64,000 bases of DNA from a virus. This document shows, piece by piece, positions 1 to 64,000 of this stretch. The stretch is from IMG/VR virus record IMGVR_UViG_3300024231_000003, positions 23,709 through 87,708 of that record. The stretch is one strand, 5' to 3'. Numbering within the stretch: the first letter of the stretch is position 1; every line of letters starts with the position of its first letter. Below the pieces are notes generated by a model that made no database searches, was not told where the DNA came from, and saw only the letters and a list, made by a program, of their open reading frames with translations. The translations under genes and the position numbers were made by a program.

Positions 1-2
1 TA

Positions 3-1556
3 AGTCAAAAAGCAGGTATTGGAATTGGTGCTGGTAGTATACGTGCAATTGGATCTCCTATACGTAATGGTGATACATCACATACAGGCGTTATTCCTTT
101 TTATAAGCATTTTCAGTCAGCAGTAAAATCATGTTCACAAGGCGGTGTTCGTGGTGGTGCAGCTACACTGCATTATCCAATTTGGCATTATGAAGTAGAG
201 GATATGCTTGTACTAAAGAATAACAAAGGTACAGAAGATAATCGAGTACGTCACATGGATTATAGTGTACAATTTAATAAACTAATGTATGAGCGTCTAA
301 TGACAGGTGGAGATATTACATTATTCTCTCCAGCAGATGTTCCTGGTTTATATGATGCATTTTTTAATGATCAAGACGAATTTAAACGTTTATACGAAAC
401 AGCAGAACGTAATACGCATATACGCAAAAAGACTATTAAAGCGGCAGAACTTTTTGGCTTGTTTATGGAAGAACGTAAGAATACAGGCCGTATTTACCTA
501 CAAAATGTAGACCATGCAAATACGCATAGTAGCTTTGATGAATCAGCTGCTGCAATACGCATGAGTAACTTGTGTCAGGAAATTAATTTACCAACTACTC
601 CACTTACAGATTTTACTGATCCAAACGGTGAAATATCACTATGTACACTTGCAGCAATTAATTGGGGTAATATTAAAACTCCAGCAGATTTTGAGAGAGT
701 ATGTACTCTTGCAGTACGTGCATTAGATCAGTTACTAGATTATCAAAATTATCCAGTACTAGCAGCAGAGCTATCAACAATGAAACGCCGTCCATTAGGT
801 ATTGGTATTATCAACTTTGCATATTGGTTAGCTAAGAATGATCATTCTTACCAAGACATTAGTGAAGAAGGACTTGCATTAGTAGACGAATGGGCAGAAG
901 CGTGGAGCTATTACCTTATTAAAGCAAGTGCAGACTTAGCAGCGGAAAAAGGTATTATATCAGGAAAAGACGAAACAAAGTATGGCCAAGGAATCACACC
1001 TAACCAAACATATAAAAAAGACGTAGATGATCTTGTACCTCACGTTGAGCGTATGGATTGGGATAGCCTACGTGAGCAATTAAAAGAAACAGGAACACGC
1101 AATAGTACATTAATGGCACTTATGCCTGCAGAAACATCAGCACAAATTAGTAACAGCACAAACGGTATTGAACCACCACGTGCATATGTAAGTATTAAGC
1201 AATCAAAGCATGGTGTACTAAAGCAAGTTGTTCCAGGTTATCCACGCTTAAAAAACAAATACGATTTACTATGGGATCAACGTAGCCCAGAAGGATATAT
1301 TAAAATTATGGCAGTATTGCAAAAGTATATCGATCAGGGCATTAGTGTAAACACAAGTTATAATCCAGCGTTTTATGAAGATGAAAAGATTCCAATGAGT
1401 ACAATGCTTGGTCACCTATTGACATTTTACAAATATGGCGGCAAGCAATTGTATTACTTTAACACAAATGATGGTCAAGGAGAAATTGACGTAACATCAG
1501 AACCACTTGCACAAGGACTTATCGATGATGAAGCCTGTGATAGTTGCACAATTTAG
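3..1556 (+). CDS. nrdA: Ribonucleotide reductase class Ia large subunit (5' truncated by window edge)
   Basis: This gene encodes the catalytic alpha subunit that reduces ribonucleoside diphosphates to deoxyribonucleotides. The reading frame is open from base 3, so the N-terminal part (ATP cone and first active-site Cys) lies outside the window. About 517 residues remain of a protein usually near 760. Visible family signatures are SCSQGGVRGGAAT, NLCQEI (Cys and Glu of the thiyl-radical site), LCTL (second redox Cys), the radical-transfer Tyr pair in QLYYFNT, and the C-terminal CDSC pair that is re-reduced by glutaredoxin. It sits 9 bp upstream of nrdB, with a glutaredoxin next, a complete aerobic dNTP-supply operon typical of T4-like phages. 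The family call is secure. Confidence 0.97.
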   Translation, partial: SQKAGIGIGAGSIRAIGSPIRNGDTSHTGVIPFYKHFQSAVKSCSQGGVRGGAATLHYPIWHYEVEDMLVLKNNKGTEDNRVRHMDYSVQFNKLMYERLMTGGDITLFSPADVPGLYDAFFNDQDEFKRLYETAERNTHIRKKTIKAAELFGLFMEERKNTGRIYLQNVDHANTHSSFDESAAAIRMSNLCQEINLPTTPLTDFTDPNGEISLCTLAAINWGNIKTPADFERVCTLAVRALDQLLDYQNYPVLAAELSTMKRRPLGIGIINFAYWLAKNDHSYQDISEEGLALVDEWAEAWSYYLIKASADLAAEKGIISGKDETKYGQGITPNQTYKKDVDDLVPHVERMDWDSLREQLKETGTRNSTLMALMPAETSAQISNSTNGIEPPRAYVSIKQSKHGVLKQVVPGYPRLKNKYDLLWDQRSPEGYIKIMAVLQKYIDQGISVNTSYNPAFYEDEKIPMSTMLGHLLTFYKYGGKQLYYFNTNDGQGEIDVTSEPLAQGLIDDEACDSCTI

Positions 1557-1565
1557 GAAAAACAA

Positions 1566-2693
1566 ATGTCAGTACTTAACATAAAGAATGAAAAACACCA
1601 CACAGAAGCAAATGCATTTTTAGATGAAGGTCTAGGAATGCAACGATACGATTTAATGAAATACAAGCAATTTGATAAATTAACAGAAAAGCAATTAGGC
1701 TTCTTTTGGCTACCACAAGAAGTTGATGTAAGTAAAGATTCCAAAGACTTTAAAAATCTAACGGATCATGAACAGCATATCTTTACATCAAATCTAAAGC
1801 GACAAATTTTACTAGACAGTGTGCAAGGACGCTCTCCTAATTTGGCATTGTTGCCAATTGTTAGTCTACCTGAATTAGAAACGTGGATTGAAACTTGGGC
1901 ATTTAGTGAAACAATCCACTCACGTAGTTACACTCATATTATTCGTAATGTATACAATGATCCTAGTAAAGTATTTGATACACTGACGGATAGTAAAGAG
2001 ATTACTGATTGTGCAGATGACATTTCAAAGTATTATGATGATCTTATTGAGTATACAAACTTACATGATCTATTAGGTTACGGTACACATACTATTAATG
2101 GTGAAACTGTAGTAATTGATCGTTTGGAACATAAACGTAAAATCTGGATGTGCATTAATAGTGTTAACGTATTAGAAGGTATACGCTTTTACGTATCATT
2201 TGCATGTAGTTGGGCATTTGCAGAACTTAAAAAGATGGAAGGCAATGCCAAAATCATTAAGTTCATCGCACGTGACGAAAACATTCACTTAGCAAGTACA
2301 CAATACTTGTTAGCAAAAGTATTACCAAAAGAAGATCCAGAGTTTGCACAAATTGCAAAAGAGATGGAACCACAAATTACACAAATGTTTGTAGATGCAG
2401 TTGAGCAAGAAAAACAGTGGGCTGATTACTTGTTTAAAGACGGATCAATGATTGGTCTAAATGCAGAACTATTACATAACTACATTGAATGGATTGCATG
2501 TAAGCGTATGACCGCACTTGGAATGAAATGCCCATACACAACTAGTCAAGCAAATCCACTGCCGTGGACACAGAAGTGGATTAGTGGAGCAGATGTACAA
2601 GTAGCACCGCAAGAAACAGAAATTAGTTCATATGTTCAGGGTGGAGTGAAACAAGACGTTTCAGAAGATACATTTAAAGGATTCAGTTTATGA
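1566..2693 (+). CDS. nrdB: Ribonucleotide reductase class Ia small subunit
   Basis: This is the beta subunit, 375 aa, normal for NrdB, which houses the diiron-tyrosyl radical cofactor and passes the radical to NrdA. Diiron-ligand signatures are visible: ETIHSRSY (Glu and His of the first helix pair) and ARDENIHLA (Glu and His of the second). The gene starts 9 bp after the nrdA stop and its TGA overlaps the next start in an ATGA arrangement, so translation of nrdB and the glutaredoxin is probably coupled. Nothing essential appears to be missing. Confidence 0.97.
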   Translation: MSVLNIKNEKHHTEANAFLDEGLGMQRYDLMKYKQFDKLTEKQLGFFWLPQEVDVSKDSKDFKNLTDHEQHIFTSNLKRQILLDSVQGRSPNLALLPIVSLPELETWIETWAFSETIHSRSYTHIIRNVYNDPSKVFDTLTDSKEITDCADDISKYYDDLIEYTNLHDLLGYGTHTINGETVVIDRLEHKRKIWMCINSVNVLEGIRFYVSFACSWAFAELKKMEGNAKIIKFIARDENIHLASTQYLLAKVLPKEDPEFAQIAKEMEPQITQMFVDAVEQEKQWADYLFKDGSMIGLNAELLHNYIEWIACKRMTALGMKCPYTTSQANPLPWTQKWISGADVQVAPQETEISSYVQGGVKQDVSEDTFKGFSL

Positions 2694-2944
2694 GCATAGA
2701 AATTTATGGAAAACCACAATGTCCATTTTGTGACAGAGCAAAGACATTATGTGAAACTAGACAACTGTCATACAAGTATTATCAGCTTGGCACGGACTTT
2801 ACACGTGAGGAAGTTTTAGAAATGTTCCCAGGAGCAAGAACATTCCCACAAATTAAAGTAAATGGTAAATCAATTGGTGGATACGATGGGTTTCCACAAT
2901 ACTTAGAAGAAACAAATTATAACGGAACAGGAAATACAATATGA
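2690..2944 (+). CDS. Glutaredoxin (CPFC)
   Basis: A small 84-aa thioredoxin-fold protein. The dithiol active site CPFC lies at residues 11-14 and the cis-proline loop reads TFPQIKVNG, followed by GGYD for glutathione binding. In T4-like phages the glutaredoxin next to nrdAB reduces the C-terminal Cys pair of NrdA, and the 4-bp overlap with nrdB supports that job here. Its own 3' end overlaps the next gene by 4 bp. Confidence 0.93.
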   Translation: MSIEIYGKPQCPFCDRAKTLCETRQLSYKYYQLGTDFTREEVLEMFPGARTFPQIKVNGKSIGGYDGFPQYLEETNYNGTGNTI

Positions 2945-3231
2945 TTATAGAAGCACCATATACAGTGAACGACATTGTTAGTCTTAAACTAGCAAGTGGC
3001 GAGGAAATGATTGCCCGCCTAGTAGCTGAAGATGCAACACACGCAACAGTAACAAAGCCACTAATGCTTATTGCTGCAGACAATGGAATGGGCCTAGCAC
3101 CGTTTATGTTTACAGTTAGCCCAGAAGCTAAAATTAAACTAAAAATAAATAGTATTATATGTATAGTTAAATCAGCTAAAGATGCTGTTGATATCTATAC
3201 AAAACAAACATCAGGATTGGCAACAGTATAA
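2941..3231 (+). CDS. Small conserved phage-type protein, possibly Sm/SH3-like barrel
   Basis: This 96-aa protein has an N-terminal half rich in short beta-strand-like segments (ASGEEMIARLVAED, then a glycine turn), which resembles Sm-like or SH3-like small barrels. That resemblance is an inference and no catalytic residue is visible. The gene overlaps the glutaredoxin by 4 bp and touches the PAAR gene by 1 bp, so it is co-translated between nucleotide metabolism and a virion component. Function unknown. Confidence 0.7.
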   Translation: MIIEAPYTVNDIVSLKLASGEEMIARLVAEDATHATVTKPLMLIAADNGMGLAPFMFTVSPEAKIKLKINSIICIVKSAKDAVDIYTKQTSGLATV

Positions 3232-3518
3232 TGGCAGGAGTTCACAGAAACGGCGATAGTAGAGCATGCGGTGCTAGCACAATAGCAAGTAACCCTAACG
3301 TCTTTGTGAACAACAAACTAGCGGCTGTTGACGGAAATCCAAATTCACACGGTGGTGGCAATTTAAATGCTGCAAACCCAAATGTGTTTATTGGAAATAA
3401 ACTTGTGGTAATTAATGGAAACAGTGCGTCACCTGATGCATTGTGTCCTTTGCCAGGAGGGGCTCATTGTGCGCCTAGTGCAACCAGTGCTAGCGGCGAT
3501 GTATTCATAGGCGGATAA
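3231..3518 (+). CDS. PAAR-motif baseplate spike-tip protein
   Basis: A 95-aa protein, glycine- and asparagine-rich, with repeated N-P-N-V-F and I-x-G-x-K-L units and scattered metal-ligand candidates (H5, C13, H40, C68, H74, C76). This pattern is that of PAAR proteins, which form a metal-stabilised conical tip that sharpens the central tail spike of contractile-tailed phages and type VI secretion systems. It ends 1 bp before a probable structural gene, supporting a virion role. Confidence 0.82.
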   Translation: MAGVHRNGDSRACGASTIASNPNVFVNNKLAAVDGNPNSHGGGNLNAANPNVFIGNKLVVINGNSASPDALCPLPGGAHCAPSATSASGDVFIGG

Positions 3519-3519
3519 T

Positions 3520-4815
3520 ATGGCAGATTTTACTAATGGTATAGAAAATGCCCAACACTATTTAAATGCAGTTGATCAAGCAAGTATAGAAGTACCAACA
3601 TCTGTTACTTCTAATTTGTTATCAGGTACAGTATCTTCAAGCACAACAAGCTTTAGTATACGAGAAATTATATGTAGTTTACTTGCTGGAAATGGCATAA
3701 AGCTACCTAATTTACAAATATGTTTAAAAGTTAATATTGGCAGACTATTAAGTATCAGTGGACTTCCACTATCTATAAAAAATGCATTACTTTCTGTAGA
3801 AAAAGCATTAGATGACTTTATTACACATACTGGTATAGACAATGTGCTAGGTAGATTAAACTCTGCCATTGGTGAATTTGCCGCTATTGCTAACATGATT
3901 AATTTTTGTGGAACACCAGTAGTACCACGTGCTATTCCAAATGTACTAAAAGATGTATTTGGAGCATACTTAGGTAAAGGACAAGATTTAATGGATCGAT
4001 TAGGCGTAATGCTTGATAATGATATTGGATTATGTTTGGGAGACGGTGGATTTAATGTAAGCATTTTTCAGTCAGGATTATTAAAAGATATTGGAGATTG
4101 GGTAGATGATTTTGGAAATATGCCAACTGCAACAATTAATAGTATTACTAACAGTTTAAAAAATCTATCTTCTGATATTAATGACTTAATTAAATTTGAA
4201 AATAACTTTAGCGGCACAGATAATGCTGGCGGTAGTACATTTAGTCCTACAGAAGGCAGAGTGCATACTGGTATTGGTACAGCACTTCCTGAAAACATGA
4301 CACTTGCTGAAAGTCAAAAATATGCAAGTTTATTAAAAGCATTGTATTCAGCTACAAGTGCTTATCCTGTTGATGATGCTGGTAATAATATTATGCATTA
4401 CTTACTAGAACCAGAACTTATATCTAAACTGGAATTAGATAGCAATCCCACATATACACTGGAAGAAAACGAACCAGTTTATGATCATTGTGGAGTTATT
4501 ACTGGTTATACAAAATCCACAATACAGGCTCCTGCACCAACAAGCACAGGCGGACCAACAGCATCAGCAACACAGCCAGGTGTAGTTGGTCTTGCAGAAA
4601 GCGGAATAGTTCTTAATAACTCTCCTGCATCAACCGTAAATCTAGGAACGACGAACCCCAATGTTCAGTCAAGTGTACCAGATACTCCTATTGGTAAAAA
4701 TGGCGATAAAAAAGGTGATATGGCAGTTAATAGTACACATACATTTATTGCAATTGCTAATTATGATGGTACAACAGCAATATGGTCAAAATCAGCAAAT
4801 AATACTAGTTGGTAA
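3520..4815 (+). CDS. Probable virion (tail/baseplate-associated) structural protein
   Basis: A 431-aa protein with no enzyme motif. The first 280 residues are rich in Ser, Asn, Ile and Leu and look helical and repetitive. Residues about 325-395 are low in complexity (Ala, Pro, Thr, Ser), like a linker. The C-terminal 45 residues (G-x-x-x-D-x-K-G-D-M-A, then YDGTTAIW) resemble a short beta module found at the ends of many phage tail fibre and neck proteins. It follows the PAAR gene directly. Calling it structural is an inference from context and composition. Confidence 0.6.
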   Translation: MADFTNGIENAQHYLNAVDQASIEVPTSVTSNLLSGTVSSSTTSFSIREIICSLLAGNGIKLPNLQICLKVNIGRLLSISGLPLSIKNALLSVEKALDDFITHTGIDNVLGRLNSAIGEFAAIANMINFCGTPVVPRAIPNVLKDVFGAYLGKGQDLMDRLGVMLDNDIGLCLGDGGFNVSIFQSGLLKDIGDWVDDFGNMPTATINSITNSLKNLSSDINDLIKFENNFSGTDNAGGSTFSPTEGRVHTGIGTALPENMTLAESQKYASLLKALYSATSAYPVDDAGNNIMHYLLEPELISKLELDSNPTYTLEENEPVYDHCGVITGYTKSTIQAPAPTSTGGPTASATQPGVVGLAESGIVLNNSPASTVNLGTTNPNVQSSVPDTPIGKNGDKKGDMAVNSTHTFIAIANYDGTTAIWSKSANNTSW

Positions 4816-4833
4816 AATAATTAAAATTAATGC

Positions 4834-4862
4834 TTGACAAGCTGATATCTTAATGCTATAGT
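4834..4862 (+). promoter_or_regulatory. Sigma70-type promoter of the glycine-zipper gene
   Basis: TTGACA, a 17-bp spacer, then TATAGT preceded by TGC (extended -10). It lies 29 bp upstream of the ATG at 4891. It matches the bacterial housekeeping consensus and so should be read by host polymerase. Confidence 0.75.
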
Positions 4863-4890
4863 GTAGCTATAGTAACAAAAAGGTAAAAAC

Positions 4891-5415
4891 ATGAAAAATT
4901 CAATCCTACTAGCAACAGTTGCAACACTTCTGTCAACAGCAGTAAGTGCATCAGAAATTGTACGAACAGGCATTGTACTTAGAAGTGAACCAATTTACAC
5001 TACAAGAACAGAATCAACTCCATCTACATCATGCAAAACAATTGATGTACCAATTTACGGAAGATCTAACACAACCTCAAATGCAGGCGAAGGTGCTTTC
5101 CTTGGTATGCTATTAGGTGGTATTGGTGGCAAAGTAATTGGTGGTAACGACAAAGGCGCCGCAGCAGGTGCTATACTGGGCGGTATTATTGGTGCTGATA
5201 AAGCACAGAAAAATACAACACGCCAGATTGTTGGATATAACCAAGAACAAAGATGTACAACAGTTTATACTAACAAAAAATTACGTACTCTTGATGGATA
5301 TTTTACAGTAGTAGAAGTAAGAGAACTTGATTACTTTCGTTATGATTTTGTAAGCAATACACAGTATGCACAAGGTCAAGAACTTAAAACACGTATCAAA
5401 CTTGAAGTAAAATAA
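4891..5415 (+). CDS. Exported glycine-zipper (2TM) protein
   Basis: This 174-aa protein starts with a Sec-type signal peptide (Lys, hydrophobic core, cleavage near VSASE). Its middle (residues about 70-110) contains glycine-zipper segments (GAFLGMLLGGIGGKVIGG and GAAAGAILGGIIGADKA) typical of the Rick_17kDa/SlyB-like 2TM family, which insert in the envelope. It has its own near-consensus promoter. No lipobox Cys is evident. A role in altering the host envelope is plausible but not shown by the sequence. Confidence 0.75.
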   Translation: MKNSILLATVATLLSTAVSASEIVRTGIVLRSEPIYTTRTESTPSTSCKTIDVPIYGRSNTTSNAGEGAFLGMLLGGIGGKVIGGNDKGAAAGAILGGIIGADKAQKNTTRQIVGYNQEQRCTTVYTNKKLRTLDGYFTVVEVRELDYFRYDFVSNTQYAQGQELKTRIKLEVK

Positions 5416-5418
5416 AAA

Positions 5419-5426
5419 GATAAATA
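5419..5426 (+). promoter_or_regulatory. Putative T4-like late promoter (GATAAATA)
   Basis: The octamer GATAAATA matches the T4-like late -10 consensus (TATAAATA) at 7 of 8 positions. It lies just after the 5415 stop and before tRNA cluster 1. The 13-mer GATAAATAAAACT recurs at 14093. Confidence 0.5.
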
Positions 5427-5435
5427 AAACTGTAG

Positions 5436-5492
5436 ATAATTAATATACTAAAAAGTGTTGACACTAACTCTTACATGTAGTATATTAATTAT
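5436..5492 (+). promoter_or_regulatory. tRNA cluster 1 promoter inside a 14-bp inverted repeat
   Basis: TTGACA at 5458-5463, a 17-bp spacer and TATATT at 5481-5486 form a promoter. It sits between two perfect 14-nt inverted arms (5436-5449 and 5479-5492), and the -10 hexamer is part of the right arm. The -35 lies in AGTGT-TG-ACACT, a short inverted repeat repeated exactly at the second tRNA promoter (12591-12602). A DNA-binding regulator could occupy the palindrome; this is inference. Confidence 0.65.
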
Positions 5493-5502
5493 ACAAATAC
5501 CA

Positions 5503-5520
5503 AAAACTGTTAACAGTTTT
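5503..5520 (+). other. Hairpin abutting the first tRNA
   Basis: AAAACTG and CAGTTTT form a 7-bp stem with a TTAA loop, ending at the base before tRNA-Thr. It may act in 5' processing of the tRNA precursor. Because it ends in only four T it could also be a weak terminator. Confidence 0.4.
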
Positions 5521-5596
5521 GCTCCTATAGCTCAGTTGGTAGAGCAACTGATTTGTAATCAGTAGGTCCGCGGTTCAAGTCCGTGTGGGAGCACCA
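5521..5596 (+). tRNA. tRNA-Thr (TGT)
   Basis: The cloverleaf is complete: acceptor GCTCCTA/TGGGAGC with one G-U, anticodon stem ACTGA/TCAGT with loop TTTGTAA, T-arm GGTTCAAGTCC, and CCA encoded at 5594-5596. The anticodon TGT reads Thr ACA. Confidence 0.95.
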
Positions 5597-5602
5597 GTTA
5601 AT

Positions 5603-5686
5603 GCGGATGTGGTGGAATGGTAGACACGCAGGTTTTAGGTACCTGTGCTTCACGGCGTGAGAGTTCGAGTCTCTCCATCCGCACCA
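5603..5686 (+). tRNA. tRNA-Leu (TAG)
   Basis: A class II tRNA with acceptor GCGGATG/CATCCGC, anticodon stem CAGGT/ACCTG with loop TTTAGGT (anticodon TAG, Leu CUA), a long variable arm, T-arm GAGTTCGAGTCTC and encoded CCA. Confidence 0.93.
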
Positions 5687-5738
5687 AGATGGTTAGCAAC
5701 CAGAAATAGCTCGGGTTGGCCATGGTAAGTCAACACTA

Positions 5739-5766
5739 TTATAGGTATTTGTATAAATACTTATAA
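5739..5766 (+). other. 12-bp hairpin overlapping a TATAAATA octamer
   Basis: Arms 5739-5750 and 5755-5766 pair over 12 bp (one G-U) around a GTAT loop. The late-promoter-like TATAAATA (5752-5759) spans the loop and 3' arm. It sits in the 91-bp gap between tRNA-Leu and tRNA-Ala and could be a processing signal, a promoter or both. Confidence 0.4.
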
Positions 5767-5777
5767 CAACAGTTAAT

Positions 5778-5853
5778 GGGGCATTAGCTCAGCTGGGAGA
5801 GCACCTGCTTTGCAAGCAGGGGGTCAACGGTTCGATCCCGTTATGCTCCACCA
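5778..5853 (+). tRNA. tRNA-Ala (TGC)
   Basis: Acceptor GGGGCAT/ATGCTCC, anticodon stem CCTGC/GCAGG with loop TTTGCAA (anticodon TGC), T-arm GGTTCGATCCC and encoded CCA. All arms are normal. Confidence 0.95.
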
Positions 5854-5884
5854 TTAATAATCGCCTTTTGGTAAAGGTAGTCTT

Positions 5885-5918
5885 GGGAGCAGACTTTAAA
5901 CGCTCTCATTTTTTTTAT
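5885..5918 (+). terminator. Possible rho-independent terminator within tRNA cluster 1
   Basis: GGGAGC (5885-5890) pairs with GCTCTC (5902-5907, one G-U) over a long loop and is followed by a run of eight T (5909-5916). The long loop makes it imperfect; it may partly separate tRNA-Ala from the downstream tRNAs. Confidence 0.4.
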
Positions 5919-5994
5919 TCCTTGTTAGCTCAGCTGGTAGAGCAACTGACTGTTAATCAGTAGGTCGTTGGTTCGAGCCCAACACAAGGAGCCA
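5919..5994 (+). tRNA. tRNA-Asn (GTT)
   Basis: Acceptor TCCTTGT/ACAAGGA, anticodon stem ACTGA/TCAGT with loop CTGTTAA (anticodon GTT), T-arm GGTTCGAGCCC, encoded CCA. Confidence 0.95.
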
Positions 5995-5999
5995 ATACA

Positions 6000-6087
6000 G
6001 GAGAGGTGGCAGAGTGGTCGAATGCGGCGGTCTTGAAAACCGTTGAACTGCGAGGTTCCCAGGGTTCGAATCCCTGTCTCTCCGCCA
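6000..6087 (+). tRNA. tRNA-Ser (TGA)
   Basis: A class II tRNA with long variable arm. Acceptor GGAGAGG pairs with the 3' strand ending CTCTCC, anticodon stem GCGGT/ACCGT with loop CTTGAAA (anticodon TGA, Ser UCA), T-arm GGTTCGAATCC, encoded CCA. Confidence 0.94.
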
Positions 6088-6089
6088 TA

Positions 6090-6165
6090 GGGTGATTAGC
6101 TCAGTTGGTAGAGCGTCTCGTTTACACCGAGAATGTCAGGAGTTCGAGTCTCTTATCACCCACCA
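6090..6165 (+). tRNA. tRNA-Val (TAC)
   Basis: Acceptor GGGTGAT/ATCACCC, anticodon stem TCTCG/CGAGA with loop TTTACAC (anticodon TAC), T-arm AGTTCGAGTCT, encoded CCA. Confidence 0.94.
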
Positions 6166-6168
6166 TAT

Positions 6169-6245
6169 AGAGACATAGCTCAGTTGGTTAGAGCATTCGC
6201 CTGATAAGCGAAAGGTCGGTGGTTCGAGTCCACTTGTCTCTACCA
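6169..6245 (+). tRNA. tRNA-Ile (GAT)
   Basis: Acceptor AGAGACA/TGTCTCT, anticodon stem TTCGC/GCGAA with loop CTGATAA (anticodon GAT), T-arm GGTTCGAGTCC, encoded CCA. Confidence 0.95.
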
Positions 6246-6255
6246 ATTTAGATAT

Positions 6256-6330
6256 GCGGGTGTAGCTCAGTGGTAGAGCCTTTCGTTGCCAACGAAACTG
6301 TCGACAGTTCGAATCTGTTCACCCGCTCCA
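6256..6330 (+). tRNA. tRNA-Gly (GCC)
   Basis: Acceptor GCGGGTG/CACCCGC, anticodon stem TTTCG/CGAAA with loop TTGCCAA (anticodon GCC), T-arm AGTTCGAATCT, encoded CCA. Confidence 0.94.
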
Positions 6331-6336
6331 TAAATA
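6329..6336 (+). promoter_or_regulatory. Putative T4-like late promoter (CATAAATA)
   Basis: CATAAATA between tRNA-Gly and tRNA-Asp matches the late consensus at 7 of 8 positions and overlaps the CCA of tRNA-Gly. It could add transcription of tRNA-Asp and the downstream nuclease gene. Confidence 0.35.
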
Positions 6337-6346
6337 TAAAGTATAC

Positions 6347-6423
6347 GCGGTTGTAGCTCAGTTGGTTAGAGTGCCGGCCTGTCACGCCGGAGGTCGCGGG
6401 TTCGAGTCCCGTCAACCGCGCCA
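6347..6423 (+). tRNA. tRNA-Asp (GTC)
   Basis: Acceptor GCGGTTG/CAACCGC, anticodon stem CCGGC/GCCGG with loop CTGTCAC (anticodon GTC), T-arm GGTTCGAGTCC, encoded CCA. Last member of cluster 1. Confidence 0.95.
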
Positions 6424-6444
6424 TTAAATTAGGAGTAAGATGAA

Positions 6445-6882
6445 ATGAAATATATAACCACATTAATAATTGCATGCTTAATTGCAACAAGTACATTTGC
6501 TAAAGAGCCAGTAATGGTTGAATACGATTTTCCTATTACTAGAGTTATTGATGGAGACACAGTGGCATTTGAAGCAAACTTTTTGCCAGACCCATTCAAG
6601 AAAGAATTAAGTATTCGTGTGTATGGTGTTGACACTCCTGAAAAAAGCTGGAGAGCAGAATGTGATAAAGAAGCACAATGGGGTGCAGAAGCTAGTGCAT
6701 TTACAAAAAACATGATTAACGAATCACGTAACATTAAAATTGCTATTTACAAATGGGACAAATACGGTGGACGTGTGTTAGGTGATATTATACTTGATGG
6801 ATTTAGTTTACGTCAACTATTAATTGAAAATGGCTATGCACGTGAATATTACGGAGACAAGAAAGAATCATGGTGTGACTAA
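6445..6882 (+). CDS. Secreted staphylococcal-nuclease-like (SNase) endonuclease
   Basis: A 145-aa protein with a Sec signal peptide (cleavage near TFAKE) followed by one SNase-type OB-fold domain. The calcium and catalytic signatures are present: VIDGDT, RVYGVDTPE (Arg and Glu of the active site) and GGRVLGDI (second Arg). Such nucleases cut DNA and RNA in the periplasm or outside the cell. In a phage it could degrade host or competitor DNA or salvage nucleotides. It follows tRNA-Asp by 21 bp and has a good GGAG site 9 bp before the ATG. Confidence 0.9.
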   Translation: MKYITTLIIACLIATSTFAKEPVMVEYDFPITRVIDGDTVAFEANFLPDPFKKELSIRVYGVDTPEKSWRAECDKEAQWGAEASAFTKNMINESRNIKIAIYKWDKYGGRVLGDIILDGFSLRQLLIENGYAREYYGDKKESWCD

Positions 6883-8077
6883 TCCCAAAGATGAAAAAGG
6901 ATTTTGTGTAATACCATTTACACAATCGTTCATACAAGATAATCGATCCAGGCTATGTTGTGAAAGTAAACAAACAGACGTATTTTATTTAACAGAAGAT
7001 GTAAATTTTTCTGATATATGGAATAATGATTTTCATCAGAGCATTAGAAAACAAATGTTATCAGGTTCTGGCGTATTGCCAACATGTTGTGAAATTTGCA
7101 CAATGGATGAAGAATCTGGCGAAGAAAGTATGCGCCAATTTCAAAACAAGTATCAAAACGCAAGCATTGCTGATTTTAATAGTGTAATAGCTCCCCCTCC
7201 GATTAGTTACGATATTAGAGCAAATAATAAATGCAATCTTGAATGTGTAATGTGTGATGGACGTCTTAGTACAGCTATCCATAAAAGACTTAACGACTAT
7301 GGTTTAACTGATGATGATGATTTTCCTGTTACATTTGGTGAAGAGTGGAAACAACAAGCATATATTATTGACCATGTTAAAGAAAATAGTAGCAATATTA
7401 CTAGTATGAGATTTGCTGGAGGTGAGCCTTTTTTAATGCCAGAAGTATTAGACATGCTTGAATATTTTGCCAACACTGGAGATAGCAAAAATATTGATTT
7501 ACAAATTCTTACTAATGGTACTACAGTGAGAACTAAATGGTTTTCCAATATACTTACCAAATACAAAAAAGTAAGATTAAAAATTAGTATAGACGGCATT
7601 GGTGAAACTGGAGAGTATGTAAGATACCCTTCTAAGTGGAGCGTAGTTGATAAAAATATACAACGTCTACTAAAAATATCAAAAGAAAACGACAATATAA
7701 ATGTTGATCTAGTGCCAGTAATTCATTTGCTTAATGCATTAGAAATGGATAAAGTTATAGAGTATGCAGCAATCAATGAAGTTGATATGGCATTAACACC
7801 AGTATATACAGCAAGCAGTAATTATCATATAACAGCTGATTTACTTACTAATGATCTTAGAAAGATAGCACATGATAAAATGATGAATATGCTAGACAAA
7901 TATCCAGATATGTCATTTAGTGTAGGTAAAGGATTTATAACAAATTTGTTAAACATGAAGCAACGAACAGACCCTCGACCAATACAGCAACTTAATCAAG
8001 TTGTAAAATATTGGGATAGTCATAGAGAAGTTAAGTTCCTTGATCGATACCCATATTTGGATTATCTAATTAAATAG
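6875..8077 (+). CDS. Radical SAM protein with N-terminal Cys-rich extension
   Basis: About 400 aa. The N-terminus carries the FCVIP...CCES element and a CCEIC motif (residues about 11-75), which probably bind an auxiliary cluster as in SPASM/twitch proteins. The radical SAM motif CNLECVMC has Cys at 120, 124 and 127 and is followed by the FAGGEP SAM-binding strand and the TNGTT and SIDG motifs. The GTG at 6875 was chosen because paralogues in this window begin a few residues before F-C-x-x-P; TTG 6824 or ATG 6830 would extend further into the nuclease gene. Substrate unknown. Confidence 0.85.
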   Translation: MTNPKDEKGFCVIPFTQSFIQDNRSRLCCESKQTDVFYLTEDVNFSDIWNNDFHQSIRKQMLSGSGVLPTCCEICTMDEESGEESMRQFQNKYQNASIADFNSVIAPPPISYDIRANNKCNLECVMCDGRLSTAIHKRLNDYGLTDDDDFPVTFGEEWKQQAYIIDHVKENSSNITSMRFAGGEPFLMPEVLDMLEYFANTGDSKNIDLQILTNGTTVRTKWFSNILTKYKKVRLKISIDGIGETGEYVRYPSKWSVVDKNIQRLLKISKENDNINVDLVPVIHLLNALEMDKVIEYAAINEVDMALTPVYTASSNYHITADLLTNDLRKIAHDKMMNMLDKYPDMSFSVGKGFITNLLNMKQRTDPRPIQQLNQVVKYWDSHREVKFLDRYPYLDYLIK

Positions 8078-8081
8078 TAAT

Positions 8082-8624
8082 ATGCGTATAGGACTCACAC
8101 AACGAGTATTTGAACACAACGGCCAATCATATGATGCAACAGATCAAGACTGGTATACATACTTTGACGACCACGAGATTATACCCATACCAAATTACCC
8201 ACAGAATTTTATAAGTTTAGCAGACAGTTTAGACTTGCTAGTTATTACAGGAGGCAATGCTCCTGCTGAACGAGTTAAAACAGAACTACACCTAGTTCGT
8301 GCTATGATGGATAATAATAAACCTATATTGGGAGTTTGTCATGGAGCGTTTTTCTTAACTGAACTATTTGGTGGCAAGGTTGTTGAATGTAGTGGGCATC
8401 ATAATACTATACACAATGTTACAATGGATAATGCTACAGTACAAGTAAACAGTTTTCATAATTTACAGATAAAAAATGCACCAGAAATGGCTAAAGTGTT
8501 AGCAGTAGACGAAGATGGTTTTTGCGAAAGTTGGACATATGGATCTATTGGTACAGTTGTTTGGCATCCTGAGCGTGGAAATATATCAATACCAAATGAC
8601 ATAACACTATTGTTAAATTTATAA
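8082..8624 (+). CDS. Class I glutamine amidotransferase-like (gamma-glutamyl hydrolase type)
   Basis: A 180-aa protein with the GATase1 triad: nucleophile Cys in GVCHG (about residue 88) and the His/Glu pair in WHPER (about residue 165), plus the ITGG strand of the family. Stand-alone members (PuuD/peptidase C26 type) hydrolyse gamma-glutamyl amides, and others feed ammonia to a partner synthetase. It starts 4 bp after the radical SAM gene, so the two are probably co-expressed. No synthetase domain is fused. Confidence 0.8.
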   Translation: MRIGLTQRVFEHNGQSYDATDQDWYTYFDDHEIIPIPNYPQNFISLADSLDLLVITGGNAPAERVKTELHLVRAMMDNNKPILGVCHGAFFLTELFGGKVVECSGHHNTIHNVTMDNATVQVNSFHNLQIKNAPEMAKVLAVDEDGFCESWTYGSIGTVVWHPERGNISIPNDITLLLNL

Positions 8625-8632
8625 TTTAAAAG

Positions 8633-8640
8633 TATAAATA
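8633..8640 (+). promoter_or_regulatory. Putative late promoter (exact TATAAATA)
   Basis: An exact match to the T4 late -10 octamer, 7 bp before the first hairpin of the leader at 8647. Transcription would begin close to that hairpin. Confidence 0.55.
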
Positions 8641-8646
8641 TAGTTG

Positions 8647-8774
8647 TAGCACAGAGTTGTGCTATTCATCAAGTATGATTCACATGTTTATAGCAGAGTT
8701 GCTATATTATTTAAGGTGTGACTCATTTATTATAAAAATAAATGTTTTATTCAAATTGTCTACATAGTAGACAA
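8647..8774 (+). promoter_or_regulatory. Four-hairpin 5' leader of the ferritin-like gene
   Basis: Four perfect stem-loops follow one another: 8647-8664 (7 bp, loop GAGT), 8689-8706 (7 bp, loop GAGT), 8724-8744 (8 bp, AT-rich) and 8756-8774 (8 bp, loop ATA). The first two share the same loop and closing base pair although their stems differ, which suggests selection on the loop. TGACTC at 8718-8723 is complementary to GAGT and could form a pseudoknot. The leader ends 30 nt before the ATG at 8805. Confidence 0.6.
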
Positions 8775-8804
8775 CATTACAAAGTTAAAATGGAGAATAA
8801 TACA

Positions 8805-9509
8805 ATGGCTTTAACAGGTAAACAATTCGTAGAACAAGTAGCAGCAGATAACGCAGCACTATTCACAGCATCAAAAATGAACGTAAAAGCGTATTTTGAG
8901 AGCAAAAACAACTCAACAGAAGAACTAGTTGAGCACTTCATCGGTCGTATGGTTAACGAACGTATGAACATGGTAGAGATCAGTAAGCAAGTAGCAGCAA
9001 TGCCAGCAAATGCAGATCCAATGGAACTACAAAATCTATCAAAGCAAGCACACGATGAAGCAGTACACTTCCGTATGGTTAAAGAGTGCATCGAAAAAAT
9101 CACAGGCGAAGAACTAGACGTAGACGCAGCAATCGCAGCAGAAGCAGCTAAGCCACAAGCTAAAGGTGCTGATCTTTTAGACAAGTACGAAGCATCAAAT
9201 GATGAAGCAGCACTAGCAGTATACCAAATGGTTGCTGAAGGTCGTGCAGAAGCAGTATGGAACCAAATGGCTGACTCAATTGAAGATTCATTCATTGCTA
9301 AATCTTATGCAAAAATCGCAAAAGACGAAGGTTTCCACTCAACTATCGGCGCAATGAAACTAGAAACAATTGCAACAGATGCAGATACACAAGCACGTAT
9401 CCTAGCAATCGTTGACGGAATGCGTAAAGACTTATTCAACGTATCATGTGAAAACACACTAGAAGCTGAAGGTTCAAAAGAACTAGTAGCTGAAGCATAC
9501 GGTTGGTAA
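8805..9509 (+). CDS. Ferritin-like (diiron) four-helix protein
   Basis: A 234-aa all-helical, Ala/Glu-rich protein. Glu/His pairs characteristic of ferritin-like diiron carboxylate sites occur in VEHF/NERMNM and DEAVHFR in the first half and EGRAEAVW and DEGFHST in the second. ATG 8805 was chosen because GGAG lies 10 bp upstream and the protein then starts just before its first helix; ATG 8790 is possible. The regular codon choice, strong terminator and structured leader suggest high expression. Whether it stores iron, oxidises a substrate or is structural cannot be read. Confidence 0.7.
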   Translation: MALTGKQFVEQVAADNAALFTASKMNVKAYFESKNNSTEELVEHFIGRMVNERMNMVEISKQVAAMPANADPMELQNLSKQAHDEAVHFRMVKECIEKITGEELDVDAAIAAEAAKPQAKGADLLDKYEASNDEAALAVYQMVAEGRAEAVWNQMADSIEDSFIAKSYAKIAKDEGFHSTIGAMKLETIATDADTQARILAIVDGMRKDLFNVSCENTLEAEGSKELVAEAYGW

Positions 9510-9536
9510 GTTATACTTAACAATTTTTGTTTAATT

Positions 9537-9565
9537 AAACCCAGTCTTTATGGCTGGGTTTTCTT
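9537..9565 (+). terminator. Rho-independent terminator
   Basis: AAACCCAG (9537-9544) pairs with CTGGGTTT (9554-9561) over a 9-nt loop, then TTCTT. It ends the ferritin-like transcript and stands between convergent genes. Confidence 0.85.
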
Positions 9566-9566
9566 A

Positions 9567-9953
9567 TTATAAGGCAGTAAGCATTGCCATAATATCCAAT
9601 ACATCGCTAGGCTTTGCATAATATTCATCTTGTATCCATTCACGCTTTGGTGTAATATACTGACAGTCAAAACTATGATCTCCATTACCATTGCTAAATG
9701 CACAATAATTCCATACTCTACATATAACTGGTAAGTGAGTCATGCCTAATCGAGGTGCTAGGTATATTCTATGATTGCCAGTGTCTAGTCTAGCTTTTCT
9801 ACTCCAAACACCTACACTTAATACAATAGGGTCTTGTACACCATTTTCCATGATGTCGCTCATTAATGCTAGATCATCAGTTGGACTGAAATCTGGATTA
9901 CGATATGGAGCCAACATTTGTATTGGCATTTGTTGTATTAAGGTGCTATCCAT
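9567..9953 (-). CDS. ParB/sulfiredoxin-fold (ParB-like nuclease domain) protein
   Basis: A 128-aa protein whose central part (VQDPIVLSVG, then DTGNHRIYLAPRLGMTHLPV) matches the ParB N-terminal/Srx fold pattern, where G-N-H-R sits in the nucleotide-binding loop. Phage proteins with this fold include nucleases and small-molecule-binding proteins. It is last in a minus-strand operon and overlaps its upstream neighbour by 16 bp. Activity uncertain. Confidence 0.6.
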   Translation of the reverse strand: MDSTLIQQMPIQMLAPYRNPDFSPTDDLALMSDIMENGVQDPIVLSVGVWSRKARLDTGNHRIYLAPRLGMTHLPVICRVWNYCAFSNGNGDHSFDCQYITPKREWIQDEYYAKPSDVLDIMAMLTAL

Positions 9954-10513
9954 CTTTGCATAAAGCTCTTTCTTACATAACCACGTTGTTGCACTCTGTG
10001 CCAGCTCTTTTCATTATTAAAGAAGATGCTGCAGTAATTAGGTCTTAATGGGAGTTCAATAACGTCAGTATCATAATCAGACATTATGATTGTTCCTCCA
10101 TCAGCATATTCTTCTTCTTGTAAAAATATTTGCAATGTAACCATAAATTCACCTTTGTCACGATGTGGAGGTTGTAATTGATTACTAGGCAAGTCTAATT
10201 TATACGACTGTTTAGCCACGTATGGATGAAAGTCTTGTTCAAATTTGTTAAACACTGCTACAGCAAATTCATTGCTTTTTAATGGATCAGTCATTATGAT
10301 ATCGTTATACTGGTGGTTACTCTTATTAGCTAAATTACACCAATTGCTTTCATCATCCATGTGATCAGACCAATCAATACTATCATATATACGTTGTTGT
10401 TCAATCAACATATCTGGTGGCAAAAATTCTGGTATTACTATATGATTCCATGGATTATTGATAATCTCAGTATCATTTATTTTTTGTAATATGTGTGTTA
10501 GAAAATCAGTCAT
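9938..10513 (-). CDS. 2OG-Fe(II) oxygenase (prolyl 4-hydroxylase-like)
   Basis: 191 aa with the double-stranded beta-helix signature: iron ligands H117 and D119 in PPHRDKGEF, distal H172 in SWHRV and a 2-oxoglutarate-binding basic residue near R181. The spacing fits the P4H-type family, which hydroxylates proteins, peptides or small molecules using 2OG and O2. The start overlaps the upstream SGNH gene stop by 8 bp. Substrate unknown. Confidence 0.8.
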   Translation of the reverse strand: MTDFLTHILQKINDTEIINNPWNHIVIPEFLPPDMLIEQQRIYDSIDWSDHMDDESNWCNLANKSNHQYNDIIMTDPLKSNEFAVAVFNKFEQDFHPYVAKQSYKLDLPSNQLQPPHRDKGEFMVTLQIFLQEEEYADGGTIIMSDYDTDVIELPLRPNYCSIFFNNEKSWHRVQQRGYVRKSFMQRWIAP

Positions 10514-11270
10514 TTATATCCTTTATTATAAAGTTGGTCCAGTTTTTATTTGTATCAGGTCCTGCATGTTCACCATCTCTGCCCTTATCAACATAATACT
10601 CTTCTTCAAGTGTAGGCCATGATTTTATAGGTATAGTTGTATCTATCCCTTGTGGTCTATCAAAACAATGTACTTCTACATTATGTAACTTCCATGTATT
10701 AATAATAGATTGCTGCATTAAATATGATTTAGTCATGTAGTTACTTTCATAGTATACATATCTTTCCCAAAATTCTATGATGTCATTACCAGACCAGTGA
10801 CCAAGTTGTTGTATCTTATCATCTTTATATATCAGATATCTTGAAGGACATGGGAACATAATTATAACTTTTTTTGGAATATAATTAGACTGTATTAGGG
10901 CATGTGTATTATGGTGTAAAGTATCAACACTTGCACCAGACACACCCATATTTATGGTAGTATTATTTGTGATCTGTTCATATATATTTGGAATAGTATG
11001 CTTGTTATGCACGCCTTGACCAAATATATGACTGCATCCAAGAAATAGTACACATTCTTTCCAGTCAAATTCTTGTAATTCCTTTGTTCTATATCCGTGT
11101 GAATTAAGTCTATAATTCAGGTCCTGGGAATTAAAATATCTCCAATCAGTGCCTAGCTCTTTCTTTGTCTTAATCCAATTTGATTTGTGGTCATCATGTA
11201 ACCATTCGAGTGTAAGATTTGGAGTTTTTTTCTTATTTTCTAAATTTAAAATATCTATTTTATTAAACAT
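10506..11270 (-). CDS. SGNH/GDSL-family hydrolase-like protein
   Basis: 254 aa. The block I nucleophile appears as LGCSHIFGQG, the block II/III region as NMGVSGASVDT, and the catalytic Asp/His pair as DGEHAGPD near the C-terminus. SGNH enzymes act on ester groups, often acetyl groups of glycans. The ATG at 11270 is used because AAGGA lies 9 bp upstream; a TTG one codon earlier is an alternative. The gene lies between radical SAM and oxygenase genes in one minus-strand operon. Confidence 0.72.
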   Translation of the reverse strand: MFNKIDILNLENKKKTPNLTLEWLHDDHKSNWIKTKKELGTDWRYFNSQDLNYRLNSHGYRTKELQEFDWKECVLFLGCSHIFGQGVHNKHTIPNIYEQITNNTTINMGVSGASVDTLHHNTHALIQSNYIPKKVIIMFPCPSRYLIYKDDKIQQLGHWSGNDIIEFWERYVYYESNYMTKSYLMQQSIINTWKLHNVEVHCFDRPQGIDTTIPIKSWPTLEEEYYVDKGRDGEHAGPDTNKNWTNFIIKDIND

Positions 11271-12369
11271 CAAAATGATCCTTCCAATTTAATCCTCTGA
11301 TATTATTCAGTGTTTCAAAATAGGACAACATCTTTTCTCTTAACTTCCCCCGTTCATCTTGGCTACTATTGAATTTGACTATTTTTGTCAATTTTTTATT
11401 ATTTAAATCTAGTATTGTTTGTATTATTTCAGGACTGGCTAAAAATGGTTGTAAGTGCTTTGGTTCATAAACACTCATGCCTGCCCAATGTATATCCCGC
11501 TCATCACACCATTCTATTAATTTAGGTAGTGACTGCAAACTAGCAGCCTGGACACTAGTTTCAACATTAACTTTAATATTATCGTATGATATCATTTTAT
11601 CTACATTGCGTTCTAATTTGTCCCATTTGATAGGCCATCTTATAAAATCATTAGCTTTTCCATATCCATCTATACTAACATTTATTCGTACATCTTCAAA
11701 TTTAGATAGTACATCTTGTAGTTTTTTTCCAAAGCTGCCCCCGTTAGATGTGATTTGTATAATTGAATGGTTTTTATTTTCTTGTTGTGCTTCTAGTACA
11801 ATTTCTAAAAAGTCACTTAACAATCCTCTAACAGTAGGTTCACCACCAGCAAATCTTATTTTACGTGCTTTAGATGCTTCTACTGCAATAGTTCTAAATT
11901 TAGCAGGATCGTCAAACCAATTAACTTCTGGAGAATGATGTTGTGGTCTAAATATTTTAAGTTGTGGATTTTTATTGTGTTCTTCTTCCATCAAACTACT
12001 ATTGTAACTACCACACATAATACATCCAGCATTGCATATATTACCAAATTTAATCTCTGTGTCGAATAAACTAAACTCGCCTTCATTAGTATATCTCTGA
12101 TCGCCGTTATATATCATTCCGTCAATATTGGCTTTTTCATCTAGGACACATTCATTGCATCCTTGGCCAAACCTATTGTTTTTCATATCATTCATTAGTT
12201 TTTTATAAAAATCACTATTTAGATAATCTTGTATTGTATTTTCAGATACTAGAACTTGATCAGGCTGCTCTTGCCAAGCACAACATGGACGATAAACGCC
12301 TGTACTACTGATACTAATATGATTTACTGGCCATTTACACTTCATAAACATATTTATACTTGTTGACAT
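11263..12369 (-). CDS. Radical SAM protein (twitch/SPASM-like)
   Basis: 368 aa. An N-terminal element C-K-W-P...RPCC and a CNEC motif (residues 11-74) precede the radical SAM motif CNAGCIMC (Cys 112, 116, 119). FAGGEP, TSNGG and SIDG follow in the order expected for the partial TIM barrel. It leads the minus-strand operon. The first ATG (12369) has no clear ribosome site, and ATG codons at 12351 and 12345 are alternatives. Substrate unknown. Confidence 0.85.
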   Translation of the reverse strand: MSTSINMFMKCKWPVNHISISSTGVYRPCCAWQEQPDQVLVSENTIQDYLNSDFYKKLMNDMKNNRFGQGCNECVLDEKANIDGMIYNGDQRYTNEGEFSLFDTEIKFGNICNAGCIMCGSYNSSLMEEEHNKNPQLKIFRPQHHSPEVNWFDDPAKFRTIAVEASKARKIRFAGGEPTVRGLLSDFLEIVLEAQQENKNHSIIQITSNGGSFGKKLQDVLSKFEDVRINVSIDGYGKANDFIRWPIKWDKLERNVDKMISYDNIKVNVETSVQAASLQSLPKLIEWCDERDIHWAGMSVYEPKHLQPFLASPEIIQTILDLNNKKLTKIVKFNSSQDERGKLREKMLSYFETLNNIRGLNWKDHFDV

Positions 12370-12391
12370 TGACTATCTATTATGCTAATAT
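12363..12391 (+). promoter_or_regulatory. Sigma70-type promoter for the intergenic ncRNA
   Basis: TTGACA, 17-bp spacer, TAATAT with TGC upstream (extended -10). The predicted start is about 12398, exactly where the first long helix of the RNA begins. The -35 overlaps the divergent radical SAM start codon at 12369. Confidence 0.75.
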
Positions 12392-12397
12392 ATGTAC

Positions 12398-12576
12398 AGA
12401 CAGTATGCTAGTAGGATGACACGGACGCAATTTACTTGCAGCATCGAATACATATTGTCTAGTGGGGGAATAAAGCTTTTAGTTGACTGTTATGTATCTG
12501 GCCAGCATCATAACCAACTGTAAGAGTTAGGTAATAAAAACGGATTAGCTATCCTGATAGATCCTTGGACCCCCAC
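12398..12576 (+). ncRNA. Putative two-domain structured non-coding RNA
   Basis: No gene fills this region but it folds well by eye. Domain I is closed by a 10-bp helix (12398-12407 with 12451-12460, one G-U) around GATG/CATC and GCAA/TTGC helices. Domain II is closed by GTGGGGG/CCCCCAC (12462-12468 with 12570-12576). It contains a long hairpin (CTTTTAGTTG with CAACTGTAAG, then TTATG/CATAA) whose loop carries the self-complementary octamer CTGGCCAG (12498-12505), and a GGAT/ATCC hairpin. The RNA begins at the predicted transcription start of an extended -10 promoter. I do not recognise the family. It has no U-tract and may be processed from a transcript that continues into the tRNAs. Confidence 0.6.
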
Positions 12577-12594
12577 ATATATTAAATAAAAGTG

Positions 12595-12628
12595 TTGACA
12601 CTCTAATTAATATGTAGTATTATAAATA
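12595..12628 (+). promoter_or_regulatory. tRNA cluster 2 promoter, early- and late-type elements superimposed
   Basis: TTGACA (12595-12600), 17-bp spacer, TATTAT (12618-12623), followed by an overlapping exact late octamer TATAAATA (12621-12628). The -35 lies in AGTGT-TG-ACACT, as at tRNA cluster 1, and ATGTAGTAT before the -10 is also shared. Confidence 0.65.
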
Positions 12629-12642
12629 CATAATATAAATTA

Positions 12643-12733
12643 GGACAGGTGGGTGAGTGGCTTAAACCAGGGGATTACTAATCCTCCGAACGTTCATAGC
12701 GTTCCGTGGGTTCGAATCCCACCCTGTCTGCCA
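12643..12733 (+). tRNA. tRNA-Ser with ACT anticodon
   Basis: A 91-nt class II tRNA with long variable arm (GAACG/CGTTC). Acceptor GGACAGG/CCTGTCT has a G-U first pair, anticodon stem GGGGA/TCCTC with loop TTACTAA, T-arm GGGTTCGAATCCC, encoded CCA. The anticodon reads ACT where bacteria normally use GCT for AGY serine codons. Confidence 0.85.
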
Positions 12734-12739
12734 AAGTTT

Positions 12740-12814
12740 TGGAACGTAGCATAATGGTAATGCACCGCTTTTTGGTAGCGTAGAGTATAGGTTCGAGTCC
12801 TATCGTTCCAGCCA
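12740..12814 (+). tRNA. tRNA-Gln (TTG)
   Basis: Acceptor TGGAACG/CGTTCCA, anticodon stem CCGCT/AGCGT (outer pair mismatched) with loop TTTTGGT (anticodon TTG), T-arm GGTTCGAGTCC, encoded CCA. Confidence 0.88.
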
Positions 12815-12819
12815 AGTTT

Positions 12820-12894
12820 GGTCCCTTCGTCTATCGGTTAGGACGCCAGGTTTTCAACCTGGAAAGACGGGTTCGATTCCCGTAGGGACTACCA
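12820..12894 (+). tRNA. tRNA-Glu (TTC)
   Basis: Acceptor GGTCCCT/AGGGACT, anticodon stem CCAGG/CCTGG with loop TTTTCAA (anticodon TTC), T-arm GGTTCGATTCC, encoded CCA. Confidence 0.95.
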
Positions 12895-12983
12895 TATCAG
12901 TGCAGGTTTGCTAACAGTATTAGATATTCCCCCAGGCGTCAATATCGCCACTGCGGTAAGGTTCGAGTCCTTAGCTGATACCA
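12895..12983 (+). ncRNA. tRNA-like element (degenerate or mimic)
   Basis: It ends like a tRNA: T-arm TAAGG-TTCGAGT-CCTTA, then GCTGATA-CCA, and TATCAGT at 12895-12901 pairs with GCTGATA over 7 bp. The discriminator base is missing, however, and no normal anticodon arm is visible. Two competing internal helices (GATATT/AATATC and GGCG/CGCC) fill the middle. It follows tRNA-Glu directly. It could be a decayed tRNA, a non-standard tRNA or a tRNA mimic recognised by processing enzymes. Confidence 0.5.
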
Positions 12984-12985
12984 GA

Positions 12986-12993
12986 AATAAATA
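12986..12993 (+). promoter_or_regulatory. Possible late promoter (AATAAATA)
   Basis: A 7-of-8 match to the late octamer, but only 5 bp before the ATG at 12999, so it would give a leaderless message or be chance. Confidence 0.2.
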
Positions 12994-12998
12994 CAACT

Positions 12999-14084
12999 AT
13001 GATAAAATTAGATACAGTACACGTTGAAATAACTAACAGATGTAATGCAATGTGTCCAGGATGCACTAGGCAAGATCCTGATACTGGAAAGTTACTCGAT
13101 TTTTTTCATACAACTAATGAAGTTGATTGGTCATTATCTGACTTTAAAAATATACTTCCTCCTCATATTGTTAAAGATACAAACATATTTTTTGGAGTAA
13201 CAGTTGATGAGCCATTAATGAATCCAAACTTTTTAGATATTGCAAAATATGTAATTGCGTCTGGAGGTAATATTGAACTTGATACTAATGCAGGTGCTGG
13301 AACAGAAAAAACATGGACTGAATTTGGTAGATTATCACGTGACAATCCTGGAAGAATAAGAGTTGGATTTTCAGTAGATGGATATGAAGATACAAATCAT
13401 ATATATCGTGTTAATGTCAAGTGGAATACAGTTGTAAGAAATATGAAAGCATTTGCACAGAATTGTAAAGATGCAACTTGGGTATATCTAGCATTTGATC
13501 ATAATGAGCATGATATACCAAAGGCAGAAAAACTAGCAACAAAAATGGGTATCAAATTTAAAGTACGTGCAAATACTCGAAATATTAAATCTTGGGTATC
13601 AAATACTACTATTAAAAAAGATAAAAAGATAGTTAAAGAAACAAAAATAGTCAAAGTAGACTCTGATAGTAAATTTAAACATAGCGACTTTGAAAAGATA
13701 AAAAAATTAACAAGTCGTAAATCTGACGAATATACTAAAAGTGAACTTGACACCATATCTTGTTTATTAATAGATCAACAAGAAGTTATGATTGATTGGT
13801 CAAAGAGAATGTGGCCATGTTGTTGGTGGGGAGATGCATATCTTTCAAAAAACAAAAGATGGATGAAAAACATTATTTCTCAATATGGAGATGATTGGAA
13901 TCGGGTAGATTTAACATCAATAGATAAAATACTAGATCATGAATATTATGCTAGTATATTAGGTGGTGAAGCTAGATATGATAATACTAGTAAATTCTAC
14001 TGTGGTGATAGTTGCTTTAAGCACTGTGGTGATAAAGGCAAAAGAAATTACGAATACTTTGATAAAGATGGCAAATCAGTCTAG
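12999..14084 (+). CDS. Radical SAM protein (SPASM-like)
   Basis: 361 aa. The radical SAM motif CNAMCPGC (Cys 15, 19, 22) is at the very N-terminus. A C-terminal Cys-rich tail (WPCCWWGDA, YCGDSCFKHCGDKG) looks like an auxiliary [4Fe-4S]-binding SPASM domain, used by peptide- and glycan-modifying enzymes. Residues about 205-240 are a Lys-rich insertion. Its architecture resembles the protein at 62906-63940 and differs from the F-C-x-x-P subfamily in this window. It stands alone after tRNA cluster 2. Confidence 0.85.
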   Translation: MIKLDTVHVEITNRCNAMCPGCTRQDPDTGKLLDFFHTTNEVDWSLSDFKNILPPHIVKDTNIFFGVTVDEPLMNPNFLDIAKYVIASGGNIELDTNAGAGTEKTWTEFGRLSRDNPGRIRVGFSVDGYEDTNHIYRVNVKWNTVVRNMKAFAQNCKDATWVYLAFDHNEHDIPKAEKLATKMGIKFKVRANTRNIKSWVSNTTIKKDKKIVKETKIVKVDSDSKFKHSDFEKIKKLTSRKSDEYTKSELDTISCLLIDQQEVMIDWSKRMWPCCWWGDAYLSKNKRWMKNIISQYGDDWNRVDLTSIDKILDHEYYASILGGEARYDNTSKFYCGDSCFKHCGDKGKRNYEYFDKDGKSV

Positions 14085-14092
14085 TCAAATAG

Positions 14093-14100
14093 ATAAATAA
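14093..14100 (+). promoter_or_regulatory. Putative T4-like late promoter (GATAAATA)
   Basis: GATAAATA directly after the upstream stop codon and 13 bp before a hairpin leader. The sequence GATAAATAAAACT is identical to that at 5419. Confidence 0.5.
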
Positions 14101-14113
14101 AACTATAAGATAC

Positions 14114-14201
14114 TGCCGTTAACACGGCAAGCTGGACATACAGCTTAAACTAATTAAGGCGTTTGGGCGCCATCTAGACCCATTTATAATACTTTAATTA
14201 G
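14114..14201 (+). promoter_or_regulatory. Structured 5' leader of the B12-type radical SAM gene
   Basis: Three hairpins occur in 60 nt: TGCCGT/ACGGCA (14114-14129), AGCTG/CAGCT (14130-14145) and GGCG/CGCC (14158-14171). CTAATTAA (14150-14157) also pairs with TTAATTAG (14194-14201), whose end overlaps the AGGA ribosome site (14200-14203) of the ATG at 14210. Closing that helix would partly hide the ribosome site, as in translational riboswitches. It does not match a riboswitch consensus I know. Confidence 0.55.
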
Positions 14202-14209
14202 GAAGATCT

Positions 14210-16084
14210 ATGAATATATATTTAACACAAATTAATAACACCATAGCAGATGCAATCTTTCTGCCTCTTTCTGTTGGCTACGTGTGGGAATATGTTAAAA
14301 CTCAAAAAGACTTGAAGAAATGTAAATTGGGTGGTATCATATTTGAAAGAGATACTATAGAAAATTATATGGACCAGATAAAAGACCCTGATGTAATAGC
14401 AATTAGTACATATGTGTGGAACTGGACAATTAGCCAAGAACTAGCTCGTGCTGTTAAGAAGAAATATCCAAAATGCTTAATTGTTATGGGCGGACCACAA
14501 GTACCATTCAAGAAGCAATGGCTTGAGGAAAATAGAGATATGTGTGACGTTATTGTTACATATGCTGGCGAGCGTACATTTGCAGAAGTGCTTAGAGGAA
14601 ACTTAACAGCGCCAGGTATTATGAGTGAACACGGATACATTCCTCCCAAGCCAGATAGAGATATATCAGATATTCCAAGTCCATATTTAAGTGGACTAAT
14701 GGATAGTTTAATGGATCCTGATAAGAACTATAGTGCTATTGTAGAAACAAATAGAGGATGTCCTTATAGTTGTACATTCTGTGATCAAGAAGCAGTGTAT
14801 TATAACAAGATTGCCAAGTTTGATTATGATAGAGTTATTGCAGAAATAGATTGGGTAGTCAAACATAAAATTGACTTCTTATATTTTGCTGATAGTAACT
14901 TGGGAATATTTGATAGAGATGTAGACTTTATGAGATATATTGCAAAATGTAGAAACGAAACTGGATACCCTAGAAATATCGATTACTCAACAGCAAAGCA
15001 ATCTCCTGATCGAGTAACAGAACTTGGAAAAATATTAAATCAAGAAGCAGGCATTACACGTGGTATGACAATTGCACTACAGAGTATGAATCCTGATACA
15101 CTTAGTGCAATTAAAAGAATAAACGCTGCTAATGATAAACTAAAGAAAACTATAGATGATTTTCATGCAAATGGTGTTGATAATTATTGTGAGCTTATAT
15201 TAGGATTACCAGAGGAAAGTTTTGACAGTTGGGTTAAAGGTACTGGTGAAATACTTGACATAGGCAGTGATCACGCATTACAAATGCACCCACTAAGTGT
15301 TGTGCCTAACACTCCATTTATGGATGAAGATTATGTACAAAAATATGGTTTAAAATATACACCCACTCAAGCACCTGCAGGAGGAAATACGTATCCTGGT
15401 GATAGTAATGGTGAGATTGATTACATTTGCTATGAGACAAATACAATGACTCGTGATGAATGGATAGATGCATACTTCTTTACAAAAGGAATAGTTATAC
15501 CTCACCATTATCATGGATTTAGTCAAGTGTTAGCAACCTATCTAAACAGAGAGCTAGGTATTCCTTTTATTGAATACTATACCTTTTTGTTTAATTGGAG
15601 TAAAGTAAGTAGTGGAATTTTACACTCAGAATACATGGCACATACAAATAGTGTTCGTGAAAGCTTATTTGAAAATAAAACTTGGGGTCGCCCTGTAGAT
15701 GATACTGATAATTTCCACCTACAAGATAATGGTGCAACTGCATCTTGGTTATATGAAAATATAGATGCAGTATATAATGAGTTACTTATGATATGCAGTG
15801 TTAAGTGGGAAATAGATGTATCTGAAGTACTAAGATACAACAAGCACATACTAGATAGATATAATGAAACAACTCAAGATGCTGAATATGATAAAAATTG
15901 GCATGGATGGTTTAATAATAATGAAACATTAAAAGATGAAAATACTACTGTATCTATTACCACACGTAAAGAATATACAAGTAAATTAGATCACGCCAAA
16001 CATTTATTTTGGTATGGTAGAAAAGCCAAACGTTGCTTCTTAGCAGCAAATGAAAGGAAAACACAATATGATACGAGTAGCTGA
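14210..16084 (+). CDS. B12-binding-domain radical SAM protein
   Basis: 624 aa. Residues 1-150 form a Rossmann-like cobalamin-binding domain (DVIAISTYVWNW, IVMGGPQVPF) without an obvious D-x-H-x-x-G, so cobalamin if bound would be base-off without a His ligand. The radical SAM motif CPYSCTFC has Cys at 184, 188 and 191, followed by FADSNLGIF and LQSMNPDTL of the Elp3-like core. A C-terminal region of about 230 residues has no recognised domain. Class B enzymes methylate unreactive carbons or do ring contractions. The gene has a structured leader and is followed by a pseudo-peroxiredoxin overlapping by 17 bp. Confidence 0.85.
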   Translation: MNIYLTQINNTIADAIFLPLSVGYVWEYVKTQKDLKKCKLGGIIFERDTIENYMDQIKDPDVIAISTYVWNWTISQELARAVKKKYPKCLIVMGGPQVPFKKQWLEENRDMCDVIVTYAGERTFAEVLRGNLTAPGIMSEHGYIPPKPDRDISDIPSPYLSGLMDSLMDPDKNYSAIVETNRGCPYSCTFCDQEAVYYNKIAKFDYDRVIAEIDWVVKHKIDFLYFADSNLGIFDRDVDFMRYIAKCRNETGYPRNIDYSTAKQSPDRVTELGKILNQEAGITRGMTIALQSMNPDTLSAIKRINAANDKLKKTIDDFHANGVDNYCELILGLPEESFDSWVKGTGEILDIGSDHALQMHPLSVVPNTPFMDEDYVQKYGLKYTPTQAPAGGNTYPGDSNGEIDYICYETNTMTRDEWIDAYFFTKGIVIPHHYHGFSQVLATYLNRELGIPFIEYYTFLFNWSKVSSGILHSEYMAHTNSVRESLFENKTWGRPVDDTDNFHLQDNGATASWLYENIDAVYNELLMICSVKWEIDVSEVLRYNKHILDRYNETTQDAEYDKNWHGWFNNNETLKDENTTVSITTRKEYTSKLDHAKHLFWYGRKAKRCFLAANERKTQYDTSS

Positions 16085-16637
16085 TACTATTCCAAATGTA
16101 AGAACTATGCATAAAGTAGGGGTTCAAAATTTATGGTTAGAGACACATGAATTATTTGCAAACAAGAAGATTTTGCTTTTTGGTGTTCCAGGATCATTTA
16201 TTGTCGAGTACGCATCAAGTCAAATGCGCACATATGAATTCTTTTATGAAAAGTTTAAAGATTTAGGTATTGATGAAATATGGGTAACTAGTACTGAAGA
16301 CACTTATATACAACGTGCATGGTTAAACAGTGAAGGTATTGAGCAAATAAAAGCATTGCCAGATCCAGCTCTTGAATGGGCAAGTAGTATTGGTATGCTA
16401 GAGGATATGACCAAAGAAGGATTAGGTCCCAATCGTAGTCACAGATATGCAATGATTATTGATAACCTTATATGCAAAGTTGTGCATTATGAGGATTTTA
16501 CACACAACCCAATGACATGTTTTCAGGTAAGTGATGCAAACAGTATGATGAATTACTTAGAGAAGATACAAACAAATTATGAAAGGTTTAATAATGAAGC
16601 AAGAGATACAGTTACCGCTGAAGGAAAAATCAGGTGA
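16068..16637 (+). CDS. Peroxiredoxin-5-like protein lacking the catalytic cysteine
   Basis: 189 aa. The Prx5/redoxin fold is clear: KKILLFGVPGSF, LGIDEIWVTS, AWLNSEG and RYAMIIDN follow the family order. The peroxidatic loop, normally P-G-A-F-T-P-x-C-S, reads PGSFIVEYAS here (residues 41-50), so both the conserved Thr and the Cys are replaced (Ile45, Tyr48). It therefore cannot be a normal peroxiredoxin. ATG 16068 was chosen because AAGGA lies upstream; ATG 16050 would add six residues. The role may be structural or substrate-binding. Confidence 0.75.
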   Translation: MIRVADTIPNVRTMHKVGVQNLWLETHELFANKKILLFGVPGSFIVEYASSQMRTYEFFYEKFKDLGIDEIWVTSTEDTYIQRAWLNSEGIEQIKALPDPALEWASSIGMLEDMTKEGLGPNRSHRYAMIIDNLICKVVHYEDFTHNPMTCFQVSDANSMMNYLEKIQTNYERFNNEARDTVTAEGKIR

Positions 16638-17229
16638 GTATGCATGTGAACTCCCAACGCTTTGGTTTGATAGAGAATATTTATTAGACCATGTAAATGG
16701 AGTTGCGCTGGATAATTGGTATATTTTTGATTGTGGGCATATTAGATGGACAGTACAAGAAGCATTTGAGCCGCGGCTAGAATGTAAAAATTATAAGTTT
16801 AACGAATTTCATAAAGAACTAGCTGAGCTATTTAATCCGCCAATTATGCCAGATACAATGCTATACACTAGTACGCCTATAGGGGGAACACCTCCGCATC
16901 AAGATAGAAATAGATTAGGGATAATTAATTTTCCTGTCAAAGGAAAGTTTAATGAAAGCAGTCCACAGACGTTCTATAGTGATTTTGATAGAGATACATT
17001 AGAATACACTATGCACTACACAGAGAGCCAAGCTACAAATGAACTTGCTCCTTGGTTGTTTAGTGGTCCTAAAATTCATGGTGTTGAGAACATAGACGAT
17101 GCTGATAGAACAATTATTACTACGTGTTGGAGACACCATACTTACCAGCAAGTAGTAGACGGATTAAAAGACGGATCTCTTGTAAATTGGGATGTTAACG
17201 AAAAGAATAAGAGGGTTAAATTTATATAA
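16594..17229 (+). CDS. 2OG-Fe(II) oxygenase-like (cupin-fold) protein
   Basis: 211 aa. The iron motif is H102-x-D104 in PPHQDRNRLG, the distal His is H162 in KIHGVEN, and R172 (DRTIITT) is placed to bind 2OG. An AAAGG ribosome site supports the ATG at 16594 over 16579. It overlaps the upstream gene by 44 bp and abuts the next oxygenase-like gene by 1 bp. Substrate unknown. Confidence 0.68.
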   Translation: MKQEIQLPLKEKSGEYACELPTLWFDREYLLDHVNGVALDNWYIFDCGHIRWTVQEAFEPRLECKNYKFNEFHKELAELFNPPIMPDTMLYTSTPIGGTPPHQDRNRLGIINFPVKGKFNESSPQTFYSDFDRDTLEYTMHYTESQATNELAPWLFSGPKIHGVENIDDADRTIITTCWRHHTYQQVVDGLKDGSLVNWDVNEKNKRVKFI

Positions 17230-17870
17230 TGGAAAAAGTCGATAAAGCATTAATGAGATTACACTCTATGGATGATTGGATGCAAATGCAATCCTTCAAT
17301 AGTAATAATTTAATGAAAGAGATGGAACGATATAAAAATGATTGGAAGCCGTATAATGTAAGAAAGCCTAATAATCGTTGGGGACTTAGTATTACTAGTT
17401 TGGATGGCGAACTGAGCGGCATTCCAGATTTAGATAGTCTTTATGAGTATAATAAAAAGCACAATACTAATATTGCAAACCAAGATATTAAAACATATAC
17501 AGACGTTTATTATGATAGCCCAGAATTACAAAAAATTATAGAACCTTGGAAGCCATGGTTAGGAAGATGTCATTATTTGAGATTAGACAGCGGTGGATTT
17601 TTTCCAGAGCATTATGACATAAACAAACTTGATTATGAATTTGAGGACGCAAGGCTTATTGGTTTTGTTAATCGAACTAGCAAAGATACTATGAAATTTA
17701 TATATGGCGATACTGTTATGGATGTTAAAGAGGGTAGTCTGTATTACTTCAATGCAAGTAAGCGACATAGTGTCTTTAGCATGATGGATGATTGCATAAT
17801 GATTGTTTTTTGCTTGAAGTTTGATGACAAACTATTTGAAACAATGATGAATAACTACAGATTAAAATAA
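17229..17870 (+). CDS. Asp/Asn beta-hydroxylase-like 2OG oxygenase
   Basis: 213 aa. SGGFFPEHYD contains the H128-x-D130 iron motif, and the distal His is H180 in KRHSVFS, with the ladder WLGRCHYLRLD before it, as in the aspartyl/asparaginyl beta-hydroxylase family. These enzymes hydroxylate peptide side chains or small amino-acid derivatives. It ends the five-gene run starting at 12999; a fresh promoter follows. Confidence 0.72.
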   Translation: MEKVDKALMRLHSMDDWMQMQSFNSNNLMKEMERYKNDWKPYNVRKPNNRWGLSITSLDGELSGIPDLDSLYEYNKKHNTNIANQDIKTYTDVYYDSPELQKIIEPWKPWLGRCHYLRLDSGGFFPEHYDINKLDYEFEDARLIGFVNRTSKDTMKFIYGDTVMDVKEGSLYYFNASKRHSVFSMMDDCIMIVFCLKFDDKLFETMMNNYRLK

Positions 17871-17877
17871 ACTATAC

Positions 17878-17906
17878 TTGACAATTAAAGTGAAGTAGAG
17901 TATAAT
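17878..17906 (+). promoter_or_regulatory. Consensus sigma70 promoter
   Basis: TTGACA, 17-bp spacer, TATAAT: a perfect consensus, 30 bp upstream of the ATG at 17936. Confidence 0.85.
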
Positions 17907-17935
17907 TATTAAAGATAGAAAAGGTATTAATACAA

Positions 17936-18850
17936 ATGTATAATAATCCACTTAACAAGCTAATATGGGATAAGGTACAAGAGATGTTTGGATGGAATAT
18001 TGCTCCTGAATCTCCTATTGCTCAGTTACCATTCAATCAAGATTTTATTACTGCATGCGAGAAAGAATTCTCAATGCAAGTACGTGACACGTTCTACCCT
18101 ATTGAATTAGGACAAGTGGAACAGTGGAACAGAAAGCGCATGGAAGACTTTGTTAAAGAAATTGATAAACAGTATCAGCATAACTACTTTGTTGGAGAAA
18201 ATGGTACTAGTACAACTGGTGTTGTTGGAGAAATATGTGATGTAAATGATAAGCCTATTGCTAATAAATGGAATATAAGAGGAAATGCACTTGTTGAAAG
18301 ATTACAAGCAATGCAAGCAGAAAATCCTGATCTTACTATTTTGGATATAGGTTGTGGTGTTAATGAATACAAAAAGTACCTTAATAATGTAACTGGTGTT
18401 GATCCATACAGACCTGAAGCAGATATACTTGCTAAACAAGCTGACTTTGATCCACAAGGACAAACATGGGACGTAATAATATGTTTTGGCCCAATGAACT
18501 GGTATACATATGATGAACAGTTTCGTAATATGGCAAAGCTAAAGGAATGTTTAGCACCCAATGGATTATTATTATGGAGTCATAATCATAACTATTACAA
18601 ACTATTTCAGCCAGATGCAGAACATGCGCACACATGGCTTCATGGAAACTTGGAAGATGCACAACGTAATAGTGCTTTCTTTTTTGTAGATAGAGATTGG
18701 AAATATACTTGGTATTTTAACAATACAGAACACAGTATGTCAACATTAGCTACACACGTAGGACTCAAAGTATCTAAAATTGATTACGATCATTGTAACT
18801 TGTATCGTCCACCAATGTGGAGACTATTTGTGGAGATGACTCATGAATAG
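17936..18850 (+). CDS. Class I SAM-dependent methyltransferase
   Basis: 304 aa. The Rossmann motif I is ILDIGCGVNEY (about residue 137), motif II acidic position is GVDPY, and motif IV-like DVIICFGPMNWY follows. An N-terminal region of about 130 residues precedes the methyltransferase fold and probably recognises the substrate. It is the first gene of a strong transcript and overlaps the next oxygenase-like gene by 8 bp. Small-molecule or peptide methylation is more likely than DNA methylation, because no N-P-P-Y-type motif is present. Confidence 0.82.
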   Translation: MYNNPLNKLIWDKVQEMFGWNIAPESPIAQLPFNQDFITACEKEFSMQVRDTFYPIELGQVEQWNRKRMEDFVKEIDKQYQHNYFVGENGTSTTGVVGEICDVNDKPIANKWNIRGNALVERLQAMQAENPDLTILDIGCGVNEYKKYLNNVTGVDPYRPEADILAKQADFDPQGQTWDVIICFGPMNWYTYDEQFRNMAKLKECLAPNGLLLWSHNHNYYKLFQPDAEHAHTWLHGNLEDAQRNSAFFFVDRDWKYTWYFNNTEHSMSTLATHVGLKVSKIDYDHCNLYRPPMWRLFVEMTHE

Positions 18851-19505
18851 ATGGGAAATGACTGTAGATCAAAGTAACTACGATTTTAACCCGTTTAGAG
18901 AAAGTGATCACGGAGCTGGTTTTCGAACAATAGGCAATATAGAGCCTACATGGAAACAAGAAATACCTATTGCAAATTCAAACCAGTATGATTTTTATTG
19001 GCCATCGCCAGTATCGCCTGACGGCGATAGTTTTAATTACGACTACGAAGAACTGTTATGCAAAGACTGGGGTATTCCTTTAGACTATGTCGTATACAGA
19101 CAATGGACAACTACAGAAGAAACTCCTATACTACATAGCATTGCAGAACAAATTGGTCTTGCTGATGCACAAACTAATGTACAGACACAACACACAGGCA
19201 TGATGCTACATTTACACATTGATAGTTTAACTGGCCTACGTAAAGAACGCACAGACCAAAGTAGTAGTAGATCCACAGACATTGAATGGGGAAGAGTCTT
19301 TGTAATGTTAGACGATTGGGCACCAGGACATATTATACAGTTTGGTAATACATATGTACCTCCTTGGAGAGCAGGAGATATTATATGGTTTGATTGGGCA
19401 AATATTCCACATAGTACAGCAAATACTGGACCATGGCCTCGTAACATACTAAAAATTACAGGCAAAGTTACAGACAAATACACAGAGTTAATTAATAATG
19501 GATGA
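18843..19505 (+). CDS. 2OG-Fe(II) oxygenase-like protein (paralogue group A)
   Basis: 220 aa. Predicted iron ligands are H125-x-D127 (LHLHIDSLTG) and H190 (ANIPHSTANTG), with R200 for 2OG. The stretch VMLDDWAPGHIIQFGNTY...WRAGD is nearly repeated in the proteins at 55944 and, less closely, 54072, defining a small paralogue family in this phage. It lies between the methyltransferase and a radical SAM gene, overlapping both by 8 bp. Confidence 0.72.
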   Translation: MNRWEMTVDQSNYDFNPFRESDHGAGFRTIGNIEPTWKQEIPIANSNQYDFYWPSPVSPDGDSFNYDYEELLCKDWGIPLDYVVYRQWTTTEETPILHSIAEQIGLADAQTNVQTQHTGMMLHLHIDSLTGLRKERTDQSSSRSTDIEWGRVFVMLDDWAPGHIIQFGNTYVPPWRAGDIIWFDWANIPHSTANTGPWPRNILKITGKVTDKYTELINNG

Positions 19506-20760
19506 TTTTGGAGAAAACTATTGTGTATATCCGTTTGTTAGTATGACGATTAGTCCAACTGGTCGTTGGAAGATTTGTTGTGTAGATGAGGACGGTGACG
19601 ATATTCCTACAACAAAAATTACTGATTTTGAAGGAGGAAAATATTACAAATGTTCTGACTATAGCCTAATGGATTTTTGGAAAAGCGACTATATGGATCA
19701 CATACGTGAAAAAATGTTAAAAGACCAACCAGTACATGAGTGTAGAAGTTGCAAATATAATGAAAAAAAAGGTACCAAAAGTTATAGACAGCGAGCTAAT
19801 GAAGAATGGGGATATATAAGTGAAACTATGGAATCTCCAACATACATAGATCTCAAACTAGGAAATACATGTAATCTAAATTGTGTATTTTGTGATCCTA
19901 ACAGTAGTAGTAAAGTATTACAAGAATGGAAAAAGATAGGATGGATTACTGCAGAAACTGCACCGTTTGGAGAAGGCATCATGGGTCCTATTGAAGAACT
20001 AGGAACAGAAAAGGTAGACTACAATTGGGTAAATCATAATAACTTTTGGGATAATGTAGATGAAGTTTCTCCATACTTAACTAAATTAAAGTTTACAGGT
20101 GGGGAACCAATGCTTAACAAAAAAATGTTTAAGTTGTTGCAAAGTATAATTGACCAAGATAGGGCCAAAGATATCAGCGTACAAATTACAACAAATGGTA
20201 CTGTAGTTAGCGAAAAGATATGTAATATGCTTAACCAGTTTAAAATGGTACAATTAAATTTTAGTTGTGATGGATTAAAAGGAACAAACGAATATATTAG
20301 ATGGCCACTTGAACATGATAAATGGTTGGAAAATATAGATATGTTTGAAAAATTTACTAACGAGGAAACAGTAACATTAAGTATGCAGCACAGTTATGGT
20401 GCGTTAACAATGCTAAGTCTTGCTGAATACTTTAGATGGGTATTTACAAAAAAGAGATTTGGTTGGCACACATTTAAGGTTTGGAAACCAGAATTTATGC
20501 AAATGGAAGTTTTAGAACCAGCTACTCTTAATGAAGCCAAAACTGATTTGCAGAATTTAGTAGATGAACTAACTCCTCAGATCAAACTCAGTAGAGACGA
20601 GCATCTTGTACAAGATATTACAGGTATAATTCAAGCCATCGATAATGCAGTCAATTTAACACATTTAAGACCAAAACTATTAGAATACACAAATGCTTTG
20701 GACAAGAGCAGAGGTATAAATATCTATGATTATATACCAAGACTTAAAAATCATTTGTAA
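19498..20760 (+). CDS. Radical SAM protein (F-C-x-x-P/twitch subfamily)
   Basis: 420 aa. The N-terminal YCVYPF...KICCVDED and ECRSC elements (residues 9-85) precede CNLNCVFC (Cys 125, 129, 132), then FTGGEPM, TTNGT and SCDG. It is closest in layout to the proteins at 6875, 11263, 56657 and 58631. It overlaps the preceding oxygenase-like gene by 8 bp, giving a methyltransferase / oxygenase / radical SAM unit under one promoter. Confidence 0.86.
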   Translation: MDDFGENYCVYPFVSMTISPTGRWKICCVDEDGDDIPTTKITDFEGGKYYKCSDYSLMDFWKSDYMDHIREKMLKDQPVHECRSCKYNEKKGTKSYRQRANEEWGYISETMESPTYIDLKLGNTCNLNCVFCDPNSSSKVLQEWKKIGWITAETAPFGEGIMGPIEELGTEKVDYNWVNHNNFWDNVDEVSPYLTKLKFTGGEPMLNKKMFKLLQSIIDQDRAKDISVQITTNGTVVSEKICNMLNQFKMVQLNFSCDGLKGTNEYIRWPLEHDKWLENIDMFEKFTNEETVTLSMQHSYGALTMLSLAEYFRWVFTKKRFGWHTFKVWKPEFMQMEVLEPATLNEAKTDLQNLVDELTPQIKLSRDEHLVQDITGIIQAIDNAVNLTHLRPKLLEYTNALDKSRGINIYDYIPRLKNHL

Positions 20761-20762
20761 AG

Positions 20763-20770
20763 GATAAATA
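20763..20770 (+). promoter_or_regulatory. Putative T4-like late promoter (GATAAATA)
   Basis: A 7-of-8 late octamer 2 bp after the radical SAM stop, upstream of the ABC transporter genes and their sigma70-type promoter. Confidence 0.45.
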
Positions 20771-20784
20771 AAGTTAATAACAGC

Positions 20785-20812
20785 TTGACATACTAAGCGA
20801 TTGTAGTATACA
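20785..20812 (+). promoter_or_regulatory. Sigma70-type promoter of the ABC transporter genes
   Basis: TTGACA, 16-bp spacer, TATACA. The predicted start is near 20820, at the beginning of a folded leader. Confidence 0.7.
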
Positions 20813-20820
20813 ATAACCCT

Positions 20821-20884
20821 ATGAAACTGACCGTCCTGGTCGGCCCAACAAACAGGCCATTACGGATAATTGCAAAGCAATTAT
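20821..20884 (+). promoter_or_regulatory. Structured leader of the betaine-transporter genes
   Basis: Three hairpins: GACC/GGTC (20829-20841), GGCC/GGCC (20842-20858) and a perfect 8-bp ATAATTGC/GCAATTAT with loop AAA (20866-20884). The first part is more GC-rich than its surroundings. The AAGGA ribosome site and ATG at 20910 follow. A 21-codon frame (20821-20886) overlaps the hairpins but has no ribosome site. Could be a cis-regulatory element or an mRNA stabiliser. Confidence 0.5.
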
Positions 20885-20909
20885 AATCAATATTTCAAGG
20901 AAAAAAATT

Positions 20910-21893
20910 ATGAAATTATTAAACCTAAAAGCCGCCGCAATGGCGACTATCGTAGCCTTTACGGCAAGTGCATCTGCAGCAGCAGAGTGCGAAGTAACTA
21001 TCGCTGAACCTAATTGGAGTTCAGGTCAATTTATGGCATATCTAGATAAGTTTGTTGTAGAAACAGCATTTGGCTGTGAAGCAGAACTAATGCCAGCAGC
21101 TTCTATTGCAGTAGCAACAAGTATGACTGAAAAAGGCACACCGCATATTGCTGGTGAATTTATTTCAGTAAGTGTTGGCGATGTTGTGGACCAAGCAATT
21201 GCTGAAGGAAAAATCCTTATTGCAAATGACGACCCATACCAAGGCGGCGCACAAGAAGGATTTTATGTATCTAAAAGTGTATTAGATGCAAACCCAGAAA
21301 TTAAAACAGTAGAAGATCTATTAGAACGTCCAGAACTAGTTGGCGGTAAAGTATTTTCTTGTCCAGGCGGTTGGGGTTGTAATGCTACAATGCGTAACAA
21401 TCTATTAGCACTTGATGTTGAATCAAAAGGCTTTGAAATTGTTGTTCCAGGATCAGGTGCAGCATTTGACGGTTCAATTGCAAACGCAGCACAACGTGGT
21501 ACTGGTTGGTTTGGTTTTTACTGGGCACCAGCAGGCATGTTAAGTAAGTTTGGAATGGTTCCATTACCAACTCGTGCAGGTTTTGCAGGTACAGATTATT
21601 GGACAAATTGTGCTACTGATTTAGAGTGTACTAATCCACAAGTATCAGATTTTCCAAAACCAACAATCCGTTCACTAACAGTACCAGAATTTGCAAATGC
21701 TAACCCAGCAATTGTAGCGTACTTAGCAAAACGTGACTTCTCAATTGAACAAATTAACTCATACTTAATTCAAATGGAAGCATCACAAGAAACAGCAGAA
21801 GAAGCAGTTGTATCATTCTTTAAAAATAACGAAGATGTATGGACAACATGGTTTACTGCAGAAACTGTTGCAAAAATTAAAGCAGCACTATAA
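20910..21893 (+). CDS. proX: Glycine betaine/proline-type ABC transporter substrate-binding protein
   Basis: 327 aa with a Sec signal peptide (cleavage near ASAAAE), hence periplasmic. The mature part follows the OpuAC/ProX layout: IAEPNWSSGQ at the start, a conserved CPGGWGCN segment, and GWFGFYWAPAG, where aromatic residues usually form the quaternary-ammonium cage. The permease follows 3 bp later, but no ATPase gene is in the window. It is an auxiliary metabolic gene probably acquired from a bacterium. Substrate specificity (betaine, choline or related) is inferred. Confidence 0.88.
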   Translation: MKLLNLKAAAMATIVAFTASASAAAECEVTIAEPNWSSGQFMAYLDKFVVETAFGCEAELMPAASIAVATSMTEKGTPHIAGEFISVSVGDVVDQAIAEGKILIANDDPYQGGAQEGFYVSKSVLDANPEIKTVEDLLERPELVGGKVFSCPGGWGCNATMRNNLLALDVESKGFEIVVPGSGAAFDGSIANAAQRGTGWFGFYWAPAGMLSKFGMVPLPTRAGFAGTDYWTNCATDLECTNPQVSDFPKPTIRSLTVPEFANANPAIVAYLAKRDFSIEQINSYLIQMEASQETAEEAVVSFFKNNEDVWTTWFTAETVAKIKAAL

Positions 21894-21896
21894 CTA

Positions 21897-22787
21897 ATGG
21901 ATAGCAAGTTTTTAACTGAGTTTCCTGGACTAGATACAAGTACACTAAAGTACATCAGAAGAACATTGGATAATGCGTTTTTTGAATTTTCTAGAAACTG
22001 GGGAGAGCAGATTGAAAACTTGCTATATCCTTTAGAATATATTCTAGAAGTATCAGAGGACTTCCTCGTAGATACTCCTTGGTTAGTAATACTATTGTTA
22101 TTAACCACTTTTTGTTATCTTACTACATCCAATAAAAGATTTACTTTTGTTTTCTCGAGCATTTTGTTTTTAATTGGATATTTTGGAATGTGGGAAGATG
22201 CAATGATTACACTTAGTATTGTTATTATTGGTGTTTCATTATGCGTTATCAGTGGAATACCAATAGGCATAGCAATGTCTTCAAGTAATAGAGTTAGATC
22301 TATAATGTTGCCTATATTAGATTTTGCACAAGCAGTACCAACATTTGTCTACTTAATTCCAATTATTATGTTATTAGGTATTGGTGATCTTCCTGGACTC
22401 ATTGCTATATGTGTATATGCTGTTCCGCCTATAATTAGATTTACTGACTTGGGAATACGTGAAGTAGATACAGGATCAATCGAAGCTGCAGAATCTCTTG
22501 GTATGAATAAATGGCAAGTTTTACGAAAAATAAAAATACCACTAGCATACACTAGTATATTTGCTGGGCTTAATCAAACAATTATGATGGCATTGGGTAT
22601 GGTAGTTATTGCAAGTATGATTGGATTACAAGGACTTGGTAGTAACGTACTAACTGCAATTAATCAACAAAGACTAACAATAGGTTTACTTAATGGTATG
22701 GCTATTGTTAGTTTAGCAATAATATTAGATCGAATGACACAACAATGGGCTAAGAAATTACAAGCCTGGAAATATGTTGACAAGTAG
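21897..22787 (+). CDS. proW: Glycine betaine/proline-type ABC transporter permease
   Basis: 296 aa inner-membrane protein. Several hydrophobic helices are obvious (VILLLLTTFCYL, MITLSIVIIGVSLCVISG, FVYLIPIIMLLGIG, LNGMAIVSLAII). The permease-ATPase coupling motif is EAAESLGMNKWQVLRKIKIP, with the EAA...G-x-x-x-x-x-x-x-x-x-K-I pattern. It is translationally close to proX. It should need a ProV-type ATPase, presumably from the host. The 22788 gene on the other strand ends 1 bp after it. Confidence 0.88.
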   Translation: MDSKFLTEFPGLDTSTLKYIRRTLDNAFFEFSRNWGEQIENLLYPLEYILEVSEDFLVDTPWLVILLLLTTFCYLTTSNKRFTFVFSSILFLIGYFGMWEDAMITLSIVIIGVSLCVISGIPIGIAMSSSNRVRSIMLPILDFAQAVPTFVYLIPIIMLLGIGDLPGLIAICVYAVPPIIRFTDLGIREVDTGSIEAAESLGMNKWQVLRKIKIPLAYTSIFAGLNQTIMMALGMVVIASMIGLQGLGSNVLTAINQQRLTIGLLNGMAIVSLAIILDRMTQQWAKKLQAWKYVDK

Positions 22788-24113
22788 TTATTCGTATTCT
22801 ATACAATCCTGTAACATACTGTTAACTTCTCTATACTTGTCGAATAACTCTTGTTCAGTTGCACCAGTTAAATCAAAGTTTACGTTGAATGCCTTGTTTT
22901 GTAAATTTTGCCATTTTGGAATAAAAGCTCCAACCTCTAATCCAACATTTTGCGCATTAAAGTATTTACTTACTTTGTCTAGGTTATGCAACGCTTTAAT
23001 CTTTCCAGGCTTTAATAAAGCACAGCCCCAGAGTAAATTATTTTTAATGACAAGAGGTTCTCCTTTAACAAAATTGGTAATAATGTTATTGTCATTAACA
23101 CTGTCTAGGATATTAACAAATTGTCCAGGTCTTGGATTTAAGTCAATAGCAATAATTTTACCATCATCGCAGGTATGAAAGTCTGGGCCAGCAAAGAACA
23201 TTTCTTTAACTTTTAAATGATCCACTAATGTTTGTAAGTATTCAATAGAAGCTTCTTCTATTTCTTTACCAACTTCACTAGCATTGGCAATCCATACACA
23301 TCTATCTCTAACAATGTCACTAGATTCACTAATTGAGTGACTTGAAATAGGATCATCCTGTGGATCCATTACATCGCCATATTTAATTTTACTATTCTTT
23401 ACATAGAACTCAATATGTACTTTTCCGTTCTTAACGTATCCTATAGGGGAAACAGTAGGCATTGAACTCCAATGGTACTCTTGAAACATAATTCTACAAG
23501 CCTTGTTGTTGAACTTCTTAAGGTATATTCCTTGTCCATTAAGTTCAAAAAACTTATTGTGTGATTCCTTGTCTTTTAGGTGTTTTAGGAAATGATGCCT
23601 ATTGTTCCAACGTCTGTATTCCACTGAAGGAGCACTATTGTCATCACCAGGAAAGAATACATTACTTCCTGTACCAATATCTGGTTTACTAAACACTTGT
23701 TTATTTTTAAAGATACTTAGTTGACTATGGGTTCTAGGTGTTATACTTTTTGGTGTATACTTTTCTAAACCAATTGTTCTACAAAAGTCATCCATTAACT
23801 GTTTATTACTTAATATCTCAGCCGCAAAAGGTGTTAAGTTGTTAATGCCATAATAGCTCTCCAGTTGAGAAGCAACAGGCAATAAGTTTTCACTTACACA
23901 CAGTACTTTATCACAGTTGGGAATATCTTTTACAATTTCTGCTATATTGAATAACTTTGAAATTACAAGAGTATTAGCCATTTTTACATATTTTTTAGAT
24001 TCATTAGGTTTATTATCAGTGATAAGGATAACATTATCATCTTTATATGCAGACAATAAACCTTCTGATTTATTTAGGCTTCTTTCGTGTGATAGAATTA
24101 CAATATTCATCAT
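22788..24113 (-). CDS. ATP-grasp ligase-like protein
   Basis: 441 aa. The three-part ATP-grasp layout is visible: an N-terminal Rossmann-like region (MNIVILSHERS), a nucleotide-binding loop KPDIGTGSNVF, and the Mg-binding DLNPRPG motif near residue 350 (A-I-D-L-N-P-R). ATP-grasp ligases join a carboxylate to an amine through an acyl phosphate, for example in peptide bond formation on small molecules. ATG 24113 follows AAGGA and overlaps the upstream hydrolase stop. Substrate unknown. Confidence 0.78.
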   Translation of the reverse strand: MMNIVILSHERSLNKSEGLLSAYKDDNVILITDNKPNESKKYVKMANTLVISKLFNIAEIVKDIPNCDKVLCVSENLLPVASQLESYYGINNLTPFAAEILSNKQLMDDFCRTIGLEKYTPKSITPRTHSQLSIFKNKQVFSKPDIGTGSNVFFPGDDNSAPSVEYRRWNNRHHFLKHLKDKESHNKFFELNGQGIYLKKFNNKACRIMFQEYHWSSMPTVSPIGYVKNGKVHIEFYVKNSKIKYGDVMDPQDDPISSHSISESSDIVRDRCVWIANASEVGKEIEEASIEYLQTLVDHLKVKEMFFAGPDFHTCDDGKIIAIDLNPRPGQFVNILDSVNDNNIITNFVKGEPLVIKNNLLWGCALLKPGKIKALHNLDKVSKYFNAQNVGLEVGAFIPKWQNLQNKAFNVNFDLTGATEQELFDKYREVNSMLQDCIEYE

Positions 24114-24871
24114 AAGTATGCTATTTCCTTTAATATCTGGTTTATACACATTATACTATACTTCTCATTACTTTGCAAGACAATTGTTTGGTTATTCTTT
24201 TCAGAGAAATGTTCAGCAAAGCTATGTGTATTAGGCTTTAGTGTATCAAATTCGCTGTTTGACAAAATCTTAGATGTTGTGTTATACTTAGTTATAAGTA
24301 TTTCTCTATTCTTATTTGGAATCATAAATCCGTGGTGTGTATTTGGTACTGTAGTACTTATGGGAGGCATCAAACAATGAGCCTCAAAATCATTATAGTT
24401 GTCACACCAATTATCATTTTTAGCTAAGAATACAGTAGTATTTACATAGTCATTAGACATTAACCTTGGAGTAAGTGCAATAATACCAGGATAAAAGCAA
24501 TAATTCTTAACAAAATGATTACTATGATATAGCCCAAGATAACCACCTAAGCTACTACCTATATGTACAATCTTATCGTATTGTGGCATCGTAAAATCAA
24601 ACATATCACTAAATGTACATTCATGCAAATCAATATAAGGTCCATGATCAATCCATCCTAGTGAATCAATACCAAATTTAGAAAAGTAATCAAGCAATCC
24701 TATATTATAACCTTTGGACAGAAACGTTTCAGCTAAACGTAGTTCATTACCGCCAATACCTCCACTGCCATGACTAATTAAAATAAGCACATCAGGGCTC
24801 TTACAATTATGAGGAATAAATATACTTATGTTATCACGTATTACAGATTTTGAAATTAAAAGATTAGACAT
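24110..24871 (-). CDS. Alpha/beta hydrolase (dienelactone hydrolase-like)
   Basis: 253 aa. The oxyanion-hole strand ILISHGSGG and the nucleophile elbow GSSLGGY mark an alpha/beta hydrolase, with NDNWCD as a likely acid region and THHGF as the catalytic His. It is probably esterase- or lactonase-like. It is co-translated with the downstream ATP-grasp gene through a 4-bp overlap. Its start overlaps the start of a gene on the plus strand. Confidence 0.75.
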   Translation of the reverse strand: MSNLLISKSVIRDNISIFIPHNCKSPDVLILISHGSGGIGGNELRLAETFLSKGYNIGLLDYFSKFGIDSLGWIDHGPYIDLHECTFSDMFDFTMPQYDKIVHIGSSLGGYLGLYHSNHFVKNYCFYPGIIALTPRLMSNDYVNTTVFLAKNDNWCDNYNDFEAHCLMPPISTTVPNTHHGFMIPNKNREILITKYNTTSKILSNSEFDTLKPNTHSFAEHFSEKNNQTIVLQSNEKYSIMCINQILKEIAYL

Positions 24872-25370
24872 GGATAATCTCCCTGATGAACTTTATACAT
24901 TTGCTGACACTTGTGCTGAACAAGGTATGCAAAATAATATAAGTGTTGCTGCAATGAAGATTGGCAAATGGGGAAATGAGGCATGGTGGTGTACCTGGGC
25001 TGACGGCAAAATTATTAGCATTAGCGGATGTCACCAAATGGACCAATACGAAAAAGGTTGTTGGCGTCTCATGGTAAGAACAGCCACACTTTTGGAATAC
25101 AGAGGCAGAGCACCTGGTAGCATACGTACTATTCGAACTGATTTCAATTGGGGTCATGTTTTGCCTTATCAAGTTAATTATGCAGTATTGCAAGGAGCAA
25201 CAAAGGTAGTTTTTACTACTAATAGTGATTCTGACGGAGATAAAAATAGTTTGCGTACAAATAGAGTAGTGCGTAAAGTTCTAGAACCACAAGGGCTAGT
25301 AAAGCTTGATGCACAGGATGTTGAAATATTTTATACCCGTCAAAATGTGTGGGAAATTATAATTTCCTAA
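24828..25370 (+). CDS. GNAT-like acetyltransferase (weak)
   Basis: 180 aa. The pattern of small residues and strands (WWCTWADGKIISISGC, then RTATLLEYRGRAPG and a C-terminal VLEPQGL...IFYTR) resembles the GNAT fold, with R-G-R-A-P-G at the expected acyl-CoA pyrophosphate loop. The call is tentative. ATG 24828 is used; ATG 24870 is an alternative that removes most of the 44-bp overlap with the divergent hydrolase gene. Confidence 0.5.
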   Translation: MLSRITDFEIKRLDMDNLPDELYTFADTCAEQGMQNNISVAAMKIGKWGNEAWWCTWADGKIISISGCHQMDQYEKGCWRLMVRTATLLEYRGRAPGSIRTIRTDFNWGHVLPYQVNYAVLQGATKVVFTTNSDSDGDKNSLRTNRVVRKVLEPQGLVKLDAQDVEIFYTRQNVWEIIIS

Positions 25371-25933
25371 TCAATAATTTGTATTGGGTCAATACTAATA
25401 TTATTAATATTTATTTCTTTGGGTTGTTCTAATATCCAGTCAATATAACTGGCAGCTTGCTCCATAGGTAATACTGTTCTTCCAGGATTCTTATGTGCTT
25501 TATTTTGCAGCGTACCAAAACTAATATGCGTTACTTTGGGTGCATTTTGCCAATTACCCATGATAGCAAGGCCATTGGACATTTCGTTTAGAGCTAATTT
25601 TTCATAGTGGTACAAGTTACCCTTACCACGCCTAACAGTATCAGTAGTAGAACCAACATTGATAATTCTTTTGTCAAAGCCACCTTCAGCTAACCATTTA
25701 TGCCATATAGTATGCAATAGCATAGATTGTTTAAAATAAAAGTTTGCATACATATTAATAAAAACGTCACAATCTTGTGATAACCGAGCTACTTGTTTAA
25801 TAGCACCATCATCATTAAAGTCGTATCCATTATCTCGACTAGCTGTTACTATTTCATGACCTCTAGCTTCCAACATAGGAACAAGATACCCAGTTAAGTC
25901 TTTGTCTCTATTACCTGTTATTAAAATTTTCAT
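25367..25933 (-). CDS. NAD(P)-dependent epimerase/short-chain dehydrogenase-like
   Basis: 188 aa. The Rossmann nucleotide loop is MKILITGNRDKDLTG, acidic DCDVFINMYANF follows, and INVGSTTD...YHYEKLAL gives the Ser and Y-x-x-x-K catalytic pair of SDR enzymes. It is short for an epimerase and closer to classical SDR length. ATG 25933 is preceded by AAGGAG with 6-bp spacing. It is convergent with the upstream-mapped GNAT-like gene (4-bp overlap of ends). Confidence 0.75.
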   Translation of the reverse strand: MKILITGNRDKDLTGYLVPMLEARGHEIVTASRDNGYDFNDDGAIKQVARLSQDCDVFINMYANFYFKQSMLLHTIWHKWLAEGGFDKRIINVGSTTDTVRRGKGNLYHYEKLALNEMSNGLAIMGNWQNAPKVTHISFGTLQNKAHKNPGRTVLPMEQAASYIDWILEQPKEININNISIDPIQIID

Positions 25934-25950
25934 ATTATACTCCTTGTATA

Positions 25951-25965
25951 TATTTATAATAAATA
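25951..25965. promoter_or_regulatory. Overlapping divergent late-promoter octamers
   Basis: On the minus strand an exact TATAAATA (25951-25958) precedes the SDR gene. On the plus strand AATAAATA (25958-25965) precedes the ferredoxin reductase gene. The two share one base, suggesting a compact bidirectional late promoter. Confidence 0.5.
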
Positions 25966-25992
25966 ACATAGTACTTAATTAGAAAGAAAATC

Positions 25993-26760
25993 ATGCCAAT
26001 TATTAAAGAAACAGTTTTAGAAGTAAAGCATTACACAGATAGATTATTCCATATTACAACTACCAGAGATCCTAGTATACGTTTTAGAGATGGTGAGTTT
26101 TTAATGATAGGAATTGAAGTAGATGGAAAGCCATTACTTAGAGCATATAGTGTAGCAAGTCCAAGCCATCAAGAGACTCTAGAGTTTTTTAGTATTAAAG
26201 TACCAGACGGTCCACTTACCAGTCGTTTACAACATATACAGGTAGGCGATGAATTTTTAGTGAATTCCAAAGCAGTTGGCACACTAGTAGCTGATAACTT
26301 AAAACCAGGACGTAACTTATATCTTATGGGCACAGGTACTGGAGTTGCACCATTTTTATCAGTAGCACGTGGATTCGAAGCATATGAAAATTATGATCGT
26401 GTTATATTGATGTGGGGTACACGAGAAGTTGCAGAACTCCCGTTCATTGAATACTTTGATAATCTCAATGAAGATGAAACTTATGGTGAATTAACAGAAG
26501 GTAAGTTCTTGTTCTACCCAACATGTACTCGTGAGGAATTTAAAAATCAAGGACGAGTAACAACTGCAATGTATGAAGGTAAAGTACAACAAGTATTAGG
26601 TCTAGAGCCATTTGATGCAGAACATGATCGTGTAATGATATGTGGATCTCAGGAAATGAATATGGAATTACGCAAGTATTTTATAGATGATATGGGTTGT
26701 ACTGAAGGGAACGCAAATCATCGAGGAGAATTTGTGTTAGAGAAGGCATTTGTAGGATGA
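25993..26760 (+). CDS. fpr: Ferredoxin/flavodoxin-NADP reductase (Fpr type)
   Basis: 255 aa, full length. FAD binding is shown by RAYSVASP, NADP binding by GTGTGVAPF and MICGSQEMN, and the C-terminus EFVLEKAFVG is of the bacterial Fpr type found in proteobacteria. The enzyme moves electrons between NADPH and ferredoxin or flavodoxin. In this genome the obvious users are radical SAM enzymes and ribonucleotide reductase activation (inference). A 4-bp overlap couples it to an oxygenase-like gene. Confidence 0.92.
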   Translation: MPIIKETVLEVKHYTDRLFHITTTRDPSIRFRDGEFLMIGIEVDGKPLLRAYSVASPSHQETLEFFSIKVPDGPLTSRLQHIQVGDEFLVNSKAVGTLVADNLKPGRNLYLMGTGTGVAPFLSVARGFEAYENYDRVILMWGTREVAELPFIEYFDNLNEDETYGELTEGKFLFYPTCTREEFKNQGRVTTAMYEGKVQQVLGLEPFDAEHDRVMICGSQEMNMELRKYFIDDMGCTEGNANHRGEFVLEKAFVG

Positions 26761-27524
26761 ACTATACTAAAGGTGTAAAGCAAGAAAAACAAAATATCAT
26801 AGATAGGTTCTCTCCAGCAAAAATATTAGAAAATGTACTAACAGATGAACAAGTACATGAATTGCTTTTATTTCAATTCCAAAATGCTGACCGTATTAAG
26901 TGGACAGCAACTAGCAGTAATATACAGCCATCAATAAACATTGTAAAAATGTTAGAGAAATTTGATTGGCTAAAGGATATAATAGCTAAAGAGATAGGTG
27001 ACTTTTGGGAAGGACAACATAGTGGTAATTACTTTATTACTACTCAGTTGCATGATGCTCATGCAGATCTATTAACTGAAAAAGAAACAGACGAAGATTG
27101 GGCGCAAGGCTTTATACCATACAAAAGCGCAGTAATTCCAATAATTATTACTGCTAGAGCAAAAGCATATACTGCATTTTTTAATCAAAGACATATTGGA
27201 CATAGTATAACACTGGATAGAGAGTTTGTCACATCGCAAGACGATAGTATGTACGAAATATCCAGAGACTATCCAGATTTTTATATGGGAGATGGCAGTG
27301 TTAGTACATTTGCTGATATTGAAAAGCACCCTAAATATATATTCCCTCATATACACCCTGAAAATAACAGAGGACTATCAATTGAAAATGTATTTGAATT
27401 TAAACCAGGAAACATAATGATATTTGATGCGTGTCAAATCCATGCAAGTTGCGTAACTACTGACCGTCCAAATTTCCATTGGTTAAAAAGCGGAATTAAT
27501 ATACAGTTTTATAAAAAGTTATAA
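26757..27524 (+). CDS. 2OG-Fe(II) oxygenase-like protein
   Basis: 255 aa. Candidate iron ligands are H102-x-D104 (LHDAHADLLT) and H229 (ACQIHASCV), spaced as in the double-stranded beta-helix oxygenases, with FEFKPGNIMIFD as the strand before the distal His. It is longer than the P4H-like members and carries an insertion (residues about 150-190). It is co-translated with ferredoxin reductase. Confidence 0.62.
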   Translation: MNYTKGVKQEKQNIIDRFSPAKILENVLTDEQVHELLLFQFQNADRIKWTATSSNIQPSINIVKMLEKFDWLKDIIAKEIGDFWEGQHSGNYFITTQLHDAHADLLTEKETDEDWAQGFIPYKSAVIPIIITARAKAYTAFFNQRHIGHSITLDREFVTSQDDSMYEISRDYPDFYMGDGSVSTFADIEKHPKYIFPHIHPENNRGLSIENVFEFKPGNIMIFDACQIHASCVTTDRPNFHWLKSGINIQFYKKL

Positions 27525-27527
27525 ATA
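27520..27527 (+). promoter_or_regulatory. Putative late promoter (exact TATAAATA)
   Basis: An exact late octamer overlapping the upstream stop codon and 5 bp before a folded leader (27533). Confidence 0.5.
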
Positions 27528-27532
27528 TATAC

Positions 27533-27614
27533 ACATGATACGATAGGTCAGTGACCAGGAATAGCAAATGCCTGAGAGTGGAATTAGTCAGCGGAATACC
27601 TTATCATATCATGT
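27533..27614 (+). promoter_or_regulatory. Structured 5' leader, riboswitch-like three-way fold
   Basis: ACATGATA (27533-27540) pairs with TATCATGT (27607-27614), and after a C-A mismatch GATAGGT (27542-27548) pairs with ACCTTATC (27598-27605) with one bulge, giving about 15 bp of closing helix. Inside are GGTC/GACC, CAGG/CCTG (27556-27574) and CTGA/TCAG alternatives and purine-rich single strands. The ribosome site AGGAG and ATG (27635) follow 12-20 nt later. I do not recognise the family. Confidence 0.6.
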
Positions 27615-27634
27615 AAAAGAAAATAGGAGAACGG

Positions 27635-27910
27635 ATGGGTATAATTGGCCATAATGACGATGATCAAAATAATTTAAGTGATTCTGAACCTAAAGGTAAA
27701 CTTATTATAGATATTACTGATATCTATGACAGAAGAACACGCAAGAAAAAAGAACTAGAATTTTACACCAAAGAGCTTGATAAAATGATGTTGAGATTAT
27801 CACTAATACAGCACGAAATTGGTGTAACAGAAACTATTATTACTATGATAGAGAATGAACAAATAGTAGATTTGAGAGAATCAATCAAAGAGAAGAGAAA
27901 TAAAGAATGA
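27635..27910 (+). CDS. Small coiled-coil-like phage protein
   Basis: 91 aa. Residues 30-90 are charged and heptad-like (KKKELEFYTKELDKMMLRL), predicting a helical coiled coil. No enzyme motif is visible. It is the first gene behind the structured leader at 27533 and overlaps the next gene by 4 bp. Function unknown. Confidence 0.65.
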   Translation: MGIIGHNDDDQNNLSDSEPKGKLIIDITDIYDRRTRKKKELEFYTKELDKMMLRLSLIQHEIGVTETIITMIENEQIVDLRESIKEKRNKE

Positions 27911-28671
27911 ATACATTGTATCTTGTATGTAGTCGCAGTTGCATAAATCAAATGGAAATACCATACTTACTTAATAACAGTCCTGATTTGCATGGTGAAA
28001 GCAAAGCTGGAGAACACTATGCAGGATACGAGCTTGATGGACAGCCTATTGATCATGAACCAGGAATACTTGGAAAAGTAAGAGTACATGATGATTATTG
28101 GAACTTGTCAGAAGAGGACTTTCAATATTATAACTTTGATGTAAGAAATGAATTAAACATTACTACTGATATGTTAGATAATCTACTTAACATTATTGAA
28201 GATAAAAGTATTGCAGTATTATTGCATGCACATAATTTAAACGATATATGGAAGTGGAGTAGAGACAAGCCAGTGATTGTAATTAACACAAAAATTGGTG
28301 ATTGGGAAGGCAACATTGAAACATGGGCTCCTAGGGAATATAATGTTCTAATGGAAGATGATAGAAATGCTAATTATAGTGGTACTGATCATGCGTGGCC
28401 AGGTTGTGAAGAGGTTGCCGCAGAATTTGTATCAAGAATGCATTTAGATAGCGAACTTGGTAGGGAACAAGCTGATAGATTAGTTACACAATCACAATGG
28501 ATGATAGCACCAGATATATACACACTATGGGATACAGTTGGTATTGCTCCACCTAGTAAAGAATGGATTGACGCATATTTGCAAGATTATACTGAGCACC
28601 AGGAATATAATCACGATTTATTAGTTGAGCTTAGAATAGCATATGACAATCATACTGGTAGATATGATTAA
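27907..28671 (+). CDS. Unknown protein, 254 aa
   Basis: Not recognised. It has an N-terminal strand with two Cys (YLVCSRSCI), a middle strand-helix pattern (SIAVLLHAHNL, KPVIVINTKIG) that suggests an alpha/beta fold, and a Trp-rich C-terminal half. No signal peptide or membrane segment. It overlaps the 27635 gene by 4 bp and the next gene by 8 bp. Confidence 0.6.
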   Translation: MNTLYLVCSRSCINQMEIPYLLNNSPDLHGESKAGEHYAGYELDGQPIDHEPGILGKVRVHDDYWNLSEEDFQYYNFDVRNELNITTDMLDNLLNIIEDKSIAVLLHAHNLNDIWKWSRDKPVIVINTKIGDWEGNIETWAPREYNVLMEDDRNANYSGTDHAWPGCEEVAAEFVSRMHLDSELGREQADRLVTQSQWMIAPDIYTLWDTVGIAPPSKEWIDAYLQDYTEHQEYNHDLLVELRIAYDNHTGRYD

Positions 28672-29008
28672 TTTTGATCTACCTATAAAAATATTTGTAT
28701 TTAAAGATGATAGTGAAGTCAAAGTATGCTTTAAAATATCTGATACATGTGTATTAAATAAATTTATTAGTATTGAAGATTTCCAGTATATTTGCAATAA
28801 CTGGCGTAATGGGGTAAATGGACTTGAAACTAATATGGGCAAAGTTTGGTGGGAACACAGAACCTCTGGGCCACGACCAAAATGTGAACCTGCAGATTTT
28901 GTATCAATTAACTTTAGTGATTGGAGTTTTAGAATAACAACTCTTGAAATGGAACAATTGGTACAGGAATTTAATAAACAGTTAATTGCAAAAAATCACT
29001 GGGATTAA
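28664..29008 (+). CDS. Unknown small protein, 114 aa
   Basis: Not recognised. Beta-rich N-terminus (IKIFVFKDDSEVKVCFKI) and an aromatic central segment (KVWWEHRTSG). ATG 28664 overlaps the preceding stop; ATG 28643 is an alternative. Co-transcribed with 27907-28671. Confidence 0.55.
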   Translation: MINFDLPIKIFVFKDDSEVKVCFKISDTCVLNKFISIEDFQYICNNWRNGVNGLETNMGKVWWEHRTSGPRPKCEPADFVSINFSDWSFRITTLEMEQLVQEFNKQLIAKNHWD

Positions 29009-29020
29009 CTAAATACTATT

Positions 29021-29512
29021 ATGCAAAACTTGCTTCAAAGATTAAATTTAATTAACTTGTTACTAGTAGTGTCATTATCAGTACTGCTATGTTCACATGT
29101 CTGGTTAATTAAATCATTTTCGCATTTAAGAAACGCTAATCCACTTCATAATTTAAGAGCTCACGCAGTTGAGCCTATTTTTGAAGGTGACAAAGCTATT
29201 AAATTTACTGGTACTTTTGATCGCCATATTAAATGTACATTACTAAATTTTGACCTAAATCTAGTAAACGACAAATCAAATGACTCACTTTTACTAGGAC
29301 CACAACATTTAATTCAATCACCACCTCCAGCAACTGGTCCAGGAGAAAATATTGCAATATCTTTTACTCTTAAGATGCCAGAAATGATGACAATAGGTTT
29401 ATGGAACACTAAATTTACAGGATACTATCAGTGTTCACATGGTATATTTAATGACTATAAAGTGGTAGTAGTAGAAGTTGAACCTTTTTTAATCCAACCA
29501 TTAACACCTTGA
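29021..29512 (+). CDS. Membrane-anchored protein of unknown function
   Basis: 163 aa. One strong N-terminal hydrophobic helix (LINLLLVVSLSVLLCSHVWLI) with few positive charges before it predicts a signal anchor, with the remainder probably in the periplasm. Two Cys (about residues 72 and 145) could pair there. A late-like CTAAATA lies just upstream (29009). Function unknown. Confidence 0.55.
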   Translation: MQNLLQRLNLINLLLVVSLSVLLCSHVWLIKSFSHLRNANPLHNLRAHAVEPIFEGDKAIKFTGTFDRHIKCTLLNFDLNLVNDKSNDSLLLGPQHLIQSPPPATGPGENIAISFTLKMPEMMTIGLWNTKFTGYYQCSHGIFNDYKVVVVEVEPFLIQPLTP

Positions 29513-29536
29513 CATACTGTCAGAATATGCTAATAT
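29509..29536 (+). promoter_or_regulatory. Sigma70-type promoter, distal of two before the clamp gene
   Basis: TTGACA, 16-bp spacer, TAATAT with TGC upstream. It begins within the end of the preceding gene. Confidence 0.65.
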
Positions 29537-29578
29537 ATAAGGACTTAGCATTTATTTAACATATAGTGAAAAAATATG

Positions 29579-29607
29579 TTGACATAATCTAAATATATCT
29601 ATATAAT
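29579..29607 (+). promoter_or_regulatory. Consensus sigma70 promoter of the clamp gene
   Basis: TTGACA, 17-bp spacer, TATAAT, about 32 bp before the clamp start. Tandem promoters here suggest strong early expression of replication genes. Confidence 0.8.
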
Positions 29608-29638
29608 AATATTATTAACATCTTTAAAGGAGATATGT

Positions 29639-30394
29639 ATGACTATGACTATAAGAGACGTAGTGCAAGACGTTGTCAAGCACACAGCGGGCTTAGGTTT
29701 TATTAATTGCGTCAAAGTTACTGGCGCTGAACAAGAAACAACACTAGACGCAATGGATAGTGATCGAACAGTTATTTTGCAAGCAAAATTGCATAATGAT
29801 GTGCCAGAATTTGCTGGTGAATTTGGCTTAGGAAATCTAGGCTTTTTAAGTGGCATTACTAACCTTGGTAACTATCAAGCAGATGATGCAACAATAGAAG
29901 TTAGTAAACGTGATCGCAATGGTGTATCTACACCAGACGCATTATTGTTTAAAGACGCAGAAGGCAATACAGACCAATATCGTTTTATGAGCAAGGAAAT
30001 TATTGACCAAACACTACAAACTGTAAAGTTTAAAGGTGCTGAATGGGACGTAACATTTGAGCCAACAAAAGCAAAAGTAAGTGAACTACAACAAGTAGCA
30101 GGCATTTACGGTGGTATTGAACCTAACTTTACTGTTAAGACAGAAAACGGTAATTTAATTGTAACTGTTGGCGCAAGCGATGGTAGCTATACAGGTAAGC
30201 GTACATTTGCACAAAATGTAAATGGCGAACTTAACGAAGGTTATGCATGGCCATTATCACAAGTACTAGCAATTTTAAAACTAGGAATGAGCGGAGCATG
30301 TGTAATGCAAATCTCAAAGCGTGGCGCACTAATGATTAGTGTAGACTCAGGCATTGGCAAATACGATTATATTCTTCCAGCATTAACGGTGTAA
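29639..30394 (+). CDS. DNA polymerase sliding clamp (T4 gp45-like)
   Basis: 251 aa. The two-domain beta layout of gp45 is recognisable: a first domain with the FLSGITNLG segment (like FLGILSLV in gp45) followed by ATIEVSKRD, then a second with LQQVAGIYGG...FTVKTENGNLIVTVG and a C-terminal KYDYILPAL. The clamp ties polymerase to DNA and in T4 also activates late transcription with the gp55 sigma factor, in keeping with the late octamers here. AAAGGAG lies 7 bp before the ATG. It starts the replication/DNA-modification operon. Confidence 0.85.
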   Translation: MTMTIRDVVQDVVKHTAGLGFINCVKVTGAEQETTLDAMDSDRTVILQAKLHNDVPEFAGEFGLGNLGFLSGITNLGNYQADDATIEVSKRDRNGVSTPDALLFKDAEGNTDQYRFMSKEIIDQTLQTVKFKGAEWDVTFEPTKAKVSELQQVAGIYGGIEPNFTVKTENGNLIVTVGASDGSYTGKRTFAQNVNGELNEGYAWPLSQVLAILKLGMSGACVMQISKRGALMISVDSGIGKYDYILPALTV

Positions 30395-30399
30395 ACATT

Positions 30400-31905
30400 A
30401 TGGCGACTAAGGTAAATTTAACTGAACGTAATAAAGATTATAGTGTCTTTTTACCAAGTATTAGTAGTTTTTATGATCGTACAATTAGTAAGTATCGTGA
30501 ATTGGGATCAGACTTTTATCCAGATTCACGTATACCTGCTGCATTTGAAAATGGTATCGAAGGATGTGATTTTCTAAAAACAGATGCCTATTATAATTAT
30601 AAATGGGGATTGTATTCAGCAGGACATGCTCAACTAGACTTAGCTAAAGCTAACACGCATGATAATATGGTACAAGGTCGTGAGAGAGACAAAACATTTA
30701 TCTTAGGCGACTCAGGTGGTTTCCAGATCATTAAAGGAGTTATCCAATGTGATTGGCCTAACTTTAAAACAGATGATACTTTGCGTAAAACAATTCTTAA
30801 TTGGTTGGAACATACTGCAGACTATTCAATGATCTTGGATATTCCAACACTTGCTGCTGATCCAACATTTAGTAAACGAACTGGCATTACTAGTTTTAAT
30901 GAATGTTTAGATTATACTGATTTTAATGTAAATTGGTTCAAAGCTAATCGTAAGTGGAATACAAAATACCTTAATGTTATGCAAGGCCGTAATTGGCAAG
31001 AAGCAGAGTATTGGTATGAGAATATGAAGCACCATGACTTGGATGGTTTTGCATTTGGAGGTGACGCTAAGAACGACATTAACATTATTCTACGTACATT
31101 AATTAAAATGCGTGATGATAAGCAATTAGAAAAAGGCAAACGAGATTTACTACACTACCTAGGTATTAGTAAACTTGAGTGGGCAGCAGCTTATACACAA
31201 ATTAAACGTAGTTTACGTGAAACTGTTAACAGTGATATCGAAGTTATGTTTGATTGTGCCTCTCCTTTTATTGCAACTGCCAAAGGACAAATTTACACAC
31301 AACACAATCACAAAGCTGATAAATTTGGTTATGTGATGGAAAGTGCGGTAGATGATAAACGCCTTGCTGGAAGTCAAATTCCATTCCCTTGGGGCAGTCC
31401 AGTTGGTGAGCGTATGAATATGGGAGACATTTGTCACTATGCGCCAGGTATGCTTAATAAAATTGGTAAAGAAGGTAAAACTTCTTGGGATAGTTTAACA
31501 TATTTCTTGTTAATGTCTCACAATGTTTATCAGCATATCGAAAGTGTACAACGTGCAAACGTATTGGTAGATACTGCAAAAGTACGTTATGACACAAATC
31601 ATAACAACTGGCGCAAACTTAAACATGGTAGCCGTGATGAGCAATTTGATGCTTGGGTACCACGCAATACTTTATATATGGTTAACTTTATTGATGAACT
31701 ATTTAAAAGTGAAACTCCAATGCAAATGTTAGATGAAGCGGCTCCTATGCTTGCTAACTTTAACGGTAAGAAAACTTTAACAACAAGCAACAATAGCTTT
31801 AATAGCTTGTTTGATGTTCAAGAAGTGCAATCATCAATTAATGAAGAATACTCAGAAGAGGAACAAGCAAAAGCTGCTGACTTCCTTGAAACTCTAGAAA
31901 ACTAA
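30400..31905 (+). CDS. DpdA-like tRNA-guanine-transglycosylase homologue (DNA 7-deazaguanine insertion)
   Basis: 501 aa. The TGT-type barrel is marked by LGDSGGFQ (residues 102-109; the Asp recognises the base) and MFDCASPFIATAKG with D285 at the usual nucleophile position. The zinc-binding C-x-C-x-x-C of tRNA-modifying Tgt is absent, as in DpdA enzymes that exchange guanine in DNA for 7-deazaguanines. FolE, QueE and a QueD-like gene in this window fit that pathway. The C-terminal 100 residues are family-unassigned. Role in protecting phage DNA from restriction is inferred. Confidence 0.82.
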   Translation: MATKVNLTERNKDYSVFLPSISSFYDRTISKYRELGSDFYPDSRIPAAFENGIEGCDFLKTDAYYNYKWGLYSAGHAQLDLAKANTHDNMVQGRERDKTFILGDSGGFQIIKGVIQCDWPNFKTDDTLRKTILNWLEHTADYSMILDIPTLAADPTFSKRTGITSFNECLDYTDFNVNWFKANRKWNTKYLNVMQGRNWQEAEYWYENMKHHDLDGFAFGGDAKNDINIILRTLIKMRDDKQLEKGKRDLLHYLGISKLEWAAAYTQIKRSLRETVNSDIEVMFDCASPFIATAKGQIYTQHNHKADKFGYVMESAVDDKRLAGSQIPFPWGSPVGERMNMGDICHYAPGMLNKIGKEGKTSWDSLTYFLLMSHNVYQHIESVQRANVLVDTAKVRYDTNHNNWRKLKHGSRDEQFDAWVPRNTLYMVNFIDELFKSETPMQMLDEAAPMLANFNGKKTLTTSNNSFNSLFDVQEVQSSINEEYSEEEQAKAADFLETLEN

Positions 31906-31916
31906 AGGAAAATAAT

Positions 31917-32105
31917 ATGACTAAAAAAATTAGACTTGTTGACGAAGGCGATATTTCAGATACAGAAAATAATGTAAAAACTAAAGCCCCATCTGCTTCA
32001 ACTGAAACAGTACACATTACTCAAATGCTAAAATATGCAGAAGCTATTGACTGGAAGCTTTGGGAAATCTTAAAGATCCTGAAACATCAAACAGGGGAAG
32101 ATTGA
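31917..32105 (+). CDS. Unknown small protein, 62 aa
   Basis: Acidic N-terminus followed by a predicted amphipathic helix (MLKYAEAIDWKLWEILKIL). It has a good AAAGGA site and ends 1 bp before the QueD-like gene. Possibly a small partner of its neighbours. No family recognised. Confidence 0.55.
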   Translation: MTKKIRLVDEGDISDTENNVKTKAPSASTETVHITQMLKYAEAIDWKLWEILKILKHQTGED

Positions 32106-32106
32106 T

Positions 32107-32505
32107 ATGGCTCTAGCCGTAGCAAAACGCCAAATATGGGTAACATTTCAAAAAGAGGGTGTACACTTATATCCTGCGGCGAAAGACGACCCAGCATTGG
32201 CAACTGGAGGATGGGATGATGTATCATTCTTAGGAGTGGCACACCGTCACATTTTCCATTTTCGTGTAGCAATTGACGTATTCCATGATGACCGAGATAT
32301 TGAATTTATTCAATTCAAACGTTGGTTGGAATCATTATATGCTACTAATATACTTGAGCTTAATCATCGTAGTTGTGAGATGATTGCTGAAGAACTAGCA
32401 CAACAAATTCACAACAAATATCAAGGCCGTTCAATCACTATCACTGTAGCAGAAGATAATGAAAACGGTGCAACAATGACATTCAACCCTGAAGAGGAAA
32501 AATAA
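32107..32505 (+). CDS. QueD/PTPS-like T-fold protein (tentative)
   Basis: 132 aa, normal QueD length. The order of elements resembles 6-carboxytetrahydropterin synthase: HRHIFHFRVAIDV (like H-G-H-x-Y-x-V-x-V), IEFIQFKRWLESLY (like V-D-F-x-x-L-K), LNHRSCEMIAEELA (like N-P-T-A-E-N-I-A) and VAEDNENGATMTF (like E-T...A-x-Y). The zinc His spacing is altered, so catalysis is uncertain. FolE and QueE nearby make a pterin/preQ0 role plausible. It could instead be an unrelated conserved phage protein. Confidence 0.45.
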   Translation: MALAVAKRQIWVTFQKEGVHLYPAAKDDPALATGGWDDVSFLGVAHRHIFHFRVAIDVFHDDRDIEFIQFKRWLESLYATNILELNHRSCEMIAEELAQQIHNKYQGRSITITVAEDNENGATMTFNPEEEK

Positions 32506-32506
32506 A

Positions 32507-32848
32507 ATGTCCAATACTAAAACTTATACAAGTCCTGCTGAAAAGTACAGCATTGGCGGAGTATATTCACTGCAAGACATTAAATATGACTTGCTGAAAA
32601 TTATTGAGCCACATGACGGCTTAATGTATAATCGTAAAGATACTGAGAAAGTAAAACAGATCTTTTCGTCATATCTTACAGATCTACAACGATCTTGGAA
32701 GATGCGTGATCACTCAATTTATATTTCAGAAAAAGCAAATGCTTTTACCTTTGATATTGAAATTCGTATTCACAAAGATCGCAGCCCTAAGAAGCTGAAG
32801 ATCCACGTAGGTAAACTTGTTCACTATCGTGATCGTAAGACAGCCTAA
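32507..32848 (+). CDS. Unknown protein, 113 aa
   Basis: Not recognised. Basic and strand-rich in the second half (AFTFDIEIRIHKD...KLKIHVGKLVHYRDRK), which could suit nucleic-acid contact. It touches the next gene by 1 bp and lies between the QueD-like and nucleotidyltransferase genes. Confidence 0.6.
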   Translation: MSNTKTYTSPAEKYSIGGVYSLQDIKYDLLKIIEPHDGLMYNRKDTEKVKQIFSSYLTDLQRSWKMRDHSIYISEKANAFTFDIEIRIHKDRSPKKLKIHVGKLVHYRDRKTA

Positions 32849-33615
32849 TGAAAACCATTGTTCTAGTCACCGGTGGATTTGATCCACTACACAAAGGCCA
32901 TATCGCTTATTTTGAAGCGGCACGTACTTTGGGCGATGAACTTTGGGTAGGCGTAAACAGTGATGAATGGTTGACCCGTAAGAAAGGTCAACCGTTTATG
33001 CCTATGCAAGACCGTTGTGCAATTGTTAATGCACTTGGATGTGTTGATCAAGTTATTGGATTTAATGACGATGATAACAGCGCAAGCGGTGCAATATTTA
33101 CTACTCAATCAATGAATGGTAACATAAAATTAATCTTTGCTAATGGCGGAGATAGAAATGCAGGAAATATACCAGAAATGGACGCATATAGTCATGACCC
33201 CAATGTTGAATTTGCATTCGGTGTAGGTGGCGAAGATAAAAAGAATAGTTCATCTTGGATTTTAAAAGAGTGGCAAAAGCCAAATACTACTCGACTATGG
33301 GGCAATTATACTGTATTAGATAAACAAGACACTTGGCAAGTTAAAGAGCTATGCTTTGATGTTGGCAAATCATTATCAGATCAGCGTCACTTTGTTCGTA
33401 GTGAACATTGGTGTGTAGTTGATGGACTAGTTAAAATGGAACTAGAATACCCTAATGGTGATAAACTATCAAAAACATATGGTCCAGGTGAGAGTATTGA
33501 TATCCCTACAATGACATGGCATAAAGCCACTAATAGTGGAGATGTACCTGCTAAAGTGGTAGAAGTTTGGATGGGTACTACATTACAAGAAGATGATATT
33601 GAAAGAAGAGATTGA
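32848..33615 (+). CDS. Cytidylyl/adenylyltransferase fused to a cupin domain
   Basis: 255 aa with two domains. Residues 1-135 form a nucleotidyltransferase: GGFDPLHKGH carries the H-x-G-H motif that activates CTP or ATP, as in RfaE/TagD-type enzymes. Residues about 145-250 form a cupin like the C-terminus of mannose-6-phosphate isomerase/guanylyltransferase proteins (SLSDQRHFVRSEHW, GPGESIDIPTMTWH). The pair suggests activation and isomerisation of a sugar or polyol phosphate. Overlaps the aldolase gene by 4 bp. Confidence 0.8.
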   Translation: MKTIVLVTGGFDPLHKGHIAYFEAARTLGDELWVGVNSDEWLTRKKGQPFMPMQDRCAIVNALGCVDQVIGFNDDDNSASGAIFTTQSMNGNIKLIFANGGDRNAGNIPEMDAYSHDPNVEFAFGVGGEDKKNSSSWILKEWQKPNTTRLWGNYTVLDKQDTWQVKELCFDVGKSLSDQRHFVRSEHWCVVDGLVKMELEYPNGDKLSKTYGPGESIDIPTMTWHKATNSGDVPAKVVEVWMGTTLQEDDIERRD

Positions 33616-34421
33616 TGGATACTAGATTTATTGCGGCACTAGATCAGAGTGGTGGATCAACACCAGGTGCATTAGACAACTATGGTGTAGAATACACTGA
33701 ACATAATATGTTTGATAAGATTCATGACATGCGTATGCGTATGGTTAACTCACCAGACTTTAATGACAAAAACATCTGGGCGGCAATCCTCTACCAAGAC
33801 ACAGTCACCCGTGGCATGGTTAATGTGCTTGACGAAAAAGGTATTGACACGTTCCTAAAGATTGACAGTGGTTGCGAGGAAAGCGGATTGCTCAAACAGT
33901 TTCCAGTAAAGCAGATGTTGGAGTGGGCTACTAACGGTATTGGTCCTAAGATTTATGGTACAAAGATGCGTAGCATTGTTAAAGGTGTAAGCATGGTACA
34001 TCCTGTACTCAAACAACAGTTTACACTTGCTCGTACTATTTGGGAGCATGGGCTTGTACCAATCATTGAGCCCGAAGTACCTATCGACAATCCTATTAAA
34101 GCTAAAGTTGAATCAGCTCTTATGCATCACTTGCAAGAGTTCTTGGATGAGTTTCCAGGTAAATGTATTCTCAAACTAACACCGCCAGAAGTACCTAACT
34201 TGTATCACAACCTTACCGTGTTTCCTAATGTAGAACGTGTTGTGTTCCTTAGTGGCGGATATGCTACAGCAGAAGCATGTAACAAACTTGGATTAAACGA
34301 CAATGTCACTGCCAGTTTTAGTAGAGCATTAAGTGAGGGTCTAAAGTATTCATTGACAGACGAAGAGTTTGATGTTAAAATAAGACAAAATATTAAAATG
34401 ATAACAGAGGCAAGTGCATGA
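33612..34421 (+). CDS. Class I fructose-bisphosphate aldolase-like
   Basis: 269 aa. ALDQSGGSTPGAL at the N-terminus and the Schiff-base strand CILKLTPPEVPN are hallmarks of class I fructose-1,6-bisphosphate aldolases. VVFLSGGYAT matches the phosphate-binding loop. It is somewhat shorter than cellular homologues (about 295-350). It is co-translated between a nucleotidyltransferase-cupin and a glycosyltransferase, so it may build a sugar precursor rather than serve glycolysis. Confidence 0.82.
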   Translation: MMDTRFIAALDQSGGSTPGALDNYGVEYTEHNMFDKIHDMRMRMVNSPDFNDKNIWAAILYQDTVTRGMVNVLDEKGIDTFLKIDSGCEESGLLKQFPVKQMLEWATNGIGPKIYGTKMRSIVKGVSMVHPVLKQQFTLARTIWEHGLVPIIEPEVPIDNPIKAKVESALMHHLQEFLDEFPGKCILKLTPPEVPNLYHNLTVFPNVERVVFLSGGYATAEACNKLGLNDNVTASFSRALSEGLKYSLTDEEFDVKIRQNIKMITEASA

Positions 34422-35482
34422 CAAATACAATTTACATTATTCCAATTGAGCCAATTGATCAACGCTATACAAAACAATGGTATGACAATATTCCACAGGT
34501 ACTTTTACAAGAGATCTCCAATAGAGAATTAGATTATAAAGTTATGACTATTGATGGTGAAGACTTTGCACCAGAGCAACGTACTGAAGGTGCTTTCCTA
34601 GACTTTGGCGCAACCAATGTATACAAAGCTAGCCAGACAGTATCAGTAAGCAAATTGTTTAGTAATGGTTTAGTTAAGCCAGGTGATAAGTTTTTAATTA
34701 CTGATGCTTGGAACTTTATTATTACACCAATTAAATATATGAGTGACTTGTTGGATATTCCAGTAGAGATACACAGTATTTGGCATGCAGGTGCATATGA
34801 TCCTAGTGATATTCTTGGATACAAAATGAGCAAGCCTTGGCCTTGGCTACAAGAACAGAGCTGGTTTATGAGTAGTGATTACAATTACTATGCAACTAAC
34901 AGTCACAAGGACATGTTCTTAAAGAACTTAGACATTCCAGAAAAATATGAACATAAAGCAATACGTAGTGGACAACCACATGAGCTTATCGTTGAACCTT
35001 TGTTACAGCGCCAAAACAGCGAGCGTTTTAACACAGTAATGTGGCCACATCGTTACAATGCAGACAAGCAACCTGAAATTGCTGAAGATATGGCATCAGC
35101 TTTTGATATGATTATTACACAAAAGATGGACTTAGATAAAAATGCATATTATGATTTAATGGCAACAAGTAAAGTTATCTTTAGTTGTGCATTGCATGAG
35201 AACTTAGGCATTAGTGTTATGGAAGCAGTACTTACAGGTGCAATTCCAATATTGCCAGATCGTTGTAGTTATGCTGAAATGTATTTGCCAGAGTTTAAAT
35301 ATCCAAGTGAATGGACTGAAAGTTTTGACTCTTACGAACAACACAAAGACAAGCTCAACGCATTTGTACAAGACAAGATTGATAACTATGATAATTATAA
35401 AAACATGGTGAAACAACAACAACAAATACTAATAGATGACTACTTAAATGCATCTATTATGATAGATAAATTATTAGAATAA
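34418..35482 (+). CDS. GT-B glycosyltransferase (GT4-like)
   Basis: 354 aa. The C-terminal nucleotide-sugar-binding half is clear: SCALHENLGISVMEAVLTGAIP with the E-x(7)-E pattern of GT4 enzymes, followed by PILPDRCSYAEMY. The N-terminal acceptor half is divergent. It overlaps the aldolase by 4 bp and ends the sugar module 32848-35482. Targets could be phage DNA bases, virion proteins or host surface glycans. Confidence 0.8.
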   Translation: MTNTIYIIPIEPIDQRYTKQWYDNIPQVLLQEISNRELDYKVMTIDGEDFAPEQRTEGAFLDFGATNVYKASQTVSVSKLFSNGLVKPGDKFLITDAWNFIITPIKYMSDLLDIPVEIHSIWHAGAYDPSDILGYKMSKPWPWLQEQSWFMSSDYNYYATNSHKDMFLKNLDIPEKYEHKAIRSGQPHELIVEPLLQRQNSERFNTVMWPHRYNADKQPEIAEDMASAFDMIITQKMDLDKNAYYDLMATSKVIFSCALHENLGISVMEAVLTGAIPILPDRCSYAEMYLPEFKYPSEWTESFDSYEQHKDKLNAFVQDKIDNYDNYKNMVKQQQQILIDDYLNASIMIDKLLE

Positions 35483-35502
35483 TAAAGAAAAGGAGATGTA
35501 AT

Positions 35503-35712
35503 ATGACACCTATCGCAGACGGACTACTAGAAGCAGCTCGCAAACATGCTGAAGGAGTAATAGCATTACATAAAGCAAATGTAATGGTATATTTAAATAA
35601 CCCTGCTGGTATTGGCGAACATAGTGATGTAATGGAAGCTATCCAATCAGAATTAGATAAAATGGCATCCGCACACGACCAACTAGAAATGCTTGATGAA
35701 TATTTCAAATAA
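35503..35712 (+). CDS. Unknown small helical protein, 69 aa
   Basis: Predicted all-helical. An excellent AAAGGAG site 9 bp upstream supports it as a real gene. No motif. It lies between the glycosyltransferase and folE. Confidence 0.6.
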   Translation: MTPIADGLLEAARKHAEGVIALHKANVMVYLNNPAGIGEHSDVMEAIQSELDKMASAHDQLEMLDEYFK

Positions 35713-35760
35713 ATTAAGATATATCAGTAGATATATATATACAAAAGGAACATAGTATAA

Positions 35761-36447
35761 ATGACAAAGACTTCCCAAATTAAACAACGTTTGCTTGATG
35801 CAAATATCCGCCACTGGGCAGGAGATAATATATCTTCAGTACTAGAAGATGGTGACAAAGAAGCACTAATTGATGATGCAACTGTAGCATTTGAAGGTGT
35901 ACTAGATGCACTACTAATTGACAGATTTAACGATCCTAACTCACATGGTACAGCAAAGCGTCTTGCCAAGATGTATTTTAATGAGATTATGGCAGGTCGA
36001 TATGAAGAAGCTCCAGCCGCGACAGCATTTCCAAATGATAACGGACATACATATAAAGGTATGTTAGTGGTACGTAGTGAACTTAAATCAATGTGTTCAC
36101 ACCATCATCAGCCTGTAGCTGGAGTTGCATACATAGGTATAATTCCTGGTGAGAAAGTTATTGGACTTTCAAAGTACACACGTATAGCGCAGTGGTGCGC
36201 ACGTCGAGGTACACTACAAGAAGAACTATGTAATGATATTATGCGAGAAATTATAAAGGCTACTGATAGTGAACACGTTGGTGTTTACATTCAAGCAACA
36301 CACGGCTGTTGTGAGAACAGAGGCATTATGGCACACAGTAGTTTAACACAAACTACAGTTCTTAATGGTGGGTTCTTAGATGATCCTAGTGTTAAGGAAG
36401 AGTTTTTCAATAACATTAAATTACAGCAAGAATTTGCACCACGATAA
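35761..36447 (+). CDS. folE: GTP cyclohydrolase I
   Basis: 228 aa. The zinc and substrate motifs are intact: SMCSHHHQPVAG, GLSKYTRIAQW, ATHGCCENRG (second zinc Cys) and the end strand HSSLTQTTVL. FolE converts GTP to dihydroneopterin triphosphate, the first step toward preQ0 and folate. With QueE and a DpdA-like transglycosylase nearby, preQ0 for DNA modification is the likely use. Confidence 0.95.
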   Translation: MTKTSQIKQRLLDANIRHWAGDNISSVLEDGDKEALIDDATVAFEGVLDALLIDRFNDPNSHGTAKRLAKMYFNEIMAGRYEEAPAATAFPNDNGHTYKGMLVVRSELKSMCSHHHQPVAGVAYIGIIPGEKVIGLSKYTRIAQWCARRGTLQEELCNDIMREIIKATDSEHVGVYIQATHGCCENRGIMAHSSLTQTTVLNGGFLDDPSVKEEFFNNIKLQQEFAPR

Positions 36448-36466
36448 ACAAGAACTGGAGAAAACA

Positions 36467-37015
36467 ATGATTAAAAAAGTACACTATACCTGGAAAGATG
36501 TTGAACACATGATCCAGTCAATCAATAACCTTATGTTTGCAGATAATTGGAGACCAGATTATGTAGTAGGACTCACACGTGGTGGCTTAGTACCGTCAGT
36601 TATTTTATCTAACATGACTGGTATTCCAATGCATGCCTTAGATGTAAGGTTCCGTGATACAAACGATACATATGGTCCAGAGAGTAATCTTTGGATGGCA
36701 GAAGATGCACTAGGATACAAGGGAGATGGATTAACACACAAACAGCACCGTAAAAATATTCTTATTATGGATGATATTAATGATAGCGGTCGTACATTGT
36801 CTTGGATTAAAGACGATTGGCGTGGGGGTTGTTTACCAAATGATCCAGCATGGAATGATATCTGGGGAGATACAGTACGCACTGCATGTCTAATAGATAA
36901 TGCTGGCAGTGAATTTGGTGACTGTGATTATACTGCCTTAGAAATTAATAAAAACGAAGAAGACGTTTGGGTAGTATTTCCTTGGGAAGGCGAACGTAAT
37001 TATGGCAACTGCTAA
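36467..37015 (+). CDS. Phosphoribosyltransferase
   Basis: 182 aa. The PRPP-binding motif ILIMDDINDSGRT (about residues 103-115) and the VGLTRGGLVPSV loop identify a type I phosphoribosyltransferase, with xanthine/hypoxanthine-type layout. CTGGAG precedes the ATG at 36467. It could salvage guanine or xanthine for nucleotide or deazapurine use. Confidence 0.88.
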   Translation: MIKKVHYTWKDVEHMIQSINNLMFADNWRPDYVVGLTRGGLVPSVILSNMTGIPMHALDVRFRDTNDTYGPESNLWMAEDALGYKGDGLTHKQHRKNILIMDDINDSGRTLSWIKDDWRGGCLPNDPAWNDIWGDTVRTACLIDNAGSEFGDCDYTALEINKNEEDVWVVFPWEGERNYGNC

Positions 37016-37023
37016 ATAGAGCA

Positions 37024-37605
37024 ATGCACACATACAAAATTATTATTAGAGGATATGGTTCACAAGTAAATATTGGAACCATATCTTCTGATATGTATAG
37101 TTACTGGACATCTATAACTGATAGTAACTTAATAACAGATCAACTATTTCCAAATTTTGATAATGGCGGTTATGCTGATGACGTTGAAATAGATCCAGAT
37201 GATATAACTCAAATTGGAATGTGGAAAAGACATAACGATATTTTAACATTATGTAGTCCACTTATAGATTATTTGCACATACTAGTTTATGATGAATCTA
37301 ATAAGATAATACATACTCAAGATTCAATTGATCCAAAATCGTGCAGAACAGTTAATAGTGATGAAATAGGCAGTGGATACTTTATAAAAACAACTTTTGA
37401 TAAAAAAGGAGAGTTTGTAAGTATTGAACTTGAAGCAGAAGAATTTGATCCAACTAAGTTAAGTTTTCATAGCAAATCAGTAGATGGCGATGAATATCTA
37501 GATCGTGTAATGTACGATGGCAAGATGAAGAAAAACAAGCTAGATGACAGTCAAAGGCAGTCAGACGATGATAAACGCACATATCATTTAATAAAAAACA
37601 AATAA
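37024..37605 (+). CDS. Unknown acidic protein, 193 aa
   Basis: Not recognised. Acidic, strand-rich, with a charged C-terminal tail (residues about 160-193). It starts 8 bp after the phosphoribosyltransferase. No signal or membrane segment. Confidence 0.6.
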   Translation: MHTYKIIIRGYGSQVNIGTISSDMYSYWTSITDSNLITDQLFPNFDNGGYADDVEIDPDDITQIGMWKRHNDILTLCSPLIDYLHILVYDESNKIIHTQDSIDPKSCRTVNSDEIGSGYFIKTTFDKKGEFVSIELEAEEFDPTKLSFHSKSVDGDEYLDRVMYDGKMKKNKLDDSQRQSDDDKRTYHLIKNK

Positions 37606-37609
37606 ACAC

Positions 37610-37638
37610 TTGACAATCCAGTACACTGGTGCTATATT
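37610..37638 (+). promoter_or_regulatory. Sigma70-type promoter of the subtilase gene
   Basis: TTGACA, 17-bp spacer, TATATT with TGC upstream; 36 bp before the ATG at 37675. Confidence 0.78.
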
Positions 37639-37674
37639 ATACGCATAACTAAAGTAACCATACTGGAGACAGAG

Positions 37675-40374
37675 ATGAAGAAACTATTAGCTACTATGGC
37701 AATTGCAATAACATTGTTATCTGCAACAACGCCTGTACAAGCATCACAATTTAAAAGTTATTACGCATTGGCTGCTAATTGGCGTCCAGCACAGCAGGTT
37801 AGCTTTGCTAACAGCATGATAGGTGTATACGAACGTAGTAACAGAATGTATTCAAACTTTATTAACAAGTACTCACGTTATGCAGGTGCAAGCTGGTATG
37901 ACAATATGAAGGCACGACATGCATTCCAAGTTAATGAAATTGCAAAGTACAAATTATTAATAGAACAAAGTTCTGCGCCAAAGGTAACATTAGTTGATAC
38001 AGTTGTTACAACAGACGATAGAACACTTGTTAATCGTAAAGCAACTGTGGTTACTAGTAATACGTCAACAGTTGAAGTTGAAACTACTGAAACAATGGTA
38101 AGTGAGTATGCAGTAGTAACACAAATATTGACAACGCCAGTTCATACGATTTATTATACAGTTACTAATACAACTAAAGTATATAGTGATGGTACACGTC
38201 AATCATCAAATGCAGTAAAGGTTAACAGACAAGAAACTGTTGATGAAACAGAAACAAAAATTACACGTGAACTAGTGCGTCAATACGCAGTTGTAATTAA
38301 GCAAGAACCTACTCTATCAGATCCAATTGCTACTGTAGATATTCTAACAGTTGATGAATATTTGGCACGTGCAGATGTAGACTATTCAGGCACACAAGCA
38401 TATATTGATGCAGTACATTCAGTAAACTCTCGCATTAATTCTGCATACATTACAGAAGATCGCGGACTTGCAAAATTTGGTAACTCACTAGCTGCAATTA
38501 ATGCTCCAGAAGCATGGGCACGTGGCTGGACAGGTAAAGGTAGTACTATTGCTATACTAGATACTGGTATTGATACAGATCATACTGAATTTACAGATAG
38601 TATTGCTGATATGAAATGTTTTACTCGTGCATGTAGTACTGGTTACGAAACAATAGAAGACAAAAATCGCTATGCACATGGCACTCATGTTGCAGGCATT
38701 GCAGCAGGTAATTTAGATGGCAATGGCTCAACAGGTGTTGCATATGATGCAGAATTATTAATTGCTAAAACAGCACATGATTTTGGAATGTTTGACTTCA
38801 GTGTTGCAGATGATGCAATTGAATGGGCAGTAGAACGTGGAGCAGATGCTATTAATATTAGTGCAAATTACAATGTAGACCGTACATACAAGTATAGTAT
38901 GAAAGAAATTGCACCTGGTATGTTCCGTTCAAATGACAAACGTGGACGTGATGGTATCACTTATGATAATTATGGATACTCAAATATCTACAACGATCCA
39001 TCATATTATGCTGATATCGTAGAAGCTATGACAGGACATGAAGCAGTATTGGTATTAGCCGCAGGTAATCAGCGTTTAGATTTTGCAGGACAGCCAGCAA
39101 GTTTAGCACTTGATGATGAAATTGGCAATCGTGTACTAGTTGTTGGTAACTATGATATTAAATTTAACAAAATGGCATCTAGCTCAAACAAAGCGGGAAC
39201 TGTATGTTATGACTTTAATGAAACAACACAACAATGTAATAATACTAAACGTGTTTCAGATCGCTTTATCCTTGCTCCTGGTCAGTGGATAATGAGTGCA
39301 GACAATAATGGTGAATATAGAACTAACAGTGGTACATCAATGGCTGCTCCAATAGTATCAGGAGCAGTAGGAATAGTTCATCAAATGTGGCCACATATGA
39401 CAGGTGCAAATATAGCTAAACTACTTCTAGATACTGCAAGCACTGATGAAATTATTGATTATGATGTAAATGTACATGGACAAGGACTGTTGGATTTAAA
39501 TGAAGCTACTACTCCACAAGGAGTACTTGGCATTCCAACAACAGGACGTATTGATGGTAAAAGCACAAGTGTTGATAGAACAGGTACAATTGCAATCAGT
39601 GGAGCAAGTATTAGCGCACTACAAGAAGTTATGGTTGTTGATGATTACGACAGAGACTTTTATTTTGACGCAAATGCATCTATAGCAGTAAATGATACTC
39701 GAACAGCAAGTGCTACACAATCAGCACAGAGCGGGTTTACTCCAGATTATTATATTGGTTATACTGGCGGTAAAATTGTTCCAATATCAAACGGTGCAAT
39801 TAGTATTAATTCAGAAAACAATGAATTTGCATTAGTACAACAGTTTGGTGGCTTTACAGTAGGGTTAGCAAGTGAACAAGATAGTTTCCTTGGTAATGTA
39901 GCAAATAGTGATCTAATGAGAGTAACTGGCGCAACTACAGCATATGTTGGATATGGTTTTGACACTGGCTTACTATTTGGTAATGCACAGTTAGGCGCTA
40001 CTGACTTAGATGTTGACAATACAAGTTTCCTTAAATCTGCAAGCACGTTAATGAGTTATAGTGCAACAGTTGGTACAAAGAAAACAATTGGCAATTCAAC
40101 GTTTGGATTTGTAACAAGTCTTCCAGTATCAATATCAAGTGGACAAGCAAACTTTAATATGCCATCTAGTGTAAGTGCAGACGGTGCAATTCTTAATAGT
40201 GACGCATCAAGCTCATTAGCTACACAGTATCAAGAAGTAGACTTTGGTGTATTTTACAATAATCAAATAACTGATTCAGTAGCATTTGATAGTTTTGCAG
40301 AATTGCGTACAAACTATGCAGGTACAACTAATGATGCAGTACAAGTTGGATTTAACTTTAAGGTAGCATTTTAA
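37675..40374 (+). CDS. Exported subtilisin-like (S8) protease with outer-membrane-type C-terminus
   Basis: 899 aa with a Sec signal peptide (cleavage near VQASQ). Residues about 30-270 form a Thr/Val-rich propeptide-like region. The S8 triad is D296 (ILDTGID), H335 (HGTHVAG) and S555 (GTSMAAP). The last 220 residues alternate polar and aromatic strands and end VGFNFKVAF with a terminal Phe, like autotransporter beta-barrels, so the protease may be shown on the host surface. It has its own promoter and ends 1 bp into tdk. Very unusual cargo for a phage. Confidence 0.88.
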   Translation: MKKLLATMAIAITLLSATTPVQASQFKSYYALAANWRPAQQVSFANSMIGVYERSNRMYSNFINKYSRYAGASWYDNMKARHAFQVNEIAKYKLLIEQSSAPKVTLVDTVVTTDDRTLVNRKATVVTSNTSTVEVETTETMVSEYAVVTQILTTPVHTIYYTVTNTTKVYSDGTRQSSNAVKVNRQETVDETETKITRELVRQYAVVIKQEPTLSDPIATVDILTVDEYLARADVDYSGTQAYIDAVHSVNSRINSAYITEDRGLAKFGNSLAAINAPEAWARGWTGKGSTIAILDTGIDTDHTEFTDSIADMKCFTRACSTGYETIEDKNRYAHGTHVAGIAAGNLDGNGSTGVAYDAELLIAKTAHDFGMFDFSVADDAIEWAVERGADAINISANYNVDRTYKYSMKEIAPGMFRSNDKRGRDGITYDNYGYSNIYNDPSYYADIVEAMTGHEAVLVLAAGNQRLDFAGQPASLALDDEIGNRVLVVGNYDIKFNKMASSSNKAGTVCYDFNETTQQCNNTKRVSDRFILAPGQWIMSADNNGEYRTNSGTSMAAPIVSGAVGIVHQMWPHMTGANIAKLLLDTASTDEIIDYDVNVHGQGLLDLNEATTPQGVLGIPTTGRIDGKSTSVDRTGTIAISGASISALQEVMVVDDYDRDFYFDANASIAVNDTRTASATQSAQSGFTPDYYIGYTGGKIVPISNGAISINSENNEFALVQQFGGFTVGLASEQDSFLGNVANSDLMRVTGATTAYVGYGFDTGLLFGNAQLGATDLDVDNTSFLKSASTLMSYSATVGTKKTIGNSTFGFVTSLPVSISSGQANFNMPSSVSADGAILNSDASSSLATQYQEVDFGVFYNNQITDSVAFDSFAELRTNYAGTTNDAVQVGFNFKVAF

Positions 40375-40940
40375 TGGTAGGAACATACCAAAGGGGTCAG
40401 CTAGAAATTATAGCTGGCCCTATGTTTGCAGGTAAAAGTAGTGAGCTTTTAAAGAGGCTACTTTATCTTGAACACAGTGGACATAAAGTATTGGTGCTTA
40501 AACCAGTTATAGATGATCGTTATGATGCAAATAGTATAGTAACACACAACCAATTAAAGCACGATGCAATAGCAGTAATTGATTTGGAATTAGTAAAAGA
40601 TAATTACACAATTAAACCTTATAACTTTCACACAGTATTCATTGACGAGGTACAATTCTTTGATCCAAAAGAAACACTATGGTTTGTAGAAGAAGGTTTG
40701 CGTGAAGGAGTTAATTTTGTATGTGCAGGACTTGACCAGGACAGTAGAGGTGTACCATTTGACACAACCGCCCGTATGCTTGCACTAGCAGATAATATTA
40801 TGAAGATAAGGGCATATTGTACTGTATGTGGGCAAAATGCAAGTAAAACACAACGCTTAAGAAGTACTGGTGGCAGAGTAAATGTAGGCGGTACAGAAAC
40901 ATATGAACCACGCTGTCGTAATCATTGGGAAAGTAAGTAA
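40374..40940 (+). CDS. tdk: Thymidine kinase
   Basis: 188 aa. P-loop GPMFAGKSSELL, the FIDEVQFF Walker B region, and a zinc site (CTVC and a C-terminal Cys-x-x-His pair in CRNHW) show a type II thymidine kinase, which phosphorylates thymidine for dTTP synthesis. It touches the protease and the next gene by 1 bp each. Confidence 0.95.
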   Translation: MVGTYQRGQLEIIAGPMFAGKSSELLKRLLYLEHSGHKVLVLKPVIDDRYDANSIVTHNQLKHDAIAVIDLELVKDNYTIKPYNFHTVFIDEVQFFDPKETLWFVEEGLREGVNFVCAGLDQDSRGVPFDTTARMLALADNIMKIRAYCTVCGQNASKTQRLRSTGGRVNVGGTETYEPRCRNHWESK

Positions 40941-41605
40941 TGACATACGAGTACACCCAGGAATGGGATAGGAATAAAATTAACATAATATTTCGTGGCG
41001 GTGCTGGTGGAAACTTTATACATTATGCATTATCTAAGCATATTTTAAAAGAGCAAAATGTAGAATATAATTACAGCAGTGATAGATCAGAATATCATAT
41101 TGACACTTCTGATTGTACTATTATTGCTAATGCTCATATTAATTTATGGTTTCGTGACATTAACCATACTATAAAATATAACGATGAAATATATACAAAA
41201 CAGCAATACCGTAAAGCAATAAGTCATTATAAAGGCACCAAAGTTGTATTTGTACAATTATCCGTTGATAATTATGCGTATACTGAACATTTATCAAGAG
41301 CCAAGGCAACTGATTTAAAAAAAGATGAAATTGTAGATAACTTACCTGATCTTTATGATGAACAGTTGGCGTATAATCGACATTATAAATTTGCTTCTAA
41401 AATATTTAAGCAGTCTGGTATTGACGTATTTAACTTAGACTATGCTAAATTATTAAAATATGATACTATAAGTGAAAGTCGTCGTCTATGTAATTGGCTA
41501 GGGTATGCGTACAATGAAGATTTTGCAAATGAAATACAAAATTATTACACAGATAACAATATGCTATTGAATAAAAAATATAAAAAACCACCAACACTAC
41601 TATAA
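40940..41605 (+). CDS. Sulfotransferase-like P-loop protein (tentative)
   Basis: 221 aa. The N-terminal strand-loop-helix NIIFRGGAGGNFIHYAL resembles the PAPS-binding 5'-phosphosulfate loop, and the late segment GIDVFNLDYAKLLKYD matches the common sulfotransferase end motif (F-x-x-L-x-Y-E-D-L-x-x-D). The 3'-phosphate-binding Arg/Ser segment is not obvious. Could alternatively be a nucleotide kinase-like fold. Confidence 0.45.
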   Translation: MTYEYTQEWDRNKINIIFRGGAGGNFIHYALSKHILKEQNVEYNYSSDRSEYHIDTSDCTIIANAHINLWFRDINHTIKYNDEIYTKQQYRKAISHYKGTKVVFVQLSVDNYAYTEHLSRAKATDLKKDEIVDNLPDLYDEQLAYNRHYKFASKIFKQSGIDVFNLDYAKLLKYDTISESRRLCNWLGYAYNEDFANEIQNYYTDNNMLLNKKYKKPPTLL

Positions 41606-41616
41606 GGAAAGATACA

Positions 41617-41784
41617 ATGAATATAGAAGACTCAGATTATGCAATTATAATAACACATGATGGAAAACTAAGAGGAGTTATGCTCTCTGAAGATCCAAAT
41701 CATAAGATGCCTCCAGAAATAGTAAGAATGATACAGCTAGTATATGGTGATGAATTATTTAATCAAGAGAGAGTACTACATTGA
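41617..41784 (+). CDS. Unknown small protein, 55 aa
   Basis: A short frame with a strong AAGGA site 8 bp before its ATG. Its TGA stop overlaps the next start by one base. It reads as a compact alpha/beta peptide (AIIITHDGKLRGVML). Position and spacing argue it is translated with mazG. Confidence 0.6.
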   Translation: MNIEDSDYAIIITHDGKLRGVMLSEDPNHKMPPEIVRMIQLVYGDELFNQERVLH

Positions 41785-42065
41785 TGGAAAATAGTCCCAT
41801 CAATGCGTTCCAGCAACTAATGGCTATAACTGCAGAAGAATGTAGTGAGCTCACACAAGTTGCAATGAAGCAAATACGCAAATATGATGATGTTAACCAA
41901 ATGGACGACAACATGCATAGACAGTTAATTGAAGAAGTTGGAGATGTTATGTGTATGATTGACCTTATGATTGAATATGGTATAATATCAAAAGATGATA
42001 TAGACGCTAGGATACAGATTAAGCGAGATAAGCTAAAAGTATGGAGTACATTGATACCTCAATGA
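41784..42065 (+). CDS. MazG-like nucleotide pyrophosphohydrolase
   Basis: 93 aa, one MazG unit. Metal-binding motifs EECSELTQ and EEVGDVMCMIDLM supply the E-E-x-x-E and E-x-x-D acids. Such enzymes hydrolyse (d)NTPs to monophosphates, and phage copies are thought to modulate nucleotide pools. The ATG at 41784 is favoured because the preceding TTG overlaps the upstream stop. Confidence 0.85.
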   Translation: MENSPINAFQQLMAITAEECSELTQVAMKQIRKYDDVNQMDDNMHRQLIEEVGDVMCMIDLMIEYGIISKDDIDARIQIKRDKLKVWSTLIPQ

Positions 42066-42073
42066 TAAATGCC

Positions 42074-42102
42074 TTGACACGTTTAATAGAATATTGTATA
42101 AT
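42074..42102 (+). promoter_or_regulatory. Consensus sigma70 promoter of queE
   Basis: TTGACA, 17-bp spacer, TATAAT; 41 bp before the ATG at 42144. Confidence 0.82.
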
Positions 42103-42143
42103 AACTGAAACTAGTAATACTTTAGGATACCAGGAGAATAATA

Positions 42144-43040
42144 ATGAAACTAAGATATAGTGAAGCATTTTATAGTGTGCAAGGCGAAGGTAAATTTGTA
42201 GGAGTACCTAGCGTATTCTTACGTACATTTGGTTGTAACTTACGTTGTATGAATTTTGGCCTTGGCAGAGATGAACCATCTCGTGCAGAAAAACATGCAG
42301 GCGGTCAACGCTATAATGAAGAAGTGAAAGCACTGTTAGATGCAGGTGTAGATAAAACAACTAAAGAGTTTAACGACTTGCCCATTATACATACTGGTTG
42401 TGATACGTATGCAAGTATATATCCAGAGTTTAAACATTTTAATAAAGAAGCAACTATTGACGAAGTAGTTGAACATTTACTATCACTTACTCCTAATGGA
42501 AAGTGGGTACAGGATAATGGACAGGATGTCCATTTAATTTTAACGGGTGGAGAACCGTTGCTAGCCTGGCAACGACTTTACGTAGAACTATTTGAACACC
42601 CTAGAATGAAGGATTTAAAAAATGTTACTTTTGAAACAAATACAACACAACATCTCCATGATGATTTTTTCCATTACCTCAACAGCACAGATAGGTTTAC
42701 AGTTACTTGGAGTTGTTCGCCTAAACTCAGCACCTCAGGAGAAGATTGGAATGATGCTATTAAGCCTCTTGTTGCTAACGAGTATTCCCGTGTTAATGGC
42801 AGTGAGCTTTACTTTAAATTTGTCGTTGCTAATAATGCAGATTTTGATGAAGTGGAAAAAGCTGTCAGTGCTTATCAGAATGCCGGGCTTCAATGTCCAG
42901 TATATCTTATGCCAATGGGCGGACGCAGTGAAGAATACAATCTCAACGTTACTGACGTGGCTGAAATATGTATGGAAAAAGGATGGAGATTTACACCAAG
43001 ACTCCACATATCACTCTTCGGAAATGCCTGGGGAACTTAA
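42144..43040 (+). CDS. queE: 7-carboxy-7-deazaguanine synthase (radical SAM) with split cluster motif
   Basis: 298 aa, longer than the usual 210-230. EAFYSVQGEGKFVGVPSVFLR is typical QueE and LTGGEPLL is the SAM-binding strand. The cluster motif is odd: C31-N-L-R-C35 is followed by M-N-F instead of x-x-C, and the C-D-T that normally follows appears at C86-D-T after a 50-residue insertion. The third cluster ligand is probably C86. QueE converts carboxytetrahydropterin to CDG, the preQ0 precursor, in line with FolE and the DpdA-like gene. Confidence 0.88.
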   Translation: MKLRYSEAFYSVQGEGKFVGVPSVFLRTFGCNLRCMNFGLGRDEPSRAEKHAGGQRYNEEVKALLDAGVDKTTKEFNDLPIIHTGCDTYASIYPEFKHFNKEATIDEVVEHLLSLTPNGKWVQDNGQDVHLILTGGEPLLAWQRLYVELFEHPRMKDLKNVTFETNTTQHLHDDFFHYLNSTDRFTVTWSCSPKLSTSGEDWNDAIKPLVANEYSRVNGSELYFKFVVANNADFDEVEKAVSAYQNAGLQCPVYLMPMGGRSEEYNLNVTDVAEICMEKGWRFTPRLHISLFGNAWGT

Positions 43041-43110
43041 ACAAAACGAACAATTACGTAGAGCTATGGAAGCTCCTATTAATTACGACAATATAAGGAA
43101 AATGTTATGA
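43024..43110 (+). CDS. Possible 28-aa peptide overlapping queE
   Basis: A 28-codon frame starts inside the end of queE (ATG 43024) and ends in a 4-bp overlap with the next ATG (43107). The chain of overlaps hints at coupling, but no ribosome site stands out. Low certainty. Confidence 0.25.
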   Translation: MPGELKQNEQLRRAMEAPINYDNIRKML

Positions 43111-43253
43111 GCAAAATGAAAGATCAAGAACCCTATCACAACAAAGGTGCCATTGGAGCATTTTTAATTATCGCTTTTATGATGATTGGTGTTCCAATTA
43201 TTATGGGTACAGCAATGGGTTGGTTTAATTTATTTGGGATATTGGGATTATGA
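43107..43253 (+). CDS. Small membrane protein, 48 aa
   Basis: A charged N-terminus is followed by one hydrophobic helix of about 25 residues (AIGAFLIIAFMMIGVPIIMG). AAGGAAA lies upstream. It overlaps the next membrane-protein gene by 4 bp, so the two probably act together. Confidence 0.6.
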   Translation: MSKMKDQEPYHNKGAIGAFLIIAFMMIGVPIIMGTAMGWFNLFGILGL

Positions 43254-43447
43254 ATAATTTTTGGTTAGCATGTAAATTTTGGTTAGTATGTTGCCTTATA
43301 GCAGCAGTTTGGATTCCAACAAATAGAGACCCATCAAATGGTTGGTTTGTATCTCTTTTAGGTGATACTGCTTTTTATGCAGGTAGAAGTTTACGTATGG
43401 TATATGACTACACATTGGGTTCAGGTGGAATAGGATCATATTTTTAG
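43250..43447 (+). CDS. Small membrane protein, 65 aa
   Basis: An N-terminal hydrophobic segment (FWLACKFWLVCCLIAAVWI) and a polar tail. ATGA overlap with the upstream 48-aa membrane protein. Function unknown; a small two-component membrane unit is possible. Confidence 0.6.
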   Translation: MNNFWLACKFWLVCCLIAAVWIPTNRDPSNGWFVSLLGDTAFYAGRSLRMVYDYTLGSGGIGSYF

Positions 43448-43449
43448 TA

Positions 43450-44568
43450 ATGAGTATGATAGATAAAATTTATAAATTTTGGGGAATAAAAGATGAACAT
43501 ATTTTTAGTGATGAATTCACAGGGTATGAAGACCTTTATCCAGAGTTTGATAAATTTAATAAAGATGTTTATGCTTTGGATCCTGCTGGCACTATTGATG
43601 ACGTGTTTAACCTTTATCGTAATAGGGGCATTGTTCCTATTACATACTACACTGAACAAGGAATCAGAGATGCAGTTCGAGCCTTTAGAAAGAAGTCTTA
43701 TAACGGAGTGCAAGCTGGACGAATTGGACTTGGAAACAATGCAGGGCAAACTCTTAACAGATTTATCTTTACAAACATGCAAACAGCAGAGCCAAAAGGA
43801 CGTGGATCAAATTCACTAAAAGATAGGTTCTTTGACGATAAAAAACTTAAACGTGCTATACGTATTTGCTTTGAGTTTCGTGAAGGAAACAAGCTGGTCT
43901 ATCCTTCAGCAATGCGCAGAGCGTTAGAACTTGTTACAGGTGAAAATGTTACTAACTTTAAAGCACAGAATGCACGTGCTATTGTAGAACATTTGTGTCC
44001 TGTAATGTGGGGCAGAGTATACGATTACAGTTGTGGGTATGGTGGTCGTTTACTAGGAACAAGTAGTAGTAACATGGCGTACACTTATATTGGTACAGAT
44101 CCAAATACTGAAACGTTTGAATACTTAAACTATATGGATACCTTTCTAAATAGTAATAGCGAAATCATACAAAGTGTAAGTGAAGATTATCAAAGTGAAA
44201 ACATTGATTTAGCATTTAGTAGTCCTCCTTATTTTAACTTAGAAAAGTATAGCGATGAACCCACACAGTGTATGGTAAATTATACGACATTAGATCAATG
44301 GTTTGAAGGATATGTTGAGCCTACTATGCAGAGTATATATAAAGGACTTAACAGTGACGGTATATTTGCTACAAATATTGCAGACTATAAAACATACAGT
44401 CAAAAAGAACCAGTCGAAGTATGTGAACGTTGGATTAAGACGGCAGAGAAAATAGGTTTTCAACATAGTGATACAATTAAAATGATGCTTAATACAAGGC
44501 CAGGTGCCGGTAATGATAAATTAGCAGGTAGAGAGAAATGGGAGGGTGTTTATGTCTTCACTAAATAA
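43450..44568 (+). CDS. DNA methyltransferase (N4-C or N6-A type)
   Basis: 372 aa. The catalytic motif IV is SSPPY (about residue 259), the target-amine pocket of amino-methyltransferases, and motif I is YDYSCGYGGRLLG (about residue 195). The order I then IV fits permuted-or-gamma classes less than a simple layout, so class is left open. No restriction partner is adjacent. It overlaps sufE by 17 bp and probably methylates phage DNA. Confidence 0.82.
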   Translation: MSMIDKIYKFWGIKDEHIFSDEFTGYEDLYPEFDKFNKDVYALDPAGTIDDVFNLYRNRGIVPITYYTEQGIRDAVRAFRKKSYNGVQAGRIGLGNNAGQTLNRFIFTNMQTAEPKGRGSNSLKDRFFDDKKLKRAIRICFEFREGNKLVYPSAMRRALELVTGENVTNFKAQNARAIVEHLCPVMWGRVYDYSCGYGGRLLGTSSSNMAYTYIGTDPNTETFEYLNYMDTFLNSNSEIIQSVSEDYQSENIDLAFSSPPYFNLEKYSDEPTQCMVNYTTLDQWFEGYVEPTMQSIYKGLNSDGIFATNIADYKTYSQKEPVEVCERWIKTAEKIGFQHSDTIKMMLNTRPGAGNDKLAGREKWEGVYVFTK

Positions 44569-44959
44569 GATAGACGAGTATGCTGAAGAATTTAGTTTTT
44601 TAGATGATGATGATAGATTAGTGCATCTCATTGATATGGCTAAAAACTCACCAACTAGTTTACCAGAAGAATTACGTACTGATGATAGACTAGTAACTGG
44701 ATGCATGAGTCAAATATGGGTTGATGTAGGAGTAAAAGATAACATTGTTAACGTTTATTACGATAGTGATGCAATCATTACTAAAGGCATAACCAAAGTA
44801 GTATGTGACTGTTTTAGCGACATAACTGTAGAACAGGCAAAAACTATTACCAAAGATGACTTTGAAAAATTACAAATTAAAGAACTATTATCAGCAGTAC
44901 GCAGAAATGGTTTGGGAAGTTTAATTTCCACAATTACAAATAAGGTAAAACAATTATGA
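44552..44959 (+). CDS. sufE: SufE-like cysteine desulfurase partner
   Basis: 135 aa, normal for SufE. The sulfur-accepting Cys is in VTGCMSQIW (about residue 53), followed by the SDAIITKGI strand and a C-terminal RRNGLGSLIS helix, all in family order. SufE carries persulfide from SufS to the SufBCD scaffold for Fe-S cluster assembly. GGAGG 6 bp before ATG 44552 decides the start. The adjacent metK suggests service to radical SAM enzymes (inference). Confidence 0.9.
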   Translation: MSSLNKIDEYAEEFSFLDDDDRLVHLIDMAKNSPTSLPEELRTDDRLVTGCMSQIWVDVGVKDNIVNVYYDSDAIITKGITKVVCDCFSDITVEQAKTITKDDFEKLQIKELLSAVRRNGLGSLISTITNKVKQL

Positions 44960-46059
44960 ATCAGAACTATATTTTTACGAGCGAAAGTGTTAGCGCAGGA
45001 CATCCAGATAAGGTTGCAGACCAAATCAGTGATGCTCTAGTTGATGCCGGGTTCAAAGCAGGCGATGAAACAACTCGTGTTGCTGTTGAAACACTTGTAA
45101 CTACCAATCATGTAACATTGGCGGGCGAAGTAAAAAACTTTAACGTAACTACGGAAGAAGTTGAACAAATTATCCGTAACAAGGTTAAAGAGATTGGTTA
45201 CGAACAAGATGGATTCCATTGGGAAAAGTTAACTATTAATAATCAAACTATTAATAATAAACTACACAGCCAAAGTGCAGATATTGCTCTAGGCACAGAC
45301 GACTTTGGTGCAGGCGATCAGGGTATTATGTTTGGTTATGCATGTAACGACAACGATGCATACCTTCCAGCTCCTATCTACTACGCACACGAAGTTTTAA
45401 AAGAGTTAAATAAAGAACGTGCAATTACAAATATTCTTGGACCAGATGCCAAGTCACAAGTAAGTGTACAATACGAAGGTGGCAAAGTACAACGTATCGA
45501 TCAAGTTGTAGTTAGTACACAACATACAGAAGGCAATGTAGAACTAGCACGTGATTTATGCAAACAGTCTGCAATGGAAGTCCTTGGAGATTTAATTGAT
45601 GAACAAACTACATGGCATCTTAACCCTACTGGAAACTTTGTTATTGGCGGTCCTGACGGTGATGCTGGTCTTACTGGGCGAAAAATTATTGTTGATACTT
45701 ATGGGGGTTTTGCTCCTCATGGTGGCGGTGCGTTTAGTGGCAAAGACCCAACAAAAGTAGACCGTAGTGCAGCTTATATGGCACGTTGGTTAGCAAAGAA
45801 CGTAGTAGCAGATGAAATGGCAGACTGGTGTAACATTCAGTTGTCGTATGCTATTGGTGTAAAGCAACCAACTAGTATCTATGTTGAGTCTAATGGATAT
45901 AGTAAGAGCATTGAAAAGTTTATTCGTGAGAATATTGATTTATCACCAAAAGGAATCATTGACAGATTTGATATGTTCAACTATTATAGTTATAGTGAAA
46001 ATTGTACATATGGGCATTTTGGCGATAAAAATGTACCGTGGGAAAAGATAGGATGGTAA
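44956..46059 (+). CDS. metK: S-adenosylmethionine synthetase
   Basis: 367 aa. Signature motifs are complete: ESVSAGHPDK, GAGDQGIMFGYA, GPDGDAGLTGRK and GGGAFSGKDPTKVDRSAAY. The enzyme makes SAM from methionine and ATP. It is slightly shorter than the bacterial 380-390 aa. It overlaps sufE by 4 bp, placing SAM supply and Fe-S supply in one operon. Confidence 0.96.
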   Translation: MNQNYIFTSESVSAGHPDKVADQISDALVDAGFKAGDETTRVAVETLVTTNHVTLAGEVKNFNVTTEEVEQIIRNKVKEIGYEQDGFHWEKLTINNQTINNKLHSQSADIALGTDDFGAGDQGIMFGYACNDNDAYLPAPIYYAHEVLKELNKERAITNILGPDAKSQVSVQYEGGKVQRIDQVVVSTQHTEGNVELARDLCKQSAMEVLGDLIDEQTTWHLNPTGNFVIGGPDGDAGLTGRKIIVDTYGGFAPHGGGAFSGKDPTKVDRSAAYMARWLAKNVVADEMADWCNIQLSYAIGVKQPTSIYVESNGYSKSIEKFIRENIDLSPKGIIDRFDMFNYYSYSENCTYGHFGDKNVPWEKIGW

Positions 46060-46062
46060 ATT

Positions 46063-46350
46063 ATGGGTTGGTGGAATAAACTAGTCAGAGACAGGATTGC
46101 AGCGAAACAAACTGCTGAATTAATGTCTGAAAAAGAAAAACTTACTTCAAAAGGAATGCCCTTTGTTAGAGTAGTAAATGTAAATTTAGATGAAGAAAAT
46201 CCAGGAGATGGATATTTTGAACTAGATTGGAATCATTACTTTATTAAAAAGCTACAAGAAGCTGGATATAGTGGAAGTAGTGAAGAAGAAATTATTGATT
46301 CTTGGTTTACTAATCTATGTAGAGGTATTGCAGAAGATGTTTCTAATTGA
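46063..46350 (+). CDS. Unknown small protein, 95 aa
   Basis: Charged helical N-terminus and a segment with GYFELDWNHYFIKKLQEAGYSG. It starts 3 bp after metK. No motif recognised; it looks like a conserved cytoplasmic phage protein. Confidence 0.6.
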   Translation: MGWWNKLVRDRIAAKQTAELMSEKEKLTSKGMPFVRVVNVNLDEENPGDGYFELDWNHYFIKKLQEAGYSGSSEEEIIDSWFTNLCRGIAEDVSN

Positions 46351-46358
46351 TATTTTAC

Positions 46359-46387
46359 TTGACATTAATATCACAATATGCTAAATT
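46359..46387 (+). promoter_or_regulatory. Sigma70-type promoter of the exonuclease gene
   Basis: TTGACA, 17-bp spacer, TAAATT with TGC upstream (extended -10), 37 bp before the ATG. Confidence 0.7.
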
Positions 46388-46423
46388 ACACATTAAGAAA
46401 CAACAAAAAGGATTACCTTTAAC

Positions 46424-47416
46424 ATGAGTAGCACTTATATATTAGTAGACGCCGCAAATATGTTTATGCGGGCAAGACACGTAGTACGTGGTAGTGACAT
46501 GAGCGAAAAGATTGGCATGGCATATCATATTATGTTTAATAGCATTAATAAGGTATGGCGTGACCAGAATGGCACTCATGTTGTATTTTGTTTAGAAGGC
46601 CGTAGTTGGCGCAAAGACATTTATACTCCATATAAAGCCAATCGTAAAGTTGCAGCACAAGCTAAAACTGAACAAGAGCAAATAGAGGATCAACAGTTTT
46701 GGGACGCATTTGATGACTTCCAGAATTTTATGACAACTAAAACTAATTGTACGGTTCTACAACACAAGCAATGTGAAGCAGATGACTTTATCGCACGTTG
46801 GATACAAAATCATCCTGAGGATAAGCACGTTATTGTAAGTAGTGATAGTGACTTTTATCAGTTATTGAATCCTAATGTACAACAGTATAATGGCATTACA
46901 GGACAACTTATTACAACTGATGGCATATTTGATGATCGTGGTAAGCCAGTTAAAGACAAGAAAACTAAAGAGCCTAAGCAAATTGGTGATCCTGAATGGT
47001 TGTTGTTTGAAAAGTGCATACGTGGTGATAGTGCTGACAATGTGTTTAGTGCATGTCCAGGTGCTCGTAAGAAAGGTACTAAGAATAAAGTAGGTATGTT
47101 AGAAGCCTTTGCAGATAGAAACACTAAAGGATATAACTGGAATAACTTTATGCTACAACGTTGGGTTGACCATAATAAAGTAGAGCATCGTGTATTAGAA
47201 GACTATCAGCGTAATGTACAGATAATTGATCTTACAGCACAGCCTGCTGATATTAAGCAAGCACTAGATGAGGTTATTATTGAACAAGTACAAAAAGACC
47301 GCAAAGGTCAAATTGGTATACATCTAATGAAACTATGTGGTAAATGGGATATGATAAAAGTCGCAGACAAAGCCCAAGACCATGCAACATACTTGAATGC
47401 ATCTTATGGAGGATAA
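46424..47416 (+). CDS. 5'-3' exonuclease (T4 RNase H/FEN-like)
   Basis: 330 aa. Metal-binding acids occur in ILVDAANMFMRA, CEADDFIARW, VSSDSDFYQLL and GDSADNVFSACPG (helix-hairpin-helix), the order of the FEN1/T4 RNase H family. In T4 the enzyme removes RNA primers from lagging-strand fragments. It has its own promoter and is followed 1 bp later by a small conserved gene. Confidence 0.92.
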   Translation: MSSTYILVDAANMFMRARHVVRGSDMSEKIGMAYHIMFNSINKVWRDQNGTHVVFCLEGRSWRKDIYTPYKANRKVAAQAKTEQEQIEDQQFWDAFDDFQNFMTTKTNCTVLQHKQCEADDFIARWIQNHPEDKHVIVSSDSDFYQLLNPNVQQYNGITGQLITTDGIFDDRGKPVKDKKTKEPKQIGDPEWLLFEKCIRGDSADNVFSACPGARKKGTKNKVGMLEAFADRNTKGYNWNNFMLQRWVDHNKVEHRVLEDYQRNVQIIDLTAQPADIKQALDEVIIEQVQKDRKGQIGIHLMKLCGKWDMIKVADKAQDHATYLNASYGG

Positions 47417-47417
47417 A

Positions 47418-47744
47418 ATGACACACGCAGAATATACACGTAAACTACAAGTTGGTATTTTTGAGGTCAGCTTTACAAAAATTAATGGTGAAAAGAGAAC
47501 AATGACATGTACACTTAGTGAGCATATTTTGCCTAAAGCAACAAAAGAAGATCCACTATCTCAAAAGAAAGTACGTGCAATCAATGAAGAAGTTGTAAGC
47601 ACATGGGACGTAAATGCAAACGGATGGCGTGCGTTTCGTGTAGAAAATGTAACTGAATTTAAACGTATTGGCGGCGCCTGTTGGTGCGGACGCACTGGTA
47701 GCGAAATTAAAAAGTGCGATGGCACACACAATACGCCTGCATAA
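47418..47744 (+). CDS. WYL_2/Sm-like small protein with CDGSH-like Cys/His tail
   Basis: 108 aa. Residues 12-80 (FTKINGEKRTMTCTLSEHILP...NGWRAFRVENVTEFK) match the phage WYL_2/DUF2693 small SH3-like barrel. The tail C88-W-C90-G-R-T...C100-D-G-T-H104 resembles a CDGSH [2Fe-2S] motif (C-x-C-x2-[ST]-x3-P-x-C-D-G-x-H) with one extra residue and no Pro. GGAGG before ATG 47418 decides the start. A metal- or cluster-binding regulator of transcription or RNA is possible. Confidence 0.65.
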   Translation: MTHAEYTRKLQVGIFEVSFTKINGEKRTMTCTLSEHILPKATKEDPLSQKKVRAINEEVVSTWDVNANGWRAFRVENVTEFKRIGGACWCGRTGSEIKKCDGTHNTPA

Positions 47745-48187
47745 TGTATACAACTAGAGAACTCATATCTGAAAAGTTTTGGATTGTGGATAGTAAACAC
47801 GGAAAAGTAGGTACTATTCGTAAGACAGGAGACAGTTATGAGTTTTTTGATCAGACAAATAATACCACAAAGATGCTTGAGTCATTAGATGACTTTTCCA
47901 AAGTAGACCGTGTAGCTGAAATGGATACTGTATCTAAAAGTTGTAATGGTTTTCCTACTAACAGTTCTATAGTAATTGTTGGAGAACACGAAACACTACC
48001 AGTTTTTTACAAAAAGAAAACAAGCCGCACATTGCATGGTGCAGGATACTATATTATTAAATTTGAAAAATGGTTACCTAGTTTTTGTCCAAAGCTAAAT
48101 ACATTAGAAAAATACACATATCAAGGACCATTCCTGACTGAATGGGATATGAATTTAACTCTCAAGAAAGCTAAAAAAGAATCATGA
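47744..48187 (+). CDS. Unknown protein, 147 aa
   Basis: Not recognised. Mixed strands and a basic C-terminus. ATG 47744 overlaps the upstream stop codon by one base; the longer frame from 47714 lacks a ribosome site. Ends in a 4-bp overlap with the next gene. Confidence 0.6.
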   Translation: MYTTRELISEKFWIVDSKHGKVGTIRKTGDSYEFFDQTNNTTKMLESLDDFSKVDRVAEMDTVSKSCNGFPTNSSIVIVGEHETLPVFYKKKTSRTLHGAGYYIIKFEKWLPSFCPKLNTLEKYTYQGPFLTEWDMNLTLKKAKKES

Positions 48188-48525
48188 AAAATATTATAGC
48201 GGCTATATTCCTATGCCTAATAGGTACTAATGCCCACACTCAAACACTCGCACAAACTACTCCAGAAAGTACAACGCCAAGACTACAGCCTATACAAGTA
48301 GGCATACTTTGTGGTGATCTAGACTTTATAAGAACTGGATTAGAAGAAATAGGACAAACAGTCTTTATAAGTGGTAACGAAACAGAACAAAATAAAACAC
48401 CATTTGATTTTACTGCAATTACACTAAATCCTGAAACTGACGAATTTACATTCTTGCTAATTTCATCAGAAAATAGACTGGCATGCATTTTACATCAAGG
48501 TACAAACTTTAAAATAATGCCATAA
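48184..48525 (+). CDS. Exported small protein, 113 aa
   Basis: A Sec signal peptide (NIIAAIFLCLIGTNAHTQ) with a predicted site near AHTQ is followed by a short domain with two Cys (residues about 40 and 102) that may pair in the periplasm. Function unknown. Confidence 0.62.
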   Translation: MKNIIAAIFLCLIGTNAHTQTLAQTTPESTTPRLQPIQVGILCGDLDFIRTGLEEIGQTVFISGNETEQNKTPFDFTAITLNPETDEFTFLLISSENRLACILHQGTNFKIMP

Positions 48526-48573
48526 TTATATACGGTTTTCTAGTATATTAACTGCTTTATATCTTAAAAAACG

Positions 48574-48609
48574 CATAAATACATGTAACAAGAGATAAGA
48601 ACTTATCTC
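48574..48609 (+). promoter_or_regulatory. Late-promoter octamer plus leader hairpin
   Basis: CATAAATA (48574-48581), then a perfect 7-bp hairpin GAGATAA/TTATCTC with GAAC loop (48592-48609), 12 bp before the ATG at 48621. The same octamer-then-hairpin layout occurs at 8633, 14093, 20763 and 27520. Confidence 0.45.
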
Positions 48610-48620
48610 ATTTAAAAGAT

Positions 48621-48950
48621 ATGAATGTATCACAAAGATGGAGCAGTTATTGGATGGCAAGACCTAAACCAAATATATTACTTGAGTACGTAGATAAGAA
48701 TTATAACAGTGAACAAATCCTAGAAGCATCAGCAATCTTTGCGGTATATTATCAAGGTAAACCAATTAATTTAAGAACATTAAACACATTAGTAAACTAC
48801 CCTGGACCAAAGTATAAAAAGATAGGTTTTTCAAATAGCGGTCATGCATTTAATCTTGCAGACAGACTAAACAAACAGTTTAATACAGACGATTTTGATG
48901 TTAGAAGACTTTACGAGGGAGAAATAATTACCCGTGGATCAAACCCATAA
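48621..48950 (+). CDS. Unknown protein, 109 aa
   Basis: Basic and helical, with no motif recognised. Behind a late-type promoter, so perhaps a virion or assembly protein. Overlaps the next gene by 17 bp. Confidence 0.6.
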   Translation: MNVSQRWSSYWMARPKPNILLEYVDKNYNSEQILEASAIFAVYYQGKPINLRTLNTLVNYPGPKYKKIGFSNSGHAFNLADRLNKQFNTDDFDVRRLYEGEIITRGSNP

Positions 48951-49239
48951 AGATAGGTTGTTATCAACTTTGGACAATGTGTCAACAGACATTAAAGTAT
49001 TCCAGAGTAAAAACTCATTACGCCTAACTGCTTATGGATGTAAACTATTTAAACGTAACTTTGATCATTGGATATTTGAATCTCCAAAAATAATAACATC
49101 TGGACAGATTATACATTTACAAAGAACAGTAACTTATCCGTATTATTTTGATAAACGCAAAATAATATTATTTAACGAAAAGGATGCATTTATAGCAAAA
49201 CTAGGTGGTATTGACCAATGGTTAGTTATTAGCAAATAA
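48934..49239 (+). CDS. Unknown protein, 101 aa (GTG start)
   Basis: GTG start 48934 overlaps the upstream gene and is preceded by GAGGGAG. Basic, with beta-like repeats. No family recognised. Confidence 0.55.
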   Translation: MDQTHKDRLLSTLDNVSTDIKVFQSKNSLRLTAYGCKLFKRNFDHWIFESPKIITSGQIIHLQRTVTYPYYFDKRKIILFNEKDAFIAKLGGIDQWLVISK

Positions 49240-49242
49240 GAC

Positions 49243-49446
49243 ATGGCAAAATTTGATTACCAACCTGATGAAGAAGTAAAAGTAGTTTGTACTGACACTG
49301 ACCGTGAAAGTATGGGAATTATCATATCAACATCTCATGATAGAATAACAGTATTACTTGACGGAGGAATAACACTATCATTCCATAAAAAAGGTAAAGT
49401 ATATGTGGCTAATATGAGTGGATTAGAATTCGTAGTAACATTATGA
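49243..49446 (+). CDS. Small SH3-like barrel protein, 67 aa
   Basis: Five short strands (VKVVCTDTD, MGIIISTSHD, RITVLLDGG, ITLSFHKKG, KVYVANMSG) predict a small SH3/KOW-like barrel. A role in nucleic-acid binding is possible. Overlaps the Smr gene by 4 bp. Confidence 0.55.
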   Translation: MAKFDYQPDEEVKVVCTDTDRESMGIIISTSHDRITVLLDGGITLSFHKKGKVYVANMSGLEFVVTL

Positions 49447-49745
49447 GGTTAGACTTACATGGATATACAGTACATAATGCATGGATTGTATTTAAAGATC
49501 ATATAACAAACTGTTATTTGGATGGGCACAAGACCACTGTAGTTATTACAGGATATGGAAAAATGGCTAATGAAATTGAAACCTGGTGCAGTTATCAAGA
49601 TCATATATTATCATGCGAACGATTAGATCCAAATCAAGGTGCCTTCCGTATCAAAATAAAGAAAAAACCAGTAAGCAAAAATATACAACCTGCAACTAAT
49701 ATATCTAATAGTTTATCTGCATTACAGAAAAAATTCCAAAAATAA
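49443..49745 (+). CDS. Smr-domain protein
   Basis: 100 aa. The LDLHGY motif at residues 3-8 and VVITGYGKMANEIETW (like T-G-x-G...S-x-x-V) define a Smr (small MutS-related) domain, which can act as a nicking endonuclease or nucleic-acid-binding unit. The last 30 residues are a Ser/Asn/Lys linker-like tail. Confidence 0.78.
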   Translation: MRLDLHGYTVHNAWIVFKDHITNCYLDGHKTTVVITGYGKMANEIETWCSYQDHILSCERLDPNQGAFRIKIKKKPVSKNIQPATNISNSLSALQKKFQK

Positions 49746-49759
49746 TTCTTAACCCATTG

Positions 49760-49799
49760 AAAAACAACAAAACCTTTTTTTATTTTTGTTCTGTTTTTT
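49760..49799 (+). terminator. AT-rich terminator-like hairpin
   Basis: The A-rich arm 49760-49772 is complementary to T-rich segments 49784-49799 with one interruption, and runs of T follow. Imperfect; it stands after the Smr gene. A direct repeat CTAGAAC (49814 and 49823) lies further downstream with no obvious role. Confidence 0.35.
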
Positions 49800-49860
49800 A
49801 TTGACTATATGATCTAGAACTGCTAGAACATGTATATTAGTTAAAACAAAGGAATACAAA

Positions 49861-50145
49861 ATGACAAATGTAAATACAGCAATTAACGCAATCCAAAACA
49901 GTGACCGTGATGAACTAAATCAAATCATTGCAGCAGTTAAATTGCGTCAAACATTCCTTGCTCGTCAAGCATCACGTTCGTTTATGGTAGGTGACATTGT
50001 ATCATTTACAGGACGCCGCAATGCTACAGTAACAGGCCGTGTTACTAAAGTTAACCAAAAGACAGTTGTTGTACTTGATAACAATTCTAGAACACAGTGG
50101 AAAGTTACAGCATCAATGTTAACACCATTAAGCATAGGAGCATAA
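49861..50145 (+). CDS. Small phage protein with SH3-like barrel, 94 aa
   Basis: Helical residues 1-40 followed by a barrel-like half (FMVGDIVSFTGRRNATVTGRVTKVNQKTVVVLDNN) that resembles KOW/SH3 RNA- or DNA-binding modules. AAGGAA lies 8 bp upstream. It is the only gene between an AT-rich terminator and the MoxR promoter. Confidence 0.62.
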   Translation: MTNVNTAINAIQNSDRDELNQIIAAVKLRQTFLARQASRSFMVGDIVSFTGRRNATVTGRVTKVNQKTVVVLDNNSRTQWKVTASMLTPLSIGA

Positions 50146-50150
50146 AAAGG

Positions 50151-50179
50151 TTGACAATAGTTGTCAAATCGCTTAAACT
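50151..50179 (+). promoter_or_regulatory. Promoter with palindromic -35 before the MoxR gene
   Basis: TTGACA at 50151-50156 and TAAACT at 50174-50179 (17-bp spacer). The -35 is the left arm of a perfect inverted repeat TTGACAA-TAG-TTGTCAA (50151-50167), so a dimeric repressor could cover the promoter, or the arms could be chance. Confidence 0.55.
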
Positions 50180-50209
50180 AATTAAAGTAGCTAATTGAAG
50201 GAATATAAT

Positions 50210-51316
50210 ATGTCTATATCAGAATCAAGAACTGTTAAAATGAGTGAAGCAGGAATACTTATTACTAGAGCGTTTAAAAAGAAACGTCCTGTATTTTTAT
50301 GGGGACCTCCTGGTATTGGTAAGTCAGAGCTAGTACAAGGTATTGGTGATTCAGGAACTCTTGGAACTACTAAAGTAATTGACATGCGTCTTGCATTATT
50401 TGAGCCTACAGACTTGCGTGGGTATCCTGTACCAAATGTAGAAACAGGTGTTATGCAATGGTTACCACCATCAGACCTTCCTAGTGCAGAATTAGCTGCA
50501 CAATACGATACAGTTATTTTATTTTTAGACGAAATGAACTCAGCGGCACCTAGTGTACAAGCTGCAGGTTATCAGCTTATTCTAAACCGCCGCATCGGAC
50601 AATATGTATTGCCAGACAATGTGGTAATTATCGCGGCAGGTAATCGTGAGACAGATAAAGGTGTTACGTACCGTATGCCTAAGCCACTTGAGAATCGTTT
50701 TGTACACTTTGAATTACGTGTAGATTTCCAAGATTGGTTAAACTGGGCTGTTAACCACGACATAGATGCAGATGTTGTAGGTTACATATCATTTGCCAAA
50801 GGTGATCTTTATAACTTCGATCCTATGTCTAGCTCACGTGGTTTTGCTACTCCTCGTTCATGGACATTTGTTAGTGAAATGCTAGAAGATGGAGATGACT
50901 TGACTACAGGTTTGCAAACTGATTTAGTTGCAGGATGTATTGGTGAAGGTACTGCAATTAAATTTATGTCACATCGTGAAATTAGTGGATCTTTACCAGT
51001 ACCAGAAGATGTACTTGATGGCAAAGTTAAGAGCATTGAAACTACTGAAGTTAGTGCAATGTATGCAATGGCTACTAGCTTGTGCTATGAGCTCCGTGAC
51101 CGTAATATTAATGGTGAGAAGTCAGGCAAGATGGATAACTTCCACAAAAGCTTTAGTAACTTTGTTGGTTTTATGATGGATAACTTCGAAACTGAAATGG
51201 TTATTATGGCTAGCCGTATTGCAATGCAACAATACAAGTTGATGCCAAAGCAAGATAAAATTGAACGATTTGAGGAGTTTTTTGATCGTTATGGTCGACT
51301 CGTACTTGACGCCTAA
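50210..51316 (+). CDS. MoxR-like AAA+ ATPase
   Basis: 368 aa. Walker A GPPGIGKSE (about residue 38), Walker B VILFLDEMNSA (about residue 105), sensor VIIAAGNR and R-finger region PLENRFVHF fit MoxR-type AAA+ proteins, which act as chaperones together with VWA-domain partners. The partner is encoded at 51693. ATG 50210 has GAAGGA upstream. In phages such pairs are known but their client is unclear. Confidence 0.88.
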   Translation: MSISESRTVKMSEAGILITRAFKKKRPVFLWGPPGIGKSELVQGIGDSGTLGTTKVIDMRLALFEPTDLRGYPVPNVETGVMQWLPPSDLPSAELAAQYDTVILFLDEMNSAAPSVQAAGYQLILNRRIGQYVLPDNVVIIAAGNRETDKGVTYRMPKPLENRFVHFELRVDFQDWLNWAVNHDIDADVVGYISFAKGDLYNFDPMSSSRGFATPRSWTFVSEMLEDGDDLTTGLQTDLVAGCIGEGTAIKFMSHREISGSLPVPEDVLDGKVKSIETTEVSAMYAMATSLCYELRDRNINGEKSGKMDNFHKSFSNFVGFMMDNFETEMVIMASRIAMQQYKLMPKQDKIERFEEFFDRYGRLVLDA

Positions 51317-51635
51317 ATTAAAAGAAGGGGAGAGTGTTAATCTCTCCCTTTACTCACCAAGAGAACGAACTAATATTAGACTGTATGGACTAGCGTGTAA
51401 GGATTGGGATATGCACGATGCAGTTAATTATAGAAGGAGTTGGGCAAAAAAAGCTACTGTAGTTAGAATTCGTGGCCAACTAGATACTGCAAAAAAGTGG
51501 TGTAGAACAAATTGTTTTCATCAAGACTTTGAAATACATAAACACCCAGGTGGTGATCCAACTTGTAACATGATAGCTTTTAAAAATCCACAAGAAGCAA
51601 TGTTATTTAAGCTTTCACATAAATTTATAGGTTGA
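51291..51635 (+). CDS. Unknown basic protein, 114 aa
   Basis: Starts inside the end of the MoxR gene (26-bp overlap). Basic with Cys/His residues near the C-terminus (WCRTNCFHQDFEIHKH), which might bind metal. No family recognised. Confidence 0.6.
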   Translation: MVDSYLTPKLKEGESVNLSLYSPRERTNIRLYGLACKDWDMHDAVNYRRSWAKKATVVRIRGQLDTAKKWCRTNCFHQDFEIHKHPGGDPTCNMIAFKNPQEAMLFKLSHKFIG

Positions 51636-51660
51636 CATACTGTTTTAACGATGCTATAAT
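51632..51660 (+). promoter_or_regulatory. Consensus sigma70 promoter of the VWA gene
   Basis: TTGACA, 17-bp spacer, TATAAT with TGC (extended -10), 33 bp before the ATG. Confidence 0.83.
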
Positions 51661-51692
51661 GATATACATAAACTAATTAGAGGACGATTGCC

Positions 51693-52871
51693 ATGAATAA
51701 AACTGCAGAAGAACGCATTACTCAATCACGTGTAAGACTACTTTTGACTAAGCCTTGGTTTGGACAGTTAGCTATTCGTCTAAAAATAGTAGATTCCTCA
51801 GAGTGGATACCTACAGCCGCAACAGATGGCCGTCAATTATTATTTAATCGTAAATTTGTAGATAGTTTGGATGATCCAGAACTTGACTTTTTAGTAGGAC
51901 ACGAAGTATTGCATTGTGTATTTGATCATATGGAAGCACGTGGTGATCGCGATCATCAGTTGTATAACGCAGCGGCAGACTTTAATATTAATATGACCCT
52001 TATTGAACAAGGTGTTGGTGCTATGATTAGCAGTGATAAATTGGATGGTGGTTCAGCTTGTTTGGATTGGAAATATAAAGGTTGGAATAGTTATGAGATT
52101 TATGACGATCTGGTAAAAAATTCTCCAGAGCAACAAGGCATGGATGTACACTTGGAAGGCGAAGGTGATGGAGAAGGTGACGGCAGTGGTGGTGAATCCA
52201 AAGGTAATGCCACACCTATGTCAGCAGAAGAACGCAAGACACTTGCTGATGAGATTAAACAGGCAGTAATACAAGCAACTCAGGCAGCAGGTGGTGAAGC
52301 ACCAGAAGCTGTTAAGCGTTTGATTACTGAGCTAATTGCACCTAAAATGGATTGGCGTGATGTACTACGTACTCAACTTGAAAGTTCATTAAAAAGTGAC
52401 TTTACATTTATGCGCCCTAGTAAACGCAGTGGAGAAGTATTATTTCCAGGCATGAATAAAGATGAAGAGCTAAATATATGTGTGGCACTAGACACAAGTG
52501 GTAGTATTAGCAAGGACATGCTTCGAGACTTCCTTAGTGAAGTACAAGGCATCATGGGCCAATACCAGAGCTACCGTATCCATGTGGTACAGTTTGATAC
52601 AAACGTTTATGGCGCAGAAACTTTTACAAGTGATGATGGCCGTACAATGGCTGAATACGAACTTACTGGAGGCGGTGGCACTGATTTTGAAGTAGTATTC
52701 CGGTATATGGAGGAATACAATATAGAACCTGACCAGTTGGTTATGTTCACTGATGGACAGCCGTGGGGCTCATGGGGTAACCCAGATTATTGCGATACAT
52801 TATTTGTAGTGCATTCAGACCCAAGGCATAGCATTCAGTCACCGTTTGGAGTTACAATTCATTATGATTAG
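51693..52871 (+). CDS. VWA-like metallopeptidase-domain protein (MoxR partner)
   Basis: 392 aa. Residues about 60-90 hold GHEVLHCVFDH, a zinc-metallopeptidase-like H-E-x-x-H. A Gly/Glu-rich linker (about 150-170) leads to a VWA-like domain with the MIDAS triad DTSGS, GGGGT and FTDG. This two-domain layout (DUF2201/VWA_2) is found with MoxR ATPases, as here. It may assemble or unfold a target complex; the peptidase may be inactive. Confidence 0.85.
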   Translation: MNKTAEERITQSRVRLLLTKPWFGQLAIRLKIVDSSEWIPTAATDGRQLLFNRKFVDSLDDPELDFLVGHEVLHCVFDHMEARGDRDHQLYNAAADFNINMTLIEQGVGAMISSDKLDGGSACLDWKYKGWNSYEIYDDLVKNSPEQQGMDVHLEGEGDGEGDGSGGESKGNATPMSAEERKTLADEIKQAVIQATQAAGGEAPEAVKRLITELIAPKMDWRDVLRTQLESSLKSDFTFMRPSKRSGEVLFPGMNKDEELNICVALDTSGSISKDMLRDFLSEVQGIMGQYQSYRIHVVQFDTNVYGAETFTSDDGRTMAEYELTGGGGTDFEVVFRYMEEYNIEPDQLVMFTDGQPWGSWGNPDYCDTLFVVHSDPRHSIQSPFGVTIHYD

Positions 52872-53157
52872 ATTACTAAGCAACGGTGGCAGTTTGAGCG
52901 AATCAGACCTATCGCTTTTAAGCGGAACAACTATTTTACTTAGTATGATGAGAAATAGAGTTGTCATACTAAAGACTAAGAAGACAAAAATTGAGTGGGA
53001 AGAACTAACAAAGAATGTTAAAGGACTTTATCACGTTAGATCAGTTGACAAGGACAATACTGTATATCAAGTATGGTTTGAACTAGAAGATGATTTAAAA
53101 CAATTTGAAAAAGATGTACTCATGTCGAAACTATCAGATGATGGATTTGGCAAATGA
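52864..53157 (+). CDS. Unknown protein, 97 aa
   Basis: Start overlaps the VWA gene end by 8 bp. A KTKKTKIEWEEL helix and a C-terminal acidic helix are visible. No motif. Probably co-translated with the VWA gene. Confidence 0.6.
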   Translation: MIRLLSNGGSLSESDLSLLSGTTILLSMMRNRVVILKTKKTKIEWEELTKNVKGLYHVRSVDKDNTVYQVWFELEDDLKQFEKDVLMSKLSDDGFGK

Positions 53158-53186
53158 ATAACATAATTACTCAGAAGGAGAAAAAC

Positions 53187-53402
53187 ATGAGTGAACAAGA
53201 AGTAAACGGTATCGCTATCGCTGACTTAGTACTAGCTGCTAATATTATTGACTTAGCCGTACAGCGCGGTGCATTTAAAGCCGCTGAAGCAACACAGGTT
53301 GGCGATTGTTTCGCTAAAATTGTACAATTTGTAAAAGCAAATACACCTGATGTAGATGAAGCTGCAGATGCAAATGCACCTGAAACAGAAGTAGGAGGCT
53401 AA
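53187..53402 (+). CDS. Unknown small acidic protein, 71 aa
   Basis: AGAAGGAG 10 bp before ATG 53187 makes this start better than ATG 53154. Helical (ADLVLAANIIDLAV...) with an acidic, Ala-rich tail. It ends 1 bp before the next gene. Such abundant small helical proteins are common in T4-like phages. Confidence 0.62.
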   Translation: MSEQEVNGIAIADLVLAANIIDLAVQRGAFKAAEATQVGDCFAKIVQFVKANTPDVDEAADANAPETEVGG

Positions 53403-53403
53403 A

Positions 53404-54054
53404 ATGGCAATGAACACAAAGCACGTAGGACAATTAATTAATACACAAAAACGTATCGTAGTTGTATTCAGAGAATTACCTGATGATCCAACACAATGCT
53501 TGGTAGTAGATACAGACAGTCTACCAGATTGGATGCATGATAATCTTATTGATGCAGTAGAATCTCCAGGCGCACAGAACAGTGCAAACTTTTATGAATA
53601 TGCAGAACGTACCATATTCTCAGACGGTTCAAATATGTTGCAAACTTTGCACAGTACAAACCGCCTACAAAAGCATGCAACTGACAATGTAGTTATGACA
53701 CCAAATAATAGTGTTAATATTGGACTTACTGAACTAAACGGTATTATTCGTGAGCAAAATGGTGGAGCACCAGTTGTTACACCACCAACTGATCAACTTG
53801 GTATGGCAAACAAAACACCAGATATGGAAATTGTTGAAGATGTAACACCATCAGATGCACCAGATATTACTGATGTAGACCTTGCACAAACTATGATTGC
53901 ACAAGCTGATCAATTTGCACAAGAAGCAGATCGTTTACGTAAAGAAGCATATGAATTGAACCCAGACCTAAAACCAAAGAGAGGACGCAAGTCTAAAGCA
54001 CAAGTTGATGCAGAAGCAGCAGCTAAGGCCGCAGTAGCAAAAGTTACTGCCTAA
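53404..54054 (+). CDS. Unknown protein with Lys/Ala-rich tail, 216 aa
   Basis: An N-terminal globular half (about 1-120), a Pro/Asp-rich linker, a helix (IAQADQFAQEADRLRKEAYE) and a basic Lys/Ala tail (KPKRGRKSKAQ) that resembles DNA-binding AT-hook-like tails. Possibly nucleoid- or DNA-associated. No family recognised. Confidence 0.6.
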   Translation: MAMNTKHVGQLINTQKRIVVVFRELPDDPTQCLVVDTDSLPDWMHDNLIDAVESPGAQNSANFYEYAERTIFSDGSNMLQTLHSTNRLQKHATDNVVMTPNNSVNIGLTELNGIIREQNGGAPVVTPPTDQLGMANKTPDMEIVEDVTPSDAPDITDVDLAQTMIAQADQFAQEADRLRKEAYELNPDLKPKRGRKSKAQVDAEAAAKAAVAKVTA

Positions 54055-54071
54055 TTTTAGGAAAATTTAAA

Positions 54072-54920
54072 ATGACTAATAGAAAAGATGATAATAAAGG
54101 CGCCCAATGGGAAACATCAGACAATACTAAGTTTGAAGTTGTATTGGGCGACTATGGCACAGTGCCAGAAGATATTAACTATTACATGAAAGAAAGTGTA
54201 ATGGCACGTTATCCAGAAGTTACATTATTTGACTTCTTACGTGAGCGACCAGATAAAGAATGGATTAAATTCTGTGAAGAAACTGGTGCTAATTTAACTG
54301 ATGAGCACAATGCCGCAGACTATTACCAAGGAAACTTCAAATCAATTGCTGATAACAAAGATAAATGGATTCAGTGGATGTTGGATAACGAAGATACTTG
54401 CCAGAAGAAGTTTACTGAAAAGCGCCCATATCACGCAGGTGTTAATGAGCTTACACTAAACTTACCAATGAAATGTGGATACAACTATGCAAACAATTGC
54501 GAATACAATTGGGGACTATATGGAGACTCTGCAAACCAAATTAAGCAAATGGTTGGGCAAAAGATGTTTGACGAACTTGGAATGGATATGGAAACATGCC
54601 TACCACGTTTGTTAGCATACATGCCTGGACAAACGCTTCCATGGCACTTTGACTTTATGGGCAATTGGTATCGTATTAACGAACACCTAAACCCTAATGC
54701 AGAAACTCGCCGTTGTGATGGCGGTAAGATTGTTCGTTACTTGGTGTTTATTTCAGATTGGCATTGGGGGCATATGTTACAAATGGCAAATACCTTCTAC
54801 CCAAAATGGCAAAGTGGAGATGTTTATGAATTACCTGAACATGTTTATCATCTAAGCACAAATGCTGGTATGAGTGTTAAATTCTCGTTGAGTTTAACAG
54901 GATATTTACCTGGCACCTAA
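54072..54920 (+). CDS. 2OG-Fe(II) oxygenase-like protein (paralogue group A, divergent)
   Basis: 282 aa. Candidate iron ligands are H192-x-D194 (LPWHFDFMGN) and H260 (EHVYHLSTNAG), with a basic K270 for 2OG. The segment ISDWHWGHMLQMANTFYPKWQSGD aligns by eye with the group A motif at 18843 and 55944. The N-terminal 120 residues are an extra domain. Function unknown. Confidence 0.68.
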   Translation: MTNRKDDNKGAQWETSDNTKFEVVLGDYGTVPEDINYYMKESVMARYPEVTLFDFLRERPDKEWIKFCEETGANLTDEHNAADYYQGNFKSIADNKDKWIQWMLDNEDTCQKKFTEKRPYHAGVNELTLNLPMKCGYNYANNCEYNWGLYGDSANQIKQMVGQKMFDELGMDMETCLPRLLAYMPGQTLPWHFDFMGNWYRINEHLNPNAETRRCDGGKIVRYLVFISDWHWGHMLQMANTFYPKWQSGDVYELPEHVYHLSTNAGMSVKFSLSLTGYLPGT

Positions 54921-54935
54921 GAAGAAAGTACTAAA

Positions 54936-55226
54936 ATGCCTATTGAGCGTAAAGACAGATCATTTGATCTAATATTTGACCAAGTCAGTATGGATGTTAT
55001 GCCAGCTGAATATATTATTGAAATCTATCTTAGTCTAATTGATGGTTCAAAATTAACGATAACTCGTGATGAACTATCAATGATAGAAGGCGGTAGCAGC
55101 AACGTTATGTCTGCAATTGCTAGAGAAGACTTAATGGATGTTCAAGTTAAATTAGATTACGAAGCTATTAAGCGAGACGTAGTAACTGGTGTAGGCGACT
55201 ACCTTGGTAAATATTTCAACAACTAG
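54936..55226 (+). CDS. Unknown acidic protein, 96 aa
   Basis: Alternating strands and helices (FDLIFDQVSMDVMPAEYI; DGSKLTITRDEL). It is last before the strong terminator at 55241. No family recognised. Confidence 0.6.
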   Translation: MPIERKDRSFDLIFDQVSMDVMPAEYIIEIYLSLIDGSKLTITRDELSMIEGGSSNVMSAIAREDLMDVQVKLDYEAIKRDVVTGVGDYLGKYFNN

Positions 55227-55240
55227 GCAAGTTGTTAATA

Positions 55241-55271
55241 AAAAGAGCATAGCTAACTACTATGCTCTTTT
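55241..55271 (+). terminator. Strong rho-independent terminator
   Basis: A 12-bp stem AAAAGAGCATAG/CTATGCTCTTTT with a 7-nt loop, the 3' arm supplying the T run. The A-rich 5' arm makes it potentially bidirectional. It separates the small-protein operon from the final radical SAM/oxygenase operon. Confidence 0.9.
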
Positions 55272-55289
55272 AGTATATGGAAATTAAAA

Positions 55290-55940
55290 ATGAAAAATAT
55301 ATGGTTTTGTGGCGTTCCTGGTAGTAAGTGGAGTGGAATTGATATCCAACTACGTAAAGTAGTAGGAGCAGATACTACAGACGAAACACCTGATAGAACT
55401 CAATATCACAGACCTAGAAACCCATCAGACACAAACAATGGACACCGTGGTAGCTATTGGGGACCTGGTATGGGCTGTGGCGAAGACTGGACGGACTTTA
55501 ACTATGTTGAACCTCACAAATTACAAGACGATATTAATAATGTATTCTCTGGCACTGGTCCACGAGTAATTAAAAGTCATTTCTTTGCAAGACATTTTAA
55601 TTTAGACTATTTGTATAATCACTTTCCAGGTGATGATATTGTACTGTGTTATAGAGAAAATCAAAAGAGCTTTGCATGGTGGAGTGAAGTAATGGACTTT
55701 AGTGATGGGCATTACCCAGACTATCGCCCAGGATACACAGACTATAATAATATGCGTCAACATATTTGGAACGAAAATGCAAAGATAACAGACTTTGCAA
55801 TGCGTAAAGATATGAAATGGCAATGTTATAGTCCAGAGTTTTCATTTGCTGAGCTAACAGGTTTCAATCCACAGACAGCTAAATACATGGAAGATAGATG
55901 GGACGATGTATACATCGCAACCTGCAAAATTCCGGAGTAA
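55290..55940 (+). CDS. Sulfotransferase-like protein
   Basis: 216 aa. WFCGVPGSKWS is the PAPS 5'-phosphosulfate loop of sulfotransferases, and VIKSHFF followed by IVLCYRENQKSFAWW matches the strand and Arg/Ser segment that binds the 3'-phosphate. It heads the last plus-strand operon, next to an oxygenase-like and two radical SAM genes. Acceptor unknown. Confidence 0.68.
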   Translation: MKNIWFCGVPGSKWSGIDIQLRKVVGADTTDETPDRTQYHRPRNPSDTNNGHRGSYWGPGMGCGEDWTDFNYVEPHKLQDDINNVFSGTGPRVIKSHFFARHFNLDYLYNHFPGDDIVLCYRENQKSFAWWSEVMDFSDGHYPDYRPGYTDYNNMRQHIWNENAKITDFAMRKDMKWQCYSPEFSFAELTGFNPQTAKYMEDRWDDVYIATCKIPE

Positions 55941-55943
55941 TAA

Positions 55944-56648
55944 ATGCCCTCACCTTTTAAGCAACCTTGGCACTTTGACAATAATCGTCAAGACAGTGAA
56001 GGTGAATATTCTAAAATTTTTGGAGTATTTACAGGTGATTGGACTAAAGACATTTTAGAAGCTCGTGCTATTGGTGTAAACAAGCAACTATATAATGAAC
56101 AGCGATATGAACATGCTGCAAATAACAAAAGCGAAAATCATATAGAAGAAGATAAAGAAAACCCAGATGGTAAACCATCATCTGTAATGTTTCGCAAAAT
56201 AAATTTTGATAAATATCCAGAACAGTGTAGTACCTTTAACCGTATTACTTCGTTTTTACAATTTAATACAGCAGAAAAACTAACACAAAAATTTAACGAT
56301 CAATATCCAAATGATCAACTCATGTGGCACATTGATAACTTACCAGGCAATCCACGCAAGGAACGAGTTATTGATAATCCAGAGTTTCAATACCAACATT
56401 CAAATAAAATTAGAATTTTAATTATGTTAGAAGATTGGGAACCAGGACAGTTGCTACAATTTGGAAACCGCATGTATACCCAATGGAAAGCCGGAACAGC
56501 TATTACATGGGAATGGAGTACATTGCCACATGCTACCTGGAATGGTAGTTGGAAAAAAAGACCCGCACTCCAACTAACAGGAAGTGCTAGTGATGCAACA
56601 TGGGACATTATTAATAATGGCTCTGCAGAAACTATTTACAATATTTAG
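55944..56648 (+). CDS. 2OG-Fe(II) oxygenase-like protein (paralogue group A)
   Basis: 234 aa. Candidate ligands H129-x-D131 (MWHIDNLPG) and H196 (TLPHATWNG), with R206 for 2OG. The central motif LIMLEDWEPGQLLQFGNRMY...WKAG is the closest match to the 18843 protein. In both places a radical SAM gene follows at once, a repeated gene pair. Confidence 0.72.
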   Translation: MPSPFKQPWHFDNNRQDSEGEYSKIFGVFTGDWTKDILEARAIGVNKQLYNEQRYEHAANNKSENHIEEDKENPDGKPSSVMFRKINFDKYPEQCSTFNRITSFLQFNTAEKLTQKFNDQYPNDQLMWHIDNLPGNPRKERVIDNPEFQYQHSNKIRILIMLEDWEPGQLLQFGNRMYTQWKAGTAITWEWSTLPHATWNGSWKKRPALQLTGSASDATWDIINNGSAETIYNI

Positions 56649-56656
56649 GAATTACA

Positions 56657-58087
56657 ATGAGTGAACAAAAAAAATTACCAAGCGATACATTTTGTATTTT
56701 ACCATGGATTCATTTATCAACAAGACCAGACGGCAGTATGAGAGTATGTTGTACCGCTAACGCTAGTGCTGTTGGTGCAACAAATGATAAAGTACATGGC
56801 GGCAGAGTTGGTATTGTTAAAACAGAAGATGGCAAGCCGGCTAATCTAAACACAACTGATTTAAATACTAGTTGGAATAATACATATATGAGAAGTGTAA
56901 GGCAACAAATGCTTGCAGGTGAAAAACCAGCCAGTTGCTTAAAGTGCTATAAAGAAGAAGATGCAGGACATGTTAGTAAACGTCAGTGGGAAACTGCTTA
57001 TTGGCAACGTGATGGTATTGATGTAGATGAGTTAGTTGCACAAACATTTGAAGATGGCAGTACAACTAGTAAGTTACGTTACATTGATATTCGTATGGGT
57101 ACAAAATGCCAACTAGGTTGCGTTATGTGTAGTCCACATGATTCAAGTGGTTGGATCAAAGACTGGCAAGGTATGTATCCTAAAATTACAAACGAAACTT
57201 TAAAAGAGACAATGGTTTGGGCTAACAAAGGTAAAGAGTTTGGTGCAAGTTATAATTGGCATAAAGATAATCCAGTATTTTGGGATCAGTTTTATGCACA
57301 GATTCCCTATATGCGTCAGCTATATTTTGCAGGTGGCGAAAGTACTGTTATTGAAGAACATTATGAGATCTTAGATAAAGTTATTGAAATGGGATATGCA
57401 CACCAGATTGAAGTACGTTACAATTCAAATGGTATTGAGCTTCCTGATCGTTTACTAGAACAATGGAAACATTTTGAAAAAGTAAGATTCCATTATAGTA
57501 TTGACAGCATTGGCGAGATGAATGATTATATTCGTTACCCAAGTGAATGGTCACATCAACTTAAAATGTTTGAACGTTTAGATACTAAAACATCAAACAA
57601 TGTAGAAATTACAATTGCATGTGCCGTTAACGCTCTTAATATTCATTACATTCCAGACTTCCTAAAGTGGAAGCTAACTGAGAGTGGACTAAAGAAAACA
57701 AATATGTGGCCATTTGGTGCAGGTGGTATTAACTATCACTTTGTATACTGGCCTGGACATTTAAATGTTAAAGTACTACCAGATGAATTCCTAGACAAGA
57801 CTGAAGCCAAGTACGAAGAATTTATTGAATGGTGGAAAGAAAATTGGGAACTTGGTGTTCCTAGTTGGCACAAAGGCAAAGTATCATATGATGATTGGGA
57901 AAATGCAAGCTATGGAATCAAACGCTTACGTGGTATGATTAATTTTGCACGTAGTGAAGATTGGTCAAGACGACTTCCAGAATTTAGAGAATATATTAAC
58001 AAATTAGACGAATTGCGTGGAACAGACTTCCGTGCTACTTTCCCAGAAATGGGTTACTTATTAGACGAACCAGAGGACAAAAAATGA
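56657..58087 (+). CDS. Radical SAM protein (F-C-x-x-P/twitch subfamily)
   Basis: 476 aa, the longest of the subfamily. N-terminal FCILPWIH...VCCTAN and SCLKC (residues 13-97), radical SAM motif CQLGCVMC (Cys 151, 155, 158), FAGGES in place of FAGGEP, and SIDS. The C-terminal 130 residues have an extra Trp-rich helical region. It pairs with the upstream oxygenase-like gene and overlaps the nucleosidase gene by 4 bp. Confidence 0.86.
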   Translation: MSEQKKLPSDTFCILPWIHLSTRPDGSMRVCCTANASAVGATNDKVHGGRVGIVKTEDGKPANLNTTDLNTSWNNTYMRSVRQQMLAGEKPASCLKCYKEEDAGHVSKRQWETAYWQRDGIDVDELVAQTFEDGSTTSKLRYIDIRMGTKCQLGCVMCSPHDSSGWIKDWQGMYPKITNETLKETMVWANKGKEFGASYNWHKDNPVFWDQFYAQIPYMRQLYFAGGESTVIEEHYEILDKVIEMGYAHQIEVRYNSNGIELPDRLLEQWKHFEKVRFHYSIDSIGEMNDYIRYPSEWSHQLKMFERLDTKTSNNVEITIACAVNALNIHYIPDFLKWKLTESGLKKTNMWPFGAGGINYHFVYWPGHLNVKVLPDEFLDKTEAKYEEFIEWWKENWELGVPSWHKGKVSYDDWENASYGIKRLRGMINFARSEDWSRRLPEFREYINKLDELRGTDFRATFPEMGYLLDEPEDKK

Positions 58088-58638
58088 TATATGTATTAGT
58101 AGCTCTAAAAGGCGAATTGCCAGAGCATAATTTAGACCCAGAAACATACAAAGTATGGTATACAGGAGTAGGCAAAGTTAATGCAACTATGTTTGCTACC
58201 ATGGCTTGTATTCAACGTGATTGCACCGCAGTTATTAATTATGGTACAGCAGGAGTAATAAACAAAGATCTTATTGGCAACTTAAACAAGGTTGCAGTAG
58301 TAAGACAGCGTGACATGGATGGACGTCCACAAGCAGAGCTAGGTACAACACCTTTTGAAGAAACAGGTATCCAAGGTGATATTGTTACAGCGAATAGCGG
58401 TGTGGTATTAAGTACAGGTGATAATTTTGTAATGGAAACTCCAGAATTAGAAAGCGATCTAGTTGATATGGAAGGATACGCAATTGCAAAAGTATGCAAA
58501 CACTTTAGTAAATCTTTACTAATGTTAAAGTATGGTAGTGATATGGCAGATAGTGATGCTGCAAAAACTTGGGAAGAAAACCAAGCAGATGGTGCTGAAC
58601 TGTTTTTGGAGCAGCTTAAAGCATTAGAAAATGTCTGA
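58084..58638 (+). CDS. 5'-methylthioadenosine/S-adenosylhomocysteine nucleosidase-like
   Basis: 184 aa, shorter than cellular MTAN (about 230). The PNP-superfamily motifs are TGVGKVNAT, NYGTAG, VDMEGYAIAKV (ribose-binding Met-Glu) and the catalytic Asp region YGSDMAD. The family cleaves adenine from MTA, SAH and 5'-deoxyadenosine, the last a by-product that inhibits radical SAM enzymes. It lies between two radical SAM genes with 4- and 8-bp overlaps, which strongly suggests a support role here. Confidence 0.85.
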   Translation: MIYVLVALKGELPEHNLDPETYKVWYTGVGKVNATMFATMACIQRDCTAVINYGTAGVINKDLIGNLNKVAVVRQRDMDGRPQAELGTTPFEETGIQGDIVTANSGVVLSTGDNFVMETPELESDLVDMEGYAIAKVCKHFSKSLLMLKYGSDMADSDAAKTWEENQADGAELFLEQLKALENV

Positions 58639-59896
58639 TAAATCAGGATTTTGCGCACTACCATTTGTACAATACAGTACATATAATGGTGGGCGTTATA
58701 GACTTTGTTGTATGGCAAAGGAACCAGAAACTCTTGTTGACCAAGAGAAGCTAGGTATACAAGGAACATGGAACCACGATTACATTAAAGATGTGCGTAG
58801 ACGCATGGCAGAGGGAGAATGGCTGCCTGAATGTGTTGAATGCCAACACTTGGAACGTAACGACATCGTAAGCTCACGACAGTGGGAAAATGAAGTGTGG
58901 GAAGACGTAATTAACGAAGTAGTGGCTGATGCTTCGGTTAACGATTGGGAGGTTGAACAACCTTTACAATTTGATTTCAGGCTTGGCAATTTGTGCAATT
59001 TACAGTGTCAAATGTGCAACAAAGAAGCATCACATTTAGTGAGCGTAGAGAGAGCAACAATGGTCAAAAGCGGACTCGGGGTGGACCACTCTGATTGGCA
59101 TGGACAAATTGCAGACAAGAAGCGGGCTCTTCTTCAACCTGGAATAGACTGGACGAGCTTCAAGGACATGATAAAAAAAGCTCGAAAAATAAAACTAATA
59201 GGCGGGGAGCCAACTGTAGCAGCAGATATGTTTAAACTGCTGGACATCGCCGTAAACTCCGGACATGCCCATCACATCGAACTTAGTTTTTATACTAATA
59301 TTACTAACATGCAGGACCGTTGGCTCGACCAGCTAAGTAAATTCGAAAAAGTGATCGTAAACTGTAGCTTGGAGGGCATGGAGGACATGAATGATTATTT
59401 GCGTCCACCCTCCAAGTGGTCTTCTGTTTGGAAGAACTTTGATAAGCTAGTTAAGTTTACAAATACCAAAGAAGGCAAAAATATTAAAGTAAGAGTAACC
59501 ACTGTTAACCAAGTTACTAATGCATTGCACATTGCAGACTTCTGGCGCATGATGCACGAATATCAAATGAAAAGCGATAGGGGTATTGGTATGAGTTCTA
59601 ATCAACTTATTGAACCACACTACTACAGTATGGCACACGCTCCTGAATGGCTTAAAGAAGAGCAACGTAAAGGTATACTAGAGTTCCTAAACAGTATTGA
59701 CAATAGTCCACATTTTGAGGATTATGAAGAACCACTGATGGAAATTGTTAATTTTGGATTAGATCCAGAACATCAATACAGTCCTGTTATTATGAAACAG
59801 TATGTTGAAGTAACAGAAAATTACGATATATTCCGTGGGCATGATGTTATGACAGTAGCCCCAGAATTTAAACGTATTAAAGACGATTTAGATTAA
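58631..59896 (+). CDS. Radical SAM protein (F-C-x-x-P/twitch subfamily)
   Basis: 421 aa. N-terminal FCALPF...LCCMAK and ECVEC (residues 8-71), radical SAM motif CNLQCQMC (Cys 122, 126, 129), LIGGEP and the SLEG strand. The gene's first two thirds (about 58780-59440) use more GC-rich codons than anything nearby, then return to the local AT-rich style, which suggests a recombined segment. It converges with the minus-strand gene at 59877 (20-bp overlap). Confidence 0.87.
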   Translation: MSDKSGFCALPFVQYSTYNGGRYRLCCMAKEPETLVDQEKLGIQGTWNHDYIKDVRRRMAEGEWLPECVECQHLERNDIVSSRQWENEVWEDVINEVVADASVNDWEVEQPLQFDFRLGNLCNLQCQMCNKEASHLVSVERATMVKSGLGVDHSDWHGQIADKKRALLQPGIDWTSFKDMIKKARKIKLIGGEPTVAADMFKLLDIAVNSGHAHHIELSFYTNITNMQDRWLDQLSKFEKVIVNCSLEGMEDMNDYLRPPSKWSSVWKNFDKLVKFTNTKEGKNIKVRVTTVNQVTNALHIADFWRMMHEYQMKSDRGIGMSSNQLIEPHYYSMAHAPEWLKEEQRKGILEFLNSIDNSPHFEDYEEPLMEIVNFGLDPEHQYSPVIMKQYVEVTENYDIFRGHDVMTVAPEFKRIKDDLD

Positions 59897-60947
59897 TTTC
59901 TTTAAAATTCATGTAACGCTTTTCTTCAGTATATTTAAATAATATTTCTTCAGCATTAGCAATTTCAGGATATGCTTCTGGTTTTCCAAATACTGCATCT
60001 GCGACTTGCAATTTATTTTCTTCAGTAATACGATGATACTCTTGTGCATCTGTATTCTTTTTAAAGTCAAGTGAACTACCAGTGTATTCCTTGCACACAG
60101 TGCTGTCAGACAGAGCGTCTAAGCTAGATGGCATATAGCCACTTAATACTACTATCACACGCTTATGGTGTTTGGCAGCATACCTGCATACTTTTTTAAG
60201 TGTATCCTCGCAACGCCATCTGGAGTGATAAATGTTTTTTCCACCTAAATTATCAATCCAAGCTTCTGTTAAGTTACCCATACGTAGCCCTAACTTTGCA
60301 TAATGTTGATCATTATGGAAGTTATTATAAATTACATATGCAGTATCATTGTTACTATCTGGTTGTGCTACTGTTTTGTGCTTACGTTTTCCAACTCTAA
60401 ATAATACACTTCTCTTTTCAGTATGTAACTCAGGAACGTCATGCCAACTAAAAGGAGTTGCCTGTAAACTATAAAACATATTAGGTTCACAATTTAATCG
60501 TTTGTTTCCACTTGCATCTCTGTTAAGCAAACGAACACCTTGGTCACTACTATCCATATATATTTGATTAGTAATTAACCATCTAAAATCTTTTAGGTCA
60601 TTGTGTATACCAAGACTACTTCCTGGTAAGTCGTAATGGCAATTTACATAATGATGATCGTATGAATAAACCTTTCCAAGCGAAGCAGTCATTACTTCTG
60701 ATAATACATTATCTCTTATATATTCTACTATTTCTTGATCATACGCTAATTCAGGAGTTTCAGGCCAGGAATCCAAAGGCGCACTAAATGTACCTTCCAA
60801 TGCACTCTCATGTTCTGGAACTTCTGGATTCATACAATAATCTTTGATGTACTGAACTGGATATTCTTCATAATAACGTTTGAAAAACTTTTCAGGTAAA
60901 TAATTTTCACTAATATGGTATTGGAATGGTATATTGTATTCTTTCAT
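59877..60947 (-). CDS. 2OG-Fe(II) oxygenase with extra C-terminal domain
   Basis: 356 aa. Residues about 1-190 are a P4H-like oxygenase: H115-x-D117 (LGIHNDLKD), H169 (FSWHDVP), and basic R179/R184 for 2OG. Residues 190-356 form a second domain (AYVIYNNFHND, RVIVVLSGYMPSSL) with no family I recognise. It touches the upstream oxygenase-like gene by 1 bp. Confidence 0.75.
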   Translation of the reverse strand: MKEYNIPFQYHISENYLPEKFFKRYYEEYPVQYIKDYCMNPEVPEHESALEGTFSAPLDSWPETPELAYDQEIVEYIRDNVLSEVMTASLGKVYSYDHHYVNCHYDLPGSSLGIHNDLKDFRWLITNQIYMDSSDQGVRLLNRDASGNKRLNCEPNMFYSLQATPFSWHDVPELHTEKRSVLFRVGKRKHKTVAQPDSNNDTAYVIYNNFHNDQHYAKLGLRMGNLTEAWIDNLGGKNIYHSRWRCEDTLKKVCRYAAKHHKRVIVVLSGYMPSSLDALSDSTVCKEYTGSSLDFKKNTDAQEYHRITEENKLQVADAVFGKPEAYPEIANAEEILFKYTEEKRYMNFKEINLNRL

Positions 60948-61780
60948 TATAGGCCTCTAATTCTTTCTTTCATACATAATTCTGGAAACTGTAAACTTTC
61001 ATTTAAGATATCTGCTTCGAAACATTGTAGTTTTGTACCAAATACAATTTGATGTGTTATCCACTGTGCATTAAAGAACCATACATCACCTGGATCGAAT
61101 GTAATATAATGAAGAGGGTGGTGGAATTGATCCCATTTCTCTTCATTCCATACGCAACGGTTGCGCATTTCAGTAATAAATTTGTGTATGTCATTTTTAT
61201 CTAATTCCTCTAAGTTAAATTGTTCTTTATATTGATTGTACATTTGCTCCAAGTCTGGTCCAAATGTCAGTACACGTGGACGCTTTTTATCTAATTGAAC
61301 AAACATACGCATTTGTTGTTCATTACCAGTGTGCGCCTCATCTAACTCATCCAAGTGTAGTTTGTTTTCCACTAGTGTATTATATCTGTGAGATAACATA
61401 CGCTCATTTGTTTTGTACTTTGGAAATATTTTATCAAATATCTCATTCCAACCCGTAGTAGCTTGTTTATGTTTCTTGTGAAACTTGTCAATTTGTTCCT
61501 CACTCCAGTTACGTTCATCACGTAGTCTGTCACGCTTTTTAATATGACTGTTATACCAAGGCATAATCCACTTGTTGTCTGGAATAGTCCAATCTGGTAA
61601 ATTATCATAATAGTCGTAGTCTAAGTTTGGAATAGTTAAATTTTTAATAACTACAGGCCAACCACTCTCAAAACACTTGTATATTTCGTCATTATGTGTT
61701 ATACTTTCGATATCACTGGCATCAAACTGATGTACTGTGAAATCCTGAGCGGCCTTTGAATCTAGTGCAATTCTAGTCAT
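60947..61780 (-). CDS. 2OG-Fe(II) oxygenase-like protein
   Basis: 277 aa. A candidate H142-x-D144 (NKLHLDELDEAH) and distal H243 (QWITHQIVFG) after the strand DPGDVWFFNA suggest a cupin-type iron oxygenase, although spacing is looser than in the other members. It heads the two-gene minus operon opposite the amidinotransferase gene and shares its palindromic promoter. Confidence 0.58.
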   Translation of the reverse strand: MTRIALDSKAAQDFTVHQFDASDIESITHNDEIYKCFESGWPVVIKNLTIPNLDYDYYDNLPDWTIPDNKWIMPWYNSHIKKRDRLRDERNWSEEQIDKFHKKHKQATTGWNEIFDKIFPKYKTNERMLSHRYNTLVENKLHLDELDEAHTGNEQQMRMFVQLDKKRPRVLTFGPDLEQMYNQYKEQFNLEELDKNDIHKFITEMRNRCVWNEEKWDQFHHPLHYITFDPGDVWFFNAQWITHQIVFGTKLQCFEADILNESLQFPELCMKERIRGL

Positions 61781-61802
61781 GTCGTCTCCATTAATTATAT
61801 TA

Positions 61803-61824
61803 GTTGATAAATATATTTATCAAC
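61803..61824. promoter_or_regulatory. Palindromic bidirectional late promoter
   Basis: A perfect 22-bp palindrome places GATAAATA on both strands (plus 61806-61813; mirrored on minus at 61814-61821), exactly between the divergent oxygenase-like and amidinotransferase genes. Each gene's ribosome site follows. Confidence 0.6.
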
Positions 61825-61841
61825 AATAAAAAGAGGTAAAT

Positions 61842-62906
61842 ATGAAACCAGTAAACGCATGGAGTGAATTCCAGCCACTAAAGAAGGTTGTACTAGGCGC
61901 ACCCTTTCCACCAGAGACATTTGATTGGCATAAAGATGAAGAAACACGCAATGTTATGCGCCAAATTTTTGAAGAGACTGCAGAAGATATAGCAGAGCTA
62001 GAAAAGATTTTAGTTGAGCATGGTGTTGAAGTAGTACGCCCAAAAAATATCTTTACTATTACAGGTGAAGAACAAATACAACTACCATGGATGCATTGTG
62101 GTTTTCCTAATCACCCACTAATGCCACGTGATACACTTATGCCATACGGTAATACAATTTTTGAATGTTTTACTGGTGGTGACAATCGTTACTTTGAGAA
62201 TCTTGCATATTACGATCATTGTAGTAAATGGTTTAGTGAAGGTGCGGATTGGGTTAGTATGCCAGGTGTAATGATTGATAGTAAATCATATGAAGATTAT
62301 GAGAACAAAGGCAGAGTATTATATCACGCAGCTAATATGATTAAATGTGGAGACACAGTATTGTTTAGTCAGACATGGGACGAAGATAATAAAAAAGGCA
62401 AAGGTACTAATCTTGGTAAGCAATGGATGAAGCGTGAACTATCACAGCGTTATCCAGGTACTAAGTTTTTAGATATTCCAGTTGGCGGACATGCTGATGG
62501 TAAAATTGCACTACTCAAGCCAGGTGTACTGATGACATGGAATGCAAAATGGGTTCCAGAAGAAATGAAAAATTGGACTATTATTGAAGTTAACGATAAT
62601 CATGAAATGCCAGAAGATTTCTTAAACACACGTAAACGCCGCTTCTATAAAGACTATGTAGAAAAATGGTTGGGACATTGGGTTGGATATGCAGACGAGA
62701 GTGTATTCGATGTTAACGTATTATCGCTAGATGAAAAAACTGTTATCTGTACAGGACGTAACGAAGCTGCATTTGCAGAAATGAGAGCTAATGGAATTGA
62801 GCCTATTGTATGGCGTTTTCGTCACCAGTATTTCTGGGATGGCGGCATTCATTGTTTAACAAGTGATGTACAACGTGAAGGCGATTGTGAGAGTTATATA
62901 AGCTAA
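61842..62906 (+). CDS. Amidinotransferase-family protein (glycine amidinotransferase-like)
   Basis: 354 aa. The family's catalytic residues are visible: Asp in MPRD, His in PVGGHADGKIALL, and nucleophile C338 in GGIHCLTSDVQREG. These enzymes move an amidino group from arginine to an amine such as glycine. The GIHC-x-T-x-D-x-x-R-x-G end is standard. It overlaps the next radical SAM gene by 1 bp, so the two products probably serve one pathway. Acceptor amine unknown. Confidence 0.86.
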   Translation: MKPVNAWSEFQPLKKVVLGAPFPPETFDWHKDEETRNVMRQIFEETAEDIAELEKILVEHGVEVVRPKNIFTITGEEQIQLPWMHCGFPNHPLMPRDTLMPYGNTIFECFTGGDNRYFENLAYYDHCSKWFSEGADWVSMPGVMIDSKSYEDYENKGRVLYHAANMIKCGDTVLFSQTWDEDNKKGKGTNLGKQWMKRELSQRYPGTKFLDIPVGGHADGKIALLKPGVLMTWNAKWVPEEMKNWTIIEVNDNHEMPEDFLNTRKRRFYKDYVEKWLGHWVGYADESVFDVNVLSLDEKTVICTGRNEAAFAEMRANGIEPIVWRFRHQYFWDGGIHCLTSDVQREGDCESYIS

Positions 62907-63940
62907 TGCTAGACCAAATGAAATGGGCAAGTACTGTAAGAGAGATACAACTTGACGCAACGTCATATTGTAATGCTGGTTGTGGAACATGTGTTCGCTT
63001 TAAAGTGGGATCATGGGACTTACACCAGTCTATAGTACTTGAACATTTTGACATGGATACATGGACAAAGTTAGTAACTAAGGATATTAAGGATACCAGA
63101 ATAGATACTATATTCTTTAATGGTAATTGGGGAGATGCATGTATGCACCCCAAACTAATAGACATGGTTAAGTTAGCTTTGGAAGAAAATCCAAAACTTG
63201 GAATAAAAATATCTACTAATGGTAGTTTGCGTACCACTAAGTGGTGGGAAGAATTAGCACGTGTACTTGGCAAAAGAGGACATGTTATTTTTTGTATAGA
63301 AGGTGTTGATCAAGAAACACATGGTAAATATAGACAGAAGACATTTTATAAAAAAATTATAGAAAATCTTACAGCATTTAATAACGCAGGCGGAAATTCA
63401 GTTTGGATGATGACTGCATTTGATCATAATATCCATCAAATTGATCAAGCACGAGAATTAGCCAAACAACTTGGATGTGCCAGATATACTACTAGACGAA
63501 GTCATGATGATAATATTGTTTTTGAAACACATAATGTAACTACTGATAATGTAAAAAAAGAACATATTGGAATTACAAGTTTTGGTCCAGTTCATTTCTC
63601 GCCAGTAGATGCTAAACAGTTTCCAGATCAAGTATCAACACAATGTTCATTCTACAAAATTGGTAGTATACAAATAGACCCACACGGAACAGTATGGCCA
63701 TGCTGTTATATTAGTCAATACCGTTGGGGCATGGAAGAAGATGGTAAAGATTTAAAAACTCCAGAACTAAATGATAATGCACCATTTCTTTCTGAGAAAT
63801 TTAATTTAAAAAATAAAGCACTTACTGACATATTACAGGATGTATGGTATGCCAACAAATTAGCAGGTGCAATCAATACTGCTAGTTGGGACGTTTGTAC
63901 ACGAAACTGTAAAATAAAACCAGTAGTTGAGGAAATATAA
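62906..63940 (+). CDS. Radical SAM protein (SPASM-like)
   Basis: 344 aa. The radical SAM motif CNAGCGTC (Cys 22, 26, 29) is N-terminal, FNGNWGD takes the G-G-E-P position, STNGS follows, and the tail has WPCCYIS and CTRNC Cys as auxiliary-cluster ligands. Same architecture as the protein at 12999. It is co-translated with the amidinotransferase and followed at once by another radical SAM gene. Confidence 0.86.
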   Translation: MLDQMKWASTVREIQLDATSYCNAGCGTCVRFKVGSWDLHQSIVLEHFDMDTWTKLVTKDIKDTRIDTIFFNGNWGDACMHPKLIDMVKLALEENPKLGIKISTNGSLRTTKWWEELARVLGKRGHVIFCIEGVDQETHGKYRQKTFYKKIIENLTAFNNAGGNSVWMMTAFDHNIHQIDQARELAKQLGCARYTTRRSHDDNIVFETHNVTTDNVKKEHIGITSFGPVHFSPVDAKQFPDQVSTQCSFYKIGSIQIDPHGTVWPCCYISQYRWGMEEDGKDLKTPELNDNAPFLSEKFNLKNKALTDILQDVWYANKLAGAINTASWDVCTRNCKIKPVVEEI

Positions 63941-64000
63941 TGAATATGGATTGGGCCAGAGTTGTTAATAATTTGCAAGTTGACTTAACTAGTTATTGTA
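63940..64000 (+). CDS. Radical SAM protein, 3' truncated by window edge
   Basis: Only 20 codons are visible, starting one base into the upstream stop (TAATG) with GAGGAAA before it. The peptide aligns with the start of the 62906 protein (MDWARVVNNLQVDLTSYC versus MKWASTVREIQLDATSYC), so the last Cys is the first ligand of a C-x3-C-x2-C motif. It is probably a tandem duplicate. Confidence 0.7.
   Translation, partial: MNMDWARVVNNLQVDLTSYC

Follow-up and report, generated by a model that had tools for sequence, protein, structure and literature searches.

A conserved gene core within a radical SAM-rich phage array, its partial counterpart in Bdellovibrionota and a possible multi-step pathway

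Phages rich in radical SAM (rSAM) genes have been published before. According to the available part of one report, the Campylobacter group II phages CP220 and CPt10 carry 11-12 rSAM genes, five of them clustered with a glycine-amidinotransferase-like gene and with two NDP-sugar-transferase-like genes alongside (PMC2853527). The T4-like TARA_ERS488813_N000010, of 183 kb, has 12 rSAM genes together with an A-type carrier and PaaD, and is presented as an Fe-S inventory; the portion of the source at hand describes neither a core nor SAM recycling nor a bacterial counterpart (PMC5332604). Similarly, the accessible text on Lake Baikal virus VP_139 gives a T4-like virus of 35 % GC with rSAM, methionine adenosyltransferase and MTA/SAH nucleosidase genes, and attributes this gene set to methylotroph hosts, with their PQQ and SAM cycle (PMC7678222). 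The uncultured phages examined here resemble CP220/CPt10 in combining many rSAM genes with an amidinotransferase, the amidinotransferases being 26 % identical; however, the best N_Twi match in CP220 is 3e-9, and that phage has no MetK and no PNP_UDP_1 match. Going by the descriptions, they also share many rSAM genes and, in 10 of 21 records, an Fe-S carrier gene with TARA_ERS488813_N000010, and a T4-like character, 35 % GC, and rSAM, MetK-type and nucleosidase genes with VP_139. The core and the bacterial link set out below we did not find in the literature.

The window, i.e. the whole 64,000-nucleotide stretch analysed, spans bases 23709-87708 of an 87,708-base IMG/VR virus record. It contains nine complete rSAM genes and a tenth that is truncated at the contig end:

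6824-8077, plus strand: accessory twitch rSAM; NF033640 6.8e-79, best relatives 24-32 %
11263-12369, minus strand: accessory twitch rSAM; NF033640 1.5e-66, 59 % in relative G002, median 25 % over 18 contexts
12999-14084, plus strand: accessory rSAM with N-terminal motif; TIGR04317 7.9e-11
14210-16084, plus strand: accessory B12-binding rSAM, KedN5-like; PF02310 and PF04055 above cut-off
19498-20760, plus strand: accessory twitch rSAM; NF033640 1.3e-90, best relatives 22-29 %
42144-43040, plus strand: QueE-like rSAM; phrog_2076 4.5e-53, no tie to the core
56657-58087, plus strand: rSAM A, twitch-type (N_Twi_rSAM), core; NF033640 1.6e-125, cut-off passed
58631-59896, plus strand: rSAM B, twitch-type, core; NF033640 5e-85, in 20 of 24 contigs it follows the nucleosidase
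62906-63940, plus strand: rSAM with N-terminal motif, nearest TIGR04317 (60.8 bits against a cut-off of 380); PF04055 32.7 bits
63940-64000, plus strand: partial rSAM, first 20 codons

The count of ten in the initial annotation was borne out by PF04055, NF033640, PHROG 2076 and, for the cut gene, by G002, in which the N-terminus of the next rSAM (G002_26307; MDWARVVNNLQVDxTSxC) matches the 20 codons, so that the partial gene is taken as real. When the whole record was searched with PF04055, nine places were found, namely 6824, 11263 (minus strand), 12999, 14210, 19498, 56657, 58631 and 62906 in the window and an eleventh rSAM gene of the record, L009:3134-4201, outside it; the same nine are the only ones among 99 open reading frames of at least 100 aa to contain CxxxCxxC. 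Hence, the C-x3-C-x2-C motif ascribed to every listed gene holds for the nine PF04055 genes of the record but not for QueE, which has C-x3-C and then a third Cys some 60 residues beyond it, as do its relatives in G002, G005 and G011, and which reaches none of the NCBIfam QueE cut-offs. The gene originally placed at 6875 is indeed an rSAM gene; 6875 is, however, a GTG inside the open frame that begins at 6824 and may not be its start. An N-terminal cysteine element was correctly noticed in five proteins, as 6824, 11263, 19498, 56657 and 58631 all have C-x2-P...CC and C-x2-C in addition to CxxxCxxC, and the three genes said to have the motif near the N-terminus correspond to the complete 12999 and 62906 and the cut 63940. 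Five of the nine complete proteins (265.8, 225.1, 304.4, 419.4 and 286.0 bits) pass the curated whole-protein cut-off (170 bits) of NF033640 (N_Twi_rSAM), a family for which we know of no established reactions. In related IMG/VR records the number of rSAM genes rises to 20 (within 91 kb) and 25 (within 184 kb); several of the viral records appear to be duplicates of a single virus (G028/G029, G016/G022). Nine named large phages of 156-490 kb gave 0, 5, 4, 4, 0, 6, 1, 2 and 11 (CP220) rSAM matches; this sample is not random, having been drawn from earlier hits, a number of which had been to rSAM, nucleosidase or amidinotransferase genes.

The best-conserved gene of the window is A (median 88 % identity), which has 23 further viral relatives at 82-90 % identity; its product scores 25.6 bits with PF04055 for one stretch and 31.3 as a whole protein. 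Among 24 contigs examined, all 15 that have the four core genes keep the order A (56657), nucleosidase-like gene (58084), B (58631) and amidinotransferase (61842), and pN/pS values of 0.13-0.20 for A, and 0.11-0.20 for A and B together, show strong purifying selection. The remaining core genes and their conserved neighbours are:

55290-55940, plus strand: F2, upstream of A and resembling sulfotransferases by eye; nothing matched in Pfam or PHROG; median identity 65 % in 22
55944-56648, plus strand: F7, upstream of A and resembling 2OG oxygenases by eye; nothing matched in Pfam or PHROG; falls into a single family together with 18843 and 54072
58084-58638, plus strand: MTA/SAH (5'-deoxyadenosine) nucleosidase-like, core; overlaps A and B
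59877-60947, minus strand: F16, 2OG-oxygenase-like by motif only (HxD...H); no Pfam match
60947-61780, minus strand: F13, Fe(II)/2OG-oxygenase-like by motif only (H142-x-D144 ... H); no Pfam match; median identity 79 % in 18
61842-62906, plus strand: amidinotransferase (HsvA/SxtG/AGAT-like), core; phmmer against PDB: HsvA 3.6e-27, SxtG 7.5e-19, AGAT 2.4e-15

The 58084 product has a PNP_UDP_1 domain (PF01048, 55.3 bits against a cut-off of 25.1) and matches MTA/SAH nucleosidases in the PDB (best 6.8e-7), but is named nucleosidase-like rather than MtnN because it misses the NCBIfam equivalog cut-offs (91.6 vs 129 bits for NF004168; 56.6 vs 169 for NF004079). Its E11, D128, E130 and D153 are invariant in 26 contexts (three duplicates included, up to two gaps allowed) and may correspond to the MtnN catalytic residues, judged by the E. 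coli positions. The gene is present in 23 of the 24 contigs, the exception (L026) stopping at A, and in this record it overlaps A and B by a few bases each, leaving no room between them for another gene. The amidinotransferase has no Pfam or NCBIfam match, yet belongs with the arginine amidinotransferases in aligning GGxHC and H with HsvA; these Cys and His residues, which we take to be catalytic, are present as Cys338 and His217, both invariant in 18 contexts. Neither B nor the amidinotransferase was found in L031 despite available space, and no amidinotransferase was found in L034 within the >6 kb 3' of B.

Around this core lies a flexible layer consisting of 6824, 11263, 12999, 14210 and 19498. 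Among the sequences compared, no relative of 6824, 12999, 19498 or 62906 exceeds 50 % identity, and 11263 and 14210 have such a relative in G002 only; these absences are weak evidence, since just three long relatives, themselves fragments, span the accessory-gene region. With PF04055 (cut-off 29.5 bits), 12999 is borderline, scoring 27.5 bits as a whole protein and 28.3, or 29.9 with in-frame neighbours, in the genome search. The B12-binding and rSAM domains of 14210 are present, although NF033712 (KedN5 B12-rSAM C-methyltransferase) gives 189.5 bits against a cut-off of 700.

Orthologs of A at 50-65 % identity occur in metagenome-assembled contigs, mostly of Bdellovibrionota, where they often adjoin glycosyltransferases and X and Y, which are orthologs of further rSAM genes of these phages. 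In a sample of 144 Bdellovibrionota genomes, A was found in seven, all of which also have X and Y, and the three adjoin one another in five; the probability of the A-X and of the A-Y overlap is 3.6e-11 each if genomes are independent, a value that overstates significance because the seven may be related and five were already known from an earlier search. Twitch rSAM genes are numerous in the genomes that carry A. Identity to the bacterial relatives is 54-67 % for X and, in the 144-genome sample, 40-46 % for Y. Across 21 loci with A orthologs, X occurs in 14, Y in 15, and the two domains of a protein family designated F29 in 11 each (either in 15); none has the amidinotransferase, and the nucleosidase appears solely in L088, a contig that looks phage-like by eye. 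The bacterial and phage sets thus share relatives of A, X and Y along with F29 domains, but A, X and Y are dispersed in phages G005 and G011. X is present in G002, G005 and G011, and Y in the latter two; X, Y and F29 are all absent from the 87.7-kb record itself and, judging from the relatives, would be expected beyond its ends. In L017 and L034, F29 lies between the nucleosidase and B. The best Foldseek matches of its first domain, in which D59 is invariant in 14 cases, are the glycosyltransferases SunS, ThuS and RmlT and the nucleotidyltransferase HddC, and the 50 VIA matches listed (Z 9.7-11.8) are largely glycosyl- and nucleotidyl-transferases, TM-scores being low as the greater part of the model has no match; the poor C-terminal half (much of it below pLDDT 50) was not used. 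Profile comparison gave no support for GT2 (0.5 % probability). GT2 proteins make up 12 of 100 neighbours of A orthologs, a raw share rather than an enrichment, and 12 of the 100 neighbours stem from three possibly phage contigs.

The array is accompanied by genes for the supply of SAM and for redox:

25993-26760, plus strand: ferredoxin/flavodoxin-NADP reductase-like; PF00175, PF00970; NF008178 6.9e-36, below cut-off
44956-46059, plus strand: MetK, S-adenosylmethionine synthetase; TIGR01034 417.6 bits, above the cut-off of 309.4; PF02773 2.3e-57

MetK is found in 17 of 21 array records versus none of four comparison records, PNP_UDP_1 in 19 versus one, and Fe-S_biosyn in 10 versus none, the set of 21 leaving out G025, another array record above 70 kb; across phage records at large, MetK is found in 135 of 50,697. 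Only G002 among the three long relatives has a counterpart of the reductase-like gene, and a ferredoxin, which had no match among the window proteins scanned, occurs in G005. 5'-Deoxyadenosine is an inhibitor of rSAM enzymes, as stated in the part of the source available (PMC8102628).

The initial annotation took the density of rSAM genes to imply a multi-step pathway. The order of A and B, the selection on them and the co-occurrence of A, X and Y are as expected of a single pathway run by several enzymes, which supports that claim for the core but does not extend it to all ten genes, given the poorly matched accessory ones. We give about an even chance to the array being a phage-borne multi-step rSAM pathway that tailors a sugar-linked product, supplies its own SAM and disposes of its by-products; that all of the genes act together, as well as the class of substrate, the product and its use, we infer. 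Its centre in these phages would be A, the nucleosidase, B and the amidinotransferase. The twitch and other rSAM enzymes would act on one common substrate through carbon-centred radical chemistry, assisted by 2OG-type oxygenases and amidino transfer, and the most likely product would be a surface glycan, or else a small glycosylated molecule, belonging to the infected cell or the virion. SAM would be provided by MetK, and the nucleosidase would clear 5'-deoxyadenosine and SAH that might otherwise inhibit the enzymes, while the flexible rSAM genes could vary the product from phage to phage.

That the rSAM enzymes instead cross-link or epimerize a ribosomal peptide or virion protein (a RiPP, or a PQQ/mycofactocin-like cofactor), with glycosyl and amidino transfer as tailoring, is unlikely, though it is the most probable of the rivals. 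Twitch/SPASM rSAMs are typical peptide maturases, SunS and ThuS, the best hits of F29, glycosylate peptides, and several NCBIfam maturase models gave matches below their cut-offs. Additionally, SkfB, anSME and a sactipeptide thioether enzyme are the best Foldseek matches of A (model pLDDT 89.5; the BFVD returned mainly other phage rSAM proteins), although its substrate cannot be read from the fold because sugar- and peptide-enzyme scores are tied (BlsE 11.5, viperin 11.3, DesII 11.3, a sactipeptide rSAM enzyme 11.2, anSME 11.1), with mainly the barrel (about 138-436) aligned and the N-terminal twitch region barely covered. Against this, A has no further domain matched in Pfam or NCBIfam, the overlaps of A, nucleosidase and B leave no space for a precursor, and the suggested search for a short precursor gene came back empty: clustering of small ORFs (18-125 aa) from 23 phage loci and 20 A-ortholog loci yielded no family in at least three of the 20, though very short or divergent peptides could escape, and the families in at least eight of the 23 are located 5' of A in the examples listed, several being antisense frames of upstream genes. 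F119 (71-81 aa), which is adjacent to both F29 and Y in contigs that are phage or phage-like, was rejected as a precursor, as it is confined to phages and possibly phage contigs and is absent from other A loci.

Somewhat less probable still are unconnected auxiliary rSAM genes with separate roles in a flexible host-recognition island. This would suit the accessory genes, which have no close ortholog or one in a single relative, as well as the mixing of phage and bacterial sequences in the rSAM tree (21 label changes; a fast tree with many long branches, used solely for the clades of A, X and Y), and rSAM cassettes distinguish two islands of pelagimyophages, in the part of the report available (PMC7029224). 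However, the strongly selected core with its fixed order and the A-X-Y linkage in bacteria argue against it; independent acquisition with unrelated neighbours clearly does not apply to A and B and may hold for part of the set. Hypermodification of DNA or tRNA by the rSAMs and QueE is very improbable. QueE is part of the 7-deazaguanine route, a GTP cyclohydrolase (phrog_2197) is also in the window, both have relatives in G002, G005 and G011, and 12 tRNA genes were found; yet QueE lies 14 kb from the core with no link to it seen, and the neighbours of A orthologs include glycosyltransferases, QueC-like proteins making up two of the 100 and no QueE being among the 25 families listed of 76. The by-eye impression of 30400 as TGT/DpdA was dropped, there being no Pfam or PHROG match.

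For the pathway with a sugar-linked product, the conservation of A at 82-90 % across 23 further viral records and the linkage of the same three rSAMs in bacteria define a small testable set, namely A, X, Y and the glycosyltransferase-like protein. More tentatively, these phages may be a clade of large phages with a self-supplied rSAM factory for a novel product class, able to synthesize SAM and remove 5'-deoxyadenosine and equipped, in some of its members, with an Fe-S carrier and ferredoxin; the A-X-Y heart would be common to the phages and to Bdellovibrionota, relatives of predatory bacteria that the phages may infect or from which they may have taken the pathway. If true, this would mean that a multi-step radical pathway, complete with a cofactor economy of its own, can reside in a phage, and the puzzle of rSAM-rich phages, posed by Campylobacter phages in 2010 and Tara in 2017, would become a biochemical question.

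The virus record, 87,708 bases long, ends within a gene, and the window (record positions 23709-87708) contains nine complete radical SAM (rSAM) genes plus the first 20 codons of a tenth, with an eleventh lying outside the window. The cut gene is genuine, since the 20 encoded residues correspond to the start of the next rSAM protein in the related phage record G002. The ten rSAM genes of the initial annotation are supported. Likewise upheld is the grouping of five rSAMs by N-terminal cysteine elements ahead of the core motif, as the same five proteins, all with C-x2-P...CC, C-x2-C and CxxxCxxC, pass the cut-off of NF033640 (N_Twi_rSAM; NCBIfam, twitch domain-containing rSAM). The protein of gene 14210 (genes are named by start position in the window) combines B12-binding and rSAM domains. 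The QueE-like protein (42144-43040) had been counted among the C-x3-C-x2-C proteins, which proves incorrect; it lacks CxxxCxxC and has C-x3-C with the third cysteine about 60 residues on, a split motif kept in three long related phage records, themselves fragments (G002, G005 and G011). A GTP cyclohydrolase gene lies near it, at 35761. Two tRNA clusters occur at 5521-6423 (nine genes) and 12643-12894 (three genes), and rSAM genes 6824 and 12999 begin less than 0.5 kb past them. Elsewhere in the window are a glycine-betaine-type substrate-binding protein and membrane permease (20910-22787; also in G002, at 72-78 %), a fusion of a cytidylyltransferase-like domain with a mannose-phosphate-isomerase-type cupin (32848-33615) with an adjoining class-I-aldolase-like gene at 33612, and an 899 aa protein with subtilisin-type motifs discerned by eye (37675-40374; relatives at 46-58 % in G002 and G011).

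The rSAM array is a conserved core within a flexible shell, as judged from the order, identity and pN/pS of the core set against flexible rSAMs without close relatives. The core consists of two twitch-type rSAMs, A (56657) and B (58631), the nucleosidase-like gene between them (58084) and an amidinotransferase (61842). Across 24 contigs (27 contexts, three being the same contig read twice), the nucleosidase-like gene follows A in 23, the remaining contig (L026) ending at A; B comes next in 20, and 15 of the contigs then carry the amidinotransferase, the order being constant wherever the genes are present. B and the amidinotransferase are not universal, because contig L031 carries neither, despite about 9 kb of sequence past the nucleosidase. 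The pairs A/58084 and 58084/B overlap. Among window genes with at least three comparisons, A is the most conserved (median identity 88 %, versus 79 % for the amidinotransferase and 77 % for MetK). The pN/pS values of A (0.13-0.20), B (0.11-0.20), the amidinotransferase (0.14-0.22), MetK (0.20-0.24) and the nucleosidase (0.31-0.41) come with pS at 0.52-0.80, close to saturation. For 6824, 12999, 19498 and 62906, none of the sequences compared exceeds 50 % identity, and for 11263 and 14210 only G002 provides such a relative; for genes far from A, just three long fragments are informative on presence or absence. Thus, the view of the ten rSAMs as one multi-step pathway is supported for the core and, among the sequences compared, not for 6824, 11263, 12999, 14210, 19498 and 62906. 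Some rSAM paralogs in related records may be decaying, given that four N_Twi copies among the matches listed (G014, G016, G022 and G028) contain an internal stop; no PF04055 (Radical_SAM) match in the record itself does so.

Searched against IMG/VR, A finds 23 loci at 82-90 % identity. Records reached through A contain up to 20 PF04055 matches (G002, 91 kb), with 18 each in G014 (79 kb), G016 (99 kb) and G005 (110 kb). The amidinotransferase leads to others, among them G028 (25 in 184 kb), G035 (23 in 243 kb), G027 (21 in 138 kb), G026 (18 in 205 kb) and G045 (8 in 192 kb). No match occurs in four of the 25 amidinotransferase-reached records, all four being short and their amidinotransferases distant (25-34 %). 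G028 and G029 (same coordinates) and G016 and G022 (constant offset among the matches listed) are apparent copies of one virus. Nine named large phages, drawn from earlier matches rather than at random, have 0 to 6 matches, except for CP220, whose 11 are consistent with its publication (PMC2853527). The DnaB of the window phage is closest to that of jumbo phage PA5oct (50 %), which has no PF04055 match and hence does not share the array.

The array is accompanied by genes for SAM supply and putative by-product removal. MetK, which scores over its NCBIfam cut-off, occurs in 17 of 21 array records (22 exceed 70 kb, but G025 was left out), a PNP_UDP_1 domain in 19 and an A-type Fe-S carrier in 10. 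The corresponding counts in four comparison records, CP220 and three whose amidinotransferases are distant, are 0, 1 and 0. MetK is present in 135 of 50,697 phage records in a collection weighted to other hosts. A ferredoxin-NADP-reductase-like gene lies in the window, and G005 carries a ferredoxin and an Fe-S carrier protein; in that record, the ferredoxin, an M17 leucyl aminopeptidase and an IscA-like carrier share one region (L044:14249-16266 and L044:10439-10822). The 58084 protein is termed nucleosidase-like because it scores below the equivalog cut-offs, and it presumably acts on 5'-deoxyadenosine, which, with MTA and SAH, is described as a product inhibitor (PMC8102628). An adenosylmethionine-decarboxylase-like gene (L009:5493-5885, below cut-off) could also give rise to MTA, in which case the nucleosidase could serve MTA removal instead.

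A bacterial counterpart of the array is found in Bdellovibrionota. A scan of genome contigs gives at least 74 loci, of which 21 among the matches listed carry A relatives at 50-65 % identity; 16 of these are MAG contigs labelled Bdellovibrionales, Bdellovibrionia, Oligoflexia, Bacteriovoracaceae or Halobacteriovoraceae, and some of the 21 lie on contigs of 100-940 kb. Two further phage rSAMs, X (of G002, G005 and G011) and Y (of G005 and G011), have orthologs in 14 and 15 of the 21 loci, and protein family F29 occurs in 15 (first domain 11, second domain 11). The amidinotransferase is in none of the 21 and the nucleosidase in one, L088, a phage-like contig by eye; L059 and L071 may also be phage contigs. 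Among 144 genomes from the phylum of the Bdellovibrionia MAG G057, A (best match 52-64 %) is in seven, X (57-67 %; split into two pieces in G164) in eight and Y (40-46 %, full length) in eight. All three are present in the same seven genomes, being direct neighbours in five, with only A and X adjoining in the other two; the co-occurrence probability is 3.6e-11 per pair if genomes are independent, although kinship is possible and five of the seven had already been found by the first scan. In a quick tree, phage A falls inside the A relatives of bacterial MAGs. At E 0.001, each of the 19 genomes reached through A loci (those behind L059-L078 and L088; mostly Bdellovibrionota MAGs) contains 4-42 N_Twi matches. 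Every one of these genomes has one or more copies that exceed the cut-off, and all copies among the matches listed pass it; 14 control genomes have matches at E 0.001 and none over the cut-off. N_Twi_rSAM is expanded in these relatives of predatory bacteria.

As for what the array makes, a sugar-linked product is favoured, based on glycosyltransferase neighbours, the fold and position of F29, the amidinotransferase, and the genes past the record end. Among 100 of the 148 neighbours in the 21 A-relative loci (12 of the 100 from L059, L071 and L088), there are 12 GT2, four Glyco_transf_7C, three Asp_Arg_Hydrox and two Radical_SAM matches. The first domain of F29, which has one invariant Asp, has a predicted nucleotide-sugar-transferase-like fold, with SunS, RmlT and HddC among its Foldseek matches and, for residues 1-148, IspD- and MobA-type nucleotidyltransferases among VIA rows at Z 9.7-11.8; in phage contigs L017 and L034, F29 sits between the nucleosidase and B. 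The amidinotransferase is alignable to HsvA, SxtG and AGAT through the Cys and His taken as catalytic. Past the point where the record ends, G002, G005 and G011 encode more rSAMs, an Asp_Arg_Hydrox protein and an aminotransferase-like protein (a weak match, 0.0017, below cut-off). A peptide product is possible, as SunS and ThuS, both fold matches of F29, have peptide substrates and peptide enzymes are among the best Foldseek matches of A; however, a search for a precursor peptide family found none, and the fold of A does not discriminate between the two. Family F119 is a conserved protein of 71-81 aa encoded next to F29 and Y on contigs that are phage or phage-like, with a distant copy in L167. 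It is possibly a carrier or substrate.

F119 genes in phage or phage-like contigs
L040:15953-16198, F119 protein
L051:10686-10931, F119 protein
L059:4507-4722, F119 protein
L071:4467-4688, F119 protein
L088:3409-3633, F119 protein

Phages rich in rSAMs are already in print. CP220/CPt10 have 11-12 rSAMs and, like the phages of this array, an amidinotransferase (PMC2853527); a T4-like Tara genome has 12 rSAMs (PMC5332604), pelagimyophages have rSAM cassettes (PMC7029224) and Campylobacter phage CC_R7 has five rSAMs (PMC12398825). Baikal VP_139 has an rSAM, MetK and a nucleosidase, gene kinds also present here (PMC7678222). For the A-nucleosidase-B core and for A-X-Y in Bdellovibrionota, searches limited to open-licence PMC papers showed nothing. 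Finally, relatives of the amidinotransferase (33-37 %) and an rSAM at 28 % occur in Marine virus AG-345-D19, whose contigs (L055 and L056) derive from one sorted seawater cell, a single-cell origin that could point to a host.

Follow-up and report, generated by a model that had tools for sequence, protein, structure and literature searches.

A radical SAM-rich enzyme gene cluster in a marine T4-related phage and its counterpart in Bdellovibrionia chromosomes

The DNA analysed here, referred to as the window, is a stretch of 64,000 nucleotides from a marine, T4-related phage, corresponding to positions 23709-87708 of an 87708-nt contig. Towards its right end (55290-63940), a reading made from the sequence only had proposed nine tightly packed genes, nearly all encoding enzymes. 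All nine open reading frames were found where that reading had placed them (Table 1). They are closely spaced, with overlaps of 4, 8, 20, 1 and 1 nt between neighbours, and the enzymatic character of the block was upheld: it encodes two members of the N_Twi_rSAM family, a third radical SAM (rSAM) protein, a nucleosidase, an amidinotransferase homologue and HxD...H proteins. Selection on rs1, rs2, oxD and amt is strongly purifying (dN 0.08-0.13 versus dS of at least about 1.3). At the nucleotide level, phage records contained nothing matching the final 24 kb. Since the right edge of the window coincides with the end of the contig, the block is truncated, and the nine genes represent no more than the left-hand portion of a longer cluster.

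Table 1 Cluster genes and associated features (positions are those of the window)
Feature	Position	Strand	Description
Ferredoxin-NADP reductase-like flavoprotein	25993..26760	+	PF00175/PF00970; PRK10926 below cut-off
metK	44956..46059	+	S-adenosylmethionine synthetase; 10.6 kb upstream of rs1
oxA	54072..54920	+	HxD-type oxygenase-like, just upstream of block; cluster membership uncertain
96-aa conserved protein	54936..55226	+	Just upstream of block; cluster membership uncertain
'sulf'	55290..55940	+	Conserved 216-aa protein
oxB	55944..56648	+	2OG-Fe(II)-oxygenase-like by HxD...H motif only
rs1	56657..58087	+	Twitch-domain radical SAM protein, most conserved cluster gene
nuc	58084..58638	+	MTA/SAH/5'-deoxyadenosine nucleosidase-like; overlaps rs1 and rs2
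rs2	58631..59896	+	Twitch-domain radical SAM protein
oxC	59877..60947	-	2OG-Fe(II)-oxygenase-like (H115, D117, H169), extra C-terminal domain; optional in relatives
oxD	60947..61780	-	2OG/JmjC-type oxygenase-like (H142, D144, H243)
Perfect 22-nt palindrome	61803..61824	.	Separates oxD and amt, which diverge; ATAAATA back to back
amt	61842..62906	+	Pentein amidinotransferase homologue (HsvA/StrB/SxtG/AGAT)
rs3	62906..63940	+	Radical SAM, C-terminal SPASM-like region; 1-nt overlap with amt

Membership of the twitch-domain family (N_Twi_rSAM, NF033640) was assigned on a score above the curated cut-off of 170 together with a CxxxCxxC motif. By score, rs1 (419 bits) and rs2 (286 bits) are both members, and the motif was located in rs1 at residues 151/155/158. 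rs1 is 64-90% identical among phages and 51% identical to its counterpart in a marine MAG, while rs2 is 78-88% identical within clade A. With a PF04055 match (1.1e-7) and an NF033640 score of just 31 bits, rs3 is a radical SAM protein outside this subfamily; its lineage is variable, with 38-45% identity to the relatives compared. The claim that amt is followed by a SPASM-like rSAM gene and then by a second, similar one held for the first within the window; the second appears only past position 64000, in relatives.

The amt profile matches HsvA, StrB, SxtG and AGAT structures with E-values of 1e-40 to 1e-48 (HsvA, 1.5e-48), and D97, H217, D219 and C338 are invariant in an alignment of homologues. 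amt combines pentein homology with the catalytic Cys and His and the substrate Asp of AGAT/StrB. It departs from AGAT at Asp254, part of the catalytic Asp-His pair, where it has His162. The equivalent residue is His in every main-clade amt, those of Bdellovibrionia included, and Asp in phage CP220 and in a Chloroflexi MAG. Because of this replacement throughout the clade, guanidine transfer by amt is unproven and its activity doubtful: the proposed amidinotransferase stands as a homologue, whose guanidinylation of an amine stays putative. The related loci provided 26 amt proteins distinct at 95% identity, and phage records gave matches at low identity only. In cyanophage S-SCSM2R, amt adjoins KdsA/KdsB, and in CP220 it lies close to nucleotide-sugar transferase-like genes.

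The palindrome between oxD and amt, earlier described as a shared palindromic promoter, is longer than any other exact palindrome in the window, and the position of its core is unchanged in relatives. The late motif of phage S-PM2 is NATAAATA (PMC2984593), and the palindrome looks like two putative back-to-back T4-type late promoters, to which we revise the earlier description. Genome-wide, the late-promoter motif occurs at 4 intergenic sites only, two of which are in the palindrome, and the late-promoter assignment therefore rests on positional conservation.

The HxD...H motif of a putative metal triad is conserved in the oxC and oxD alignments. Searches of Pfam, PHROG and NCBIfam returned no match for the oxygenase-like proteins or 'sulf', and when the profiles of oxD, oxC, plp, x12, x13 and 'sulf' were compared with the PDB, only chance matches came up (plp, x12 and x13 are genes of relatives, see below). 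The best fold matches of the oxD model are mostly 2OG oxygenases, with an E-value of only 0.03; as the model is of low confidence (pLDDT 62), it lends weak support. Neither oxC nor x12 had a match in phage records. 'sulf' is 61-87% identical across 9 aligned relatives. Its earlier description as sulfotransferase-like is unsupported and had to be abandoned: no PAPS-sulfotransferase homology was seen, with no Pfam, PDB or PF00685 match and no alignment to an annotated phage sulfotransferase. oxB is optional, being present in 9 clustered loci with the window counted. In 13 clustered loci, again counting the window, the 96-aa protein has 'sulf' or rs1 as its neighbour; phage records contained no match to it.

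Genes for SAM supply and by-product clearing accompany the cluster. nuc matches PNP_UDP_1 (8e-15) and MTAN structures (7e-16), and its invariant E11, E130 and D153 correspond to an intact MTAN catalytic Glu, Glu, Asp set. It lies below the NCBIfam MTA/SAH nucleosidase equivalog cut-off (57 bits versus 169), the best NCBIfam model being PRK05634 'nucleosidase' (92 versus a cut-off of 129). The metK product scores 417.6 bits against TIGR01034, above the cut-off of 309.4. metK is present in 14 of the 25 records searched; it accompanies 13 of the 15 contigs that have the cluster nuc versus one of the 8 without it (Fisher p 0.001, uncorrected for relatedness). In clade-B phages, rs1-amt-x2rs is kept although the cluster nuc is missing and metK mostly so, and the SAM-supply genes are therefore no strict requirement. 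The ferredoxin-NADP reductase-like flavoprotein, also encoded in 5 relatives, is a possible electron source for the cluster chemistry. Of the viral contigs searched, 11 encode an A-type Fe-S carrier; the 87.7-kb contig does not.

Scattering or independent loss in relatives had been named as the observation that would speak against a cluster. Among 41 related loci, the rs1-amt-rSAM core is retained in nearly all, and the order rs1...amt-(rs3)-x2rs-plp is conserved in nearly all of those with enough flank. oxB, oxC, 'sulf', nuc and rs3 vary, being independently present or absent, and rs1-amt-x2rs itself is scattered in one locus (L020, contig G014), perhaps also in its near relatives L004 and L005. 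In relatives the cluster extends over a further 10-20 kb that encodes additional rSAM enzymes, a PLP-aminotransferase-like protein (plp), an aspartyl hydroxylase and two proteins resembling a glycosyltransferase plus a methyltransferase; related phage contigs have 7-25 NF033640 matches. x12 and x13 are located outside the window's contig. For the x12 model (pLDDT 85), the best matches are glycosyltransferases (the capsid glycosyltransferase of PBCV-1, E 2.9e-3, prob 0.98) and methyltransferases; the glycosyltransferase similarity is weak, with no PDB match at E < 0.001.

Two Bdellovibrionia chromosomes (L050 and L051) carry the same rSAM paralogue set and gene order as the phages, including x9rs-plp-amt-x2rs-Asp-hydroxylase, together with oxD and x13-like homologues. 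In a quick tree, whose long branches are unsure, phage and Bdellovibrionia genes are paired with starred support in at least six rSAM paralogue lineages, and the partner of rs1 is the Chloroflexi-MAG gene. The paralogue set and order common to the phages and the two chromosomes point to a shared multi-step module rather than random cargo. The Bdellovibrionia islands differ from the phage clusters in lying on bacterial chromosomes, flanked by housekeeping genes; a prophage origin is disfavoured by these flanks, where the genes that could be typed include a carboxyltransferase, UDP-sugar pyrophosphorylase, protein kinase and primary sigma factor. We found no published function for these rSAM islands. 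In the Chloroflexi MAG, glycosyltransferase and FkbM genes come after the island.

Together, the conserved core order, the module held in common with bacterial chromosomes and the SAM-supply genes alongside make a biosynthetic or tailoring cluster, as the sequence-only reading had proposed, well supported. In the pathway we envisage, many related but non-redundant twitch/SPASM rSAM enzymes would modify one scaffold in successive steps, and Fe(II)/2OG-type oxygenases and methyltransferase-/glycosyltransferase-like, PLP-aminotransferase-like and amidinotransferase-fold proteins would act on the same scaffold, most likely a glycan or glycoconjugate such as a surface or virion polysaccharide. The phage MetK would supply SAM, and the nucleosidase would clear 5'-deoxyadenosine, SAH and MTA and so keep these by-products from inhibiting the enzymes; 5'-deoxyadenosine is an inhibitor of rSAM enzymes (PMC8102628). 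In some relatives, the ferredoxin reductase and the A-type Fe-S carrier may assist. The evidence on product class is circumstantial and leans towards a glycoconjugate because of the x12 fold, the glycosyltransferase and FkbM genes of the MAG, KdsA/KdsB in S-SCSM2R, the CP220 neighbours and the location of pelagimyophage rSAM cassettes in the host-recognition region. Glycosyltransferases are frequent in phages and islands, so finding them nearby in S-SCSM2R, in CP220 and in the MAG may be coincidence. We give about an even chance to a late-expressed pathway tailoring a glycoconjugate.

Alternatively, the SPASM/twitch rSAM enzymes may modify one peptide or phage protein in a RiPP-like manner, with hydroxylases and aminotransferase- and amidinotransferase-like enzymes adding changes. 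Such enzymes are typical peptide maturases, and those of the cluster are weakly similar to known ones (PapB, mycofactocin and DynA). The block is also immediately preceded by the gene for the conserved 96-aa protein, and tandem short repeats occur in c14, a methyltransferase-like family. However, RiPP clusters normally manage with few rSAM enzymes rather than 10-25, neither a peptidase nor an exporter was noticed in the block, and no precursor peptide common to all relatives was noticed among small ORFs viewed in passing; we regard this reading as unlikely. A small, diffusible guanidino metabolite, built by amidinotransferase, aminotransferase and oxygenases as in streptomycin-type pathways, would fit the amt profile matches and the PLP-fold gene a few genes downstream of amt in relatives, but is decidedly improbable given the clade-wide His at the Asp254 position and the rSAM majority among the genes; synthase, carrier, adenylation and transport genes were not noticed.

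T4-related phages are known to modify DNA and this phage also has a QueE-like gene, which would suit nucleic-acid hypermodification. That gene is not part of the cluster, no partner for base modification was noticed within the block, we know of no base pathway that uses as many as 10-25 rSAM enzymes, and Bdellovibrionia hold the module on the chromosome, leaving this reading only a faint probability. It is also very improbable that the genes share no pathway and are unrelated cargo gathered in a hypervariable island: many genes do come and go among related loci, and pelagimyophage rSAM cassettes lie within hypervariable islands (PMC7029224), but the core order is conserved, purifying selection is strong, and the same paralogue set and neighbours recur in bacterial chromosomes.

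Given how compact phage genomes are, up to 25 radical enzymes of one family on a single contig, together with a viral SAM supply, imply an important product. More tentatively, and with the balance somewhat against it, phages and Bdellovibrionia may share an undescribed rSAM assembly line in which 10-25 non-redundant rSAM enzymes of the twitch/SPASM type work with oxygenases, glycosyltransferase-methyltransferase proteins and an altered amidinotransferase to make a new class of heavily modified glycoconjugates, powered in phages by their own SAM synthesis and by-product clearance. The cluster would make new radical chemistry experimentally tractable. It could also connect unusual surface chemistry with host recognition or exclusion by phages, and would help account for the Bdellovibrionia rSAM islands.

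Among known systems, amt shares its fold family and its Cys, His and two Asp catalytic positions with AGAT, StrB, SxtG and HsvA; AGAT has Asp254 where the amt clade has His. Lake Baikal phage VP_139 encodes MetK, an MTA/SAH nucleosidase and rSAM, the same SAM-supplying and SAM-clearing pair alongside rSAM genes; in the available part of its report (PMC7678222) these are interpreted as PQQ and methylation support, and no cluster structure is described. An environmental T4-like viral genome encoding 12 radical SAM proteins together with an Fe-S carrier (PMC5332604) and the pelagimyophage cassettes, placed in the host-recognition region within hypervariable islands (PMC7029224), resemble the present case in their many rSAM genes, marine T4-like phage and A-type Fe-S carrier, but the accessible portions of both reports do not describe a pathway, an amidinotransferase core or a SAM cycle. 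The interchangeable cluster of Campylobacter phages CP220/CPt10, with five radical SAM genes and a glycine amidinotransferase (PMC2853527), has the same functional mix in a T4-related phage, with the amidinotransferase adjoining rSAM genes; it differs in that the CP220 amidinotransferase is 26% identical and keeps the Asp, the rSAM proteins are distantly similar, and neither nucleosidase nor metK was found. CP220 and the 12-gene marine phage are precedents for phages that carry multiple rSAM genes.

The sequence-only reading had described nine tightly packed ORFs at the right end of the window. All nine were found, and the packing was confirmed: 'sulf', oxB, rs1, nuc, rs2, oxC, oxD, amt and rs3, where rs denotes radical SAM (rSAM) genes, ox oxygenase-like genes, nuc a nucleosidase and amt an amidinotransferase homologue. 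The viral record is 87,708 bases long and the window takes in its bases 23709-87708; both end at the same point, and the contig end therefore truncates the block. The recombinase is closest to those of large phages such as Phosso, Atu_ph07 and CBB (61-68%), which suggests a phage of the T4-related superfamily as the source; no close nucleotide match to the last 24 kb was found among 50,697 phage records.

The two rSAM proteins rs1 and rs2 exceed the NF033640 cut-off; rs3 belongs to the Radical_SAM family and matches SPASM weakly. MTAN-like nuc retains an invariant Glu, Glu, Asp set, which we take from established MTAN knowledge to be catalytic. Amt matches HsvA, StrB, SxtG and AGAT, and no variation was seen at its catalytic Cys, His and two Asp positions. 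The equivalent of AGAT Asp254, by contrast, is His in every main-clade amt, Bdellovibrionia homologues included; second phage copies have Ser or Asp there, and the amidinotransferases of CP220 and a Chloroflexi MAG have Asp. HxD...H motifs are present in oxC and oxD (the oxD structure model is poor and matched 2OG oxygenases weakly), and oxB is putatively oxygenase-like by motif alone. The sulfotransferase-like label for 'sulf' was not borne out: it is a conserved protein for which no relative of known function was found.

Coordinates of the features discussed
Feature	Location	Strand	Remark
rSAM genes	window 6824, 11263, 12999, 19498		
B12-binding rSAM protein	window 14210-16084	+	similar to KedN5-type C-methyltransferases
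Glycine-betaine-type substrate-binding protein	window 20910-21893	+	phage-encoded; OpuAC, 2.5e-40; likely membrane protein next
Cytidylyltransferase fused to mannose-6-phosphate isomerase cupin domain	window 32848-34421	+	class-I aldolase-like gene next; possible nucleotide-sugar genes
QueE-like protein	window 42144-43040	+	cluster-binding Cys 2 and 3 seemingly ~50-residue insertion apart (CNLRCMNFG...HTGC)
metK	window 44956-46059		score above equivalog cut-off
Palindrome	window 61803-61824		22 nt, two back-to-back ATAAATA motifs
Family c14 methyltransferase-like protein	L004:7157-8407		~6 tandem copies of ~24-residue repeat (AVIEQNLHSIFRLL...); copy number differs among relatives; c14 recurs near these clusters
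Additional amidinotransferase copies	L006:4275-6627; L041:5771-7778		Ser or Asp at AGAT Asp254 position
Multi-domain glycosyltransferase/FkbM methyltransferase proteins	L060:13811-19898		downstream of marine Chloroflexi MAG rSAM island
Tryptophan-halogenase family protein with WYL_2 domain	L061:4008-5453		G012, ~14 kb upstream of rs1

Recurrence of the block in related phages held in part. Across 41 amt-related loci in viral contigs, the order rs1 ... amt-(rs3)-x2rs-plp is common (x2rs, rSAM; plp, PLP-aminotransferase-like). Only some loci carry oxB, oxC, 'sulf' or a second amidinotransferase, and plp is absent from some clade-B loci. In clade A, to which the cluster nuc belongs, the core is followed by x8rs-x9rs-x12-x13-x15ox, the last an aspartyl/asparaginyl hydroxylase (Pfam); rs2 and oxD turn up in L034 and L035 as well. 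Departures from the core are the distant L041 and three loci, L004, L005 and L020, in which amt stands behind oxD and apart from rs1. Between 7 and 25 NF033640 matches were counted per related viral contig, along with 1-3 amidinotransferase genes (some appearing as split matches), and the cluster spans ~28 kb in G012.

The palindrome lies between divergent oxD and amt, and its core, ATAAATATATTTAT, occupies the same intergenic position in most clade-A relatives examined. Because it also resembles the S-PM2 late promoter, NATAAATA (PMC2984593), late, divergent transcription is likely. No clear enrichment of the motif was seen upstream of other genes in the window.

Among the viral contigs, the SAM synthetase-type gene metK is present in 13 of the 15 that carry the cluster nuc (the other two end ~10 kb or less from rs1) and in one of the eight that do not (Fisher p 0.001, kinship of contigs ignored). 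A ferredoxin-reductase-like gene occurs in this phage and five relatives, and an A-type Fe-S carrier in 11 relatives, none being found in this contig. Since 5'-deoxyadenosine inhibits rSAM enzymes (PMC8102628), a nucleosidase between two rSAM genes would be biochemically sensible.

Two Bdellovibrionia MAGs contain x9rs-plp-amt-x2rs-hydroxylase-x13-like-hydroxylase, one copy on a 917-kb contig; NF033640 matches number 33 in one genome and 31 in the other, the weakest being marginal. In a quick tree, starred branches join at least six phage rSAM lineages to Bdellovibrionia members, and rs1 pairs with a marine Chloroflexi MAG gene, although that contig could be misbinned viral DNA. These pairings point to a conserved multi-gene module whose paralogues would have distinct roles, rather than to recent duplication within phages.

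As product, a glycoconjugate is preferred to either a peptide or a small molecule, at roughly an even chance, on the following observations taken together. The structure model of x12 (pLDDT 85) is similar to glycosyltransferases and methyltransferases of viral and cellular origin, with no PDB match below E 0.001 and uncharacterised phage proteins as nearest viral models; the neighbours of amt homologues in S-SCSM2R (KdsA, KdsB), CP220 and the Chloroflexi MAG include sugar-related genes; and pelagimyophage rSAM cassettes sit in the host-recognition region (PMC7029224).

In the open literature searched (subscription papers and preprints lay outside), we found no description of the core order's conservation, of the module shared with bacteria, of the amt Asp-to-His change or of the link between cluster and SAM supply. 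Parts of such a cluster are already seen in CP220 and CPt10 (PMC2853527), in a T4-like genome with 12 rSAM genes (PMC5332604) and in Baikal VP_139 (PMC7678222).
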